Part shown: in pieces, positions 1 through 64,000 of the stretch
Layout of the letters: every line of letters starts with the position of its first letter
How positions within the stretch are numbered: position 1 is the stretch's first letter
From: an uncultured Bacteroidaceae bacterium
GTDB lineage: Bacteria > Bacteroidota > Bacteroidia > Bacteroidales > Bacteroidaceae
Reading direction: 5' to 3'
NCBI GenBank assembly: GCA_905235575.1
Contig: CAJOLZ010000002.1
Span: forward strand, 173,248 to 237,247
Length of the DNA: 64,000 nucleotides
Notes under the pieces: generated by a model
The model's database searches: none
Told to the model about the DNA's origin: nothing
Seen by the model: only the letters and a program-made list of their open reading frames with translations
Position numbers and translations under genes: made by a program

Positions 1-144
1 CCCGAGCCTGAGATTATTAAGGTGACCGACGAGAAACGCATGACTCAGGTGAGAATCATGCGGGCTGTCTCCATCGTCCTTGCACTCTGTGCCACCGCGG
101 CCTTTGCTTGGGCTGTCTATAAACTAATTGACCTCTTGAGATGA
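1..144 (+). CDS. C-terminal end of a hypothetical membrane protein, cut by window start; stop overlaps batA start (ATGA)
   Basis: Open frame from base 1 to TGA at 142-144 with a hydrophobic segment (MRAVSIVLALCATAAFAWAVYKLI). Confidence 0.6.
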   Translation, partial: PEPEIIKVTDEKRMTQVRIMRAVSIVLALCATAAFAWAVYKLIDLLR

Positions 145-1139
145 CATTTGCTAATCCTTCATATCTGTTTCTGCTCCTGCTGCTGATACCTTACATCGTA
201 TGGTATTGGTTCAATCATCGCAAGGCTTTGCCTTCGATACAGGTGAGCTCAACCGTTGCTTTTGTGAAAGCACCTAAGAGCTTCAGAAACTACCTCTTAC
301 ATATTCCTTTCGTCCTTCGTCTGTTGGCTGCGACATTCGCTATTATTGCCTTGGCCCGACCTCAGACGACGAACCAGTTTACGAATAAGAACATCGAAGG
401 AATAGACATCATGCTTGCCATGGATGTCAGTACCAGTATGTTGGCCGAAGACCTGCGCCCGAATAGAATAGAGGCTGCAAAGCAGGTGGCCATTGAATTC
501 ATCAACGGTCGCCCGAATGACAACATCGGTCTGACACTCTTTGCAGGTGAGGCTTTCACGCAATGTCCCATGACCACAGACCATGCAGTCCTGCTGAATC
601 TGTTGAACGGAATGCGTGTCGACATGGCTCAGCGAGGCCTCATTGAGGACGGTACAACGATTGGCATGGGTATTGCCAACGCCGTTACCCGTCTGAAAGA
701 CAGCAAGGCGAAAAGCAAAGTGATTATTCTGCTGACGGACGGAACCAACAACTGCGGACAGATTAGTCCTAACACGGCTGCCGATATCGCAGCCAGTTTC
801 GGTATCCGTGTCTATACCATCGGTGTCGGCACCAACGGCACGGCACCTTATCCAATGTCGGTCGGAGGCCGCATTCATTATATGAACGTACCTGTCGAAA
901 TAGATACAAAGACACTTGCAACCATTGCCAAGGCAACCGGAGGCGAGTTCTACAGAGCAACCAACACGGAGAAACTTCATGAGGTCTATGCTCAGATAGA
1001 TCAGATGGAGAAGACAAAGATGAAGGTGCAGCAATATACCAAACACTACGAGGCATTCCAGAAGTATGCGATATGGGCTGTCATCTTCCTCCTGCTCGAC
1101 TTGCTGCTCAGAAATACCGTTCTTCGTAGAATACCATAA
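141..1139 (+). CDS. batA: BatA-type VWA domain protein
   Basis: N-terminal TM helices, MIDAS-like DVSTSM, C-terminal TM; followed by a second VWA gene and TPR genes. Confidence 0.9.
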   Translation: MTFANPSYLFLLLLLIPYIVWYWFNHRKALPSIQVSSTVAFVKAPKSFRNYLLHIPFVLRLLAATFAIIALARPQTTNQFTNKNIEGIDIMLAMDVSTSMLAEDLRPNRIEAAKQVAIEFINGRPNDNIGLTLFAGEAFTQCPMTTDHAVLLNLLNGMRVDMAQRGLIEDGTTIGMGIANAVTRLKDSKAKSKVIILLTDGTNNCGQISPNTAADIAASFGIRVYTIGVGTNGTAPYPMSVGGRIHYMNVPVEIDTKTLATIAKATGGEFYRATNTEKLHEVYAQIDQMEKTKMKVQQYTKHYEAFQKYAIWAVIFLLLDLLLRNTVLRRIP

Positions 1140-1157
1140 ATAAGAGAAGAAGTTAAG

Positions 1158-2186
1158 ATGTTCAGATTCGAAAGTCCACAATATCTCTATTTGATTGCGT
1201 TCCAGCTTTTGCTTGTGGCGCTTCATTATTATTCGCTTTATCGTCGCAGAAAAAGTCTTCGTCGATATGGCGAGCCCGATTTGGTGAGACAACTCTATGT
1301 GGATGTATCCCGCATCCGCCCTGAGGTTAAGTTCTGGTTAGCACAGGCCGCACTTCTCTGTTTCATCGTTGCTTTGGCTCGTCCGCAATATGGCACGAAG
1401 GTCGAGACGCGTGAACGTCAGGGCATAGAAGCAATCATCGCACTCGATGTGAGCAATTCGATGCTTGCCGAAGACGTTAAACCCAACCGTTTGCAGAAGG
1501 CCAAGATGATGGTAAGCAACATGGTGGACGAGATGAAGGACGACAAGATCGGGCTCATCGTCTTTGCCGGTCAGGCCTTCACACAATTACCCATCACCAG
1601 CGACTACGTGAGCGCTAAGATGTTCCTCGAAACCATATCGCCTTCTATGATAAATGTTCAGGGCACCGACATCGCTGCTGCCATACGTTTGGCCATGCGA
1701 AGTTTCACGCCGCAGGACGATGTCAGCCGTGCTATTTTTGTGATAACAGACGGTGAAGATAACGAGGAACAAGGCATCGAGGCCGCAAAGGAAGCTGCCA
1801 AGATGGGGTTGCGCATCTATGTGCTGGGCATTGGTGACCCGGCCGGAGCACCTGTCCCCATCGAAGGTACCAATCAATATATTACGGATCAGCAGGGTAA
1901 CATCGTGATGTCAAAGCTGAGCGAAGAGATGTGTCGCGAGATAGCGCGTGCCGGCAACGGCTCGTACATCTATGTGGACAACAGCAGTTCGGCACAGAAG
2001 AAGCTCTCCGAACAACTCGATCGTCTTGCCAAGTCGACCATCGAAAGTCAGATATACAGCGAGTTCGACGAGCAGTTCCAGGGTTTTCTCCTTTTGGGAC
2101 TTCTCTTCCTATTCATCGATGCGCTCCTGCTTGAGCGCCGCAACCGACGTTTACACGTTTTCCAGAAACTCAAGAACAAGAAATGA
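1158..2186 (+). CDS. batB: BatB-type VWA domain protein
   Basis: DVSNSM MIDAS motif, same architecture as the preceding gene. Confidence 0.9.
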   Translation: MFRFESPQYLYLIAFQLLLVALHYYSLYRRRKSLRRYGEPDLVRQLYVDVSRIRPEVKFWLAQAALLCFIVALARPQYGTKVETRERQGIEAIIALDVSNSMLAEDVKPNRLQKAKMMVSNMVDEMKDDKIGLIVFAGQAFTQLPITSDYVSAKMFLETISPSMINVQGTDIAAAIRLAMRSFTPQDDVSRAIFVITDGEDNEEQGIEAAKEAAKMGLRIYVLGIGDPAGAPVPIEGTNQYITDQQGNIVMSKLSEEMCREIARAGNGSYIYVDNSSSAQKKLSEQLDRLAKSTIESQIYSEFDEQFQGFLLLGLLFLFIDALLLERRNRRLHVFQKLKNKK

Positions 2187-2905
2187 TGAAACGATATCTA
2201 TTCATACTCTTTGCCCATCTGATTGCGTTCACGGCCATGGCACAGAACGACCGCGATTACATTCGTCGAGGTAACCGCTTGATGAAGGACACCGTGCCTG
2301 AGCGGTTGCAGGAGAAAAGCCAGAAGGCACAGGTGCAGTACCAGAAAGCGGTGGAATACGATAACACCAACGCCATAGCGCATTACGACCTGGGAAATGC
2401 CCTCCTCGTTCAGAATAAGGCCGAGGAAGCCATGAAGGAGTACGACACTGCAACGCGCTTCGAACGCGACAAGGGACGTCTGGCTCAGATGTACCACAAC
2501 ATGGGAGTAGTCATGCAGGGCGCAAAACAGTTCGACAAAGCTGTGGCCTACTATAAGCAGGCTTTGCGTAACGATCCTACGAACGATGAGACACGATACA
2601 ACTATGCACTCAGCCTATATCAGCTGAAGAAACAGCAGCAAGAGGGTGGGGGACAGAACAATCAAGACCAAGACGAGAACGGTCAGGACGAGAAACAACA
2701 ACAGGACAAGCAAGAACAGCAAAAGCAAGATAAGCAGAACGAACAGCAGGAGGAGCAGAAACCGCAGCCCGACCCCAATCAGATGAGTCGCGAGAACGCT
2801 GAACAACTGCTGAATGCTGCCATGCAAGACGAAAAAGAGACTCAAGAGAAAATGCAGCGCGTATTGGCTAATCCGCAGCAGAAACGCCTGCAGAAACAAT
2901 GGTAA
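2183..2905 (+). CDS. batC: BatC-type TPR protein with a Q/K/E-rich low-complexity tail
   Basis: TPR repeats (AIAHYDLGNALL, AQMYHNMGVVMQ), operon position, overlaps the batB stop. Confidence 0.8.
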   Translation: MMKRYLFILFAHLIAFTAMAQNDRDYIRRGNRLMKDTVPERLQEKSQKAQVQYQKAVEYDNTNAIAHYDLGNALLVQNKAEEAMKEYDTATRFERDKGRLAQMYHNMGVVMQGAKQFDKAVAYYKQALRNDPTNDETRYNYALSLYQLKKQQQEGGGQNNQDQDENGQDEKQQQDKQEQQKQDKQNEQQEEQKPQPDPNQMSRENAEQLLNAAMQDEKETQEKMQRVLANPQQKRLQKQW

Positions 2906-2916
2906 CCAACCGTAAG

Positions 2917-4734
2917 ATGAAACGTTTTCATTTCATACTTTTCTTTTTTCTCCTCATCGCTGCAGCCACACGGGCTCAGGTGACGGTGGAGATGAAGGCT
3001 CCGCGACAGGCCGAGGTGGGGCAGCGCCTGCAGATTCGTTATGTCGTGAACTCCACCGACGTCAAGGATTTCAATGTCGGCGACTTTGAGGGACTTCGTG
3101 TGCTCTACGGCCCCAGCACGAGCAGTTCCACAAGTATTTCGATGATTAACGGAAAGACCAGTCGCTCGTCTACGATGACCTACACCTACACCCTCATTGC
3201 TACGGAGGAAGGTACCTTCAAATTGCCCGTAGCCAGCGTGAGTGTAAAAGGCAACACTTATCAGAGCAACTCGGCTTCCATCGAAATTCTTCCGGCGTCC
3301 GACGACACTCAGTCCTCGCAGCAACCGTCACGCGGCGAAAGTGGCTCTGCAAACCGTCAGGGCAGTGGTCAGGGAAAGGACCTCTACATGACTGTCACGG
3401 CGAGCAAACGTAAGGTCTACGAACAGGAGGCCGTCCTGCTCACCTACAAGATTTATACCCTCGTCAACCTTCAGCAGATATCCGGTGAGATGCCGCAGCT
3501 GGACGGATTCCACGTACAGGAGATAGATACCAGGGCGCAGATGTCGCTGAAATACGAGCGTGTGGATGGCCGCAACTATGGCACAGCCATCTGGCGTCAA
3601 TACTTGCTTTTCCCCCAGAAGACTGGCAAGATGCGCGTGCCTGCCATCTCGTTCGATACGCAGGTCGAGCAGGTAAATACGTCAATGGACCCCTTCGACG
3701 TCTTCTTCGGCGGCGGCAGTCTCTCGCAGATCGTACAGCGTACCATCGTTGCGCCGGCAGTTGAAATCGAAGTGGAACCGCTACCCACGCCTAAACCCGC
3801 TACCTTCTCGGGCGCTGTGGGCAAGTTCACCATCAGCGGCAGTCTGACACCCGAGCAAATCAACGCAAACGACGCAGCCACGTTGCGACTCACCGTGAGC
3901 GGACAGGGCAACATGAAGTTGCTGAAATCGCCCAAGATTAACTTCCCCAACGACTTCGAGGTTTACGACCCCAAGGAAACCGACAAGACACAGAACACGG
4001 CCAGTGGTGCGCGAGGCAACAAGATATTCGACTACATAGTGGTGCCGCGCCATGCCGGTGACTACTCGATACCTCCCGTAGCTTACACCTATTTCGACCC
4101 CGAAAAGTCGCAGTACATCACCGTTCAGACCGATTCCTTCTCCATCAGCGTTGCCAAGGGCAAAGGCCGCACCACAATGGTGACGCCCGAACAGGAGGAC
4201 CTGCAGGTCTTGAATAACGACATTCGTTACATCAAGCAGAAGCCCCTGCGCCAGCAGCGCGAAGGTGGTCTGCTGTTCGGCACGCGCAACTATTGGTTTG
4301 CCTACCTTGCAGCCCTCGTCATCTTCCTGTTTGTGCTGGGCGCATTTCGCCACATAGCTAAGGAGAACGCCAACATCTCGGGCCGTCGTCGCAAACGTGC
4401 CGGACGGGCTGCGTCGAAACGACTGCGCAATGCCGCCCGACTGATGAAGCAGCATGAGAGCCAGGCCTTCTACGACGAGGTGATGCACGCCCTGCTTGGC
4501 TATGCTGGCGACAAGCTCAACCTGCCCAACACGCTCCTGAACAAGGACAACGTGCAGGAGATGCTGCAGGAGCGGAACGTCGACGAGTCGCTCGTCAGCG
4601 GATTCATGAACGTGCTCGGCGAGTGCGAGTTTGCGCGCTATGCCCCGGGTGATCCCAACGCCACGATGGACAAGATCTTCGACGAAGCTTCGGAGGTAAT
4701 CAACAAACTGGATTCGGCAATCAAGAAAGCATAG
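2917..4734 (+). CDS. batD: BatD family protein
   Basis: Signal peptide MKRFHFILFFFLLIAAATRAQ; large beta-rich exported protein in Bat operon position. ATG 2917 preferred over 2899. Confidence 0.85.
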   Translation: MKRFHFILFFFLLIAAATRAQVTVEMKAPRQAEVGQRLQIRYVVNSTDVKDFNVGDFEGLRVLYGPSTSSSTSISMINGKTSRSSTMTYTYTLIATEEGTFKLPVASVSVKGNTYQSNSASIEILPASDDTQSSQQPSRGESGSANRQGSGQGKDLYMTVTASKRKVYEQEAVLLTYKIYTLVNLQQISGEMPQLDGFHVQEIDTRAQMSLKYERVDGRNYGTAIWRQYLLFPQKTGKMRVPAISFDTQVEQVNTSMDPFDVFFGGGSLSQIVQRTIVAPAVEIEVEPLPTPKPATFSGAVGKFTISGSLTPEQINANDAATLRLTVSGQGNMKLLKSPKINFPNDFEVYDPKETDKTQNTASGARGNKIFDYIVVPRHAGDYSIPPVAYTYFDPEKSQYITVQTDSFSISVAKGKGRTTMVTPEQEDLQVLNNDIRYIKQKPLRQQREGGLLFGTRNYWFAYLAALVIFLFVLGAFRHIAKENANISGRRRKRAGRAASKRLRNAARLMKQHESQAFYDEVMHALLGYAGDKLNLPNTLLNKDNVQEMLQERNVDESLVSGFMNVLGECEFARYAPGDPNATMDKIFDEASEVINKLDSAIKKA

Positions 4735-4755
4735 ACCATAAAATACAGAAATCCC

Positions 4756-5700
4756 ATGAACAGGATGCCCCATATAATGTATACAGATTTTACCACGCAT
4801 ACCGCTTCCTCGACAAGCAGCCCCGTGGAGCGCAGGTCAACACACCGTGGTCTTCAGGCTGTCGCACCGTGGTCTTCAGGCTGTCGCACCGTGGTCTTCA
4901 GGCCGTCGCAGCGTGCTGCGTTTTTAACATTTCCACAGTGCGTACTCCGTAGCCTCGCTATCTTGCTGATTTACATCGCTCTTCCTTTGTCAGCCTCCGC
5001 CATCGACATCGATAGTCTGAAAGTAGCTGCTGACAGTGCCTATGCACAGGAGAAATACGAAGATGCTGTAAAGATTTATTCGGAATTGACCGAGCAGACC
5101 GAGAATGCCGACGTGTATTACAATCTTGGCTGTGCCTATTATCGTATGGACGACATGGCGCACGCCATATTGTGGTTCGAGCGCGCTGCGATGTTGAATC
5201 CCTCCGACAAGGACATCAATTTCAACCTCGAACTGGCGCGTAGTAAGACCATCGACCGCATCACGCCGCGCCACGAAATGTTCTTCGGGTCGCTTTTCAA
5301 CTGGCTTTCGCAACTCTTCAGCCTGAGCCAGTGGGCCTTCGTCTGCATCGCCCTGTTCGTCCTCTCGCTTGTAGGGCTGGGGCTGTTTTTCTTCTCTGGT
5401 CGCTATCTGCTGCGCAAGGGCGGTTTCTATGCTGCAGTAGTCTTGTTCATGCTCACCATCGTTGCCAACCTGTGTGCCAACCACCGCAGGAACAGCCTCT
5501 TGAGCCATGACAGCGCCATCGTCGTAGCCTCTTCTGTGACGGTGAAAAGTACGCCCTCGCAGAGCGGAAACGATTTGTTCGTGCTGCACGAGGGCACTCG
5601 GGTGGAGATTCGCGACGCGTCGATGAAAGACTGGTGCGAGGTGCAGATTGCCGACGGCAAGGTGGGATGGCTGGAACGCTCGGCGATGGAGGAAATCTGA
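4756..5700 (+). CDS. batE: BatE-type TPR plus SH3-like protein; start codon uncertain because a 22-nt repeat array lies in the 5' part of the ORF
   Basis: TPR (ADVYYNLGCAYYRMDDMAHAILWFERA), two TM helices, C-terminal SH3-like domain; last gene of the Bat cluster. Confidence 0.75.
   Translation: MNRMPHIMYTDFTTHTASSTSSPVERRSTHRGLQAVAPWSSGCRTVVFRPSQRAAFLTFPQCVLRSLAILLIYIALPLSASAIDIDSLKVAADSAYAQEKYEDAVKIYSELTEQTENADVYYNLGCAYYRMDDMAHAILWFERAAMLNPSDKDINFNLELARSKTIDRITPRHEMFFGSLFNWLSQLFSLSQWAFVCIALFVLSLVGLGLFFFSGRYLLRKGGFYAAVVLFMLTIVANLCANHRRNSLLSHDSAIVVASSVTVKSTPSQSGNDLFVLHEGTRVEIRDASMKDWCEVQIADGKVGWLERSAMEEI
4843..4925. repeat. 22-nt-period GCAC repeat array (batE 5' region)
   Basis: caccgtggtcttcaggctgtcg x3 (4843, 4865, 4887), then cagcgtgctgcgttttt. 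Confidence 0.92.
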
Positions 5701-5751
5701 GAAATCAAGAGATTGGGAAAAGAAATTCGATAACAGCATAACGTAGTCAGG

Positions 5752-6447
5752 ATGGAGGAAATCACAACGTGGAGTAAGTCCATATTCTTTCTGCTCAACG
5801 GCAGCGACTCCCTCTATCTCGACGGTGTCTTCTGGACCATCACACGCACGGTCACGTGGGTGCCGCTCATGCTCATTACCTTATATATTGTGGTAAAGAA
5901 CAACGGATGGCGTCGCGCGCTGCTTCCCATCGCCGTCGTCTTGCTGCTCATCTGCTTCACCGACCAGTTTTCGAGCTCTTTTTGCAAACCCTTCTTCAGG
6001 ATTCTGCGTCCCACTCACGACCCATCGACAGCAACGATGGTGGACATTGTCAACGGCTATCGCGGCGGGCTTTACGGATTTTTCTCGAGCCATGCTGCCA
6101 ACACCTTTGCCTGCGCCACTTTCCTTTCGCTCCTATTCCGCTCGTGGAGCGTCTCGGCTTTCCTCTATATCTATGCCTTCCTGTGTAGCCTGAGCCGTAT
6201 ATACCTGGGTGTACATTCGCCCATAGATATCGGTGTCGGCACCCTTTTCGGTCTGCTCTCCGGCGCGCTTTTCTATTTCCTGTATTATCTAGCCGACAAG
6301 CGCTTCGGTCAGCCACGCACGTTCTTTTCCTCAGCCTATACTGCTTCGGGCTATCTCTACTCCGACTTAGTCCTGATACATTTAGGCTTTGCGCTCACCC
6401 TGCTCTACGTAGCCTTCAACGCCGTCTTCTTGGCGGCCAGTTATTGA
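5752..6447 (+). CDS. Phosphatase PAP2 family membrane protein
   Basis: SSHAANTFA and SRIYLGVHSPIDI motifs. Confidence 0.88.
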   Translation: MEEITTWSKSIFFLLNGSDSLYLDGVFWTITRTVTWVPLMLITLYIVVKNNGWRRALLPIAVVLLLICFTDQFSSSFCKPFFRILRPTHDPSTATMVDIVNGYRGGLYGFFSSHAANTFACATFLSLLFRSWSVSAFLYIYAFLCSLSRIYLGVHSPIDIGVGTLFGLLSGALFYFLYYLADKRFGQPRTFFSSAYTASGYLYSDLVLIHLGFALTLLYVAFNAVFLAASY

Positions 6448-6471
6448 TAAATCCCTCAGTCGCCCACAGCC

Positions 6472-9400
6472 ATGAAACACCTGCTTCTGATATTGCTTCT
6501 GCTTCCTCTCGTGGCCTGTCAGCGTGTGCCTGAGAGTCTTCGCAACGAGGTGGACCGCTGCAACGAACGCTCGTATCACGACCGATATATCGACATCGAC
6601 AGTGCGCTGTGGTATGCGAAACGTGCTGAGCAACTCTCGGAAAACTATACCGACGGTCGGACCGAGGCAAAGATAAATCAAGCTTTCGTGCTCTATCAGC
6701 AGATGAAATTCGACGATGCGCTGGATTTGCTCTCTGTAATTGAAAAGACATCGAGGAACCAGTTCCTGCTGCTTGCCACACATATTCTGCAGATGAAGGT
6801 GGCACAGCGAGTGGGTGACGGTGAATCGTTCTTTGCCTACCGCAGCCGTTCGCGTCAGATACTCGACCGCATAGAAGAGGGGTTCGAACCTGTCTCACCT
6901 CACTATGCAGCCATGGTGAACCATGCCTTTTCAGAACTCCACATCGTTTCCAGTACGTATTACTATTACCTCGGCCTCGACTCCGCAGCCCAGGCCGAGA
7001 TACAGCAGGCGTACGATTATGTAAAGGACAGCCGTGACACCGCACAGTGGCTCAATTACAATTACATGTTGGGCAGCGGCGGACTCATCGTTGGCGAAAA
7101 GGACGAGGTCGTTCTGCGCGAATTTGAACATCTCTTTCTGACATATACCCTTGCCAAGGCCCGCAACTACACCTATTTCGAGGCAAACGCCCTGCAGTCG
7201 CTCGCGTCGATGATGGCTGACACCTGCGCAGCCAACCTGATACGGCAAGAGCAGACGGGTTCATTCAACTATCTCTCAACCGAGTATCCCACCGATGATG
7301 CGTCGGAAGACCTGAGCTTTGCCATGGCCCGACGCACTATCTACCTGTTCGAGAAGAATAAAGACCTCTATCAGACGGCCTGTGCCTACCGAACTTTGGG
7401 AGAGTTATACTTTGCAAATGAAGATTATGAACTTGCGCTCGACATCTTCAAGCTCGCTCTCAAAATGGTTGAAGACCAGCAAGAGACGAATCCGTCGACC
7501 GTGAATCCGTGGATTGCCAACATACGCGAAAAGCTCAGTCTTGCCTACAGTGCGCTCGGTGACAAGTATTATTCCGATGTGAACAGAAATATCTATCTCG
7601 ACTTGCTCGACGAATATCGTCAGAATTACGAGTCGGAAACTCGTCTTGCAGAACTGGAGCACGAAGTGACGTCCCTTCGCATCCGTATCTATATCCTTTT
7701 GCTGCTAATCGTTGTCACAGCCCTTCTGGCATGGCTCTTTGTGAAACGAATGAAGCGGTCAACACGCCGCAAGCTTGCGCATTTAGACCGCTTCGAAGAA
7801 TCGGAAGACTTCAAGAAGTTCTCGGAACACGTATCCGAAGTCTGCGCAGGACTCAGCGACGAAGCAGAGTTGCTTCAGGATGAGCTGAACGTGAGTCGCC
7901 TCCACATACAGAAGTACAAGGAAGAGAATGTGGAACGACGAGCCAAGGTCGCAATGGTTTACTCGATTATTCCCTATCTCGACCGTATGCAGGCTGAGGT
8001 AAAAAAAATAAAGCCGGACACTGCTGACAACAGCGACCGGCTGGAATATATCGGTGAACTGGCCGACGAAATAATGCACATAAACGAGACACTTACCGAC
8101 TGGATAAAGATGTCGCAGGGAAGTCTTGCTTTGCATATATCCACGTTCCCACTCAAAGAGGTTCTTGACGTGGTATCACTCTCTCGAAATTCCTTCGAAG
8201 AACGTGGCATCGCCCTTCACATTGCTGAATCAGATATTCAGGTAAAGGCAGATAAGGCCCTGACACTCTTCATGGTAAACACGCTTTTGGATAATGCCCG
8301 CAAGTTCACACCCGATGGGGGAGAGGTCGGCGTTTCAGTTGAAGGCGCGGATGATTACGTAGAGATTTCGGTAAGCGATACGGGTGTCGGGTTGAGCGAA
8401 GAAGACTGCGGCAAACTGAATGACAATAAAGTTTACGATGCTTCTGAGATAGGAAATGACGACGGCCGCAAGGGTTTCGGTTTCGGAATAATGAATTGCA
8501 AGGGAATAATAAACAAGTATCGCAAGACCTCGCGCCTTTTCGGCGTCTGTCAGTTTGGCGTCAACAGCCAGTTAGGGGCAGGCAGCCGTTTCTGGTTCAG
8601 ACTACCTCGCGTGCTGGCCTCGCTTCTCATCTTCTTTACCCTTCAGCCTGTTCATTCCGAAGACTTGACCAGCGATTTCGAGAGCATCTACGATTCGCTA
8701 TACACGGCAAATATCGATGGTCGATACGCTGAGGTTGTCTCAAAGGGAGAAGACTTCCTGAACCGATTGACTCCGCCATTCGATACAGCTTATGTAGTGC
8801 TGATTCACAACGAAACGGCCATTGCCGCCCTTGCCACCCAGCAGTGGGATATTTACAGGAAACACAACCAGGAATGTGTCCGTCTGCATCAGCTCTTTAC
8901 GCAAGACTCATCCATTCCAGCATATTGTGAGCAGATGCAGCACCTTCATTCCAATGGTATTCTCATCTATCTGTTCCTCATCCTGTTTTCCCTGACGGCT
9001 GCCATCCTCTTCTATCTGCTTTACCTCAGACATGGTCTGCGCTCTCGCAACATCTATGACCGTCTTTCGGAAGCGCTCAGCTCGTTGCTCAGCTCTGCGG
9101 ATAAGGCTGTGTCGTCTTATTCCGATTCGTCCCTGGCGCAACTGCGAGTATCTGTAGATGCAGACCACTTCGATGCAGAAAGAGACCGCATTGCCAATGC
9201 CGTGAAGGAAACTTCAGAAAATGACGAAAACCTCTCCAACCTTGCCAGCCGAGGCGTTGAACAGATTGCCGGACGATATACCGAAGTCCGAACGATTCTC
9301 GACAATCTCTTCAATCTTGAGGAGGAACGTCGCAAGGCTTTGTTCGAGGAAGACCGCATCTATGTGATGAACCAGATTCTCGATAATTCCCTCAGTACAA

Positions 9401-10047
9401 TCAAGCATGAGACGATGTACTATCCGGCCCGAGCCAAACAAATTGTCGAGCAGATGCAGAAGGATGCCCAGACCGAATCGGAAGAGAAGAAAACTGGAAG
9501 TTATCAATCCGAACTCTCCCAACTGCTGCGTTATTACCACGATGTTTATCTGATTCTATATAATCAGGCCGAGCTGCAACTCGAGCAGCATCATTTCCGT
9601 CGTCAGGACATTTCGGTTGCCGACATCCTGAACGACTTCTCCGCGCTGCTTCGTGCCGAACTTGACCGACGCCATCTCTCCCTTCCCTTTACATCCGAAG
9701 CCGATGCACCTTCAGCCGTCACAGCCGACCGCTCGCTGCTTCACACCCTCTTCCGCTCCCTCGTCTTCGATCGTCTCGATACCGTCGAAGCCCTCTCCCT
9801 GCATGCTGTTTCTCGGGAGAACGACACCCTCTTTACTCTTGTTTTCCAGGGACTTGCCATTTCGAAAGAAGAAGCTGACAGCATCTTCAGTCCCCACGGA
9901 CACTCCATACCCGACCTCGTTGCCCGTCAAATCATTAGAGAGCACGACTCATCCTGCGGAATGCTTGGACTGCGCCTCTATGCAGAGCCTGCCTCCGATG
10001 GCTCGCTCGCAATCTCATTCACATTGAAAAAACAAACTGAACTATAA
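6472..10047 (+). CDS. Large lipoprotein-like sensor (DUF5112/DUF5113-like) with an internal HATPase domain
   Basis: Lipobox-like N-terminus (LPLVACQ), TPR-like repeats, TM near residue 410, HATPase motifs (NTLLDNARKFTPDGG, DTGVGL, GFGFGI); second half repeats a repeat-TM-cytoplasmic layout; response regulator follows. Confidence 0.75.
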   Translation: MKHLLLILLLLPLVACQRVPESLRNEVDRCNERSYHDRYIDIDSALWYAKRAEQLSENYTDGRTEAKINQAFVLYQQMKFDDALDLLSVIEKTSRNQFLLLATHILQMKVAQRVGDGESFFAYRSRSRQILDRIEEGFEPVSPHYAAMVNHAFSELHIVSSTYYYYLGLDSAAQAEIQQAYDYVKDSRDTAQWLNYNYMLGSGGLIVGEKDEVVLREFEHLFLTYTLAKARNYTYFEANALQSLASMMADTCAANLIRQEQTGSFNYLSTEYPTDDASEDLSFAMARRTIYLFEKNKDLYQTACAYRTLGELYFANEDYELALDIFKLALKMVEDQQETNPSTVNPWIANIREKLSLAYSALGDKYYSDVNRNIYLDLLDEYRQNYESETRLAELEHEVTSLRIRIYILLLLIVVTALLAWLFVKRMKRSTRRKLAHLDRFEESEDFKKFSEHVSEVCAGLSDEAELLQDELNVSRLHIQKYKEENVERRAKVAMVYSIIPYLDRMQAEVKKIKPDTADNSDRLEYIGELADEIMHINETLTDWIKMSQGSLALHISTFPLKEVLDVVSLSRNSFEERGIALHIAESDIQVKADKALTLFMVNTLLDNARKFTPDGGEVGVSVEGADDYVEISVSDTGVGLSEEDCGKLNDNKVYDASEIGNDDGRKGFGFGIMNCKGIINKYRKTSRLFGVCQFGVNSQLGAGSRFWFRLPRVLASLLIFFTLQPVHSEDLTSDFESIYDSLYTANIDGRYAEVVSKGEDFLNRLTPPFDTAYVVLIHNETAIAALATQQWDIYRKHNQECVRLHQLFTQDSSIPAYCEQMQHLHSNGILIYLFLILFSLTAAILFYLLYLRHGLRSRNIYDRLSEALSSLLSSADKAVSSYSDSSLAQLRVSVDADHFDAERDRIANAVKETSENDENLSNLASRGVEQIAGRYTEVRTILDNLFNLEEERRKALFEEDRIYVMNQILDNSLSTIKHETMYYPARAKQIVEQMQKDAQTESEEKKTGSYQSELSQLLRYYHDVYLILYNQAELQLEQHHFRRQDISVADILNDFSALLRAELDRRHLSLPFTSEADAPSAVTADRSLLHTLFRSLVFDRLDTVEALSLHAVSRENDTLFTLVFQGLAISKEEADSIFSPHGHSIPDLVARQIIREHDSSCGMLGLRLYAEPASDGSLAISFTLKKQTEL

Positions 10048-10052
10048 ATACT

Positions 10053-10775
10053 ATGGAACCATTTAAAGTAATCATTGTCGAAGACGTAATGCTCGAACTG
10101 AAAGGCACCGAGCAGATATTCAGGAGCGACATCCCCGAAGCCCAGATAATAGGTACAGCACAGAACGAAGGTGAGTTCTGGAAATTGATGCGTCAGGATG
10201 TCCCCGACCTCGTACTCCTCGACCTCGGTCTGGGTGGCAGCACAACCGTAGGTGTCGACATCTGTCGTCAGATTCGCAGTCGCTACACCTCCGTCCGCGT
10301 CCTCATCTTCACCGGTGAAGTCCTCAACGAACGCCTTTGGGTCGAGGTGCTCAACGCAGGCGCCGACGGCATCATCCTCAAGACAGGCAACCTGCTGCAA
10401 CGCGACGATGTCATGCTCGTCATGCACGGAAGACATCTCGTCTTCAACGAACCCATCCTCGAAAAAATCATGCAACGCTTCAAACGACTTGTCAACGCCG
10501 AGAGCGACAAGAGCGATGCCATGATAGAATACGAGATTGACGAGTACGACGAACGCTTCCTGCGCCACCTCGCACTCGGTTATACCAAGGAGATGATAGC
10601 AGGACTGCGACGGATGCCCTTTGGCGCAAAAAGCCTTGAAAAACGTCAGGCCGACCTCGTAAGCCGACTCTTCCCGGCAGCCGAACGCACCGGCATCAAC
10701 GCAACACGGCTCGTCACCAAAGCCTTCCAGCTACACATCCTCGACGTCAACCATCTCATCCCAGATGAAGACTGA
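10053..10775 (+). CDS. Response regulator
   Basis: Receiver domain (IIVEDV, LVLLDLGLGG, LIFTGE, ILKTGNL); C-terminal output domain is not a clear classical HTH by eye. Confidence 0.85.
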   Translation: MEPFKVIIVEDVMLELKGTEQIFRSDIPEAQIIGTAQNEGEFWKLMRQDVPDLVLLDLGLGGSTTVGVDICRQIRSRYTSVRVLIFTGEVLNERLWVEVLNAGADGIILKTGNLLQRDDVMLVMHGRHLVFNEPILEKIMQRFKRLVNAESDKSDAMIEYEIDEYDERFLRHLALGYTKEMIAGLRRMPFGAKSLEKRQADLVSRLFPAAERTGINATRLVTKAFQLHILDVNHLIPDED

Positions 10776-11334
10776 CCGCCTCGTCACACTCATCCTGCTG
10801 CTTCTTACAGCAGCCCTCCTCCTGCTGCCCCTCGTCTCATGGATAGCATCGCTGGCAGGAACTGACGTCCGCAACCTGCTTTCGGGCGAAGGACTCCGAT
10901 GGATGTTCCTTCACGGTGGCAGCCTCCCCTTCGGCTACCTCACCTCACTCACCATCATCACCGTCATCACCATCGGAGCCTACTCCTACGTCGGACTTCC
11001 CGAGGCAAGATACACCACTACCTCATTCCGCCTCACCCTCCTCCTTGCCACACTCTTCGACATCCTGCTCCTCCTCGCCCTGTTCCATCCGCGCAGCCCC
11101 CTCATCAGCCTCACAGGCCGACTCTTCCCCAGTCCCTTCTTCTACGGATTCCCCTTTGCCCTCTGTATCGGACTTCTCCTTACCTCCCTCTTCTACGGCA
11201 TCCTCGCTCGCCGTCTCACCACAGCCTCCGCTCTCGTCACCTTCATGACAACTGGCCTGCAGCGCTATCCCCGCATAATCATCCTCGTCATGATAGCCAC
11301 CGCCCTCTACCACACACTGCAATACATCCTATAG
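10765..11334 (+). CDS. Polytopic membrane protein, possibly related to the AbgT transporter N-terminus
   Basis: About five hydrophobic segments; VRNLLSGEGLRWMF resembles AbgT N-terminal sequence (weak). Confidence 0.55.
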   Translation: MKTDRLVTLILLLLTAALLLLPLVSWIASLAGTDVRNLLSGEGLRWMFLHGGSLPFGYLTSLTIITVITIGAYSYVGLPEARYTTTSFRLTLLLATLFDILLLLALFHPRSPLISLTGRLFPSPFFYGFPFALCIGLLLTSLFYGILARRLTTASALVTFMTTGLQRYPRIIILVMIATALYHTLQYIL

Positions 11335-11343
11335 ACCTACACA

Positions 11344-13587
11344 ATGAGCACATCCTCCGATTTCCTTACCGAACTCACTCCAGCCCAATATACAGCTGTC
11401 ACCGCCTGCGACCGTCCCTCGCTCGTCATAGCCGGAGCAGGCAGCGGCAAGACCCGAGTGCTCACCTACAAGATAGCCTACCTCATCACACAAGGCTATC
11501 AGCCCTACAACATCCTCGCCCTCACTTTCACCAACAAGGCCGCCCACGAGATGCAGGAACGCATCAGCCGTCAGGTCGGGCTCGAACTCGCCTCACAACT
11601 CTGGATGGGAACCTTCCACAGCATCTTCGCACGCATCCTCCACATCGAATGCGCCACCCTCGGATACACCTCAGACTTCACCATCTACGACACCGACGAC
11701 ACCCGCAGCCTCCTCAAGACCATCGTCCGAGAAATGCAGCTCGACGACAAGCAATACCGCCCCGCCACCGTAGCCTCACACATCAGCCAGGCTAAGAACG
11801 CCCTCATCACCCCCTCCGACTACGAGCGAGACCCACAGCTGCGGCGCAGAGACCAGTCCCTGCACCTTCCCCTCATCTCCACCATCTACCGACACTACGT
11901 CGAACGATGCCGACAGTCCAACGCCATGGACTTCGACGACCTCCTACTCCACACCTACAACCTCCTGCGCGACAACGAGGCTCTGCGACTCAAATACCAG
12001 GAACGATTCCGATACATCCTCGTCGACGAATACCAAGACACCAACTACGCCCAGCACCAGATCATCCGTCTCCTGGCCGACCGACACCACCAGCTCACCG
12101 TAGTCGGAGACGACGCACAGAGCATCTACAGCTTCCGAGGAGCAAACATCGACAACATCCTCCAGTTCCGACAACACTTCCCCGAAGCACAAATCTACAA
12201 GCTCGAGCAGAACTTCCGCTCCACACAGCACATCGTGGCAGCCGCAAACAGCCTCATAAGCAACAACCCACACCAGATACCCAAGGAACTCTACAGCCAG
12301 AACACACCTGGAAGCCCCGTCCACCTCACACCCACCTACAGCGACACCGACGAGGCACACTACATCGTGCGCACCCTCCAGCAATACAACCGCACCCAGC
12401 ACATATCGCTCAGCCAGATAGCCATACTCTATCGGACCAACGCACAGAGCCGCAGCTTCGAAGACAGCCTCCGGCAAGCCCGCGTCCCCTACCGCATCTA
12501 CGGCTCCACCTCCTTCTATCAGCGCAAGGAAGTCAAAGACACCATCGCCTACCTCCGCCTCATCGTCAACCCCCTCGACGAAGAAGCACTCCGACGCATC
12601 ATCAACTATCCCGCCCGCGGAATAGGGCAGACCACGCTGCAGCACCTCCAGACGCATGCCCTCCAGCAGTCCGTACCCCTCTGGGAGACACTCCTCACAC
12701 CGCCGCAAGAAGTCGGCACCGCAGCCCGAAGACACCTCGCAGACTTTCACAACCTCATCGACACACTCCACCGGCAAGCCCCACAGACCGATGCCTACAC
12801 ACTCGCATTGCAAGCCGTCGTCCAGAGCGGACTGCGCGACGACATCATGCGCGGCACCGCACCCGAAGATATCTCACGCCAGCAGAACCTGCAGGAGCTT
12901 CTCGACGGCATCAGCGCCTTCGTCAGCGAACGCAGCCAGCAAGACCACGACATCCTCCTCACACACTACCTACAGGAAGTAAGCCTCCTCTCCGACCTCG
13001 ACCAAGATCCCACCGACACCGACCAGAAAGTCACACTCATGACCATCCACTCCGCCAAGGGGCTCGAGTTCGACCTCGTCTTCGTCGCAGGGCTCGAAGA
13101 GAACCTCCTCCCCAGCGAGATGTCGCTCCAGAATCCCCGCCAGATAGAGGAAGAGCGGCGGCTCCTCTACGTAGCCATCACACGCGCCCGGCTGCACCTC
13201 CACCTCACCTATGCCCGTTCCCGTTTCCGCTACGGGCACATCGAGTATGGCCGCCCGAGCCGATTCCTCAACGAACTCAACCTCCGTCCCGAGCGCCCAG
13301 ACGGGCACACAGCGTCAACGCCCAGCCGCCCCCATGCGCCGAAAGTCAGACTCGCCAGCATGAGACCCCTTGCCTCACCCGTGCAACCCTCGGCAGCCCA
13401 GCCGCACAACAATGCCGACGAGACCGCACTCAGCGTGGGAACCCACGTCGAACACAGCCGGTTCGGGCTCGGAGTCGTAGAACAGATACAGGGGAGCGGA
13501 CTCGACACCAAAGCCACCGTCCGCTTCAACAACGTCGGGACAAAGGTCCTCCTACTCCGCTTTGCCAAGCTCCGCGTCGTGGAGTGA
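11344..13587 (+). CDS. pcrA: ATP-dependent DNA helicase, UvrD/PcrA family
   Basis: Walker A AGAGSGKTRVL, DEYQDTN, GDDAQSIYSFRGA, VTLMTIHSAKGLEF. Confidence 0.92.
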   Translation: MSTSSDFLTELTPAQYTAVTACDRPSLVIAGAGSGKTRVLTYKIAYLITQGYQPYNILALTFTNKAAHEMQERISRQVGLELASQLWMGTFHSIFARILHIECATLGYTSDFTIYDTDDTRSLLKTIVREMQLDDKQYRPATVASHISQAKNALITPSDYERDPQLRRRDQSLHLPLISTIYRHYVERCRQSNAMDFDDLLLHTYNLLRDNEALRLKYQERFRYILVDEYQDTNYAQHQIIRLLADRHHQLTVVGDDAQSIYSFRGANIDNILQFRQHFPEAQIYKLEQNFRSTQHIVAAANSLISNNPHQIPKELYSQNTPGSPVHLTPTYSDTDEAHYIVRTLQQYNRTQHISLSQIAILYRTNAQSRSFEDSLRQARVPYRIYGSTSFYQRKEVKDTIAYLRLIVNPLDEEALRRIINYPARGIGQTTLQHLQTHALQQSVPLWETLLTPPQEVGTAARRHLADFHNLIDTLHRQAPQTDAYTLALQAVVQSGLRDDIMRGTAPEDISRQQNLQELLDGISAFVSERSQQDHDILLTHYLQEVSLLSDLDQDPTDTDQKVTLMTIHSAKGLEFDLVFVAGLEENLLPSEMSLQNPRQIEEERRLLYVAITRARLHLHLTYARSRFRYGHIEYGRPSRFLNELNLRPERPDGHTASTPSRPHAPKVRLASMRPLASPVQPSAAQPHNNADETALSVGTHVEHSRFGLGVVEQIQGSGLDTKATVRFNNVGTKVLLLRFAKLRVVE

Positions 13588-13668
13588 AACGCAAAGCGCT
13601 GCGACGGGCTGCGCACTGTGGTCCGACAGCCGACGCAACGTGGTGCATTTTGCATCGCACAGCGTTTG
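13588..13668. repeat. 22-nt-period GCAC repeat array
   Basis: Unit starts 13591, 13613, 13635, 13657; flanked by aaacgc and gcgttt. Confidence 0.9.
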
Positions 13669-13674
13669 AATATA

Positions 13675-15126
13675 TCAGCGTTTGATTTTCCCTTTCCCCA
13701 ACTCTTTCTTGCTGCGGAAGCGGACGAGGAAGATGATGCCGCGGATGCTGAGGTCTGTGGCCATGGCAATCCACGCTCCCTGCAGTCCGAGTGTGCCGAC
13801 GAGAAGGGCTGCCAGGGGGATGCGCACGGCCCAGATGCTACCGAGGTTAATGCTGCAGGGCACGAGGGTGTCTCCTGCTCCGACGAAGATTCCGTAGGCA
13901 ACGATGTTGGCGGCAAACATGGGTTCGGCAAAGGCTTCGATGCGCAGGCAGCTCACGGCGAGGTCTTGAACGGCGGTGTCGGGGGTCATGAGCTGCATGA
14001 GCTGGGGCGAGAAGATATACATGACGAGTCCCATGAGGCTCATGACGAGGATGCCCATGGTGAGGGTGATGCGCCCGAAGCTGCGGGCGAGACGTGTGCG
14101 GCTGGCTCCGAGGCTCTGACCGACGAGCGCGGTGGCGGCGTCGGAGATGCCGTAGCCGGGCATGTAGCAGAGGGCTTCGATGGTGATGCCGAACGAGTTG
14201 GCGGCGAGGGCTACGGTGCCGAGGGGTGCGATGATGAGGGTGGAGGTGATCTGCGCGCTGCACATGATGAAGTGTTCTACGCCCATGGGGAGGGAGATGT
14301 GGAATGCCTGGTGCAGGGTGTCGGCGGTGGGGCGGTAGCGCAGGAGGCGCTGGCGCAGGGTGTCGGCGGTGGTGAGGTCTTGCAGGAGGTTGAGGTGGGG
14401 GGAGCGGATGCAGGCGCAGTAGAGCATCATGAGGCAGCCGATGAGGAAGGAGATGGCGGTGCCGAGGACGGCTCCGAGGACGCCGAGGCCTGCGCCGGGG
14501 ATGTCGAGGCCGAGGATGTGGTGCGAGGGGAAGATGAGCAGCCAGTTGAAGAAGACGTCGAGGATGCACATCAGGATGTTGATGGTGCTGGGGGTGCGGG
14601 TGTCGCCGCTGCAACGGAGCATGCCGCTGCAGAGGGAGTTGATTTGCATGAGGGGCATGCAGAGGCTGAAGACGAGGAAATAGCGCGAGGCGTCGCGATG
14701 GATGCTCTCGTCTCCGCCGAGCCAGATGGGCAGGCGGCTGCTGACGGCGGCTCCGATGAGTGCGAGCAGGAGGCTGAAGGCGAGGCAGGTGGTGAGACCT
14801 TGTCGGAAGACTTGGCGCGCCTCGGCCATCTTGTTGGCGCCGATGCGGTGGGCCACCTGTACGTAGAAGCCTTTGCTGAAGGCGGAGCAGAGGCCTGCGA
14901 AGAGCCAGATGGTGGTGGAGACGATGCCGATGGAGGCGCTGGCGGCGGCGCCGAGGCTGCCCACCATTCCAGCGTCGATGTATTCCATGAGGATGGCACT
15001 GATCTGTGCCAGCATGGAGGGGATGCTGAGGAGGGCTGCCAGACGGAACTGTTCGGCGGGGCTGATGTGGATGCCCTGCCTGATTTTCTCTAATATCTGT
15101 TCGCGGCGCGGCTTGGTCGTTTTCAC
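13675..15126 (-). CDS. MATE family efflux transporter
   Basis: About 12 TM helices; AAALLSIPSMLAQISAILMEYIDAGMVG N-terminal MATE signature. Confidence 0.88.
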   Translation of the reverse strand: MKTTKPRREQILEKIRQGIHISPAEQFRLAALLSIPSMLAQISAILMEYIDAGMVGSLGAAASASIGIVSTTIWLFAGLCSAFSKGFYVQVAHRIGANKMAEARQVFRQGLTTCLAFSLLLALIGAAVSSRLPIWLGGDESIHRDASRYFLVFSLCMPLMQINSLCSGMLRCSGDTRTPSTINILMCILDVFFNWLLIFPSHHILGLDIPGAGLGVLGAVLGTAISFLIGCLMMLYCACIRSPHLNLLQDLTTADTLRQRLLRYRPTADTLHQAFHISLPMGVEHFIMCSAQITSTLIIAPLGTVALAANSFGITIEALCYMPGYGISDAATALVGQSLGASRTRLARSFGRITLTMGILVMSLMGLVMYIFSPQLMQLMTPDTAVQDLAVSCLRIEAFAEPMFAANIVAYGIFVGAGDTLVPCSINLGSIWAVRIPLAALLVGTLGLQGAWIAMATDLSIRGIIFLVRFRSKKELGKGKIKR

Positions 15127-15129
15127 CTT

Positions 15130-16305
15130 TTAGCGTTTGACGTCTTGGGTGTCTATGAATTGCGAGAGGCGGCGGATGGCTTCCATGAGCCGGCTGCGTT
15201 GGGTGGCGAGGTTGATGCGGAGGTGTCCCTCGCCGCTGGAGCCGTAGTGGCATCCGGGTGCCAGTCGGACTTGCTGGGCTTGCTGCAGTCTGGAGACGAA
15301 GTCTTCGTCGTCTTTCGTGAGCCAGCTGATGTCGGCCCACATCAGATAGGTGGCTTCGAGCGGGGCGATGAACATCTGGGGGTGCCGTTCGGTGAGGTAT
15401 TCTTTGGCGGCTTCGTAGTTCGCCCAGATATATTCGCGCAGTTCTTTGAGCCACGTTTCGCCGTGGAGGTAGGCGGCTTTGGTGGCTTCGATGCCGAGGG
15501 GGTTGACGTCGCAGACTTCGTGGATGTTTACGGCGCGGTCTATGCGGCTGCGGAGCTCGGGGTTGGGCACCACGATCTGTGCGTTCTGCAGACCAGCGAT
15601 GTTGAAGGTCTTGCTGGCGCTGGTGCAGATGGCGGTCCGCTCCATGATGGGACTGTCGAGGGCGGCGAGGGGTATGAATTGTGTTCCGGGCTTTGTCAGC
15701 TCGCAGTGTATCTGGTCTTCCACCACCGTAAGGCTGTGTCGGAGGGCAATCTCGGCAATGCGGCTGAGCTCGTCTCGGCTCCAGAGGCGGCCCGTCGGGT
15801 TGTGGGGCGAGCAGAGGAGCATCACCTTGACATCGTCTTTTGCGGCGCGCTGCTCTAGGTCGTCGAAGTCTATCTCGAAGCGGCCGTCGCGCAGTTTCAG
15901 TATCGATTCTTCGGCTCTGCAGCCCATGTTGCGGATGGAGCTGTAGAAGCAGTTGTAGTCGGGGCTGAGCAGGAGCACCCCTTCGCCCGGCTGGGTGGTG
16001 GCTCTCAGGATGGCGCTGATGGCGGGCACGATTCCGGGCACCACAATCATCCACTCCTTCTCGTAACGCACTCCATGCCGGCGCCAGTGCCAGTCGGAGA
16101 CCGCGTCGTAATAGTCATCCTTGGGCATGGCATAGCCGAAGATGCCGTGTTCCACCCGTCGGCGCAGGGCTTCCACAATGTCGGGGCACGCTTCGAAGTC
16201 CATGTCGGCAACCCACAGCGGCAGCTCAACGCCACCCTCATCATCCCATCTCACAGAACCGCTCCCGAGGCGGTTCGTCATCTTGTCAAAGTCGAATTTA
16301 CTCAT
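15130..16305 (-). CDS. MalY/PatB-type PLP-dependent aminotransferase / C-S lyase
   Basis: FDFDKMTNRLGSGSVRWD start, LLCSPHNPTGR, SASKTFNIAGLQ (PLP lysine). Confidence 0.9.
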   Translation of the reverse strand: MSKFDFDKMTNRLGSGSVRWDDEGGVELPLWVADMDFEACPDIVEALRRRVEHGIFGYAMPKDDYYDAVSDWHWRRHGVRYEKEWMIVVPGIVPAISAILRATTQPGEGVLLLSPDYNCFYSSIRNMGCRAEESILKLRDGRFEIDFDDLEQRAAKDDVKVMLLCSPHNPTGRLWSRDELSRIAEIALRHSLTVVEDQIHCELTKPGTQFIPLAALDSPIMERTAICTSASKTFNIAGLQNAQIVVPNPELRSRIDRAVNIHEVCDVNPLGIEATKAAYLHGETWLKELREYIWANYEAAKEYLTERHPQMFIAPLEATYLMWADISWLTKDDEDFVSRLQQAQQVRLAPGCHYGSSGEGHLRINLATQRSRLMEAIRRLSQFIDTQDVKR

Positions 16306-17147
16306 ATAATAGTTATTTTACAGTTGGCAGGGGGGAGGCAATTCTCGTCCAGAATGATTTCGCCCACTTCACCTTCCACGGTGATGAAGCCCGAAGTCGG
16401 GTTCTTGATGCTGTGCACCTTGCCGCGGAGCGTAGCCTGAACCGTGCAATACTCGAAAGCCAGGTTCGCGTCGTCGCCGAAGGTGCAGTCTTCCATCACC
16501 AGGTTCTCGCAGTAGCACAGCGGCTGTTCGCCTGTGATGTGGCATCTCACCAGCCGCAGGTTCTTGCTGTACCATCCCAGGTACTCGCCGTTTATCACGC
16601 TGTCGTAGATCGTCACATTCTCGCACTCCCAGAACGAGTCCTTCGAATTGAGCAGCGAATTCCGAATCACCACGTTGCGGCTGTACTGGAAGCTATAGTT
16701 TCCGTCGAGATGGAAGTCCTCAATCTCCACATCGTTAGTGTGCATCCCGAAGTAGTCTCCGTGTTCCGCGCGGCAGCGTTTTATCACCACCTCGTCGCAG
16801 TCCCACATCGTCTCCTGCGCCAGCGGGAACTCGCAGTTTTCCAGATAGATGCCCCTCATGCGGCGGAACATCTTGGGAGCCTCCACACGGCAGTTCGTCA
16901 GCCTCCCTTTGCGCGAATACCACAGCGACGAGCGCGACGTCTCCTTGAACAGACAGTTGTTCAACCGAAAGTCCTCGCACTCCCACAGCACATATTTCCC
17001 TTCAAAGGTACAAGCCTCCGCCTCGATGTTCCCAGACTCCTTGATAGAAGATTCGCCCAGGTGAATCGTCACGTTCTCCAGCCGAGCGTCATGCAAGGTA
17101 TACAGCGGGCGCTCGCCGCCAAATTCTTGGTCCTTAATCAAAATCAT
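16302..17147 (-). CDS. DUF3737 family protein (right-handed beta-helix-like)
   Basis: Repeated strand pattern (ECEDFRLNNCLFKETSRSSLWYSRKGRLTNCRVEAPKMFR); 4-nt ATGA overlap with the PatB gene. Confidence 0.85.
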   Translation of the reverse strand: MILIKDQEFGGERPLYTLHDARLENVTIHLGESSIKESGNIEAEACTFEGKYVLWECEDFRLNNCLFKETSRSSLWYSRKGRLTNCRVEAPKMFRRMRGIYLENCEFPLAQETMWDCDEVVIKRCRAEHGDYFGMHTNDVEIEDFHLDGNYSFQYSRNVVIRNSLLNSKDSFWECENVTIYDSVINGEYLGWYSKNLRLVRCHITGEQPLCYCENLVMEDCTFGDDANLAFEYCTVQATLRGKVHSIKNPTSGFITVEGEVGEIILDENCLPPANCKITII

Positions 17148-17168
17148 AGTTTATAGAATAGTCCAGTT

Positions 17169-18041
17169 TTATATTAGTATAGCTAAGGTAACATTCAGTC
17201 CGAAGACCACGATGCTCAGCGCCACCGTCGCCAGCACCCCGTTCAGGGCGCGGCCCGAGCCAATCCGATACACCCTGCGGACATTCCACAGATGAAACGC
17301 CGCGTAGGGAGCCATCCACCACCAGCGGCCGCCCAGCATCGGCACCGTCAGCGCCACCGCCGCCAGCCCCGTCAGCAAGAGGAACACCCTCGTAGCCCGA
17401 GCCCCCAGCAGCGTAGCCAGCGTCCGTTTGCCCACCCTGCGGTCCGTCTCCATGTCCCGATAGTTGTTCACCACCAGCATCGCATCCGTCGCCAAACCGC
17501 AAGCCGCAGCCAGCGCCACCACCTCCCTCGTCAGACCGCCCGTCTGGATGTAGAACACAGCGCCCACTGGCACCAGTCCGAAGAACACCAGCACCAGCAC
17601 ATCGCCCAGCGCCCGACGGCTGCAGACCGTCGTATAGAGGAAGCAGAACAGCACACAGGCCGCGCCGACAGCCACCATCCACCATCCGCCCCACACCGTC
17701 AGCGGCAGTCCCACGGCACAGGCCGCAGCCGTCACACCGCCGATGGCCCACCGCATGGCACGTTCCGAGACCCATCCGCGCGCCATCGCACGCTCCGGGC
17801 CCAGCCGCTCCGCCGTGTCAACACCGTCAGCCCAGTCCAGATAATCGTTCACCAGATTCGCATCCACCTGCATCAGCAGCGCAAACGCCAGACACAGCAC
17901 AGCCGGGAGCCACAGCACACCAAAGCCCTCCGCAGCCGCAGCAGCCACACCAAGCACCACAGGCACCGCAGCGCCCGACAGCGTCTTCGGACGAACCGCA
18001 AGCCACCAGGCCTGCGCAGAGTTCACACGCACTTCAGACAT
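17169..18041 (-). CDS. menA: 1,4-dihydroxy-2-naphthoate octaprenyltransferase (MenA/UbiA family)
   Basis: LRPKTL-like WWLAVRPKTLSGAAVPV; NDYLDWADGVDTAERLGP; NNYRDMETDRRVGKRTLA. Start at MSEVRVNSAQAWW. Confidence 0.88.
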   Translation of the reverse strand: MSEVRVNSAQAWWLAVRPKTLSGAAVPVVLGVAAAAAEGFGVLWLPAVLCLAFALLMQVDANLVNDYLDWADGVDTAERLGPERAMARGWVSERAMRWAIGGVTAAACAVGLPLTVWGGWWMVAVGAACVLFCFLYTTVCSRRALGDVLVLVFFGLVPVGAVFYIQTGGLTREVVALAAACGLATDAMLVVNNYRDMETDRRVGKRTLATLLGARATRVFLLLTGLAAVALTVPMLGGRWWWMAPYAAFHLWNVRRVYRIGSGRALNGVLATVALSIVVFGLNVTLAILI

Positions 18042-18266
18042 CGCTAAGCATACGTTCTTTTCAGTTTCCGTATGCAAAAGTACAAAAAAAACGGCACAAA
18101 AGCAAACGAATCCACATTTCATCATGCACTTTCAGACGGAGCAGCCCTCTCCGCAGCGACTGCAGACTGTGAAACGGGGTGCAAAATGCAAAATGCAAAA
18201 TGAAAGGCACCGAGGGTGTTGAAGAATGACAAAACGGTGACTGAATGATTTAGTTCATAAACTAAC

Positions 18267-18355
18267 TTGTCATTCAGAGCGTAGCGAAGAATCTCACCGA
18301 GGACGTTCGCTTCTTAGAGATTCTTCGGGTCACTACGTTCGCCTCAGAATGACAA
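18267..18355. repeat. Imperfect inverted repeat TTGTCATTC...GAATGACAA between divergent genes
   Basis: Left arm TTGTCATTCAGAGCGTAGCGAAGAATCTC 18267-18295; right arm GAGATTCTTCGGGTCACTACGTTCGCCTCAGAATGACAA 18317-18355. Confidence 0.85.
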
Positions 18356-18385
18356 AATACTTCCGCTCGAAAATGCTCAAACAAT

Positions 18386-18417
18386 TTTGGCATTTTCCTC
18401 ACTTAATCGTAACTTTG
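18386..18417 (+). promoter_or_regulatory. Bacteroidetes-type promoter for cotH within the dispersed promoter module
   Basis: TTTG 18386-18389, N20, TAACTTTG 18410-18417. Confidence 0.72.
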
Positions 18418-18479
18418 CAGACGGAAAAAGCGTGTCCCCCTCGGAGGACCGCGACCCGACGAAGACAGACAAAAGACAG

Positions 18480-20279
18480 ATGTTAACGAACCGACATTTC
18501 CTGCGTCGCCTGCTGGCAGCGGCAGTGCTGGTGCTCAGCGGGCTCGAGACCCTCAGCGGTGCCGACTGGGACACGTTCGGCGGGCTCGTAGAGTCCCTCC
18601 AGCTGAACCGCGACACCGCGGACTGGTCGCAGCTCCAACGCATCGTCATCGGCGAGCCGCGCATGGCCTACGTCAATCTCACAGGCTTCTCGCGCATGCC
18701 AACGTCGAAGACATCCTACATGAACGGCTGGGCAGAGATCTACGACGGCGAGGGCCACTACCTCCGCAAACGGGTGCGCATCCACGGGCAGGGAGGCTAT
18801 TCCATTCGCTACCCCAAGAAGAACTTCTCGCTCAAGTTCTGCGAGGAAGACTACTCGGAGGCCGTGACGACCGATGTCAAGATAGGCGAGTGGGTGGTGC
18901 AGGACGGATTCCACTTCAAGGCATTCTGGACAGACTTCAGCCGCGGGCTGGGCGAGATGGGCTACAAGATGTTTGCCCTGATAGTCGCAGACAGACGACC
19001 CTACTGGGAGCGCGGCGGCTACGAGGCAGAGAGCGCAGCGCGCTGCTTCCCCGACGGCTTCCCCTGCGCCGTCTATCTCGAAGGCCGTTTCTACGGAGTC
19101 TTCGCCTGGCAGCTGAAGAAGCATCGCAAGAACATGAACATGAAGCGGAGCGCGCCAGAGCACATCCATCTGGACGGCAACGTCAGCGACACCTATCTCT
19201 TCAGAGGCAAAGTCTCCTGGAACCAGTTTGAAGTGCGCAACCCGAAGGACCTCTACACCCAGCAGGGCAGTTACTACGACGGCAACAGCCCCGCCGAGCT
19301 CATGGGCACAGACTCCGAGCACTACTACGGAGAGCGCGACGACGAGGCGACGCGCCAGGAGAAGCAGCGGTCCGCGCTCGTCAAGGAAAGCATCCTACGC
19401 CTGAGCCACTGTCACGCAGAACTGCAGGCACTCGAAGCGTCGGGCGCCTCGGCAGCCCAGATGCGTTCCGCCTTCGCAGAGCGTTTCGACATCGAGAGCC
19501 TCCTCGACTACGCCGTCTTCTATTACCTCTCCGCCAACGGCGACGGCACACTCAAGAACTGGCAGTGGTTCACCTACGACGGCCGCCGCTGGATGGTGGC
19601 ACCCTACGACCTGGACCAGACCTTCGGCATCAACCTCTACGCCGTAGTGCGGCCGCCGACATTCGACGTGTCCGAACTCACGAACGGACCCTTCTACTGG
19701 CTCGACCGCTATTTCGGGCAAGACATCCGCCACCGCTGGGCACAGCTGCGCAGCAGTGGCGTGATAAGCGGCGAGCGGCTCGTCCCCATCGTCACAGACT
19801 GGTGCCGGCGAGTGGGGAATACATTCTACGCCATGGAACAGACAGCGTGGCCGCTGAGCCCCTGCTATTGCGAAACAGTGTGCAACGCACCGTGGCAGAT
19901 CTACGAGCAGTGGGAAGACTATCCGCAGGCACCCGCCTACGCAGCCTCCACCACCTATGCCAGAGGCGATTTCGTGAAGCTCGAAGGCCGTCTGTGGCAG
20001 ACCACCGAGGCAGTGAAGGGAGTCTATCCCTTCAGCAGGAACGCCAACATCGATACGCAGGAACGGCTCGAGGGATGGATACCCGCGCGCATCGCCCATC
20101 TCGACCAGAAGTTCGGCTACGACGGAGGCACCGCTGTGGGGCGCGTCGGAGACGAAGCCTCGGGACAGGTCGTGGCAGTCTATACGCTGAACGGTCTGCG
20201 CATCCGCAGGCCTGCCCCGGGCGGCATTTACCTTTATAAATACAGGAACGGAACATTCCGCAAGGTGATGGTGCGGTAA
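18480..20279 (+). CDS. Secreted CotH kinase-like protein with a C-terminal CBM5/12-like segment
   Basis: Signal peptide from ATG 18480; RIHGQGGYSIRYPKKNFSLKF; GTLKNWQWFTYDGRRWMVAPYDLDQTFG; AYAASTTYARGDFVKLEGRLWQTTEAVKG resembles a chitin-binding module. Confidence 0.82.
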   Translation: MLTNRHFLRRLLAAAVLVLSGLETLSGADWDTFGGLVESLQLNRDTADWSQLQRIVIGEPRMAYVNLTGFSRMPTSKTSYMNGWAEIYDGEGHYLRKRVRIHGQGGYSIRYPKKNFSLKFCEEDYSEAVTTDVKIGEWVVQDGFHFKAFWTDFSRGLGEMGYKMFALIVADRRPYWERGGYEAESAARCFPDGFPCAVYLEGRFYGVFAWQLKKHRKNMNMKRSAPEHIHLDGNVSDTYLFRGKVSWNQFEVRNPKDLYTQQGSYYDGNSPAELMGTDSEHYYGERDDEATRQEKQRSALVKESILRLSHCHAELQALEASGASAAQMRSAFAERFDIESLLDYAVFYYLSANGDGTLKNWQWFTYDGRRWMVAPYDLDQTFGINLYAVVRPPTFDVSELTNGPFYWLDRYFGQDIRHRWAQLRSSGVISGERLVPIVTDWCRRVGNTFYAMEQTAWPLSPCYCETVCNAPWQIYEQWEDYPQAPAYAASTTYARGDFVKLEGRLWQTTEAVKGVYPFSRNANIDTQERLEGWIPARIAHLDQKFGYDGGTAVGRVGDEASGQVVAVYTLNGLRIRRPAPGGIYLYKYRNGTFRKVMVR

Positions 20280-20293
20280 GGCTGGACGGGCCT

Positions 20294-20380
20294 AAAACAC
20301 CGCGCTGCGACGGGGCGTGAAACGGAGTGCATCGTTCGTCGTAACGTGATGCACCCCCGTTCGTTGCACCCCGTTCGTAA
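20294..20380. repeat. 22-nt-period GCAC repeat array (diverged)
   Basis: Units at 20297, 20319, 20341, 20363; GTGCATC/GATGCAC inverted repeat. Confidence 0.75.
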
Positions 20381-20391
20381 ATCGGTTTCTC

Positions 20392-21309
20392 TCAGAACAT
20401 GGTGTCGGGGTATTGTCCTGCTGCGTGCAGTGCTGCGAGTTTGGCTACTACTTCGGGTCGGTCTTCGGGGTAGGTTACTCCGAACCACTGGCTGGTGGTG
20501 TCGAGGACTTGGCAGGTGGCCTGACGGGTCTTGATGAGGTGGTCCACCATGAGTGGGATGAAGAATTCGCTCTTGAGGTTGGCCTGGTTCTTGGGGTCGG
20601 CGAGGAACTGTCGGAAGTAGTCTTGGCTGTGTCGGAAGTAGTCGGGTGTGAATCCCCAGAAGTTCATGCTGACGGGTGTGTTGTCGGGTATGGCGACCCA
20701 TGTCTGGCTGTCGTCGTCGAGGTATTTGACTTGTCCGTCGCGGCGCTCTATCTTGGTTCGTTCTACGACGCTTGTCAGGAGGTGTGTCTGCGGGTCGTTC
20801 TGGCAGATGCCTCGGCTGACGGTTCCGCTCTGGCTGAGGGTGTTGCTGACGCGGAATCCTATCATGGCGTACTTGCCTGTGCTGCCTTGGGGGAGGTTGG
20901 CGAGGAATTGTGCCATGACGCGGAATGCGTCGCGGTCGTAGAAGTCGTCGCAGTTGAGTACGGCGAAGGGTTCGTGGATGATGTCGGCTCCCATGAGTAC
21001 GGCGTGGTTGGTGCCCCAGGGTTTCTGTCGTCCTTCGGGTGGGGTGTAGCCTTGGGGGAGTGCGTCGAGGCTCTGGAAGCAGAGTTGGCAGGGTATGTGG
21101 CCTTGGTAGCGGCTGAGGATTTGTGTGCGGAACTGCTGTTCGAAGTCGCGTCGGATGACCCATACGATTTTGCCGAAGCCTGCCTGGATGGCGTCGTAGA
21201 TGCTGTAGTCCATGATGCTTTGTCCTTGTGGTCCGAGGGTGTCGAGCTGCTTGAGCCCGCCGTAGCGGCTGCCCATGCCTGCAGCGAGGAGAAATAGGGT
21301 TGGTTTCAT
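20392..21309 (-). CDS. Sugar-phosphate nucleotidyltransferase family protein
   Basis: N-terminal LFLLAAGMGSRYGGLKQLDTLGPQGQSIMDYSIYDA; NCDDFYDRDAFRVM. Confidence 0.85.
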   Translation of the reverse strand: MKPTLFLLAAGMGSRYGGLKQLDTLGPQGQSIMDYSIYDAIQAGFGKIVWVIRRDFEQQFRTQILSRYQGHIPCQLCFQSLDALPQGYTPPEGRQKPWGTNHAVLMGADIIHEPFAVLNCDDFYDRDAFRVMAQFLANLPQGSTGKYAMIGFRVSNTLSQSGTVSRGICQNDPQTHLLTSVVERTKIERRDGQVKYLDDDSQTWVAIPDNTPVSMNFWGFTPDYFRHSQDYFRQFLADPKNQANLKSEFFIPLMVDHLIKTRQATCQVLDTTSQWFGVTYPEDRPEVVAKLAALHAAGQYPDTMF

Positions 21310-21376
21310 TGTTGTTTGTGATTAAAGGGTTTGTTGATTTGTTTATGATGTGTGTTTCTTTTGTTCGGGGGTTTGT

Positions 21377-23884
21377 TCAGAAGGGGTATCCGATGGCGAG
21401 GTGGTAGCCGAGGGTGTTGTGGAAGGGGGTGATGTTGTAGTATCGGTTCTGTGTGGTCTGATAGGGTGCGTGGATTCCGATGCCGAGGTCGAAGCGGATG
21501 GTGAGGATGTCGAGGTCGTATCGGATGCCGGCTCCTGTTCCGAGTGCTATCTGGTCTGGGAGTCTGCGGGCGTTGATGCTTCCTCGGGGCAGGTGGGGGT
21601 CGCTCTTGATGAGCCAGATGTTTCCGGCATCGAGGAAGATGGCTCCGTAGAGGTTGGCGATTATGGGGAAGCGGTATTCGGCGTTGGCTTCGAGCTTGAG
21701 GTCTCCCATCTGGTCGATGTAAGTGTAGTTGGAGTTTTCGGGTCGGTAGCCTCCGGGTCCGATGGTTCGGGCGGCGAATGCGCGGATGCTGTTGGCTCCT
21801 CCGATGCAGAAGAGGTCGCTGTAGGGTGCGGTGGGGCTGTTGCCGTAGCTGAAGACTGCTCCGGCATAGACTCGGGTTGCGATGCCGCTGCGTGGTGTGA
21901 ATCGGAAGAGATGGGTGTATTGGGCGCTGGCCTTGATGTATTGGGCGAAGGGTACGCCGAGGAGTTCTTTCCCGTCGTGGCTGAAGGGTTGTCGGAAGAG
22001 TGCGTAGCCGAGCGATGTGATGTTTCCGGCTTCTTTGATGTTGAGGGTGAGGGTGCGGGGTGCGTGTCGGGGTGCTTTCCAGGTGTAGGTGTATTCCATG
22101 GCTGGTACGAACTGGTTTCTCATGCTGGCGTAGAGGGCTTGGTTGACGGCGACGATGGAATCGAATCGGGCTGTGGAGTGTAGCTTGACGTCGTAGTCGA
22201 GGCGGAAGGGTGTTATGGTGTGTTTGGAGGTTCGCCGCCGCTGGTATTCGTAGGTGATGCGTGCTCCGAGGGAGTATCGCTCGAAGTAGTTGGCGCGGTT
22301 GAGCCATCGGGTGTCGATGATGTAGTCGGTGGTGGAGAGGGATCGTCGGCTGAGCCGTCGGCCTGCGATGGGGAGTATGATGCGAGGATAGGTGAGGTTG
22401 AGGCTGGCTCCGTATTCGTAGGAGTTGAGGAGGGAGCGGGAACCGTGTATGTTTGCGCCTGTCTGCCATTCGTAGGAGCCCCATGCTTTGAGTGTGAGTG
22501 TCTCGGCTCCGCGGAAGGCGTTTCGTCGGGACATGGAGTAGGTGATTCCGGGTCCGACCTGTCCGTTGCTCTTGGTGGTGACTTTGCCTTCGAACTGTGC
22601 GTCGTAGGGTTTGTCGAGGGTGGCGTTGATGAGGATGTCGAGGGTGTCGCAGGTGTCGGTGGTGTCGCGCGGAACGTAGGTGACTTTGAGTCGGGAATAG
22701 ATTCCCATGGCGGAGAGTTTCTGTTGCGAGGCCTGATGGAGGGTGTGTCGGTAGAGGTCGCCCTTACGATAGAAGAGGTAGTGGGCGACGGCTCCGAGCT
22801 TGACGGGCGGTCGTCGGCTTCCGCCGTAGGCCATTTTGATGGACCCTCGCCCGATGGTGTCGGTGAGGAGTGGGGCTCCGGTGCCTTGCCGTCCGAGGCT
22901 TGGGTTCTTCTGGACGGTGATGAAGGTGTTTCCGATGTGGAACTGCTGTCGGGCGATGTCGGGCATTGTGGGTGTGGGGAGGACTTGGAGCTGTACGAGG
23001 AGCGGGCGCTGGATGGTGTCGGCGCGATAGGTGATGTATTCGGGCTGGAAGTAGTAGTAGCCGTTGTCGCGGAAGATGTCGCTGAGGCGCTTTCGCTCTT
23101 CGTCGAGGTTGGGAACGCTGAAGGGTTCTCCGCTGTGGAGGAGCGTCTTGCGCATGTTGAGTCGTATGAGGCTGTCGGCTTTGTGTGGGAAGTTGAGGTG
23201 GCGGATGGTGTCGAGGTGGAAGAGGACTCCGGGGTGAACCTCGTAGCTTATCTTGGCCTCGTTGCGAGTGGGGTGGGGAAGCGTGTCGTGGGCAGCCCAG
23301 CCTCGGAAGTAGCCGAAGTTCTTCAGGGTGTTGGTGGCGACTTGGGTTCGGACTCCGGGATTGGCTGTGGTGACATAGCGGGGTGTTGCGGCAAAGGTGT
23401 TGAACATCCATTTCCCGAAGCGGCGCTGGGCGTAGAGGTAGTGGTTATAGACCCAAAGTCGGAAGGGGTGTCGCCAGCGCAAATGGCTGCTTCCCATGAT
23501 GGCTCCGTTGGGTGCAAAGTGTAGGACGCCCTCGACTTCTTCCTTGGCGGTGGCGTAGGCTTCGGCATCTTTCTTGGTGGCCTTCTTCAGCGAATCTCTT
23601 GCCTGGGCAGAGTTCTCGTCTTGGTTGAGCGCATTGGCTGCGGCTGCGTTTCCGGTGAGGAGCCCTTCGACTGTGGTGTAGGCGTCGGCGAGGGCTGTGA
23701 TAACGCCTTCGGTCTCGTCGGTCTCCACCGTCCGCTGTCGTTTGGGGGGCTTGTCATAGGCCACCTCGCCGATGCCAGTATAGAGGATTTCCTCGGCGGG
23801 GAGGTTGCTGGTGGTGTCGCAGGCGGCGATGGCGAGCAGGAGCGGCAGCAGGAGGATTTTTATGTGTCGTAGGCCTTTGGGCAT
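21377..23884 (-). CDS. tamL: BamA/TamA-like outer-membrane assembly lipoprotein (TamL-like)
   Basis: Lipobox LLLAIAAC; C-terminal beta-barrel with FCIGGANSIRAFAARTIGPGGY; directly downstream of the TamB-like gene. Confidence 0.85.
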   Translation of the reverse strand: MPKGLRHIKILLLPLLLAIAACDTTSNLPAEEILYTGIGEVAYDKPPKRQRTVETDETEGVITALADAYTTVEGLLTGNAAAANALNQDENSAQARDSLKKATKKDAEAYATAKEEVEGVLHFAPNGAIMGSSHLRWRHPFRLWVYNHYLYAQRRFGKWMFNTFAATPRYVTTANPGVRTQVATNTLKNFGYFRGWAAHDTLPHPTRNEAKISYEVHPGVLFHLDTIRHLNFPHKADSLIRLNMRKTLLHSGEPFSVPNLDEERKRLSDIFRDNGYYYFQPEYITYRADTIQRPLLVQLQVLPTPTMPDIARQQFHIGNTFITVQKNPSLGRQGTGAPLLTDTIGRGSIKMAYGGSRRPPVKLGAVAHYLFYRKGDLYRHTLHQASQQKLSAMGIYSRLKVTYVPRDTTDTCDTLDILINATLDKPYDAQFEGKVTTKSNGQVGPGITYSMSRRNAFRGAETLTLKAWGSYEWQTGANIHGSRSLLNSYEYGASLNLTYPRIILPIAGRRLSRRSLSTTDYIIDTRWLNRANYFERYSLGARITYEYQRRRTSKHTITPFRLDYDVKLHSTARFDSIVAVNQALYASMRNQFVPAMEYTYTWKAPRHAPRTLTLNIKEAGNITSLGYALFRQPFSHDGKELLGVPFAQYIKASAQYTHLFRFTPRSGIATRVYAGAVFSYGNSPTAPYSDLFCIGGANSIRAFAARTIGPGGYRPENSNYTYIDQMGDLKLEANAEYRFPIIANLYGAIFLDAGNIWLIKSDPHLPRGSINARRLPDQIALGTGAGIRYDLDILTIRFDLGIGIHAPYQTTQNRYYNITPFHNTLGYHLAIGYPF

Positions 23885-23894
23885 GATGTGTCTT

Positions 23895-26800
23895 TTATCG
23901 GGTGACGGGTTGTGTCTTGGGTTTTCGGAAGATGAAGAGCTCGCTCAGCTTGTCTGTCTTCTTTCGGAAGACGACGCCGGCTCCCATCTCGGTTATCTCT
24001 CCTTCGAGGAGCGATTCGTAGTTGTGGTCGTAGTAGAGCTTGACGTATCGGGTTGCGCTCTGGTCGAGCCGATATTCGAGGGAGATGTTGTCGATGATGC
24101 TCTCGCCGGTGTTCTGGGCTTCCTCTCCTGTTCTGACTCGACCTCCGACGATGATGGAGATTCTGTTTCCCCAGAATCGTTTGGCGAAGGAGAAGCTGTA
24201 GTCGGTCTGCGATGCGCCGCTCTCGCTGGTGGTGTTCTCGATGCCGACGTTGACGTCGATGGTGTTCTGAGCCCTCCCGACGAGGTTGTTTATCTCGTTC
24301 TGAAGATAGGTGTTCAGGGTGTTGCTGGTGCTGAAGCCGCCCGAGGAGCTCAGGTCGTTCAGATACATTCCTGTGGCGAGCATCGTGACAGCCACTCTTC
24401 CCCGGTCTTCGGCGCTCATGGCCGCCAGCTGGTTCTGGATGGTGAGGTCTTCGGGGGCTGAGAGCGTGAACTCGAGTCCCATGTCGGAGAGCGTCTGGCT
24501 GATGATGAGTCCGACATCGAAGGCGACACTTCGCGGAACGTTGTTCTCGCTGACGGAGCTTCGCATCCTTTCAGAAGCTTTGATGTTCAGGTAGGGGTCG
24601 CTCATTTCGCCTCGGAACTCGACGTAGCTTCCGCTTTCAATCTTGAAATGCTTGCTCCCCACCACCGGCAGGACGGTGTAGTTCATGTCGCCGCTGAGTA
24701 TGGCATATCGTCCGTTGAGCTTCAGGCCGCTGTCGTTGTCATAGCTCAGGACGAGGTCGCCTCCGCCTTCGAGGTTGATGTAGTCCTGTCCGCTCTCGCT
24801 CAGGAGGCAGTGGACCTGTGCGGCTTGTTCGATGGCGATGGTCAGCTGCATGTCGACGAATTGGCGCTTCGTCTTCACGACCTGCGTCTCGATGGTGTCG
24901 TTGAAATCGACAAAGGTCACAAGGTCTGCCAGCCGGTCTTCGACGGTGAGGGGACTGTCCTGCAGGACGTAGGTGAGGTCGGTCGTTCCCAATACCGTGA
25001 GTCTGCCGCGCATTGTCAGATGGTCCAGCGTTCCTCGGAGCCTTCCCCTCATGTCTACGTTGGCTTTACCGTAGGCCAGCGCATTTCGTGTCTTGGGGGC
25101 ATTGATAAGTTGATAGTCCTTCGCGCTCACCGTAATGTCGAGACTGATGGCGTCGGTGTTGCTGAAGTCAATTGTACCGTCGAGAGTCAGCGGTTCTTTT
25201 CCCATGGCATAGGCTTCGATGCGGTCCAGGTCGATGTGACTCTGCCGTATCTGGAGCGTATCGTTCGGGAAGGTAAGGTTCAGGTTATACGGCACCGATG
25301 TCAGTCTCATAGAATCTGTCGTGAGCATTCCTGTCAGCATCGGTCGGTCTGTGGTGCCTCCAATCTCGAGCTCGCCGTTGACGAATCCCTCCATCTTTGC
25401 CATCGCATCGGGAATGAAGCCGTTGGTCAGACTCATCGGCAGTCGTTCGAGCTGTGCTTTCCCCTCGATGTAGTTGGCATCTTTCTCGGGACGATAGGTC
25501 CCATTTACGAACATCACCTCGTTCCCGTTCTGCGTCAGGATGCCGTCGACGAAGTGTGTCCCGTCGTTGTTGGGCAGATATACCGCGTTCAGCCCCACAT
25601 CGCCCAGATCGGCCTTCTCGTATTTCATCCGTTCCACGGCGATGTCGGTGGAGATGGAGAGCGTAGCGCTGTCGGTCTGCAGATAATGCAGGTCGCCGTG
25701 GAGCAGTCCGCCCAGTTTCGGCATATAAGGGATGATGTCGGTCAGTTCGCCCACGTTGAAGTGGTTCAGGTTCAGCGTCAGGTCCTGCAGGGCATCGCTC
25801 TCGGTGCTGTATAGCTTCAGTCCCGTCCCGTCATCGGCCAGCAAGTCCACCATGGCTTCTATTCGCATATCGTTTGTCATGGCGATGAAGTTGTTCTCGT
25901 TCAGCTTGAATTTCCGATAGGCGATGATGGGATTGTACGGAGTGAAGTGAATCTTCGTTCCGTTCTCCAAGATGTCGGTGCGCAGTCCCAGGTCCATCCC
26001 CTTCCTGCCCCTTGCATCGTAGAAGAGCAGCGAAGCCTCTGTGCCCGTCGCTGTCAGTTCGGCGGCCAGACGCGTCTCGAAGCTCACCACCTTGTTCTTG
26101 GGCGAATTGCGCACCCTGCCGTCCAGCCTCAGACGCTCGTCGTTGTTGAAGATGCGCCATTCGATGGTGTCCAGCAGAATGGCACCCGTGTTCAGCCCCC
26201 ACAGACGTCCGTCTCCGTTCAGGCCCACGATGGTGTCCGATTTCAGGTCCATCTCGAAGCGTTCCAACGTATAGCCCTTCGAGTGCAGGATGTCTCCCAG
26301 CGGATTGTCTCTGCCCGAACGGATGTGGAGGGTGATGTCCGGCAAGAGCGTCTTCAGCGTGTCCTGACGGAGATGATATTCTCGGCGTTCGGCCGCCACC
26401 TCGGCCAGCAGCGCTTCAATCTCTCCCTGCAGCTGTTCCAGGCCAGCCCCCGTTTTGGCCTTCGCCTCGAAGTCACCCGCATTTATGTCGGCGCTCAGTC
26501 CCGTGGGAGACATTTCGATTTGAGCTGTCATGTCGTGGGGATAATAGACCGTATCGGGCAGTTCGATGCGTTGCGCCCTCAGGCTCGCCTTCAGCCGATG
26601 CGTCTCCTTCAGGTCACTCTCACCCTCGGCATGGAGCGTCATGCTCATCAACAGCGAATCGTTCGTCAGCCCCAGACTCTTCGCGTCCAGATGCCTCAGG
26701 TCGAGGTCGAGCACCCCGTTGTTCAAGGTCCGCGCCATGTCCGCCTCGGCGCAACCGTCCGCCGCAATCAAGTCATTCTCGCTCTTCATCTCCAGCCTGC

Positions 26801-28469
26801 CGCGGCCCTCCTCAATCTTGGCCACCATCGCCATGCTGTCCAGCGCCCACCCTCCGTAGTCCAGGTGCGAGACCTCCACGTCGGCATCCAGCTTCGTACG
26901 GGCATCGAACGGGTCGAAGCCGCGGCCGCGAGCCGATGCCGAGAGCGAGACAGCACCGAAGTCGCCGTCGGGCAGAAAGTGATTCAAGTCGAGCTGCGAC
27001 GTCCTCAGGCTCGCGTCGTAAGACCTCGTCTCCGCATGCAGGCTCCCCGTCAATCGAGCCAGCCCCCTATCCTCTTTCAGCAATGCATCGATGTCGTAGA
27101 AGTCACCCTTCATGCGCCCCTTCGCCGATAAGGTCATGGGCGGCAGCACAAAGCCGTCCGAGCCGGCCAGACGGTTCACCAGCGACAGGTCCTCCGTCCG
27201 CAAGTCCACCTCAGCCTCGCCCCTCGTCACTCGTGTCGAATCAGTCACACCAGCCACCCAGCCTTTCCCCTCCAGATGAGCAATGTCCTCCATGGCAGCC
27301 ACCAGACGGTCGATGCGCATACTGTCCACATTGCCCTGCGCCGAGACGTCCACACACAGAGGCTCGTCCGGGCAGACCCGTTTCAGCAGGTCCGACAGCG
27401 AACCGTCCGCCACCGCCAGCAAGTCCTCACGCCCCAGACGCAGGCTCGCCTCCACATCCATCGTACCCCTGCCGCCAGTTTCGAAAGCCGACAACTCAGC
27501 CCTGCCGCTGGCCCGGAACGAACTGTAAGGCGTCTCCGCACCGAACGAGCGAAACTCCATCGCCCCCTCCTGCATTCTTACGCCAGCCTCCATCCGCGTG
27601 AGCGTCAGACCGCAAGCCTCCCGCACCCCCTCGCTCCACAGCGTAGCCTCCATGCAGCCCTCGTCGTCGTTATACAGAAAATCCCTCACGCCCAGACTGA
27701 TGTCGCTGAGCGCCACATGATTCAGGTCCAGCCCAGCCTCCTGCCGAGGCAGCGCGTCCAAGTCCATGCGGAACCATTCGCCGTCCATCGTCAGCCGTTC
27801 CACCCTATAGGCAGCCTCCCCCAGTCGGATGTCAGCCCCCGTCAGTTCGGCGCGCCGCACCCTGGCATCCATCGCCATCGCCTCCGACGTCAACACCAGC
27901 CTCACCCGCGTCCGTTCCATCAGCAGGTCGTCCACCGCGATGCGCCACTTCGAGCCGCCCTCGTCCTCCTCATCCTCCACATCCTCCGAAGCGCCGAGCC
28001 TCATGTCCAGGTCGCAGTCCGCCAGTCCTACCTCGTTCACCCGCAGCGTCTCCCTGCGCAGGTTCAGCTCGTCGGCCCGCAGCCAGACAGACCCCACTTG
28101 CCCCCTCAGCCAGAAGTCGTCCCACAGCCGGTGCGAATCCACCCTTCCCCCTTCCAGCCGGATGCCGTCAATGCCGATGCGCCCCGAGAGCAGCCCACGG
28201 AAATTCAAGTCCACCGCAGCGCGCTCCACCTCCAGCAGCGTGTCAGCGCCCTGCGTCACCAGCAGCCCCTCCGCATCCACATCGCACAGCGGCGACAGGC
28301 GCAGCCCCTCCGCCGAGACCCTCAGACCCGTCCGTCCCTCCACCGTCACCAGCAGCCGCCCCAGCGCCCAACGCTGCACAGGCGGGATGTAGAGCGCAGC
28401 CCACAACGCCAGCAGCACCACCAGCGGCAGTGCACACCAAAGAAACCGTCTGCCAGACCTTTTCGTCAT
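23895..28469 (-). CDS. tamB: TamB-like translocation/assembly module protein
   Basis: Very long beta-rich protein with N-terminal TM (MTKRSGRRFLWCALPLVVLLALWAALYI) and C-terminal TamB-like region; start 28469 rather than the upstream extension that reads through repeats. Confidence 0.87.
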   Translation of the reverse strand: MTKRSGRRFLWCALPLVVLLALWAALYIPPVQRWALGRLLVTVEGRTGLRVSAEGLRLSPLCDVDAEGLLVTQGADTLLEVERAAVDLNFRGLLSGRIGIDGIRLEGGRVDSHRLWDDFWLRGQVGSVWLRADELNLRRETLRVNEVGLADCDLDMRLGASEDVEDEEDEGGSKWRIAVDDLLMERTRVRLVLTSEAMAMDARVRRAELTGADIRLGEAAYRVERLTMDGEWFRMDLDALPRQEAGLDLNHVALSDISLGVRDFLYNDDEGCMEATLWSEGVREACGLTLTRMEAGVRMQEGAMEFRSFGAETPYSSFRASGRAELSAFETGGRGTMDVEASLRLGREDLLAVADGSLSDLLKRVCPDEPLCVDVSAQGNVDSMRIDRLVAAMEDIAHLEGKGWVAGVTDSTRVTRGEAEVDLRTEDLSLVNRLAGSDGFVLPPMTLSAKGRMKGDFYDIDALLKEDRGLARLTGSLHAETRSYDASLRTSQLDLNHFLPDGDFGAVSLSASARGRGFDPFDARTKLDADVEVSHLDYGGWALDSMAMVAKIEEGRGRLEMKSENDLIAADGCAEADMARTLNNGVLDLDLRHLDAKSLGLTNDSLLMSMTLHAEGESDLKETHRLKASLRAQRIELPDTVYYPHDMTAQIEMSPTGLSADINAGDFEAKAKTGAGLEQLQGEIEALLAEVAAERREYHLRQDTLKTLLPDITLHIRSGRDNPLGDILHSKGYTLERFEMDLKSDTIVGLNGDGRLWGLNTGAILLDTIEWRIFNNDERLRLDGRVRNSPKNKVVSFETRLAAELTATGTEASLLFYDARGRKGMDLGLRTDILENGTKIHFTPYNPIIAYRKFKLNENNFIAMTNDMRIEAMVDLLADDGTGLKLYSTESDALQDLTLNLNHFNVGELTDIIPYMPKLGGLLHGDLHYLQTDSATLSISTDIAVERMKYEKADLGDVGLNAVYLPNNDGTHFVDGILTQNGNEVMFVNGTYRPEKDANYIEGKAQLERLPMSLTNGFIPDAMAKMEGFVNGELEIGGTTDRPMLTGMLTTDSMRLTSVPYNLNLTFPNDTLQIRQSHIDLDRIEAYAMGKEPLTLDGTIDFSNTDAISLDITVSAKDYQLINAPKTRNALAYGKANVDMRGRLRGTLDHLTMRGRLTVLGTTDLTYVLQDSPLTVEDRLADLVTFVDFNDTIETQVVKTKRQFVDMQLTIAIEQAAQVHCLLSESGQDYINLEGGGDLVLSYDNDSGLKLNGRYAILSGDMNYTVLPVVGSKHFKIESGSYVEFRGEMSDPYLNIKASERMRSSVSENNVPRSVAFDVGLIISQTLSDMGLEFTLSAPEDLTIQNQLAAMSAEDRGRVAVTMLATGMYLNDLSSSGGFSTSNTLNTYLQNEINNLVGRAQNTIDVNVGIENTTSESGASQTDYSFSFAKRFWGNRISIIVGGRVRTGEEAQNTGESIIDNISLEYRLDQSATRYVKLYYDHNYESLLEGEITEMGAGVVFRKKTDKLSELFIFRKPKTQPVTR

Positions 28470-28487
28470 CACTTCACATTCTTGCCG

Positions 28488-28519
28488 CAAAGATACGAAT
28501 AAGCGAGGAAAATGCCAAA
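28488..28519 (-). promoter_or_regulatory. Bacteroidetes-type promoter for tamB (TTTG-N20-TATCTTTG)
   Basis: Minus strand: TTTG at 28519-28516, TATCTTTG at 28495-28488, 20-nt spacer. Confidence 0.75.
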
Positions 28520-28640
28520 CTTGTTTGAGCATTTTCGAGCGGAAGTATTTTCGACCGAAGGTCAGAGATACGAATAAGCGAGGAAAATGCCAAACTTGTT
28601 TGAGCATTTTCGAGCGGAAGTGTCTTAGACCGAAGGTCAG
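28491..28640 (-). repeat. Two tandem 75-bp promoter-module repeats upstream of tamB
   Basis: AGATACGAATAAGCGAGGAAAATGCCAAACTTGTTTGAGCATTTTCGAGCGGAAG begins at 28491 and again at 28566. Confidence 0.95.
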
Positions 28641-28659
28641 CGCTACTTTACAAGTGTGT

Positions 28660-28735
28660 AAACGCAACGGGGTGCGACGGACATTGCACCACGTTGCGAC
28701 GCTTGTTGCAGCACGGTGCGACGGCGTTGGATGGC
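28660..28735. repeat. 22-nt-period GCAC repeat array
   Basis: Unit starts 28663, 28685, 28707. Confidence 0.9.
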
Positions 28736-28768
28736 AGCGCAGGTATGCTCTTCTGCTCAATATCTATA

Positions 28769-28880
28769 GGGCGCTCAAAAAGGGGTCTTGTTCCAGGGGG
28801 GCTCGCCTGATGGTGTGGCTTGCAGGGAGGGAAAGAAAAAGGAACTCGGGCTGACCTGCTGGAACTCCACCCCAGCGTCC
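28769..28880. ncRNA. Candidate structured RNA, strand unresolved
   Basis: Nested complementary segments: GGGCGCT/AGCGTCC, GGGGT/ACCCC, GTTCCAG/CTGGAAC, GGCTCG/CGGGCT (with G-T pairs) in an otherwise non-coding region beside a tRNA. Confidence 0.4.
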
Positions 28881-28960
28881 TGCCTAAATTCCTTAAACCC
28901 GATTGGGGTTAAATGAGAAAATGGGTTGTGTCGAGCAACTGTTTTCTCTCCTGCATTATG

Positions 28961-29035
28961 TGATTCGGAAGGGGCTCGAACCCTTGACCCGCAGCTTAGA
29001 AGGCTGCTGCTCTAATCCAACTGAGCTACCGAACC
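28961..29035 (-). tRNA. tRNA-Arg (anticodon TCT)
   Basis: GGTTCGGTAGCTCAGTTGGATTAGAGCAGCAGCCTTCTAAGCTGCGGGTCAAGGGTTCGAGCCCCTTCCGAATCA; cloverleaf arms present; 3' CCA not encoded. Confidence 0.95.
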
Positions 29036-29211
29036 GTGTTTGACTTTCGGTCTTCCGCTGTCACGTCTGGGCTTTTGGTTGTGAACGGGTCTTCACTACC
29101 GCCTCGCTGTTGCATCGGTTGTGTCTGTCTGCCCTGTGCGGGCTCGGAAATCGGTTGCAAAATTACGGCTTTGTGCGTGATTATGCAAATTATTGCTGGT
29201 TTTTTTTGCTT

Positions 29212-32118
29212 TCACTCGGTTTGGCAGAGGCTGGCGAAGGGGCATTGGCGGCAGTTTTGGGGGTGTGGTGTGGGGGTGAATGGCTTGCGGAGTGTGCATA
29301 TTTCGGCAAGGAGCTGGCGGAGGTGTTCTTCGAACTCGTGGGCGAGCGGACGTATGTCGGCATTGCGCGGTGTGCCGGGTCGGGAGGCTATGCGGAGTGT
29401 GGGGTCGAAGTGGGGTTCGACGGCGCTGCGCATATAGAGCAGGGCGGTGTGGATGGGTGTGTGGGCGGTGTGGCTGTGGCTGCGCAGGACGGCGAGGGCG
29501 TAGAGGAGTGCCTGGAGGGTGTGTGGCTGCTGTCGGAGGTCGGTGGCGAAGGCGGCTTCGAGGGTGGGGAGTGTGCTGTGGGGTGTGCCGGTCTTGTAGT
29601 CGAGGATGCGGAGTGCGCCGTCGGCTTGTCGGTCTATGCGGTCTGCGCGTCCGCCGAGCTGGATGGTGTGGGTGGTGCTGTCGGCCTGGAATCTGAGGGG
29701 GAAGGTGATGTCGGTCTCGGTGGAGAGGAGGGTGAAGGGGGTGTGCCGGAGGTCGTGACGGACGAGGGTGCGGAGGTAGTGGGTGACGACGTCGCGCAGG
29801 ATGAGTTGCTGGCCTTGGTAGTGGGGATGGGGATAGTCTTGGCTTTGGACGGTCTGACGGATGATTTGTGTTTTCTGTGCTTGGTCTGTGAGGGGCTTGA
29901 AGATGTTGAGCTGGAAGGCGAGGTGGACAAAGGGGCGCAGTGAGGGCTCGTCGGTGAGTGGGCGCAGGTGGTGGGCTTCGATGTGGGTTGTCTGGTGGGT
30001 GTGGGTGAGGTGGATGTAGAGGGTCTGGGCTGCGTCGTGGAAGATGTTGCCGAGCTGGAGGGGGTCTATCTCGTCGGGGGGTGTATCGTCGGGACGGAGG
30101 TGTCGGATGTAGCGCCAGTAGAACTGGAGCGGGCAGCGCAGGTAGGTGTTGAGTGCGGTGGGACTGAGTGGGTGCTGTGGGGTGGTGTAATCGCTGAGCA
30201 GTTGGTGGAGCATCTGGGGTGTCTTGTGGATGACGATGGGGGCTGGCGTTGCGATGTGTGGTGTGTTCTGCAGCTGTATCTTGGTGACGCTGAGACGATG
30301 GGCTGGAAGGTGGGAGAGGAGTTGGAGGATGTATCGCGAGGGTTCGTGGCGTCGGTTGCCTGCGGTGTTGGTGTTGTAGAGGATGGTGAGGTTCTGGGTG
30401 CGCTGTATGAGTCGATAGAAGTGATAGGCGAAGGTGGCGCTGCGGTGTCGGGGTGTGGTGAGTCCGTGTGCCTGACGGACGACGGCGGGGAGGATGGTGT
30501 CGGTCTGTGTGGGGCGCGGCATCTGGTCTTCCTCGACGGAGAGTAGTAGGAGGTTTGTGAAGTTGAGGCAGCGCGTCTCGAGGAGTCCCATGACTTGCAG
30601 TCCTGTGGCTGGCTCGCCGTGGAAGGGTATGGTGGCGGTGCGCAGGGCGGTGAGGATGAGTCGGCGGAGTGTGACGCTCTGGAGGGTGAGCGGGCGGTGT
30701 GGGTCGGTGAGGAGGCGGTGGAAGCGGAGGAGGAGGCGGTGGCTTTGGTAGATGCTCTCGGAGTGGAGTAGGTTTACGGTGCTCTGGGTGTGGGTGTCTT
30801 GGTTTTCTGTGGGGGTGTCGGATTGTGTGGTCTCTCTGGCCTGTGCCATTCCGATGGTCTCGAGGTGGCGGATGAGCTGTGCGAGGAGTGTAGCGAGGTC
30901 GGGGCAGGGGAGGGCTATTTCGTCGGAGGGTATGAGGGTTGCGTAGGGATGGCTCATCACTCGCTGCAGGTGGGTGTATCGGAAGGTCTCTCGGCTTGGG
31001 TCCCATCCCTCGGTGTGGAGTGTGAGGAGGGCTGCGAGGAAGGAATAGACGGGTGTCTGGACCAAGGGGAAGCCCATGGTGATGTTGATGTAGTGGTGCT
31101 CGGGAAGGGCGTGGAGGAGGGGGAGGAGGAGTTGTTCGTTGCAGAGCACGATGGCGTTCCGGGGTGTGCTCTCGCTGTCCCAATGGCTGGCGTATCGGGC
31201 TGTGGCGCTGTCGGTGGAGGTGGAGACGAGGGTGATGTGGCGGAGACGGCTGAGGTTGTCGAAATGTTCTGCGGGGAGTGCGGAGGGGAAGAGGCGGAGA
31301 TTCTGCTGCATGAACTGTCCTGCCTCGTGATGTGGGTTGTTGAGGTAGTATTCGTCGTAGTCCCAATAGAAGAGGGCTTGCGACGAGAGGGCTTTCATGA
31401 GTTGAATGTCGACGGGATTGAGGAGACTGAAGCCTACGAAGGCTACTCGTCCGAGACGTTCCGCGATGGTGGGGTCGGCCTTGATGCGCTGGCAGACTTC
31501 GCGCTGAAGGGCTCCTTCCCAAAGCTGATTGTGGCAGAGAAGGTCGGAGCGGAGGTCGGAATAGATGTTGAAGAGCTGGTTCCAGAGTTGCAGGAAACGA
31601 CGGCGCACCTTTGAGTCTTCTCCGTTGGAGAAATAGCCGAAGAATCGTTTCAGCAGTTGGCGTTGCTCGTCGGTGAGATAGGTGAGGTCGTTGAGTTCGT
31701 CGAGTTGCTGGGCATGAAGGAGCACCTGCCTGGCGTCGGCCAGATGTTTGTCGATGTCGTCAAAGTCGGAGAGGATTATCTCGCCCCATCCCCAGAAACG
31801 GTCGAGCGTCTCGTGTTCCTCGGCCTCGGCCCGCTCGTCGGCATCGATGGCGGGGAGGATGCGTTCGAGGTAGTGTTGGTGCAGGCGGACGATGGTCTCG
31901 ATGGGGTCGGCAACGGTGTAGGGACTGAGGGAAAGGAAGAGGTCGCCGAGGGTTGTGAAGCGTGGTGCCCAGATGGGACGACCTTGGCTGAGGGCCTGCA
32001 GCTCTTCGGTGAGGAAAAGCCCGGCACGTTTGTTGGGAAAGACCACGGTGAGGTCTCTCATGTCGTTTCCGAAACGATGCAGCAGGTCTTGGGCTACGAG
32101 GCCGAGAAAGGTTTCCAT
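29212..32118 (-). CDS. PD-(D/E)XK nuclease family protein, AddB-like
   Basis: Late LSPTALNTYLRCPLQFYWRYIRHL and GRADRIDRQADGALRILDYKTG; adjacent to a UvrD/AddA-like helicase. Confidence 0.85.
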   Translation of the reverse strand: METFLGLVAQDLLHRFGNDMRDLTVVFPNKRAGLFLTEELQALSQGRPIWAPRFTTLGDLFLSLSPYTVADPIETIVRLHQHYLERILPAIDADERAEAEEHETLDRFWGWGEIILSDFDDIDKHLADARQVLLHAQQLDELNDLTYLTDEQRQLLKRFFGYFSNGEDSKVRRRFLQLWNQLFNIYSDLRSDLLCHNQLWEGALQREVCQRIKADPTIAERLGRVAFVGFSLLNPVDIQLMKALSSQALFYWDYDEYYLNNPHHEAGQFMQQNLRLFPSALPAEHFDNLSRLRHITLVSTSTDSATARYASHWDSESTPRNAIVLCNEQLLLPLLHALPEHHYINITMGFPLVQTPVYSFLAALLTLHTEGWDPSRETFRYTHLQRVMSHPYATLIPSDEIALPCPDLATLLAQLIRHLETIGMAQARETTQSDTPTENQDTHTQSTVNLLHSESIYQSHRLLLRFHRLLTDPHRPLTLQSVTLRRLILTALRTATIPFHGEPATGLQVMGLLETRCLNFTNLLLLSVEEDQMPRPTQTDTILPAVVRQAHGLTTPRHRSATFAYHFYRLIQRTQNLTILYNTNTAGNRRHEPSRYILQLLSHLPAHRLSVTKIQLQNTPHIATPAPIVIHKTPQMLHQLLSDYTTPQHPLSPTALNTYLRCPLQFYWRYIRHLRPDDTPPDEIDPLQLGNIFHDAAQTLYIHLTHTHQTTHIEAHHLRPLTDEPSLRPFVHLAFQLNIFKPLTDQAQKTQIIRQTVQSQDYPHPHYQGQQLILRDVVTHYLRTLVRHDLRHTPFTLLSTETDITFPLRFQADSTTHTIQLGGRADRIDRQADGALRILDYKTGTPHSTLPTLEAAFATDLRQQPHTLQALLYALAVLRSHSHTAHTPIHTALLYMRSAVEPHFDPTLRIASRPGTPRNADIRPLAHEFEEHLRQLLAEICTLRKPFTPTPHPQNCRQCPFASLCQTE

Positions 32119-32131
32119 TTCTTTGCTTCGG

Positions 32132-35100
32132 TTAGGGGTTTACATTTTCGATGTGACCGCTGTAGAGATACCAGAGGTAGCCCTTCACGGTATGGTCTGG
32201 GTACATCTGTTGCATGAGGTCGACATAGGCTTTCACCTGGTTGTGATGTTCGCTGTCGGGACGGGCAAACTTGTAGTCTATCACGCTGATTTGATTTCCT
32301 TTGATGACGATGCGGTCCGGTCGATGGCAGTGTTGGTTGGGACGATGTTTGCTGAGCCCGATGATATTGGTCTCGTTAAAGACTTCGTTTCCGTCAGAGA
32401 ACCAATCTTTTACCATTTCGTTTCTAAAGCCTTTCTTCAGGCGTTCGGAGAGCATTTCGAACATTTTTTCGTCGGTTATAATACCCTCTGAGAGACTTTG
32501 CCTCAGGATGCGCGGAATGTCGTCTTCGGTGCGGATCAGGCTGAGGACGTAATGAAGGACCTTGCCGATGTCGGTGTAGGAGAGCGGTTCTTCCGATGTG
32601 AGGTCGTGGACAAAGCGCTGGCTCTCGTTGCTCTGTACGAAGTTCATCTTCGGTTTTCTGGTGACGAAGGGCAGTTCGAGCGGCTTTCCGTGGCTCAGGT
32701 CCATGCGGTTCTCGTCATTTTCTTCAACAGAGATTTCCGCATCATCGGCCTTGACGTGCCCGCCTCCCACGGGTTCTCCCTCTTCATACCAGAAGATGTC
32801 GTCGTCGGCCTTCATTTCCGTTCGTAGCGTTTCCATGACAATCTCCGCCGCAGTGGCGCTGTCGTTCAGGGTCGATTTCTCCTCTTCGTCGGCCTGTGTC
32901 AATCCCCACAGCAAGAGGTTCTTCTCGGCTCGGGTGAAAGCGACGTAAAGTAAGTTCAGGGCATCCACACGCTTCTGGAACATTTCTTCGGCGTACTCCT
33001 TGTCGTAATAGCTTGCCGAGAGGTCCTTCTTCAGTTGAATCGGGAGCGGCCCCAAGGCATTGAAACGGGCATCCGAGGCCTTCATCCATCGCTTCTCGGC
33101 CTGTCCCTGCTTGTTGATGTTCCAATGTGTTGCGGGTAAGAAGACGGTGTGAAACTCCAGTCCCTTCGATTTGTGGATGGTCATCACCCTCACTCCGTCA
33201 ACGTTTCCCACAGGCACGGGTTTCTTCGAGAGCGTTTCGTCCCATGCCTTCAGGAACGAAGCCATGTCGCCATTGCCGTTGAAGAGGAAGTCCTGCAGCG
33301 TATCGAAAAAGGCATTCAGATGAGCCTCCTCGCCCTTCGTCCCCTCTGTTCCGATTCGGCTGCAAAGTTCTTCGCAGAGCAAATAAAGCGGCATCTTCAA
33401 GAGTTCATCGCGTTCCGTCTCGTCGAAAGCAAAGTCTGCAGACATCTCCAGATAAGTAGCCGAGATGCGGTCCTTCGGATTCGACAGACAGCGCAGCGCA
33501 GCCACAATCGTCCTCACGGCGCGGCTTGCCCCCAACACGAAGGCCTCGTCGCTCACCAGTCTTATCTCCGGAGCCAACTCCTGCAGACGTCTTATCACCT
33601 CGGCACCCTCCTTGTTCTCCCTCACCAAGATAGCCATTTCGCCAGGCTTCACGCCTCTCCTCAACATCTCCCGGATGCGCTCCGCCAACTCCTCAGCCAT
33701 CCATTCGCGGTACGATTCCTCGTTTTTCTTCTTACCGCGGAACAGTCTCATCGAGACAAAACCCTTCTCCTCCCGATGGACAGGCTTCTGAGCAGCATCG
33801 GCATAGAGGTCAGACAAGCTGGGCCGATGTGCTTCCTTATTATCTAATATAGCAGCCGCCGCGAGGAAGAAACGGTTGTTGAACTCCACGATGCGACGCT
33901 CACTGCGGAAGTTGCGGTCCAGTCTCTCTACATTCGGGCGGCAGGGCAGCGAATAGTCCTTTTCAATCTCCTGCAAGATGCGCCAGTCGCCGTTTCTCCA
34001 ACGATAGATGCTCTGTTTGACGTCGCCCACGACGAGGTCCGACCCAGTCGAAGCCAGATTCTCCACCAGCAGCACGCGGAAGTTGCGCCATTGCATGCGG
34101 CTCGTATCCTGAAACTCGTCAATCATCACATGCTGAAAAGTGTTGCCAGCCTTCTCGAAGACGAAAGGCGCATCGCTGTTGCCCACCAGACGAGAGAGCA
34201 GCGCCGGAGTGCGGCTCAGCGGAAACTGGTTGTTCTCCTCCGCAACATCCAGCGTCTCGTCCTCAATCATGCCCAGCAGACGCAACCGGTGAATGTCGGC
34301 CAGCGCCAGACGCGAAGTGAAGACATCCCTGTAAATCTCCTCATATCGTTCCCACAGCGACCTTAGCCGTTCGCTCGTCTCCCGAGCCGCATCCTCCAGC
34401 TGTTCGTCACCCTTGCGCAGCATCTCGCGACAGTCCTCGTAGAGCGCACGATGCACCCTCGCACCCATCTTGGGAGCCTCAAGCCGCCTCATCAACTCCA
34501 GCAAGTTCCTGTAATCCTTACCATGCGAGATGCGGTCCAGGTTCAGTTCCTGCCCCTCCATCCAACGCTCCAGCCCGTCCACCGCAGCCGTAACCACCTC
34601 TTTCCCCACAGCCACCGTCCGCTTCATCTCAGCCACAAAGCGTTCAATCTCCGCCGCGCTGCGCAAAGCTTCACGCTCGCTGTCCGGTCGTTCCTGAAAC
34701 GCCTCGTCAAAGATGCAGCCGGCAAACGACTTCACCGCGCTCGCCACGTTCCAGGCATGCCCATTGTCCAGTTCCTCCTGCAACAGCTCGCCAATCCAGC
34801 GTCGCACCCCACCGTCGTCCCCGTCGCGCAAGCCCTCCACCAGACGGTCCACAGCCGTCCCCACCAGCTCGTCGTCGTTCAGTTCCACTCGCAGCCGCGC
34901 ATTCAGACCCAGCTCGCGAGCCAGGTTCCGCATCACACTCTGCAAGAACGAGTCGATAGTCTCCACCCTGAAATAAGAAAAGTCGTGCAGGATAGCCGTC
35001 AGCGCGTTCCGGGCACGCTCGCGCAGCACCGTCTCCGGCAGCCGCACACCCCTTTCCTCCAGCGCCGTCTCCACAGCCTCGCGCAAGTCCTCACTCTCCG

Positions 35101-35299
35101 TTCCGTGACCCATCCGATAGAGAAACGTCAGGATGCGGCCCTTCATCTCGGCCGTCGCCAGATTCGTGAACGTCACCGTCAGCACATGGCGGAAAGCCTC
35201 CGCCGATGCCTCCGAGAGCACCACCGCCAGATACTGCACCGCCAGCGCATAAGTCTTGCCCGAGCCGGCAGAAGCACGAAAAGCAGAGAAACGATTCAA
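32132..35299 (-). CDS. UvrD/AddA-like helicase-nuclease
   Basis: Walker A ASAGSGKTYAL, IDEFQDTSRMQW, VMTIHKSKGLEF; C-terminal RIVIKGNQISVIDYKFA nuclease-like motif. Confidence 0.88.
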   Translation of the reverse strand: MNRFSAFRASAGSGKTYALAVQYLAVVLSEASAEAFRHVLTVTFTNLATAEMKGRILTFLYRMGHGTESEDLREAVETALEERGVRLPETVLRERARNALTAILHDFSYFRVETIDSFLQSVMRNLARELGLNARLRVELNDDELVGTAVDRLVEGLRDGDDGGVRRWIGELLQEELDNGHAWNVASAVKSFAGCIFDEAFQERPDSEREALRSAAEIERFVAEMKRTVAVGKEVVTAAVDGLERWMEGQELNLDRISHGKDYRNLLELMRRLEAPKMGARVHRALYEDCREMLRKGDEQLEDAARETSERLRSLWERYEEIYRDVFTSRLALADIHRLRLLGMIEDETLDVAEENNQFPLSRTPALLSRLVGNSDAPFVFEKAGNTFQHVMIDEFQDTSRMQWRNFRVLLVENLASTGSDLVVGDVKQSIYRWRNGDWRILQEIEKDYSLPCRPNVERLDRNFRSERRIVEFNNRFFLAAAAILDNKEAHRPSLSDLYADAAQKPVHREEKGFVSMRLFRGKKKNEESYREWMAEELAERIREMLRRGVKPGEMAILVRENKEGAEVIRRLQELAPEIRLVSDEAFVLGASRAVRTIVAALRCLSNPKDRISATYLEMSADFAFDETERDELLKMPLYLLCEELCSRIGTEGTKGEEAHLNAFFDTLQDFLFNGNGDMASFLKAWDETLSKKPVPVGNVDGVRVMTIHKSKGLEFHTVFLPATHWNINKQGQAEKRWMKASDARFNALGPLPIQLKKDLSASYYDKEYAEEMFQKRVDALNLLYVAFTRAEKNLLLWGLTQADEEEKSTLNDSATAAEIVMETLRTEMKADDDIFWYEEGEPVGGGHVKADDAEISVEENDENRMDLSHGKPLELPFVTRKPKMNFVQSNESQRFVHDLTSEEPLSYTDIGKVLHYVLSLIRTEDDIPRILRQSLSEGIITDEKMFEMLSERLKKGFRNEMVKDWFSDGNEVFNETNIIGLSKHRPNQHCHRPDRIVIKGNQISVIDYKFARPDSEHHNQVKAYVDLMQQMYPDHTVKGYLWYLYSGHIENVNP

Positions 35300-35410
35300 C
35301 CCTGAAAACTTAACATTTAGACAATTCCGACCTCAAAATTACAGAAAAATGACCGCAACTCCAAACTTTTTTGTAATTTTGCAACCACTAACCATTAAAC
35401 CCCCAACCAC

Positions 35411-36229
35411 ATGTCAACCTATATAGTTGAAGACACACGCAAGGTCACAGCCCCCCGTCTCCTCGAAATGAAGCAGTCCGGGCAGCCCATCGCCATGCTC
35501 ACCTCCTACGACTACACCACCGCCCGTCTCGTCGACAGCGCAGGGGTCGACGTCATCCTCGTCGGAGACAGCGCCGGCAACGTCATGGCCGGCAACGCCA
35601 CCACCATCCCCGTCACCCTCGACCAGATGATATACCACGCCCGCTGCGTAGCCCGAGGCACCCGTCGCGCCCTCGTCGTCTGCGACATGCCCTTCGGAAC
35701 CTACCACGCCTCGCGCGAAAACGGAGTGCGCAACGCCGTACGGCTCATGCAGCAGAGCGGAGCCGACGCCCTCAAGCTCGAGGGAGGAGCCGAAATAGCA
35801 GACACCGTCCGAGGCATACTCGCCGCAGGCATACCCGTCATGGGACACCTCGGGCTCACCCCACAGAGCGTACACCGATTCGGAGGATACGGAGTGCGCG
35901 CCCGCGAAGACGCCGAGGCACAGAAACTCATCGCCGACGCCCAGCTCCTGCAAGACATCGGCTGCTTTGCACTCGTGCTCGAGAAGATACCCTCGTGGCT
36001 CACCGCCAAGGTCTGCGAGCAGCTCACCATACCCGTTATAGGCATCGGAGCTGGCAAGGCCGACGGACAGGTGCTCGTCGTCAACGACCTGCTCGGCACC
36101 GACCACAGCTTCGCGCCCAAGTTCGTGCGCCGCTATGCCGACCTCCAGACCGTCGTCACCGAGGCCGTCGGAAGCTACGTAGCCGACGTCAAGAGCCGCG
36201 ACTTTCCCAACCAGAGCGAGTCGTACTGA
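35411..36229 (+). CDS. panB: 3-methyl-2-oxobutanoate hydroxymethyltransferase
   Basis: [67 protein letters not shown]. Confidence 0.95.
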
Positions 36230-36288
36230 GAAACCCTCTCAGCAGCCGGCCGACGGGCGTTTCCGAAAACCCCTCCGCAAAGTGCCGT

Positions 36289-36376
36289 AAAACGCAACGT
36301 GGTGCGTAAGCCAATGCAACGTGCTGCGACAAGCGTCGCACCGTGGTGCGTCATTCGTCGCATCGCAGTGCTTTTT
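36289..36376. repeat. 22-nt-period GCAC repeat array
   Basis: Unit starts 36294, 36316, 36338, 36360; AAAACGCA...TGCTTTTT ends. Confidence 0.92.
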
Positions 36377-36470
36377 CCCGAGACGTTTGCCGATACACAG
36401 AAAGAGCCGGTCCTTTCCCCTTGCGGCGGAGAAGACCGGCTCTGGATGTATCGACGGGTTTCAGTACCTC

Positions 36471-37016
36471 TCAGTTGAGTGCATAGCAGTTGTCGTAGGC
36501 TGAGACTTCGCGCACTACGGCGAGTCCGGCTGCGTCGTTGGTGACGGTGATGGCGTGTCCGCTGCGCATGGTGGCGCGTATGGTTCCGTCGGCGTTGTAG
36601 CGGAATATCTCGGTGGTCTCTCCGTTCTGTTCGAGAAGCCATGCGTCGGTCTGCGGGTCGTGGATGAACTGTGCCACGGTCTGTGTGCCGTCGCTGATTT
36701 CGTAGCCTTTCTTGGATGCCTTTACGGTGTAGAGTTTTCCGTCGTTGCCCCGCACGGTCTGTGTGGATGCGGACATGGGGTTCTGGCCGCTCCAGAACTC
36801 GATGGTGTTGAGGACTACGGCGTCGACGAAGAGGCAGATGGTTCCTGCGATGGGCTGCAGGATGAAGCCTACGATTCCGTTGACAATCTTGCTGTTGGTC
36901 ATGTTGCACTGCCACTTCTCGTATCTGTTGAAGAGACTGAAGGAGCCGATGCAGGATGTGGTGAGCATTGAGCCGGCCAGCAGGAGGGCGGCCACCTTGA
37001 ACATGTGTTTTTTCAT
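36471..37016 (-). CDS. DUF3332-like lipoprotein
   Basis: Lipobox MLTTSCIGS, FSLFNRYEKWQCNMTNSKIVNGIVGFI. Confidence 0.8.
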   Translation of the reverse strand: MKKHMFKVAALLLAGSMLTTSCIGSFSLFNRYEKWQCNMTNSKIVNGIVGFILQPIAGTICLFVDAVVLNTIEFWSGQNPMSASTQTVRGNDGKLYTVKASKKGYEISDGTQTVAQFIHDPQTDAWLLEQNGETTEIFRYNADGTIRATMRSGHAITVTNDAAGLAVVREVSAYDNCYALN

Positions 37017-37180
37017 CTTTTCTTTGGTTTTAGGGTTGTTGTTTGTTTGTTATTTTTCGGGCTTTCGCTCGTTTCTTTTTGCAAATATAGGAAAAGTTTT
37101 GTTTCGTTGGTTGCTGGCTGAGGATTATTTTCTGTGTTTTGGGCGTTTCTTTACCTGCGGTCTAAGATACTCTTGCTCGA

Positions 37181-37345
37181 AAATACTCAAACAAGTTCTT
37201 CAACACCCACTAACGTGGGCAGAAGCGGCAGAGCCGAGCGTGGCATTTTCCTCGCTTATTCGTACTCTGACCTTCGCTCGAAAATACTTCCGCTCGAAAA
37301 TACTCAAACAAGTTTGGCATTTTCCTCGCTTATTTGTATCTTTGC
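37181..37345 (+). repeat. Two copies of the dispersed promoter module upstream of ileS, the distal one interrupted
   Basis: CTCGAAAATACTCAAACAAGT...TGGCATTTTCCTCGCTTATTCGTA occurs twice; the first copy carries a ~44-bp insert. Confidence 0.9.
37313..37344 (+). promoter_or_regulatory. Bacteroidetes-type promoter for ileS within the dispersed promoter module
   Basis: TTTG 37313-37316, N20, TATCTTTG 37337-37344. Confidence 0.75.
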
Positions 37346-37423
37346 AGCCAAAAATATAAAAAGAGGTATAGAAAGTATTGAAATGGACCTTTGGTCTGCG
37401 ATTTTTAATCGATTGATTGTATT

Positions 37424-40400
37424 ATGGGAAAATATTTTGCTGAGCGGGGGAAACTGAACCTGAGTGAGGTTAACAAGGAGGTGCTGGCGCAGTGGGACGA
37501 CGAGAATGTCTTCGGGCGCAGTATTGAGGAACGCGAGGGTTGTCCTTCGTTTATTTTCTTCGAGGGTCCTCCTTCGGCGAACGGTCACCCAGGCATTCAT
37601 CATGTCTTGGCGCGCAGTATCAAGGATGTGTTCTGTCGTTTCCGCACGATGAGGGGCTTCCGCGTGGAGCGCAAGGCTGGCTGGGATACGCACGGCCTGC
37701 CTGTGGAACTGGGTGTGGAGAAGGAACTGGGCATCACGAAGGAGGATATCGGCAAGTCTATCAGCATTGAGGACTATAACCGGAAGTGCCGCGAGAATGT
37801 GATGATGTTCACCAGTGAATGGACCGACCTGAGCCGCCGCATGGGGTACTGGGTGGACATGGAGCATCCTTACATTACGTATGACAATAAGTATATCGAG
37901 ACGCTGTGGTGGTTGCTGAAGCGTCTCTACGAGAAGGGTCTGCTCTACAAGGGCTATACGATTCAGCCTTACAGCCCTGCAGCCGGTACGGGCCTGAGCA
38001 GCCATGAACTGAACCAGCCGGGTTGTTACCGCGACGTGAAGGACACGACGGTGACGGCTCAGTTTGCTATCACGGAGAAGCTTGGCGGTGTGGAGAATGC
38101 CGAGGGGCTGCCGCTCTATATGCTGGCGTGGACGACGACGCCCTGGACGCTGCCTTCGAACACGGCGCTCTGTGTGGGTCCGAAGATTGACTATGTGGTG
38201 GTGAAGGGGCAGAATCCTTATTCGAAGGAGGAAGCGCTCTACATTGTGGCCGAAGCGCGCCGCGAGGTTTATTTCCCGGAAGGAAAGTCTGAGGATATCG
38301 TTTGGCGCGGTACGGGTGCCGACCTCTTGGGCCTGCACTATCGGCAACTCTTCCCGTGGGTGAAACCTACGGAGGTGAAGGAGGGCGTGTTCGTTACAAA
38401 GGTGGAAGATGCCTTCCGTGTTATCCCAGGCGATTATGTGACGACTGAGGACGGTACGGGCATCGTTCATATTGCGCCGACGTTTGGTGCAGACGATGCG
38501 AAGGTGGCTCGCGATGCAGGTGTCCCTGCGCTCTTTGTCGTGGACCGTCTGGGTGACCCTCGTCCGATGGTGGACTTTACGGGTAAGTATTTCTTGCCTG
38601 AAGATATGGACCAGAAGTTTTACGAAACTTGTGTTGACCACGAGGCTTATGCCCAGCATCAGGGGGCTTTCGTGAAGAATGCCTACGATCCTCGCTTCGC
38701 GGCTCTTGACGAGAAGGAATTGGCGAAGACGGAGGACCTGAACATCGTTCTCTGCATGGAGATGAAGCAGGCTGGCCTGGCTTTCAAGATTGAGAAACAT
38801 GTTCATAATTATCCGCATTGCTGGCGCACCGACAAGCCTGTGCTTTATTATCCGCTGGACAGCTGGTTCATAAAGGCTTCGGCGGTGAAGGAAAGGATGC
38901 AGGAACTGAACCGCACCATCTTGTGGAAACCTGAGAGCACCGGTACGGGTCGCTTCGGCAAATGGCTCGAGAACCTGAACGACTGGAACCTGAGCCGTAG
39001 CCGCTATTGGGGAACTCCGTTGCCCATCTGGCGCAACAAAGACACGAAGGAGGAGAAGTGCATCGGCTCGGTGGAAGAGCTCTATCGCGAGATTGAATGT
39101 GCCGTAGAGGCTGGTGTGATGAAGAGCAATCCGCTGAAGGAACGTGGTTTCAAGCCGAGCGACATGTCGCAAGAGAATTATGACCGCATCGACCTTCATC
39201 GTCCTTACGTTGACGAAATCCGACTGGTGGGCGAGAGTGGTGCCGAACTGAAGCGTGAGACGGACCTGATTGATGTCTGGTTTGACTCGGGTGCCATGCC
39301 TTACGCTCAGATTCATTATCCTTTCGAAAACAAGGAGAAACTGGATAACCGACAGGCTTTCCCTGCCGACTTCATCGCCGAAGGTGTCGACCAGACGCGT
39401 GGTTGGTTCTATACGCTCCATGCCATTGCTACTATGGTTTCGGATTCTGTGGCCTACAAGGCTGTGATCAGCAACGGACTGGTTCTGGATAAGAACGGAA
39501 TGAAGATGAGCAAACGTCTGGGAAATGCTATCGACCCCTTTGGCGCCATCGAAGAATATGGTTCGGACGCTGTCCGCTGGTACATGATTACGAACAGCGC
39601 ACCTTGGGACAACTTGAAGTTCGACATCGAAGGTGTGCAAGAAGTTAGCCGCACCTTCTTCGGCAAGTTGTTCCAGACCTACAGTTTCCTGACAATGTAT
39701 GCCAATGTTGACGGCTGGCACTATGAGGAAGAGAATGTTCCGATGAGCGACCGTCCCGAGATGGACCGCTGGATTCTCTCGGAACTGAACTCGCTGGTGC
39801 TTCAGGTTACCGAATGTTACGAATCATACGAACCGACACGAGCCGGACGTCTCATTCAATCGTTTGTCGTGGACAATGTGAGCAATTGGTTTGTCCGCCT
39901 GAGCAAGAAACGCTTCTGGGGTTCGGCGATGAGTCTCGACAAACTGAGCGCCTATCAGACGTTATATACTTGTCTGGAGACTGTGGCACGCTTGATGGCT
40001 CCCATTGCTCCTTTCTATGCCGACCGTCTCTATCGTGACTTGAATGAAGCAACCGGCAAGGAGAAACTTCAGAGTGTTCACCTGGCATCGTTCCCCGTGG
40101 CCGACGAAAGTCTGATAGATAAAGAACAGGAGCAACGGATGGAACTGGCACAGCAGTTGACCTCGATGATACTCTCTCTTCGAAAGAAGGAGCAGATTGT
40201 TGTGAAACAACCTCTGCAGCGCATCGCCATCCCTGCCATCGATGCAGAGCAACAGCAACGCATCACGGCCATGAAACAACTTATTCTGGATGAAGTGAAC
40301 GTCAAGGAACTGGAGTTTGTTGAAGCCCAAGGCATGCTGGTGAAGAAGGTGAAGTGCAACTTCCGCACAATGGGTAAGAAGTTCGGCAAGTTAATGAAAG

Positions 40401-40819
40401 CAGTAAACGAAGCCGTCACCTCGATGTCGCAGGAGCAGATAGCACGTCTGGAAAGTGAAGAACATCTGCCACTGAAACTCTCGACAGGAGAAGATGTGAC
40501 CGTCGATCTGGAGGATATCGAAATCTTCAGCGAAGACATCCCAGGATGGAGTGTCGCCAACGAAGGTACGCTGACCGTGGCTCTCGATCTGACCATTACT
40601 GAAGACTTGCGACTCGAGGGTATTGCCCGTGAATTGATTCGCAGCATTCAGACTTTGCGCAAAGACAGCGGATTCGAGATAACAGACCGCATTCGAGTGA
40701 CGATTCCCGAAAACGAGGATAACAAGGCTTGTCTCGGTGCATTCGAACAATACATCGCATCGCAAGTGTTGGCCGATGAAGTTGCACTCGGCAATGAACT
40801 TAACGTGAGAAAAATATAA
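37424..40819 (+). CDS. ileS: Isoleucyl-tRNA synthetase
   Basis: GPPSANGHPGIHHVLAR, GWDTHGLPVE, NGMKMSKRLGN (KMSKR), ~1131 aa. Confidence 0.97.
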   Translation: MGKYFAERGKLNLSEVNKEVLAQWDDENVFGRSIEEREGCPSFIFFEGPPSANGHPGIHHVLARSIKDVFCRFRTMRGFRVERKAGWDTHGLPVELGVEKELGITKEDIGKSISIEDYNRKCRENVMMFTSEWTDLSRRMGYWVDMEHPYITYDNKYIETLWWLLKRLYEKGLLYKGYTIQPYSPAAGTGLSSHELNQPGCYRDVKDTTVTAQFAITEKLGGVENAEGLPLYMLAWTTTPWTLPSNTALCVGPKIDYVVVKGQNPYSKEEALYIVAEARREVYFPEGKSEDIVWRGTGADLLGLHYRQLFPWVKPTEVKEGVFVTKVEDAFRVIPGDYVTTEDGTGIVHIAPTFGADDAKVARDAGVPALFVVDRLGDPRPMVDFTGKYFLPEDMDQKFYETCVDHEAYAQHQGAFVKNAYDPRFAALDEKELAKTEDLNIVLCMEMKQAGLAFKIEKHVHNYPHCWRTDKPVLYYPLDSWFIKASAVKERMQELNRTILWKPESTGTGRFGKWLENLNDWNLSRSRYWGTPLPIWRNKDTKEEKCIGSVEELYREIECAVEAGVMKSNPLKERGFKPSDMSQENYDRIDLHRPYVDEIRLVGESGAELKRETDLIDVWFDSGAMPYAQIHYPFENKEKLDNRQAFPADFIAEGVDQTRGWFYTLHAIATMVSDSVAYKAVISNGLVLDKNGMKMSKRLGNAIDPFGAIEEYGSDAVRWYMITNSAPWDNLKFDIEGVQEVSRTFFGKLFQTYSFLTMYANVDGWHYEEENVPMSDRPEMDRWILSELNSLVLQVTECYESYEPTRAGRLIQSFVVDNVSNWFVRLSKKRFWGSAMSLDKLSAYQTLYTCLETVARLMAPIAPFYADRLYRDLNEATGKEKLQSVHLASFPVADESLIDKEQEQRMELAQQLTSMILSLRKKEQIVVKQPLQRIAIPAIDAEQQQRITAMKQLILDEVNVKELEFVEAQGMLVKKVKCNFRTMGKKFGKLMKAVNEAVTSMSQEQIARLESEEHLPLKLSTGEDVTVDLEDIEIFSEDIPGWSVANEGTLTVALDLTITEDLRLEGIARELIRSIQTLRKDSGFEITDRIRVTIPENEDNKACLGAFEQYIASQVLADEVALGNELNVRKI

Positions 40820-40849
40820 TATCCACCCTTAATGTTTGTATAGTAAACT

Positions 40850-41236
40850 ATGGAAGTGAAAGTGAGATATTCCGACGAAGAATTGGAGGAATTCCGCCAG
40901 TTAATTCAAGAGAAGCTGGCCGTAGCTCGCAAGGATTATGAGACGCTGATGGATCAGCTGACGAACCGCAAAGGTAATGGTGTTGATGACACAACTCCCA
41001 CCTTTCATGCTCTCGAGGAAGGTGCAGCCACGCAGTTCAAGGAAGCTACAATGAGCATGGCTGCCAGAACGCAGAAGTTCATAAAGGGGCTTGAGGCTGC
41101 GCTCATCCGCATCGACAACAAGACCTATGGTGTCTGCCGCGAGACGGGAAAACTGATACCCAAAGAACGTCTGAGAGCCGTTCCTCATGCCACCCTTAGC
41201 ATTGAGGCAAAACAGATGCGTGACAGGAGAAAATAG
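40850..41236 (+). CDS. TraR/DksA family zinc-finger-like regulator
   Basis: AALIRIDNKTYGVCRETGKLIPKERLRAVPHATLSIEAKQ. Confidence 0.88.
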   Translation: MEVKVRYSDEELEEFRQLIQEKLAVARKDYETLMDQLTNRKGNGVDDTTPTFHALEEGAATQFKEATMSMAARTQKFIKGLEAALIRIDNKTYGVCRETGKLIPKERLRAVPHATLSIEAKQMRDRRK

Positions 41237-41237
41237 A

Positions 41238-41843
41238 ATGCTGAAGAAAAGACTGCAGACGACGCTGGCAGTTCTTCTGACAGTGGGAATCCTGATTATT
41301 GACCAAGTCATCAAGATCTCGGTCAAGACAGGAATGTCGCTCCACGAGAGCCGTCGCGTTACCGATTGGTTCTATATTCTCTTTACGGAGAATCGTGGAA
41401 TGGCCTTCGGTATCGAAATCTTCGACAAGTATTTCCTCACCAGTTTCCGCATCGTAGCCGTTGCAGTCCTCTCCTGGTATATTTACCGACGAATCCGTCA
41501 AGGTATCAAATGGGGCTTCCTTATTTGCCTTATCATGATATTGGCCGGAGCTGCAGGAAACATCATCGATTGTCTCTTCTATGGGATGATATTCAATGAC
41601 CCCATTCCTCCCGGTGTGGCAGAGTTTGTTCCGTGGGGTTGCGGCTATGCTCCGGTTATGTTGGGGCGTGTGGTAGATATGTTTTATTTCCCGCTTGTCG
41701 AATGGGATTGGCCTCACTGGCTTCCATTCTGTGGCGGAGAACATTTCATCTTCTTTAGTCCAGTCTTTAATTTTGCAGACGCCTGCATATCATGCGGTTG
41801 CGTCGCTTTGGTGATATTCTACTACAAGTCTTTCCGTGAATGA
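41238..41843 (+). CDS. lspA: Lipoprotein signal peptidase
   Basis: LIIDQVIKISVK, FTENRGMAFG, GAAGNIIDCLFYGMIF, FNFADACISCG. Confidence 0.92.
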   Translation: MLKKRLQTTLAVLLTVGILIIDQVIKISVKTGMSLHESRRVTDWFYILFTENRGMAFGIEIFDKYFLTSFRIVAVAVLSWYIYRRIRQGIKWGFLICLIMILAGAAGNIIDCLFYGMIFNDPIPPGVAEFVPWGCGYAPVMLGRVVDMFYFPLVEWDWPHWLPFCGGEHFIFFSPVFNFADACISCGCVALVIFYYKSFRE

Positions 41844-42844
41844 GACATCTCCATCTCTTCCTCTTAGGCCTACTTATGCTTTCGGCGTGCAAACCAAGTC
41901 GCCCCAGCTATGTAATCTCCGAAAAGAAGATGGAAGACATCATGGTAGACTATCATTTGGCACAGGGAATAGCCGATGTCCAAGGAGGAAATCGTGAAGT
42001 GCAGACCTACAAGAATGTGCAGGCGGTTTTCCGAAAATACAATGTCACAGAGGAACGTTTCGATTCGTCGCTGATTTACTACAGCACGTATTCCGAAAAG
42101 ATGTCTGAGATATACAAGCGTGTGGCACTTCGTGTAGAAACGATGGCATCGCTGATGGGTGTTGACGCTCAACAACCTTCTCAAGACAGATATGCTGACC
42201 TGACCAGCGAGGGCGACACCGCAAACATTTGGTCAGACCAACCCTTTGTCATTCTTCAGCCGAACAAGTTGCAGAACATGTTCAGCTTCTTCATCCCAGC
42301 CGATTCAACATTCCGTCTTGGCGACAGTTTCCTATGGCGCTTCAATACGAATTTCCGTATTCAAAATCAAAAGGGCGATGTCTATTCTATTCTCTTGATA
42401 CGCTACGAGACGGAAGAAGAAGACACCGTGGCCAATGGAATGGTTACTCTCAGCGACTCGAAACTCTATGAGATAGACTATACTCCCGACATGCGTCTCG
42501 ACAGCCTGCGCATCAAGAATATCAGCGGTTATATCTTCTGGTCTCTGCCCGACAAGAAGAACGCAGGCGATTTTTCCTTGCTTATCGTGAAAGATATTAG
42601 CCTGATTCGTTTCCACAAACAAGAATCCGAATCAGAAGAGACAGATGTACTTCAACTCGATTCGCTCGAGACCGACAGCATCAGTGAGGACGTTCAGCCT
42701 GTTGCACCTGTTCGTCTGAGTCCTACCGAGCGTCGCGATCAACAACCTCGCGAACAAAAACAACGAATCAAGAAGGAGTCTCCCATAGATCCCAACCTGC
42801 TTAACCCTGCACCACGTCGGCAACAGCCTAACCAACGCAAATGA
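41840..42844 (+). CDS. DUF4296-like lipoprotein
   Basis: Lipobox LLMLSACKPS, EKKMEDIMVDYHLAQG. Confidence 0.8.
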   Translation: MRHLHLFLLGLLMLSACKPSRPSYVISEKKMEDIMVDYHLAQGIADVQGGNREVQTYKNVQAVFRKYNVTEERFDSSLIYYSTYSEKMSEIYKRVALRVETMASLMGVDAQQPSQDRYADLTSEGDTANIWSDQPFVILQPNKLQNMFSFFIPADSTFRLGDSFLWRFNTNFRIQNQKGDVYSILLIRYETEEEDTVANGMVTLSDSKLYEIDYTPDMRLDSLRIKNISGYIFWSLPDKKNAGDFSLLIVKDISLIRFHKQESESEETDVLQLDSLETDSISEDVQPVAPVRLSPTERRDQQPREQKQRIKKESPIDPNLLNPAPRRQQPNQRK

Positions 42845-43011
42845 CACGAAAACTGGCATACAATAGGTTGCGTTTTCCCGATGGTACAGAGTCTTTCGGA
42901 CCGTTTGTAGTTTGCATCGACGACCACGGTAACCACATCTCACACCACAGACTCGTTTGTGAAGAAGAATCTACCGAGTGGGTTGGTGGGACTTTCGAGA
43001 TAATGGATTAG
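42841..43011 (+). CDS. Small conserved-looking protein (56 aa), overlaps previous stop
   Basis: ATGA overlap at 42841; MTRKLAYNRLRFPDGTESFGPFVVCIDDHGNHISHHRLVCEEESTEWVGGTFEIMD. Confidence 0.65.
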   Translation: MTRKLAYNRLRFPDGTESFGPFVVCIDDHGNHISHHRLVCEEESTEWVGGTFEIMD

Positions 43012-43042
43012 AATATTTATAAAGAAATAAATCAATTCAATT

Positions 43043-43315
43043 ATGGAAAAGACTATCATAACAGTGGTGGGGAAAGATACCACCGGTATCATCGCACATG
43101 TTTGCACCTATCTGGCAGACAATGAAATCAACATTCTGGACATCTCGCAAACCATCGTACAGGGATATTTCAACATGATGATGATTGCTGACTTTGCCCA
43201 CATTCAGAAGCCTTTCACTCAGATTGCTTCGGAACTTAATGAAGTAGGGGAGCGACTTGGGGTGCAGGTTAAATGCCAGCGTGAAGAGATTTTCGAGAAG
43301 ATGCATCGAATCTGA
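43043..43315 (+). CDS. ACT domain protein (UPF0237 family)
   Basis: ITVVGKDTTGIIAHVCTYLADNEINILDISQTIVQGYFNMMMI; followed by a UPF0210 gene, the usual partner. Confidence 0.9.
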   Translation: MEKTIITVVGKDTTGIIAHVCTYLADNEINILDISQTIVQGYFNMMMIADFAHIQKPFTQIASELNEVGERLGVQVKCQREEIFEKMHRI

Positions 43316-43339
43316 TAAACCTCAAACCCATTGCAAACG

Positions 43340-44693
43340 ATGATTAACATAAACGAAGTCATTGAGACCAACAAGATGGTGGAGGAGGAAACCCTCGACG
43401 TACGCACCATCACGATGGGAATCAATTTGTTGGATTGTGCAGACAGCGACCTCGACCGCTGTTGTGAGCGCATCTATAAGAAGATAACCACACTGGCTCG
43501 AAACCTTGTATCCACGGGCGAGGAAATCAGTTGTGAGATTGGCATACCCATTGTCAACAAGCGTGTTAGCATCACTCCCATCAGTCTTGTCGGCGGTTCG
43601 TGCTGCAAGACTCCAGCTGATTTCGTCAAAATTGCCCGTACGCTTGATAAGGCAGCGAAGGAGATTGGCATCAACTTCATGGGTGGATACAGTGCTATTG
43701 TCAGCAAAGGCATGAGCGCTGCCGATGAACTTTTGATTCGTTCCATACCCGAAGCCCTTGCTTGCACGGAACGTATCTGCAGCAGCGTGAATGTTGGAAG
43801 TACCAAGACTGGTATCAACATGGATGCCGTGCGGCTGATGGGTGAGATTATCCGAGAGACAGCTGAAGCCACACGCGAACGTGACTCTCTGGGCTGTGCC
43901 AAGTTGGTTGTGTTGTGCAATGCCCCTGACGACAATCCTTTCATGGCGGGTGCTTTCCATGGGGTGAGCGAAGACGATGCCATCATCAACGTCGGCGTGA
44001 GTGGTCCGGGTGTGGTTCACTATGCACTGAAGAGCATTCGTGGAGCCAGTTTCGAAGTGCTCTGCGAGACCATCAAGCGCACGGCGTTCAAGATTACCCG
44101 CGTAGGTCAGTATGTGGCTCAGGAAGCCAGCCGACGCCTGGGTGTTCCGTTTGGAATCATCGACTTGAGTTTAGCTCCCACGCCTGCCATTGGCGATTCC
44201 GTGGCCGACATTCTTTGTGAAATCGGACTTGAGCATGCAGGTGCTCCCGGTACGACAGCGGCGCTTGCACTTCTGAACGACCAGGTGAAGAAGGGCGGCG
44301 TAATGGCAAGTTCGTATGTGGGCGGCTTGAGTGGCGCATTCATCCCCGTGAGCGAGGACCAAGGCATGGTGGATGCCGTGTTGGCTGGTGCACTCACGTT
44401 GGAGAAACTCGAAGCCATGACGTGCCGGTCTCGATATGATTGCCATTCCGGGCGACACACCGGCTTCGTCCATCAGCGGACTGATAGCTGACGAATCGGC
44501 TATAGGTATGGTGAATCAGAAGACGACAGCCGTGCGCATCATACCTGTCATTGGTAAGGGAGTAGGGGAGAGCGTGCAGTTCGGCGGACTGCTGGGTGCG
44601 GCTCCCATCATGCCCATCAATCGTTTTAGCTGCGAGGCTTTCATCAACCGCAAGGGACGTATCCCTGCGCCAATCCATTCATTCAAAAACTAA
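43340..44693 (+). pseudogene. UPF0210/PFL family protein gene, frameshifted near 44420-44428
   Basis: First frame ends ...[19 protein letters not shown]; second frame (from about 44427) continues [41 protein letters not shown]. Confidence 0.85.
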
Positions 44694-44702
44694 TCTGTCA
44701 GC

Positions 44703-45683
44703 ATGAAAAGAATTCTCATCGTCTTGCTTGCACTGCTGACATTGTCGCAGGTGGAGGCAAAAAAGAAAAAGACCAGCGGCAACCCGATTTTCACCGGATG
44801 GTATGCCGACCCCGAGGGGGCTGTCATGGGCGGTCGCTATTGGGTCTTCCCCACATACAGCGCGCCTTATGAACAGCAGACATTCTTCGACGCATTCTCA
44901 TCGTCCGACTTAATCACGTGGACCAAGCATGAGCGCGTGCTCGAGCAGAAAAACATCCCTTGGCTGAAGAAGGCATTATGGGCACCGGCTGTTATCGAGG
45001 CGAACAATAAATTCTATCTCTTCTTTGGCGGAAATGATGTCCACGAAGGTGAGGTCGGCGGCATTGGCGTGGCTGTGTCTGACAAACCCGAAGGGCCCTA
45101 TGTCGATGCGCTTGGCAAGCCTCTTATCAACGAAATTGTGAACGGCGCACAGCCCATCGACCAGTTCGTATTCCGCGACGACGACGGTCAGTATTATATG
45201 TATTACGGTGGATGGCAACACTGCAACGTATGTCGTCTGAGTCCCGACCTCCTCTCCATCATTCCCTGGCCCGACGGACAGAAGTTCCACGAGATAACGC
45301 CCAGCAGAAGCTACGTGGAGGGCCCGTTTATGCTGAAACGCAACGGCAAATACTATTTCATGTGGAGCGAAGGTGGGTGGACTGGTCCCAACTATTGCGT
45401 GGCATACGCAATCAGCGACAGCCCCTTTGGACCCTTCCGTCGCATCGGTAAGATTCTGGAGCAAGACCCGAAGGTGGCTCGCGGAGCCGGACATCATTCC
45501 GTGATTCAGATTCCAGGCAAGGACGAGTATTACATCATCTACCATCGCCGTCCGCTCAGCGAGAACGATGGCAACAGTCGCGAGACGTGCATCGACCGAT
45601 TGATTTTCAACGCCGACGGCACCATCCAGCCTGTGAAGATGACCTTCGAGGGAGTGGAGGCTCGTAAACTCAAGAAACGCTGA
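44703..45683 (+). CDS. Secreted glycoside hydrolase family 43-like protein
   Basis: Signal peptide; NPIFTGWYADPEGAVMGGRYWVFPTYS; LWAPAVIEANNKFYLFFGG; YVEGPFMLKRNGKYYFMWSEGGW. Confidence 0.88.
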   Translation: MKRILIVLLALLTLSQVEAKKKKTSGNPIFTGWYADPEGAVMGGRYWVFPTYSAPYEQQTFFDAFSSSDLITWTKHERVLEQKNIPWLKKALWAPAVIEANNKFYLFFGGNDVHEGEVGGIGVAVSDKPEGPYVDALGKPLINEIVNGAQPIDQFVFRDDDGQYYMYYGGWQHCNVCRLSPDLLSIIPWPDGQKFHEITPSRSYVEGPFMLKRNGKYYFMWSEGGWTGPNYCVAYAISDSPFGPFRRIGKILEQDPKVARGAGHHSVIQIPGKDEYYIIYHRRPLSENDGNSRETCIDRLIFNADGTIQPVKMTFEGVEARKLKKR

Positions 45684-45824
45684 ACCTCTCCCTATACCTT
45701 ATTATAATATAACGCAGGCGCTGTTCATATCCGAATCGGATGTGCAGCGCCTGTGTTGTATATGTCTGTCTTCGTTTTCGAGTTTAACCCGAGAATGTCG
45801 TTTTGACGACAAAATAGTCTTCTG

Positions 45825-45913
45825 AAATGCACTGTGGTGCGACGCTTGTCGCAGCGTGATGCGACAGCCTGCGGAGCACGTTGCGACAAGCGTCGAAGCA
45901 CGGTGCGTTTTTT
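45825..45913. repeat. 22-nt-period GCAC repeat array
   Basis: Unit starts 45829, 45851, 45873, 45895; long imperfect palindrome ending GCGTTTTTT. Confidence 0.92.
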
Positions 45914-45937
45914 GTAGCTTTTCGCTGCCCCCATTTT

Positions 45938-45980
45938 GTTATTCTTCAACATCCGACGTGTCGGGTGTTGAAGAATGACA
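45938..45980. repeat. Near-perfect palindrome TGTTATTCTTCAACATCCGAC-GT-GTCGGGTGTTGAAGAATGACA
   Basis: Arms directly readable, 2-nt centre. Confidence 0.9.
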
Positions 45981-46237
45981 CGCAGTTGATGTTGAAAAAT
46001 GATAGATTTGTAAGCAAAAGTATCTAAAAACACGACAAAGATAGCCTTAACTTCAAATTCATATCCGTTTTATTCGCATTTCCGAAAAATGTACGTATCT
46101 TTGTCATATCGAATGGCTATTTTATCACGCAGACAGATAGTCACGCGATTAAGAGAGCATTCTAGTTTTCTTCGACTATAGCAAAATATGGAAAAAATCA
46201 ATTCATTGAAGGATAAATTATAATCATAACTAAACCA

Positions 46238-47902
46238 ATGAAACAAAATTACATTAAATCATTATTGGCATCGCTGGTAGCCTTGCTGACACCCATGAGT
46301 CTGATGGCTTTGGAAAAAGATGGTCTCGAATATTTAATCAGTTCGGCAGAAGACCTGATGGAGTTTGCGCAACTTGTAAATGCTGGTGAAATCGAAGCCG
46401 AAGCCCAATTGATGGCCGACATTGATACGAGGAAACTTGGCAAAGATTTTATTCCAATTGGGACGCAAGAGAATCCATACTGCGGACGGTTCTATGGTAA
46501 TAATCATCGGATTACGATAGACCTTGTTTCTACCCACGACAACTATGGATTGTTTTCTTCTCTGAATAAGAGCGGTTATATATCGAACCTATATGTCGAT
46601 GGCACTATAGAAGCTAAACACAACAATGTGGGCGGCATCGTGGGTATGATTTCAAGTATTCCCTCTGTGCAAGAGTGTACATCCAATGTCAATATTACCG
46701 TTAGCAAGCGAGACGTTCACGACATCGGCGGCATCATTGGATGGAGCTATTGTCTTCCCGGAATTAATATTGCACACGTAGAGAATTGTATCTACACAGG
46801 GCATATAATGGGGCATACCGACGGCAGCTGTGCTGGAATCGTAGGATTTTGTCATACAGGCTACGATGCCGAGAATCGTAGACGTGGAACTAGTATTAGG
46901 AACTGTCTTGTGACGGGTGTGGTGGACATAGAGATTCCCACTCTAACTAATCATATTATTGCTGGCGGAGAAACACCGTATACAGATATCAAGAACTGTT
47001 ATTTTATAAATCCGTGTGAAATTGATGGGGAATTCTATGATATAGGCGTTGAACGAGGCGGTATGACACGAGTGACCATGGAACAAGTGGAGAGCGGGGA
47101 AGTATGCTATCGCTTAAATGTCGATCCGTTTGCAGCTATCTTAGGCGCACAACGTCGTACGACCATCTTCCGTCAGAATATCGGAGTGGACAAATATCCC
47201 GTATATGACATCTCGCATGGCATAGTTACTAAAATTGAGTCTTTTGGTTATGGAACCTGGGCCGGGGGTAGTTTCAATGGTGTTGGAAGTGCAGCCCGTA
47301 CGCCAAAAGGTGTGGAGGCATTCGCCGGTACAATTGATGGGGACACTCTAATACTCCATCCTGTAAAGGTTATGGATGGAAGTCAAGGAATAGCCTATAT
47401 TATTAAAGGTGAACCCGGCTACTATAGTCTTATGCCCACCAGCGAGAAACCTACAGCTGTTAAAAACAATCTGAGTGGCGGCATTGAATGTGTTGATACC
47501 CGATATGCTACATATTATGTATTAGGTGTGGAGAACGATGTCGTAGGATTCTACAGACTTGGTTCTTACATTAAAGCGCTTGACTCGTTCACGGCCTTTA
47601 TATTAGATCGAGACCTTGACGCTGACGTGAATATGCTTCCTTTCGTTTTCGAAGGCCCGACCATTGGTGACGCCAACGGTGACGGTAAGGTCACCATCAC
47701 TGATGCTGTGGCAGTGGTGAACTACATCTTGGGCACCACGCAGGAGAAGTTCGACAAATTAGCCGCAGATGTTAACGAAGATGGAGAGATAACCATCACC
47801 GACGCCGTGGGTATCGTGAACATCATCCTCAATGCCGATTCTGCCGGTGTGAAAGAACGTCGCGAGCGGGAGGAGGTGACGACCGAAAGAGAACCGGACT
47901 AA
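46238..47902 (+). CDS. Secreted protein with GLUG-like repeats and a C-terminal dockerin-like tail
   Basis: Signal peptide; NVGGIVGMIS and DIGGIIGWSY repeats; GDANGDGKVTITDAVAVVNYILG...DVNEDGEITITDAVGIVNIIL. Confidence 0.8.
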   Translation: MKQNYIKSLLASLVALLTPMSLMALEKDGLEYLISSAEDLMEFAQLVNAGEIEAEAQLMADIDTRKLGKDFIPIGTQENPYCGRFYGNNHRITIDLVSTHDNYGLFSSLNKSGYISNLYVDGTIEAKHNNVGGIVGMISSIPSVQECTSNVNITVSKRDVHDIGGIIGWSYCLPGINIAHVENCIYTGHIMGHTDGSCAGIVGFCHTGYDAENRRRGTSIRNCLVTGVVDIEIPTLTNHIIAGGETPYTDIKNCYFINPCEIDGEFYDIGVERGGMTRVTMEQVESGEVCYRLNVDPFAAILGAQRRTTIFRQNIGVDKYPVYDISHGIVTKIESFGYGTWAGGSFNGVGSAARTPKGVEAFAGTIDGDTLILHPVKVMDGSQGIAYIIKGEPGYYSLMPTSEKPTAVKNNLSGGIECVDTRYATYYVLGVENDVVGFYRLGSYIKALDSFTAFILDRDLDADVNMLPFVFEGPTIGDANGDGKVTITDAVAVVNYILGTTQEKFDKLAADVNEDGEITITDAVGIVNIILNADSAGVKERREREEVTTEREPD

Positions 47903-47987
47903 ACGCACCACAGTCCTACGCTTGTCGCAGCGTGATGCGCAGGCTGTCGCAACATGCTGCGACAGCCATCGAAGCACAGTGATATAA
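47901..47987. repeat. 22-nt-period GCAC repeat array
   Basis: Unit starts 47905, 47927, 47949, 47971. Confidence 0.9.
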
Positions 47988-48018
47988 ATTGACTCTAATG
48001 CAAGCCAGCAATCCGAGG

Positions 48019-48603
48019 TTATTTCACCTTTGATTTCGGCTTAACAGGGTCATTGAGTCGAATTGTATTGTCGTAGTCAACGCTGACCACCCCTTCGACG
48101 GTCTTGAAGTAAGCGATGGCTTCTTCGAGCGATTTCTTCTTGGGCTTCTTCAGCGCCAGGCAGTTAAGCATGTTGTACTCGTACACGACCTCACATTTGT
48201 ATTTCTTGATGGCTTTTTCCAGTGGTTCTTTGCCCACGTTGGCATCATACATCACGAGAAAGACGTTGGGGGAGTGTCCAGACACCAACTGTTGTTCAAT
48301 GGCGGCTTCCGACTGCTCGATCGACTGCTTTGTCTTGCACGATGTCATCAGGACAAGGACGACTTGAAGCATCAGAATCAAGGGAATACCGTACTTGAAT
48401 TTCTTATGCATGGTCTTGTGATGCCAGGTTCTCATGCCCAGCCAAGCTCCGATACTTCCTCCGATGACAGCCAGTCCCAATAGCGTGGACTCGGGTATCC
48501 GCCATTTGCCATGCTTTGCTTTCAGTTTGTCAATTCCGTACATGATGAAAGTGATTATGTTGATAAGTATTAGATATACTAAAATAATCTGTTTGCTTGT
48601 CAT
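48019..48603 (-). CDS. DUF1294 membrane domain fused to an inhibitor-I9-like C-terminal domain
   Basis: N-terminal YGIDKLKAKHGKWRIPESTLLGLAVIGGSIGAWLGMRTWHHKTMHKKF; C-terminal VFLVMYDANVGKEPLEKAIKKYKCEVVYEYNMLNCLALKKPKKKSLEEAIAYFKTVEGVVSVDYD. Confidence 0.78.
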   Translation of the reverse strand: MTSKQIILVYLILINIITFIMYGIDKLKAKHGKWRIPESTLLGLAVIGGSIGAWLGMRTWHHKTMHKKFKYGIPLILMLQVVLVLMTSCKTKQSIEQSEAAIEQQLVSGHSPNVFLVMYDANVGKEPLEKAIKKYKCEVVYEYNMLNCLALKKPKKKSLEEAIAYFKTVEGVVSVDYDNTIRLNDPVKPKSKVK

Positions 48604-49775
48604 AACTTATTGTATTGCTTAGCTTTGCTGTCGAGAGATGAAAGGCGGTCGAGGGCTTCGAGTAGCGTCTCGTCACGTTTCGCAAAATGGAAACGGATTA
48701 GGTTGTGGACATCCTCACGGAAGAAACAACTGCCGGGCACTGCACCCACGCCGACATGCTCGGCCAGCCATTCGCAGAAGTGCAGGTCGTCCGTGACACC
48801 GTATTTCGAGACATCGAGCATCACGTAGTAAGCCCCTTGTGACTCGGTGAATGTAAGCCCGAACTGACGGAGCCCGTCGCAGAAGAGACTCTTCATGTGA
48901 GCATAATGTGCCTGAAGTCCATCGTAATAACTGTCTGGAAAACACAGCCCGACGGTGGCGGCCTCCATCAGTGGCGCGGCAGCACCCACGGTCAGGAAAT
49001 CGTGCACCTTCTTCACACGCTCGATGATGTTCTCCGGGGCGATGACATAGCCCAGCCGCCAGCCCGTGATGCTGTATGTCTTGGAGAGCGAACTGCACGA
49101 GACGGTGCGCTCCCACATGCCGGGCAACGTCGAGATATATACATGATTATGAGGCGCATAGACGATATGCTCATATACTTCATCCGTAATGACATAGCCG
49201 TCGTATCGAATGACAATGTCGGCAATAACATCCAGTTCTTTGCGCGTAAAAACCTTTCCGCAGGGGTTGGACGGATTGCAGAGCACCAGCGCTTTTGCTC
49301 CGTTTCGGAAAGCATCTTCTATGAGATTGGCGTTGAACGAAAAGGTGGGCGGAACGAGCGGTATATAGATGGGCTCAGCTCCGGAAAGTATCGTGTCGGC
49401 CGTATAATTTTCATAGAAAGGGGAGAAGATGGCCACTTTGTCGCCCGGGTTGACAATCGTCATCATCGATGCCATCATTGCTTCCGTCGAACCGCATGTC
49501 ACCACGATGTTCTTGTCTGCATCGATGTCCAGCCCCGTCCATCGGCGTTGCTTGCTTGCCAGTGCCTCGCGGAAGTTCTGCGCACCCCATGTGATGGCAT
49601 ATTGGTGCGGCCCCTTCGGCGCAATCTCTGCCAGTCGGTCGGTTATCTCACGCGGCGGGTCGAAGTCGGGAAATCCCTGCGACAGGTTGATGGCACCGAA
49701 CCGATTGGAAATGCGGGTCATACGGCGGATGATGGAATCCGTGAAATTCGCCGTTCTGTCTGAAAGTGGTCTCAT
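48600..49775 (-). CDS. Class I/II PLP-dependent aminotransferase
   Basis: INLSQGFPDFDPP, LCNPSNPCGKVF, SCSSLSKTYSITGWRLGY. Confidence 0.92.
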   Translation of the reverse strand: MRPLSDRTANFTDSIIRRMTRISNRFGAINLSQGFPDFDPPREITDRLAEIAPKGPHQYAITWGAQNFREALASKQRRWTGLDIDADKNIVVTCGSTEAMMASMMTIVNPGDKVAIFSPFYENYTADTILSGAEPIYIPLVPPTFSFNANLIEDAFRNGAKALVLCNPSNPCGKVFTRKELDVIADIVIRYDGYVITDEVYEHIVYAPHNHVYISTLPGMWERTVSCSSLSKTYSITGWRLGYVIAPENIIERVKKVHDFLTVGAAAPLMEAATVGLCFPDSYYDGLQAHYAHMKSLFCDGLRQFGLTFTESQGAYYVMLDVSKYGVTDDLHFCEWLAEHVGVGAVPGSCFFREDVHNLIRFHFAKRDETLLEALDRLSSLDSKAKQYNKL

Positions 49776-49995
49776 ATATTTCCTTTATATTTTACAAATG
49801 TACGCAGTTCTATTCAATTTATGCTGCATTTTATACCTTTTTAACTTATATCTCTCTGAAATAGTCTTCTCTGACTTCGTTGCGAAACACTTTAGAGGAA
49901 TATATCTGTCGCTCGAATGACGAAAGGTTTACAAAATGCACTTTCTATTTCGTCTCAGAATTCATCGTAGACCGAATTTCTGTGTTTCGTAGAAT

Positions 49996-50036
49996 GTCGC
50001 ACCGTGCTGCGACGACAAACGCAGCACGGTGCGTTT
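49996..50036. repeat. 22-nt-period GCAC repeat, two units forming a hairpin
   Basis: GTCGCACCGTGCTGCGacgacaaaCGCAGCACGGTGCGTTTT; units at 49999 and 50021. Confidence 0.88.
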
Positions 50037-50240
50037 TCTCTCAAACTGCACGAGAATCGATTATTTTCGAGTATGCTTCGTATCACGCAAATAAATCCAA
50101 TTTTCGGAACAGTTGATTTTCAGTAAGTTATTTTCGTCTTAAAATGAAAAACGCCAAATTCTGCCCGATTTCCAGGCAAAAATTGGCGTTTCTGGGGACA
50201 CCCTTTTATGGGCGTGAAATTACGTAGAGAGCCGATATGT

Positions 50241-51191
50241 TTACAAATCTGTCGATTCTTCGTTTTCGGTTTCCTCCGGCAGCGATTCTGAGGCAAAGAA
50301 TTTGCGGAACGAGTGGGGGATAGGCGTCTCGAATTGCATGGGCTGACCCGTTGTGGGGTGGTTGAAGTAGAGACGATAGGCATGGAGCGCCAGGCGGCCG
50401 ATGGGGTTGCGCCCGTTGCCATATTTGGTGTCGCCGGCCACGGGGTGACCGATGTCCTTCATGTGAACACGAATCTGGTTCTTACGTCCGGTCTCGAGCC
50501 TCATTTCCACCAGGCTCAGATCGTCTGTGGTCGCCAGCGTATGATAGTGTGTGATGGCCTCCTTGCCGCCATTGTCAGTGGGCGAACTGTAGGTAATGTA
50601 GGCCTTGTTGTCTTTCAGCCACGAGTGAATGGTGCCGCCTTCGCGCTCCATTCGTCCGCAGAGTACGCCCACATAGCGACGGTCGTAAACAAGATAGTGC
50701 CAGTTTCGCTCCAGTTTCTGCTCGGTTTCCATATTTTTGGCGTAAATCATCAGACCGCTGGTTTCGCGGTCGAGACGATGCACCACGTGGGCCGTGCAGC
50801 GAAAATGACGGCGGCGGAAATACTCGTCGAGCACCGTTTTTACGCAATACTGACCGGCAGAACTGGCCATGCTCAGGATGCCTTCGGCTTTTTCTATAAC
50901 AATGATGTCTTTATCTTCATAGACGATTTTCACCAGACGATTCTGAAGTTCCGTACTACGTTTGCTTCGACTCACACGCACCGTCTGACCAGGAACCAGC
51001 GGCTCGTCGAAACGTGTCGAGAGTTTACGGTCAATAGTAACAGCATGTCCGCGCAACAAATCTTTCACGCGGTTTCGGCTCACTCCGTGCATTTCCTTCA
51101 TCAGAAACTCCATGAGCGTCGATTCATACCTCACGGGCAGTTCAATGTATTTCTTTGCTGCGTATTCCTCGCCAGACGTCTTTGTTCTCAT
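50241..51191 (-). CDS. RluA family pseudouridine synthase
   Basis: VHRLDRETSGLMIYAKN; S4-like N-terminal region; TGRKNQIRVHMKDIGHPVAGDTKYG. Confidence 0.93.
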   Translation of the reverse strand: MRTKTSGEEYAAKKYIELPVRYESTLMEFLMKEMHGVSRNRVKDLLRGHAVTIDRKLSTRFDEPLVPGQTVRVSRSKRSTELQNRLVKIVYEDKDIIVIEKAEGILSMASSAGQYCVKTVLDEYFRRRHFRCTAHVVHRLDRETSGLMIYAKNMETEQKLERNWHYLVYDRRYVGVLCGRMEREGGTIHSWLKDNKAYITYSSPTDNGGKEAITHYHTLATTDDLSLVEMRLETGRKNQIRVHMKDIGHPVAGDTKYGNGRNPIGRLALHAYRLYFNHPTTGQPMQFETPIPHSFRKFFASESLPEETENEESTDL

Positions 51192-51366
51192 TTCTAATAG
51201 ATTATTTCAGCGATATATAATGAAAGGACCTTCGTAAAGCACTATTCTAAAATAACCGGCATTATGTTTAGTATTATTTTTCATGCAACCACTCCTCTTT
51301 GTATGCATTTCACCATATTATATATAATGGTAGCGTTTATAAATAGTTCAGCCATGATTAGTTTAC

Positions 51367-52254
51367 TTAGTCGGTGGCTTTCATGAAATCTTCTTCCTTC
51401 AGCGTCATATCCATCAGCTGCTGCAGGTTGCCGTTGAAGATGTTCACATCGACATCACCTTTTATGCCGTCCACACGTCCGATGTCTGTGTGCTGCCAGA
51501 ACGCCCACGGACCTTTATAATGCAGTTTATCTACATAATAATGTGCAATCCAAAACGGATATTCGTCGAGTTCGGAATCGTTCAGATACGATGTCTTGAA
51601 CTTATAACTGGCGTATATGATGGGCTTCACGCCATAGGCCTTCTCAACGATTTGGAGCCATCTTTTCACGTTCGTTCGCAGCTCGTACTTCGACAGGTTC
51701 CCGATTTTCTCGACATCAAGCACGGGAGGCAAATCACCTGGTTCCAGATGCACCTGGTGCAGGAAGAATCGTGCTTGGCGATCAGGACTGCAGTCTGGCG
51801 TAAAGAAGTGATAGACGCCACGCACAAAGTCGTTAGTCTTAGCACGATAGAAGTTTTCGTTGAAGTTTTCGTCCATCAGTGACATGCCTTCTGTTGCCTT
51901 GATGAAAACGAAGCGAACTGGGTCGTTGTTGATGCTTGCATTTCGCAGCACCTCCCACTTAATTTCGCCTTGATAATGGCTGATGTCAATGCCTCGGATG
52001 TTATATCCTTCGGGATAAGTCGGTTCGCCAATCATGGCACGCCAGCGGAAACTGTAGGGACCGATGAAGAAGAAATAGAGCACGGCGGCCACTAAAGCCA
52101 CGAAAAGCAATGCGCCGGCAACGATATGCCATAGGCGAAGTGACTGAATCGCTCCCCCGCTCTTCTTTTTGCGCTGCTTCCTGACCGTAGTTCTCCTTCT
52201 CGTCGTTGGCTTCTGACGAGTCGAAGTCGCTGGCTTCTTGGCCGTGTTACTCAT
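51367..52254 (-). CDS. GH25-type lysozyme with N-terminal TM
   Basis: RGIDISHYQGEIKWEVL; FIKATEGMSLMDENFNENF; GVYHFFTP; PPVLDVE. Confidence 0.9.
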   Translation of the reverse strand: MSNTAKKPATSTRQKPTTRRRTTVRKQRKKKSGGAIQSLRLWHIVAGALLFVALVAAVLYFFFIGPYSFRWRAMIGEPTYPEGYNIRGIDISHYQGEIKWEVLRNASINNDPVRFVFIKATEGMSLMDENFNENFYRAKTNDFVRGVYHFFTPDCSPDRQARFFLHQVHLEPGDLPPVLDVEKIGNLSKYELRTNVKRWLQIVEKAYGVKPIIYASYKFKTSYLNDSELDEYPFWIAHYYVDKLHYKGPWAFWQHTDIGRVDGIKGDVDVNIFNGNLQQLMDMTLKEEDFMKATD

Positions 52255-52316
52255 GGATGAGAAAAAAAGAGTGCGAGGTATAGGGCAAGCCTACGCCTCG
52301 CACAGATTCATTCTAC

Positions 52317-53954
52317 TTATTTATGCTCCAGGGCAAGTGTCTTGGTGCACTGGTCGCACACCTCCGTGGGTCCCCAGTACTGAATGGGGCCGGGATAGAT
52401 GTACAAAGTCTTGCGTGCCCACTCGTCGCGATTTGCTGCGAAGAACTTGAACGGTGCGCCATCCAGTTCCACCAGTGCTTTACGGATCACGGGCTTCATC
52501 TTACCGTTGCGGCGTTCCATGTTCATCATCATGGTGATGGGTACACCTCCAGCCACCCATTCTGCGGCCGGTGCGGTTGTGTTCTGGATGATGGACATAT
52601 AGCCAGTCTTTCCTGCGGCAATCAGACGGCTTGCATTGTAACCCAGGCTGTAGCAGTAGTCGGCATCGTAGTTCGACGGTGCGGCGCAACGTCCCTCGTA
52701 ACCGAAGAAATGATGCTGAGCCGAGAATTTACCGTTGTATTTGCCTTCTTTCTTCCAAGCCTTGAGTTTCTCGGCCACCATGCGGCTGAGCAGTTTCTCT
52801 GTCTCGATGAGCGATACCTGTACGTTTCCGTGCGGGTCGCGGTCGAGAGCCAGCTGAGCAGCCACGTCGGCGGGCAATGAATTGAATACAGCCAGATTGT
52901 CGGCAGCGATATGGCTCTTCACGTAGGCAATCTGCTCGTCTGCGCTCTGCAGAGCCTGTGCTTCGGGAGCAGCCAGCACGTCGTTCAGTTCGGCAATCAG
53001 CTTCTTAATTGCAGGGATGAATTCGATGAGACCTTCGGGAATCAGCACGGTACCGAAATTGTTACCTTCGGCTGCACGGTCGGCTACAATCTGAGCGATG
53101 TAGGTCACCACCTCGTCGAGCGACATGGCCTTCTTCTCAACTTCTTCCGAAATCAGGCACACGTTGGGCTGGGTCTGCAGTGCGCATTCCAGTGCGATGT
53201 GGCTTGCCGAGCGGCCCATCAGCTTGATGAAGTGCCAGTATTTGCGAGCCGAATTGCAGTCGCGCTGTATGTTACCGATGAGTTCGCTGTAGGTCTTGCA
53301 GGCAGTGTCGAAGCCGAAAGAGGTCTCGATCTGCTCGTTCTTCAGGTCACCGTCGATTGTCTTGGGACAGCCAATCACCTGAACACCGTACTGCTTTGCT
53401 GCGTAGTATTCAGCCAGCACACATGCGTTGGTGTTCGAGTCGTCGCCACCGATGATCACGAGTGCCTTGATACCCAGTTGGCGCAGAATCTTGATACCGC
53501 TCTCAAACTGGTCAACCTCCTCGAGTTTCGTACGTCCGGAGCCGATGATGTCGAAGCCGCCCGTATTGCGATATTCGTCGATGAACTCGTCGGTAAACTC
53601 CACGTATTTGTGGTCCACCAGTCCGCCGGGACCCATCAGGAATCCATAGAGCTTGCTGTCGGCGCTCAGGCTCTTCACGCCGTCGTACAGACCGCTGATC
53701 ACGTTGTGTCCGCCCGGGGCCTGTCCGCCGCTCAGGATGATACCCACGTTGAACGGCTCGGTCTTCTGAGCCTCTCCAGCCTCGAAACGAATCACGGGCA
53801 TGCCGTAGGTATTCGGGAACATAGCCTTGATTTCCTCCTGATTGTCAACACTCTCTGTGGCAGCGCCCTCTACAGCTTTCACCGGGCCGAGCAGTGCCTT
53901 CGGCAACTTGGGCTGATAGGCTGCGCGGGCCTTCTGCAATGCACTTTTTTCCAT
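52317..53954 (-). CDS. pfp: Diphosphate-fructose-6-phosphate 1-phosphotransferase
   Basis: [61 protein letters not shown]. Confidence 0.93.
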
Positions 53955-54317
53955 AATTTAATAAGGTTTGGTTGTTATGAATTGATAATACTTTTCACCT
54001 CTTTTCGATATCCACTGCAAATATACAAATAAGCACGGAAATCGCAAAACGAAATCTTCTTTTTCTTTTGAAGGCAATCATCGCTTGGACAAAAAATATT
54101 TCTATGCAATGTTCTGAAATCGGAAGATTCGCATCTGCATGCCGAAGCAAGGGGCATCGAAAAATGATGTGAGAAGGTGTGAGAATGGATGTCCTTCGCT
54201 GCGCAGGGGTGAAGACTTAAATCCGCCGATTTTTCAACTGCTTGATTCTCAGTTGTGCATATTTTTGCATAAAACTTCTTTTGCCAGAGAATTAAACGCA
54301 GAAACTCGCTTCGGAAG

Positions 54318-54388
54318 AAAACGCACCGTGCTGCGACAGCCTTCGCACTGTGGTGCGTCATCCGACGGAACGTGTTCCGACAGCAGAA
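54318..54388. repeat. 22-nt-period GCAC repeat array
   Basis: Unit starts 54323, 54345, 54367. Confidence 0.9.
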
Positions 54389-54490
54389 AAACAATTTTGA
54401 ATCGAAACGAAGTCAAATAAATGTAAGGATTATTTCGTGTGTACAAATATAAAATCTTATCATTGGTATAACATTTTCGTATGGCAACGC

Positions 54491-54521
54491 TTGTACGATT
54501 CGATTTCTTTTGCTATCTTTG
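54491..54521 (+). promoter_or_regulatory. Bacteroidetes-type promoter
   Basis: TTG 54491-54493, N20, TATCTTTG 54514-54521, upstream of ATG 54553. Confidence 0.65.
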
Positions 54522-54552
54522 CGATGATTTGTAATCTCAAAATTTGTCGATT

Positions 54553-54819
54553 ATGAAACGCCGCGAACTGAAAAAGACCATCAACTATCTGTGTGGTGAA
54601 TTGCTTGCAGAGTGCATAGCAGCAGCAAGTTATAATAAGAATGTGCACGAGGCCGACGTCGAGAATGTGGCCAAGAGCATCCTGCTTATGCAGGCCGACC
54701 TGGTGAGCCGCCTCTCTCACGTGGAGCCGGGCAGCACACGCCTTTTCTTCACTCGCATACGCGAGGAGATGATTGAGCGAACCGACGAGATTGTAGAACG
54801 CATAAAAGCCTTGGCATGA
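54553..54819 (+). CDS. Small hypothetical helical protein, overlaps the acyltransferase start
   Basis: MKRRELKKTINYLCGELLAECIAAASYNKNVHEADVENVAKSILLMQADLV; promoter upstream, ATGA overlap. Confidence 0.75.
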   Translation: MKRRELKKTINYLCGELLAECIAAASYNKNVHEADVENVAKSILLMQADLVSRLSHVEPGSTRLFFTRIREEMIERTDEIVERIKALA

Positions 54820-55364
54820 AGGGCGGGAAATTGTCGCGCCGCATCCTCTACCGCTGGATGGGCTACCACGTGGATGTCACAGAGCCTCTCCCCTCGAAAT
54901 TCATTATTGCCATGGCGCCGCACACCAGCAACATGGATTTTCTCATCGGACAACTCTACAGCCGCAGCATAGACACTCCCATCCAATTTATGATGAAGAA
55001 GTTCTGGTTCTTCTGGCCCTTAGGTCCCATCCTCAGACGCATGGGTGGCATTCCCATAGACCGCTCACGACATACGGGGGTGACGGAACAGGTGGCTCAG
55101 GCAGCCCGCGAGGCCGAGACTTTCCGTCTCTGCATCACGCCCGAGGGTACGCGCAAGCCCACACGCGACTGGAAGAAAGGCTTCTACTATATCGCCCTGA
55201 AGGCCGAACTGCCCATCCTGCTCTTCGGTCTCGACTATGAACGCCGCCTGATAGCCTGTCGAAAGACCATCGTGCCGTCGGGCGACTTCGAAGCCGACAT
55301 GGCTCAGATAAAGGAATACTTCCGTGAATTCCGCGGACGACATCCCAAAAATTTCATCGTTTAA
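54816..55364 (+). CDS. 1-acyl-sn-glycerol-3-phosphate acyltransferase-like protein
   Basis: APHTSNMDFLIGQLYS; GGIPIDRSRH; ITPEGTRKPTRDWKKGFYYIA. Confidence 0.88.
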   Translation: MKGGKLSRRILYRWMGYHVDVTEPLPSKFIIAMAPHTSNMDFLIGQLYSRSIDTPIQFMMKKFWFFWPLGPILRRMGGIPIDRSRHTGVTEQVAQAAREAETFRLCITPEGTRKPTRDWKKGFYYIALKAELPILLFGLDYERRLIACRKTIVPSGDFEADMAQIKEYFREFRGRHPKNFIV

Positions 55365-55414
55365 CAGCCGATTCAGCCTCACTGGCAGAACCGATACAAC
55401 ATACATATATAATA

Positions 55415-58363
55415 ATGGGCAGAACGACTCATTACATAAAACTGGCACTCGCGCTCGCGTTCTTTGCACTTCCTGCGGCCGGGCAGAACGTCACGCAGGT
55501 GAAACGCAGCCTGACGAACTATTTCGCCGACTACACCAACGACGCCTACAGCAGTCTGGACAAGATAAAGGTGGAAGACATTCGCGTAGACCGCGAACAC
55601 CGGGCAATGGACATTTACCTGAACGAACCATTCCTGGGACAGCCTTTCACCCCCGAGACTGTGGAGAACGTCTATCGCAACACGGCCGAGCAACTGCCCT
55701 CGCCCTACAATCGATATAAGCTCACCATCTATGTGAAGAACAAACCAATAGAGCAACTGGTGCCCATCACGCTGATGGATAAGCCTGGCGAACAACGCTT
55801 GTATCGTTGGCGCGAGGTCGAGGGCGAGCCATGGGTGACGCCGCTGAGCCGCCCCAACCGCATCAGCGCCGGACTGCAGGGACGCCATCTGTGCCTCTGG
55901 TCCAGCCACGGCATCTATTTCAGTCATAAGAAGGGTGAGTGGATATGGCAACGTCCGAGTATCTACTGCACCTGCGAAGATATCTTCACACAAACCATCG
56001 TACTCCCCTACCTCATTCCCATGCTCGAGAATGCCGGAGCTGTGGTGTTCACACCGCGCGAACGCGACTGGCAGAAGAACGAGATTATCATCGACAACGA
56101 CCGACCCAATGCCGGTGGTATATACTCAGAAAACGAAGGACGCAATCCATGGCAATCAGCCCAGGACGGCTTTGCCTACCTGCGCCCCTACTATACCGAA
56201 GGGCAGAACCCTTTCAGAGACGGTACGGCTCGATGGACTGAGACCACCCGAAGTGACGATTCGATGAGCAGCATCGTATGGATGCCAAAGATAGAAAGTA
56301 GCGGTGACTATGCCGTATATGTCTCGTACAAAACGGTTGAGAACAGCGTGGACGACGCCCTCTATCGCGTGACACACGGCGGCATCACCAGCGAATTTCG
56401 CGTCAACCAGACGATGGGCGGCGGCACATGGGTCTATCTCGGTACGTTCCACTTCGACGAAGGCATGAGTGCCGAAAACTGCGTGATGCTCTCCAACCAA
56501 AGTCGTAAAAAAGGTATTGTCACGGCAGATGCCGTACGTTTCGGCGGCGGAATGGGCAATATCATGCGCTACGATTCAGCCACACCCGACCAGATGTCGT
56601 TGAGCCGGATGCCGCGTTTCATCGAATGTTCCCGATACTATGCCCAATGGGCAGGAATGCCTTATCAGGTATATTCGGCAAAAGAAAGTACAGACGACTA
56701 TGGCGACGATATCAACGCGCGCCCCAGAATGCTTAACTTCCTGACGCGCGGCAGTGCATACTACCCTCCCGACGAAACATACGTTCCCGGTGACAGCGGA
56801 CTTGCCGTGCCCATCGAACTCAGCATGGGCGTTCACAGCGACGCAGGACTACGCAAAGACGACACCCTCATCGGTACACTCGGAATATATACCACAGGCT
56901 TCTATGACGATATAACAGCCACCGGCCTGAGCCGTCTGACGAGCCGTGACATGGCAGACATCGTGATGACCAATGTCGTTCGTGACATGAGACAATACTT
57001 GGGAAGATGGAACCGACGTGCCATGTATGACCGCAATTATGGAGAGACGCGCGAACCGCAGGTGCCATCGATGATCCTGGAAATGTTCAGCCATCAGAAC
57101 TGGGCCGATATGCGTTATGGTCACGACCCCTACTTCAAGTTCCTCATGGCACGTGCCATCTACAAAGGCATTCTGGAATACATCTCGGCAGTCCACAATT
57201 TATCGAAGACAGTAATACAGCCCCTTCCCGTGGAAAACCTTGCTGCCGAAGTGTCGCCTGACGGTACCTCGGTGAGACTAAGCTGGCAACCGCAGCTCGA
57301 TGCCACTTCGCCCAGCGCCGTGCCAGAACGATATATCATCTATAAGAAAGAGGGCAATGCTGACTACGACAACGGAACGCTTATCAACAAGGACAATACA
57401 GATTGCTATATCCCTATACAACCTGGCGTGCTCTATCGCTTCCGGGTGGCTGCCGTAAACGATGGCGGAAGCAGTCTCAAGAGTGACGAAGTCTGTGCGT
57501 ACTACGCAGGTGCCAATGCCGAACGGCTCTTCTTAGTCGATGGTTTCCAGCGTATGGCAGGACCACAGCCTATTGATACCGAGACACTCAACGGGTTCGA
57601 CATGCAGAGCGAACCAGGTGTCGTGGACTACAGAATGCCTGGCTATTGCGGATATCAGCTGAACTTCAGCAAAGACGGCTATGGCAAGGAAGGCCCCACA
57701 GGACTGGGCTTCAGCGGCAGCGAACTGGAAGGTGTTGTGCTGGCAGGCAATACCCACGACTACGTATCACGTCATGCCGCAGATATTCTTGCAGGAGGTC
57801 TCTATACGATGAGCAGTTGTACGCGGAACGCACTTGGCAGAGTTTCCCTTGCCGGCTACCGTGTGATGGATCTCATCTTGGGAGCACAGAAAGACGATGG
57901 CTACAGCATGAGACGCTACAAGACTTTCACGCCCGAACTGCAACAGACGCTTTTGGCATTCACGCAAGGTGGAGGAAGCGTTCTTGTGAGTGGTGCCTTC
58001 GTCGGAAGCGATATGCAGAGCGCAACGGAACAGCAATTCACATCGCAAGTTCTCAAATACAGATACCAGGGAGCAATGTCGACCGACAACCTGAACCGCG
58101 TGCAAGGTATGAATACTTCGGCTTCCATATACAATCAACCCAACGAGAGTAACTACTGGATTCGTCAGGCCGATGTTCTTGAAGCAGTCGGTGGTGCATT
58201 CTCCGCAATGCTCTACGAACAAGCCAACACCTCGGCAGCCACTGCCTATCAGGGAACTGACTATCGCGTCATGGCATACGGATTCCCACTCGAATGCGTT
58301 CAGGACACCGAAACGCGACGTGCCATACTCTCGGCATCAGTGCGATTCCTGCTCAACAAATAA
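55415..58363 (+). CDS. Secreted xanthan lyase / amidase-like protein with fibronectin III-like and golvesin-like regions
   Basis: Signal peptide; GIYFSHKKGEWIWQRPSIYCTCEDIFTQTIVLPYLIPMLENAGAVVFTPRERD; FRVAAVNDGGSSLKSDEVCAYYA. Confidence 0.78.
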   Translation: MGRTTHYIKLALALAFFALPAAGQNVTQVKRSLTNYFADYTNDAYSSLDKIKVEDIRVDREHRAMDIYLNEPFLGQPFTPETVENVYRNTAEQLPSPYNRYKLTIYVKNKPIEQLVPITLMDKPGEQRLYRWREVEGEPWVTPLSRPNRISAGLQGRHLCLWSSHGIYFSHKKGEWIWQRPSIYCTCEDIFTQTIVLPYLIPMLENAGAVVFTPRERDWQKNEIIIDNDRPNAGGIYSENEGRNPWQSAQDGFAYLRPYYTEGQNPFRDGTARWTETTRSDDSMSSIVWMPKIESSGDYAVYVSYKTVENSVDDALYRVTHGGITSEFRVNQTMGGGTWVYLGTFHFDEGMSAENCVMLSNQSRKKGIVTADAVRFGGGMGNIMRYDSATPDQMSLSRMPRFIECSRYYAQWAGMPYQVYSAKESTDDYGDDINARPRMLNFLTRGSAYYPPDETYVPGDSGLAVPIELSMGVHSDAGLRKDDTLIGTLGIYTTGFYDDITATGLSRLTSRDMADIVMTNVVRDMRQYLGRWNRRAMYDRNYGETREPQVPSMILEMFSHQNWADMRYGHDPYFKFLMARAIYKGILEYISAVHNLSKTVIQPLPVENLAAEVSPDGTSVRLSWQPQLDATSPSAVPERYIIYKKEGNADYDNGTLINKDNTDCYIPIQPGVLYRFRVAAVNDGGSSLKSDEVCAYYAGANAERLFLVDGFQRMAGPQPIDTETLNGFDMQSEPGVVDYRMPGYCGYQLNFSKDGYGKEGPTGLGFSGSELEGVVLAGNTHDYVSRHAADILAGGLYTMSSCTRNALGRVSLAGYRVMDLILGAQKDDGYSMRRYKTFTPELQQTLLAFTQGGGSVLVSGAFVGSDMQSATEQQFTSQVLKYRYQGAMSTDNLNRVQGMNTSASIYNQPNESNYWIRQADVLEAVGGAFSAMLYEQANTSAATAYQGTDYRVMAYGFPLECVQDTETRRAILSASVRFLLNK

Positions 58364-58412
58364 ACGAACGTGATTGAAACTAAACGAACAAACATAACGA
58401 CATAAGAAGGAC

Positions 58413-58748
58413 ATGTATCAGATACTTTGTAACATGAAAGGCTCACGCAGCCTGCAAGTCGAGGCCTCGCATCTTGAGACCATCGAGCAATATTCCCTTT
58501 TCAGTGAGCTCCTCGACAGCAACGGGATGGTAGATGAAAGCGTGCTTGAGAAGCTTCGTCTCAATGTCCGAGCCCTCCTCGAAACGACAAACGGCGACCC
58601 GCAGCTCCTGAATCTCTGTCAGGATGTGCTCTTTCATCCCAACATGAAAGCATTCGGTCTGCATCAACTCATTCTTCTCTACATTGATTGGGAAAAGGAG
58701 AAACTCGACACACTTAAAGACCAGATAGAACCCGAAAGCGAGTTCTGA
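58413..58748 (+). CDS. Hypothetical protein, overlaps the radical SAM gene start
   Basis: Operon position and stop/start overlap at 58748. Confidence 0.65.
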   Translation: MYQILCNMKGSRSLQVEASHLETIEQYSLFSELLDSNGMVDESVLEKLRLNVRALLETTNGDPQLLNLCQDVLFHPNMKAFGLHQLILLYIDWEKEKLDTLKDQIEPESEF

Positions 58749-60640
58749 TGCAACAGAGTAGACCTCTCACCGACTGGCTTCCCACGACGCGACGCGAAAT
58801 GGAAATGCGCGGATGGGACTGCGCTGACGTCATCCTCTTCAGCGGTGATGCTTACGTGGACCATCCCAGCTTTGGTGTGGCTGTCATCGGACGTCTGCTC
58901 GAAGCCGAAGGTCTGCGCGTCTGCATCGTACCGCAACCTGATTGGCACGGCGATTGGCGTGATTTTCGCAAGCTCGGACGCCCCAGACTCTTCTTCGGCA
59001 TCTCGCCTGGTTGCATGGATTCGATGGTCAACAAATACACCGCAGCGCGCCGTCTCCGCAGCGAAGACGCTTACAGTCCCGACGGCCGGCACGATCTTCG
59101 ACCCGAATACCCCTCCGTTGTCTATACGCGCATCCTGAAGAAACTCTATCCCGACGTGCCGGTCGTCCTCGGTGGCATCGAAGCAAGTCTCCGACGTCTC
59201 ATGCACTACGACTACTGGAAAGAGAGATTTCGTCCCAGCATCCTCATCGACAGCTTTGCCGATGCCATCACCTACGGGATGGGTGAGCAGGCAACACTCG
59301 AGATTGTCCGTCGTCTTCTGACCGCACTCGACGAGAGTCATCCGACACTTTACTACGACGAGCAAGGCGAAGCATACATTACCACGGACACTTTCCAAGA
59401 GACCATCATCGATACCGACACCGTTCCGCAGATAACTTACCTCGCTGAGGATGTCACCATCGACAAAGAGCGCGACATTGTGTTGCACAGTTATCTCGAT
59501 GCCCTGCGCGAGCCGGAACTTCATGCGGAGAACTTTCGTCATATCGAGGAAGAAAGCAACAACCTGCATGCCCACCGTCTGTTGCAAAAGACCGAAGGCG
59601 CTTGGGTTGTCGTCACACCGCCCTATCCGCCCATGACGCAAGCTCAGCTCGACCACAGCTTCGACCTTCCCTACACCCGTCTCCCTCATCCCAAATACAA
59701 CGGCAAGCGCATACCTGCCTACGAGATGATACGCCACAGCGTCACCCTACATCGCGGATGTTTCGGCGGATGTGCCTTCTGCACCATCAGTGCCCACCAG
59801 GGTAAGTTCGTTTCGAGCCGTAGCAAAGAGAGCATCCTGCGCGAGGTCGATGCCGTCACTCGCATGCCCGACTTCCGCGGATATATCAGCGACCTCGGAG
59901 GTCCCAGCGCAAACATGTACTCCATGCGTGGCCGCAACCCGAAAGCCTGCGACGCCTGCCTCCGACCCTCCTGCATACATCCGGGCATATGTCCCAACCT
60001 CAACGTCGACCACCGCCCACTGCTCGACATATACCGCGCCGTCGATGCGCACCCCAAGGTCAAGAAAAGCTTCGTGGGCAGCGGCATACGATACGACCTC
60101 ATCCTGCATCCGCAGAAAGACCCACAACTGGAGAAAGCCTCACGAGAATATGCCGAAGAACTCATCCTGCATCACGTCAGCGGACGTCTCAAGGTTGCCC
60201 CCGAACACACCTCCGACACCGTCCTCAACCTGATGCGCAAGCCCTCGTTCGCGCTCTTCCACCAGTTCAAGCAACTCTTCGACAGCCTCTGTCACCGCCA
60301 CCAACTGCGCCAGCAGATCGTCCCCTACTTCATCAGCAGCCACCCCGGCTGCACCGACATCGACATGGCACAACTCGCCATAGAGACCAAGCAGATGGAC
60401 TTCCGTCTGGAGCAGGTGCAAGACTTCACCCCTACCCCACTCACACTCTCCACAACGTGCTGGGCCACAGGCATTCACCCCTACACGATGCAACCCGTCT
60501 ATGTCGCACAAACACCACGTCAGAAAGAGCAACAGCGCATGTTCTTCTTCTGGTACAAACCCGAGGAACGAAAGCGCATCATCCAGCGGTTGAAGCAACT
60601 CAATCGCCCCGACCTATTGAATAAACTCACAAATAAATAG
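58748..60640 (+). CDS. YgiQ family radical SAM protein
   Basis: CFGGCAFCTISAHQGKFVSSRSKESIL (CxxxCxxC); N-terminal WLPTTRREMEMRGWDCADVILFSGDAYVDHPSFG. Confidence 0.95.
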   Translation: MQQSRPLTDWLPTTRREMEMRGWDCADVILFSGDAYVDHPSFGVAVIGRLLEAEGLRVCIVPQPDWHGDWRDFRKLGRPRLFFGISPGCMDSMVNKYTAARRLRSEDAYSPDGRHDLRPEYPSVVYTRILKKLYPDVPVVLGGIEASLRRLMHYDYWKERFRPSILIDSFADAITYGMGEQATLEIVRRLLTALDESHPTLYYDEQGEAYITTDTFQETIIDTDTVPQITYLAEDVTIDKERDIVLHSYLDALREPELHAENFRHIEEESNNLHAHRLLQKTEGAWVVVTPPYPPMTQAQLDHSFDLPYTRLPHPKYNGKRIPAYEMIRHSVTLHRGCFGGCAFCTISAHQGKFVSSRSKESILREVDAVTRMPDFRGYISDLGGPSANMYSMRGRNPKACDACLRPSCIHPGICPNLNVDHRPLLDIYRAVDAHPKVKKSFVGSGIRYDLILHPQKDPQLEKASREYAEELILHHVSGRLKVAPEHTSDTVLNLMRKPSFALFHQFKQLFDSLCHRHQLRQQIVPYFISSHPGCTDIDMAQLAIETKQMDFRLEQVQDFTPTPLTLSTTCWATGIHPYTMQPVYVAQTPRQKEQQRMFFFWYKPEERKRIIQRLKQLNRPDLLNKLTNK

Positions 60641-60650
60641 ATAAAGAAAA

Positions 60651-61094
60651 ATGTCAACACAATGGTTTGAATGCAAAGTCCGCCATGACAAGACAATGGA
60701 AGACGGACTGATAAAGAGCGTAACCGAAAGTTTTCTCGTTGATGCCCTCAGTTTCACCGAGGCCGAAAGTCGTTTCATCGACGAGATAAAGCAGTTTATT
60801 ACGGGTGAATTCACCGTCACCGACATCAAGCGAACCCGCATTGCCGAGCTTTACGAAAGCAACGATTCGCTCGCCGACCGATGGTATCGCGGCAAAATTT
60901 CTCAAATCATCATCGATGATAAGTCAGAGAAAGAAAAACGGACATCATACACCGTTCTCGTACAAGCCATCGACCTGCGCGACGCCGTCAAGAACATCGA
61001 CGCTGCCATGGCCAACTCCATCACCGACTACGACATCGTCTCCGTCACCGAAACCAAAATCATCGACGTCTATCGCTACAAACAAAAGGAATAG
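60651..61094 (+). CDS. DUF4494-like protein
   Basis: MSTQWFECKVRHDKTMEDGLIKSVTESFLVDALSFTEAESRFIDEI. Confidence 0.82.
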   Translation: MSTQWFECKVRHDKTMEDGLIKSVTESFLVDALSFTEAESRFIDEIKQFITGEFTVTDIKRTRIAELYESNDSLADRWYRGKISQIIIDDKSEKEKRTSYTVLVQAIDLRDAVKNIDAAMANSITDYDIVSVTETKIIDVYRYKQKE

Positions 61095-61133
61095 CGAGCG
61101 CCATGGAACTTGGACAATCTCAATTTGAGCATC

Positions 61134-61802
61134 ATGGATTCTAAAGTCCTTCAACGCATCACCACCGAGCTGCCGTCGGGCACACGTCTCGTGGCCGTCA
61201 GCAAGTATCATCCCGCCGAAGCCATCCTCGAAGCCTATCAGGCCGGGCAGCGCATCTTTGGCGAGAGCCATGTTCAGGAACTGCAGGTCAAGCAAGCCCA
61301 GCTGCCGACCGACATCCAGTGGCATTTCATCGGCCATCTGCAGACCAACAAGGTCAAGTACATCGCGCCCTACGTCAGCCTCATACACTCCGTCGATTCG
61401 CCCCGTCTGCTCGACGAGATAAACCGTCAGGCCCTGCGCGCCGGCCGTCGCATACCCTGCCTGCTGCAGATACACGTTGCGCAGGAAGAGACCAAGTTCG
61501 GGTTCCTGCCCGACGAGCTCATCGAATTTCTGCGTTCCGGCCATTGGCACACACTCGAGGGCGTTGAAATCGCAGGCCTCATGTGCATGGCGAGCAACAC
61601 AGACGACGAGGCGCAGATTGAGTCCGAATTCGCACGTGCACAACACTTGTTCGACCAGCTGAAGAACGAGTTTTTCACAGCGCAGCCCACCTTCTGCGAA
61701 CGCTCCTGGGGCATGAGCCACGACTACCCTATCGCCCTGCGCTGCGGAGCAACGCTCGTCCGCATCGGCAGCCTGATATTCGGAGACCGAGTGTACCTAT
61801 AA
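61134..61802 (+). CDS. YggS family PLP-binding protein
   Basis: LVAVSKYHPAEAILEAYQAGQRIFGESHVQEL; WHFIGHLQTNKVKYI; MSHDYPIALRCGATLVRIGSLIFG. Confidence 0.92.
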   Translation: MDSKVLQRITTELPSGTRLVAVSKYHPAEAILEAYQAGQRIFGESHVQELQVKQAQLPTDIQWHFIGHLQTNKVKYIAPYVSLIHSVDSPRLLDEINRQALRAGRRIPCLLQIHVAQEETKFGFLPDELIEFLRSGHWHTLEGVEIAGLMCMASNTDDEAQIESEFARAQHLFDQLKNEFFTAQPTFCERSWGMSHDYPIALRCGATLVRIGSLIFGDRVYL

Positions 61803-61818
61803 TTCCTTGTCTCAGATT

Positions 61819-61905
61819 ACGCACTGCGGTGCGACGTTTGTCGCACTGTGTTGCGACAGCTTACGCACTGTGGTGCGACGGGCGTCGCACCACAGTGCGT
61901 TTTTT
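61819..61905. repeat. 22-nt-period GCAC repeat array
   Basis: Unit starts 61821, 61843, 61865, 61887. Confidence 0.95.
61863..61905 (+). terminator. Perfect 17-bp hairpin plus T-tract after the YggS-family gene, made of 22-nt array units
   Basis: ACGCACTGTGGTGCGAC-gggc-GTCGCACCACAGTGCGT-TTTTT. Confidence 0.8.
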
Positions 61906-61954
61906 GAGGGGACGTTGAAGAATGACATTTTTATCAAAAAAATCGTCCAATCTC

Positions 61955-61985
61955 TTGCACGATTCGCAGAATATCCATAACTTTG
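61955..61985 (+). promoter_or_regulatory. Bacteroidetes-type promoter for the BspA-like gene
   Basis: TTG 61955-61957, N20, TAACTTTG 61978-61985. Confidence 0.65.
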
Positions 61986-62204
61986 CAAAGAATAAAGTAA
62001 CAATAGTCATGGAAAGAAACGCAGCACATATAACCCAGATGAACAGAAAAGCAACAAACTATTATGCTCATAGCCTGGCCATTATTACCCCCCCCAATTC
62101 TAATCCTATCCACCTTATCGCGAAACCCTATCCGCAGCCGATGCACCCAGTGTGTCGGTCGCTTGTGTCATGCATAAACTCGTAAATCCTAAAATAATAA
62201 GACT

Positions 62205-64000
62205 ATGAGAAGTAAATTATTAAAAACTATTTTCGCAGCACTCATCCTGCTGCTATCACCCCTCACCATGCTGGCGCAGGAGTCCTACGCCGCACTCTCC
62301 ACCGACAGCACAACCCTCACCTTCTACTACGACACGCAGCGCAGCTCGCGTGATGGCACGACATACGACTTGAATAGCGGTGGCGACAGTCCCGAGTGGG
62401 TTACAGATGGTAGCAATGCAAAAGTAACTAGGGTCAGCTTCGATTACTCGTTCAAGGACGCCCACCCCACTTCTACTCGTTCCTGGTTCGAGGGAATGAC
62501 TAAACTCACCGGAATTTCAGGTCTGATTGGGTATAATCATGTATATATAAATACAAGTGAGGTGACGAACATGGGAAGCATGTTCAATGGCTGCTCCAGC
62601 CTGACGAGCCTCGACTTGAGCGGCTTTAATACCGACAAAGTGACGGACATGAACTCTATGTTCGAGGGTTGCTCCAGCCTGGGGAATCTTGTCGTGAGCA
62701 GCTTCAATACCGAGAACGTAACAGACATGAATTCTATGTTCGAGGGTTGCTCCAGACTGATGAGCCTCGACGTGAACAGCTTCAAAACCGAGAACGTGAC
62801 AGACATGAGCTCTATGTTCGAGGATTGCTCCAGACTGTGGAGCCTCAACGTGGGCGGCTTCAATACCGCCAAGGTGACGGACATGGAAGGCATGTTCGAG
62901 GGCTGTTCCAACCTGACGAGCCTCGACGTGAGCGGCTTCAATACTGAGAAGGTGACAGACATGGAAGGAATGTTCGATGGTTGCAGCAATCTGACAACCA
63001 TTTTATGCGGCAACGACTGGAACAAGACGGAACCTACATCAACCGACATGTTCAAGGGTTGCACAAAACTCGTCGGCGGCAATGGCACAGCGTTTGATGA
63101 TTCGCACACCGATGCCACCTATGCTCGCCCCGACGGTACAGAAGGCAACCCGGGCTACTTCACGGCACCTTCCCCAGTCTACGCTGCACTCTCCCTCGAT
63201 GGAACGACCCTCACCTTCTACTACGACACGCAGCGCAGCACGCGTGAGGGTGCGAAGTACGACTTGAATAGCGATGCGAACAACCCCGGTTGGTATATAG
63301 ACGGCAAATATGCAAATGTAACCAATGTCATCTTCGATGCCTCGTTCAAGGATGCCCGACCCACGTCAACCTGTCACTGGTTTTACGAAATGAAAAATCT
63401 CACCTCAATTCAAGGCATGAAGGAGAATCTCAACACAAGCGAGGTGACGAACATGAAAGGCATGTTCCTTGGCTGTTACGGCCTGACGAGCCTCGATGTG
63501 AGCGGTTTCAATACCGAGAAGGTGACGGATATGTACGACATGTTCTCTGGCTGCTTCAGCCTGACGAGCCTCGACTTGAGCAACTTCAATACCGCCAACG
63601 TGACGTACATGGGTTGGATGTTCTGTAACTGCCGCAGCCTGACGAGTCTCGACTTGGGCAACTTCAATACCGCCAACGTGACAAACATGCAACAAATGTT
63701 CGATAGCTGCCGCAGCCTGACAACCATTATATGTGACAACGACTGGTACAGGTCGTCGGGGCTTAATTCGGACTATATGTTCTATGGTTGCACAAGTCTG
63801 AAGGGCGGCAACGGCACGACATATAATTCGTCTAACATCACAGCTACCTACGCTCGCCCCGACGAGACTGATAAGCCGGGCTACTTCACGAAGTTTGTGA
63901 AGGGCGACGCGAACGGTGACGGCAAGGTGACCATCACCGACGCAGTGGCAGTGGTGAACTCTATCCTTGGTTCTACGCAGGGCGTGTTCATCAAACGTGC
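62205..64000 (+). CDS. BspA-like surface protein with DUF285-type repeats and a dockerin-like tail, truncated by the window end
   Basis: Signal peptide MRSKLLKTIFAALILLLSPLTMLAQ; repeated VTDMNSMFEGCSSLTSLDLSGFNTDK units; frame open to window end with DANGDGKVTITDAVAVVNSILG. Absent from the ORF track because no stop lies in the window. Confidence 0.9.
   Translation, partial: MRSKLLKTIFAALILLLSPLTMLAQESYAALSTDSTTLTFYYDTQRSSRDGTTYDLNSGGDSPEWVTDGSNAKVTRVSFDYSFKDAHPTSTRSWFEGMTKLTGISGLIGYNHVYINTSEVTNMGSMFNGCSSLTSLDLSGFNTDKVTDMNSMFEGCSSLGNLVVSSFNTENVTDMNSMFEGCSRLMSLDVNSFKTENVTDMSSMFEDCSRLWSLNVGGFNTAKVTDMEGMFEGCSNLTSLDVSGFNTEKVTDMEGMFDGCSNLTTILCGNDWNKTEPTSTDMFKGCTKLVGGNGTAFDDSHTDATYARPDGTEGNPGYFTAPSPVYAALSLDGTTLTFYYDTQRSTREGAKYDLNSDANNPGWYIDGKYANVTNVIFDASFKDARPTSTCHWFYEMKNLTSIQGMKENLNTSEVTNMKGMFLGCYGLTSLDVSGFNTEKVTDMYDMFSGCFSLTSLDLSNFNTANVTYMGWMFCNCRSLTSLDLGNFNTANVTNMQQMFDSCRSLTTIICDNDWYRSSGLNSDYMFYGCTSLKGGNGTTYNSSNITATYARPDETDKPGYFTKFVKGDANGDGKVTITDAVAVVNSILGSTQGVFIKR
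62562..63029 (+). repeat. 78-bp (26-aa) tandem coding repeats, array 1
   Basis: GTGAC-GACATG register recurs at 62562, 62640, 62718, 62796, 62874 and 62952. Confidence 0.95.
63444..63755 (+). repeat. 78-bp (26-aa) tandem coding repeats, array 2
   Basis: Register recurs at 63444, 63522, 63600 and 63678. Confidence 0.95.

Follow-up and report, generated by a model that had tools for sequence, protein, structure and literature searches.

The window analysed here is a 64,000-nt stretch (contig C2, positions 173248-237247) of a metagenome-assembled genome of 2.49 Mb, which consists of 65 contigs and is 87.6% complete. An aminotransferase encoded in the window shares 84-91% identity with its relatives from rumen and gut Prevotella, and 89% with that of P. 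ruminicola KHT3. By this identity, the host is judged to be an uncultured species of the Prevotella group. The window contains short tandem arrays of a quasi-palindromic unit at ten loci, one of which lies within a longer composite element. The features are listed below in window coordinates, with the unit scores in order.

4842-4919, no strand: bare (class II) array of four units, the first three weak (CACCGTGGTCTTCAGGC variant); scores 3.4, 9.4, 9.4, 21.4, then GTTTTT
13591-13646, no strand: array of three units, convergent genes either side; scores 14.2, 14.6, 17.4
20297-20352, no strand: degenerate array, one strong and two weak units in register; scores 14.2, -2.1, 5.5
28664-28719, no strand: array of three units; scores 15.8, 19.2, 19.7
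36294-36371, no strand: array of four units, convergent genes either side; scores 21.3, 17.1, 23.8, 12.8
45829-45906, no strand: array of four units, linkers 1 and 3 reverse-complementary; scores 16.8, 19.0, 14.9, 18.1
47905-47982, no strand: array of four units, convergent genes either side; scores 12.9, 16.5, 22.0, 6.4
49999-50032, no strand: array of two units; scores 23.6, 21.7
54110-54439, plus strand: class I composite (nhmmer family, exact ends), with left end TGTTCTGAAATCGGAAGATT, leader, array and right end TGTAAGGATTATTT
54323-54378, no strand: array of three units inside the class I composite; scores 22.6, 20.7, 11.5
61821-61898, no strand: array of four units; scores 20.6, 20.0, 20.7, 20.7

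A preliminary description of this DNA had placed units at ten loci in an exact 22-nt register. Nine of these loci are clear, and the one at 20297 is degenerate; two starts were moved by one base (4843 to 4842, and 28663 to 28664), and those of the other seven clear loci were unchanged. That description did not mention that the array at 54323 lies inside a composite of about 312 bp, that an element holds about four units at most, or that an intergenic region holds a single array. A scan with the unit matrix found no further array of at least two units in the window. The window contains 37 unit matches and 20 pairs at a lag of 22 nt, against a mean of 6.7 matches and no such pair in 60 dinucleotide-Markov controls; since this genome had also supplied the training data for the matrix, the comparison tests chance only.

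The window also contains, at 46238-47899, a 554-aa open reading frame that encodes a type I dockerin domain (Pfam, E = 6e-13), which is notable for Prevotella. Our gene model called this frame in its 3' part only.

Unit, spacing and copy number

Each unit consists of a 12-nt quasi-palindrome, GCA-S-C-(GT|AC)-G-S-TGC, and a 10-nt linker, which is often GAC-N4-GTC. It had been written before as a core of about 15 nt with a 7-nt linker; the 12 + 10 division describes it better. The two dyads lie 11 nt apart, which makes an array, as had been noticed, near-identical on both strands. The reported borders AAACGC and GCGTTTT correspond to AAAAC and GTTTT edges, which are real in the flank profiles. 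A CRISPR has near-identical repeats with unrelated spacers of about the same length as the repeat; the variable 12-nt cores, the 10-nt linkers and the limit of about four units agree with the earlier view that the arrays are not CRISPR. The earlier failure to recognise a known family is likewise supported. In the window, Rfam at gathering score matches just a tRNA.

The array statistics were obtained from 846 kb of stretches, about one third of the genome, in which 149 arrays with at least two units were identified. By scaling, the whole genome carries about 440 arrays. Pairs of strong units occur 326 times at lag 22, 181 times at lag 44, 53 times at lag 66, and never at lag 88. Lags of 19-21 and 23-25 are not represented, and any other lag below 200 occurs once at most; the 22-nt period is thus far beyond chance, the opposite of which had been named as grounds for abandoning it. 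Four units are present in 104 arrays, three in 36, two in 7, and an apparent weak fifth in 2; the lack of lag-88 pairs indicates a maximum of about four units per element. The genome scan for the unit pattern gave 602 + 627 matches, compared with 19 for the reversed pattern. A generic three-unit pattern matched 562 times per strand in the same genome at 22-nt spacing, and not at all with 21- or 23-nt spacing. The bare arrays, described below, have a mean identity of 0.69, and nearly all of them have kept their length.

Conservation at the DNA level

The arrays fold stably (about -42 kcal/mol). This could be expected if they were intrinsic terminators acting in both directions, or hairpins at the 3' ends of mRNAs, like REP or BIME elements at 3' ends, in which the GC-rich quasi-palindromes and GTTTT would stop both transcripts. 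A hairpin, however, would not need strict spacing, and a selected hairpin should show covariation at its paired positions. At unit positions 4 and 9 the letters vary independently of each other (CG was observed 98 times, with about 99 expected), and the stem diagonals within and between units showed no relevant Watson-Crick surplus; the compensatory changes that the preliminary description had suggested looking for were not found. Column-shuffled arrays fold equally well or better. In the leader of the class I elements, no pair was predicted, and there was no stem-like mutual information. As neither the covariation analysis nor alifold nor the folding of column-shuffled sequences gave a positive result, RNA structure was rejected as the conserved trait.

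The features conserved in the arrays are the letter at each position, the dyad symmetry of the consensus, the central GT or AC, and the spacing. This pattern is consistent with a dimeric protein that would bind double-stranded DNA, 22 bp being about two helical turns. A protein-binding array had been one of the options raised before, and it is the best supported of them, given the rigid spacing, the absence of covariation and the independent letters of the half-sites; the protein itself is putative.

Placement between genes

Neighbouring genes were taken from home-made gene calls, based on a codon model of our own. The 141 arrays with two called neighbours occupy 141 distinct intergenic regions, without a single double; random placement on non-promoter intergenic bases predicts about 31 doubles, with a minimum of 21 in 2000 trials. 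Of the remaining arrays, 6 lie at the ends of the stretches read and 2 inside called genes. A coding nature of the repeats, which had been raised as a possible objection, finds no support in this placement, and class I was rejected as coding sequence because it lacks 3-nt periodicity. DNA uptake signals are common within genes. Units that label self DNA for natural transformation would account for the high copy number, the species-specific spelling and the legibility from both strands, but just these two of the 149 arrays are inside called genes, and isolated strong units are at the shuffled level (14 single-unit arrays in 457 kb against 14 matches over an equal threshold in the shuffled control). 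An uptake signal is therefore highly improbable.

About 80% of the intergenic gaps with enough length carry an array, and occupancy varies with the length of the gap and the orientation of its neighbouring genes. From about 120 bp upwards, 32 of 40 convergent gaps hold an array, as do 52 of 67 co-directional gaps from about 300 bp and 27 of 29 divergent gaps of 400-1000 bp. These thresholds look like the space that an array would need alone, with one promoter or with two. A rule of regular chromosomal spacing was also considered (CV 0.51 vs 0.81 for random gaps); the null ignores the length-dependent occupancy, so such a rule is not claimed.

Several of these features would fit transcription terminators. 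Of the 43 convergent gaps that measure 110 bp or more, 37 contain an array, and bare arrays in co-directional gaps are nearer to stop codons (median 81 bp) than to start codons (203 bp). Ordinary terminators are rarer in the occupied convergent gaps (27% vs 50%). T-tracts are found at 82 of 151 gene-end sides (54%) and at 58 of 135 other sides (43%; p = 0.036), which weakly favours the terminator-derived repeat suggested before; these values, measured from the true array ends, replace the first figures of 57/55% vs 32/30%, which were based on a fixed 78-nt frame. Nevertheless, the divergent gaps are filled as well, ordinary terminators occur in 39% of occupied vs 30% of empty co-directional gaps, and the stronger GTTTT end has an orientation of 35:26 with respect to transcription. 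Together with the negative covariation results, these observations make termination an unlikely explanation.

Composite elements and bare arrays

Two classes of arrays were distinguished in the 846 kb. Class I, an nhmmer family, comprises 30 of the 149 arrays; the other 119 are bare (class II). The class I element begins with TGTNNNGAAATCGGAAGATT, followed by a leader of about 160 nt with the motifs GTGAGAAG-GTGAGAAT and TTGATTNTCAATA, then AAAACGCACC, the array, and the right end TGTAAGGATTATTT. The distance from leader to array frame is 29-35 nt, or one unit more, and the direction is constant. The length is uniform over about 311 nt in 26 of the 30 copies, apart from a base more or less in the leader, at a mean pairwise identity of 0.56. 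The class I element of the window measures 312 bp from TGT to TGT, and is flanked by divergent genes. Class I elements are nearly confined to gaps of the divergent and co-directional types; bare arrays occur in all gap types, including 37 convergent gaps, and their conservation stops at AAAAC and GTTTT. Inspection of the 30 class I copies by eye revealed no apparent terminal inverted repeats or target-site duplication. A viral origin was rejected, since the sole viral_contigs match looks like chance in a GC-rich contig.

A second dispersed repeat was seen in the same genome. It is a promoter-like cassette around AAATAAATTTGGCTTTTCGCTCGCTTATTCGTACCTTTGCA, with an end resembling the Bacteroidetes -7 element, which appears repeatedly in front of genes and has undergone tandem duplication at several sites. 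It is present at C2 78666-79355 (L050:18666-19355), C5 75894-76183 (L059:15894-16183) and many other 5' regions.

Related species and spelling

The nearest species by phosphofructokinase are G070 (95%) and G339 (92%), and both carry relatives of class I. One class I copy of G070 has the left end TGTCC..AAATCGGAA and matches through to the right end TGTAAGGATTATTTCCC; the TTGATTNTCA-like module is kept in all class I relatives of both species. The arrays of G070 and G339 have the same 22-nt register and the same C-GT/AC-G centre as those studied here. Their outer letters are different: GCA..TGC in the studied genome, mostly GGA..TCC in G070 (six arrays in 350 kb), and mostly AGA..TCT in G339. 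The re-spelling is not always symmetric, as the two halves of the unit differ in G052 (GCACCACGCTCT). Where the flanks match, in G031, G263 and G154, the arrays vary in spelling and in how many units they have.

A scan of relatives, as proposed before, was performed with the union pattern RSAVCRYGBTSY at 22-nt spacing. Of the 139 genomes of the genus, 37 contained the pattern, with 660 matches in the studied genome, 98 in G070, and 11-27 in about ten others; the reversed controls mostly gave none in the other genomes. A private expansion in a single species is thus partly wrong: the letters used were too specific, and relatives exist at far lower copy number. In other Bacteroidales families, 22-nt arrays with otherwise spelled GCA..TGC cores were found, for example GCACAAAAGTGC-GAAGTAGGTC (G492), GCAAAGCTTTGC (G575; L208-L210) and GCACAGCTGTGC (G476; L211-L213); these may be either homologous or convergent. 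The G492 arrays (L203-L207) have conserved flanks (GACCTACAGTTAACAAATTAATAC) and are mobile-element-like. Two species of the genus have arrays of this design in which the spacing is exactly 23 nt and the linker is a different one (CTTCACCGAAG), at G334:C46:3631-3734 and G335:C55:52417-52543. Another short palindromic repeat, of GCAGTAGTACTGC palindromes, lies close to a 22-nt array at L070:2280-2345 (G263:C36). The array at G053:C68:110067-110232 has seven or more units that are almost identical (AGAACGTGTTGT-GTTCCTCATA), which means that the limit of about four is specific to the studied species.

The comparison of orthologous regions for empty sites, also suggested before, yielded three short gaps without an array: 127 vs 720 bp in the studied genome, 75 vs 241 bp (the locus at 36294, in G347) and 192 vs 598 bp (the class I locus at 54110-54439, in G347), all in G070 or G347. 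Arrays thus come and go, at these three loci by either gain or loss. This would be expected of a selfish, non-autonomous MITE-like element with target immunity and no host function, which would also explain the dispersed class I composites with fixed ends, their homologues in G070 and G339, and the single occupancy. Neutral decay predicts many indels, however, and nearly all lengths are kept at identities down to 0.56 (class I) and 0.69 (bare). Moreover, most arrays are bare, class I has no terminal inverted repeat or target duplication by eye, and no link to a transposase was found. A purely selfish element is accordingly considered improbable.

Comparison with known repeats

REP and BIME elements resemble the arrays as hundreds of species-specific intergenic palindromes enriched at gene ends. 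The arrays differ in their rigid 22-nt register, and in the absence of covariation and of a Y1 transposase: no match to the Y1/RAYT family (PF01797) was found in the genome (87.6% complete), and the positive controls were detected. The array flank profiles contain AAAAC and GTTTT, and no GTAG/CGTC tetranucleotide tag, which in REP elements stands next to a hairpin of 20-40 nt. The REP-like element offered by the preliminary description is thus not supported by the features tested. Plasmid iterons and partition sites are repeated protein-binding sites whose spacing is a whole number of helical turns (in several iteron systems, about 22 bp), and each replicon has them at just one or a few loci close to its rep or par genes. 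The helical spacing of repeated sites is shared by the arrays, which instead occupy about 440 loci chromosome-wide.

The nearest published relative in kind is BrickBuilt, a minisatellite-MITE of Porphyromonas gingivalis, which is intergenic, has a leader and tail and predicted stem-loops, and has no Rfam match (PMC4596501). Its unit AGAYCATARTATCCTCTCRTRTG is 23 nt long and occurs in 1 to 22.8 copies at 18-19 loci, in elements with inverted-repeat ends (PMC4596501). Both repeats are found in Bacteroidales, between genes, with a short tandem unit of nearly equal length. By our reading, the BrickBuilt consensus also contains a 12-nt palindrome, TCTCATATGAGA. However, the 22-nt unit here, GCASC(RY)GSTGC-N10, has other letters and about four copies at most, and its loci number about 440. 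Inverted-repeat ends are not apparent by eye, and the leader-like module of 30 of the 149 arrays has letters unrelated to the BrickBuilt leader by inspection. A search of open-licence papers found no description of 22-nt arrays in Prevotella.

Possible function and evolution

The analyses suggest, with about an even chance of being right, that the arrays are protein-docking sites at transcription-unit boundaries, and that a mobile composite accounts for at least part of their spread. The 12-nt quasi-palindrome RSA-N-C-(GT/AC)-G-N-TSY would be the recognition site of a putative dimeric DNA-binding protein. With as many as four docking sites exactly 22 bp apart, dimers might bind cooperatively and lie on nearly the same face of the helix. 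One array at most would serve each intergenic region, away from start codons and at a transcription-unit boundary, where it may have a boundary or nucleoid-organising function. The array would spread in part or wholly within the class I element of about 312 bp, which would behave as a non-autonomous mobile element and presumably move by transposition; bare four-unit arrays are the commoner form.

The docking reading is favoured by the rigid spacing, the independent paired letters without Watson-Crick surplus, and shuffled arrays that fold no worse. It is also favoured by the retained length of class I at low identity with no predicted leader pair, by the single array per gap, and by sister species in which the register and centre are kept and the outer letters are replaced in both halves of the dyad. 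Such coordinated re-spelling could also come from gene conversion, or from renewed spread of a changed master copy. The 3'-end preference and the weak T-tract bias count against docking, since a pure docking site needs neither; the asymmetric unit halves of G052 do so as well, because the letter change is not always symmetric. A mobile origin with retained function would combine two of the readings.

Bacterial interspersed repeats are usually explained as RNA hairpins (REP, BIME) or as decaying MITEs. The present arrays are kept at the DNA level in a fixed register, occupy most of the long gaps, and are re-spelled by species, as expected for the sites of a nucleoid or insulator protein. More speculatively, and with a rather low likelihood, there might be a chromosome-wide boundary system in the Bacteroidales, in which one putative dedicated protein would load onto a helically phased array, no more than once in each intergenic region, and this protein and its sites would co-evolve into species dialects with a fixed 22-bp register. 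The array DNA, used as bait, would provide a simple biochemical handle on the putative binding protein.
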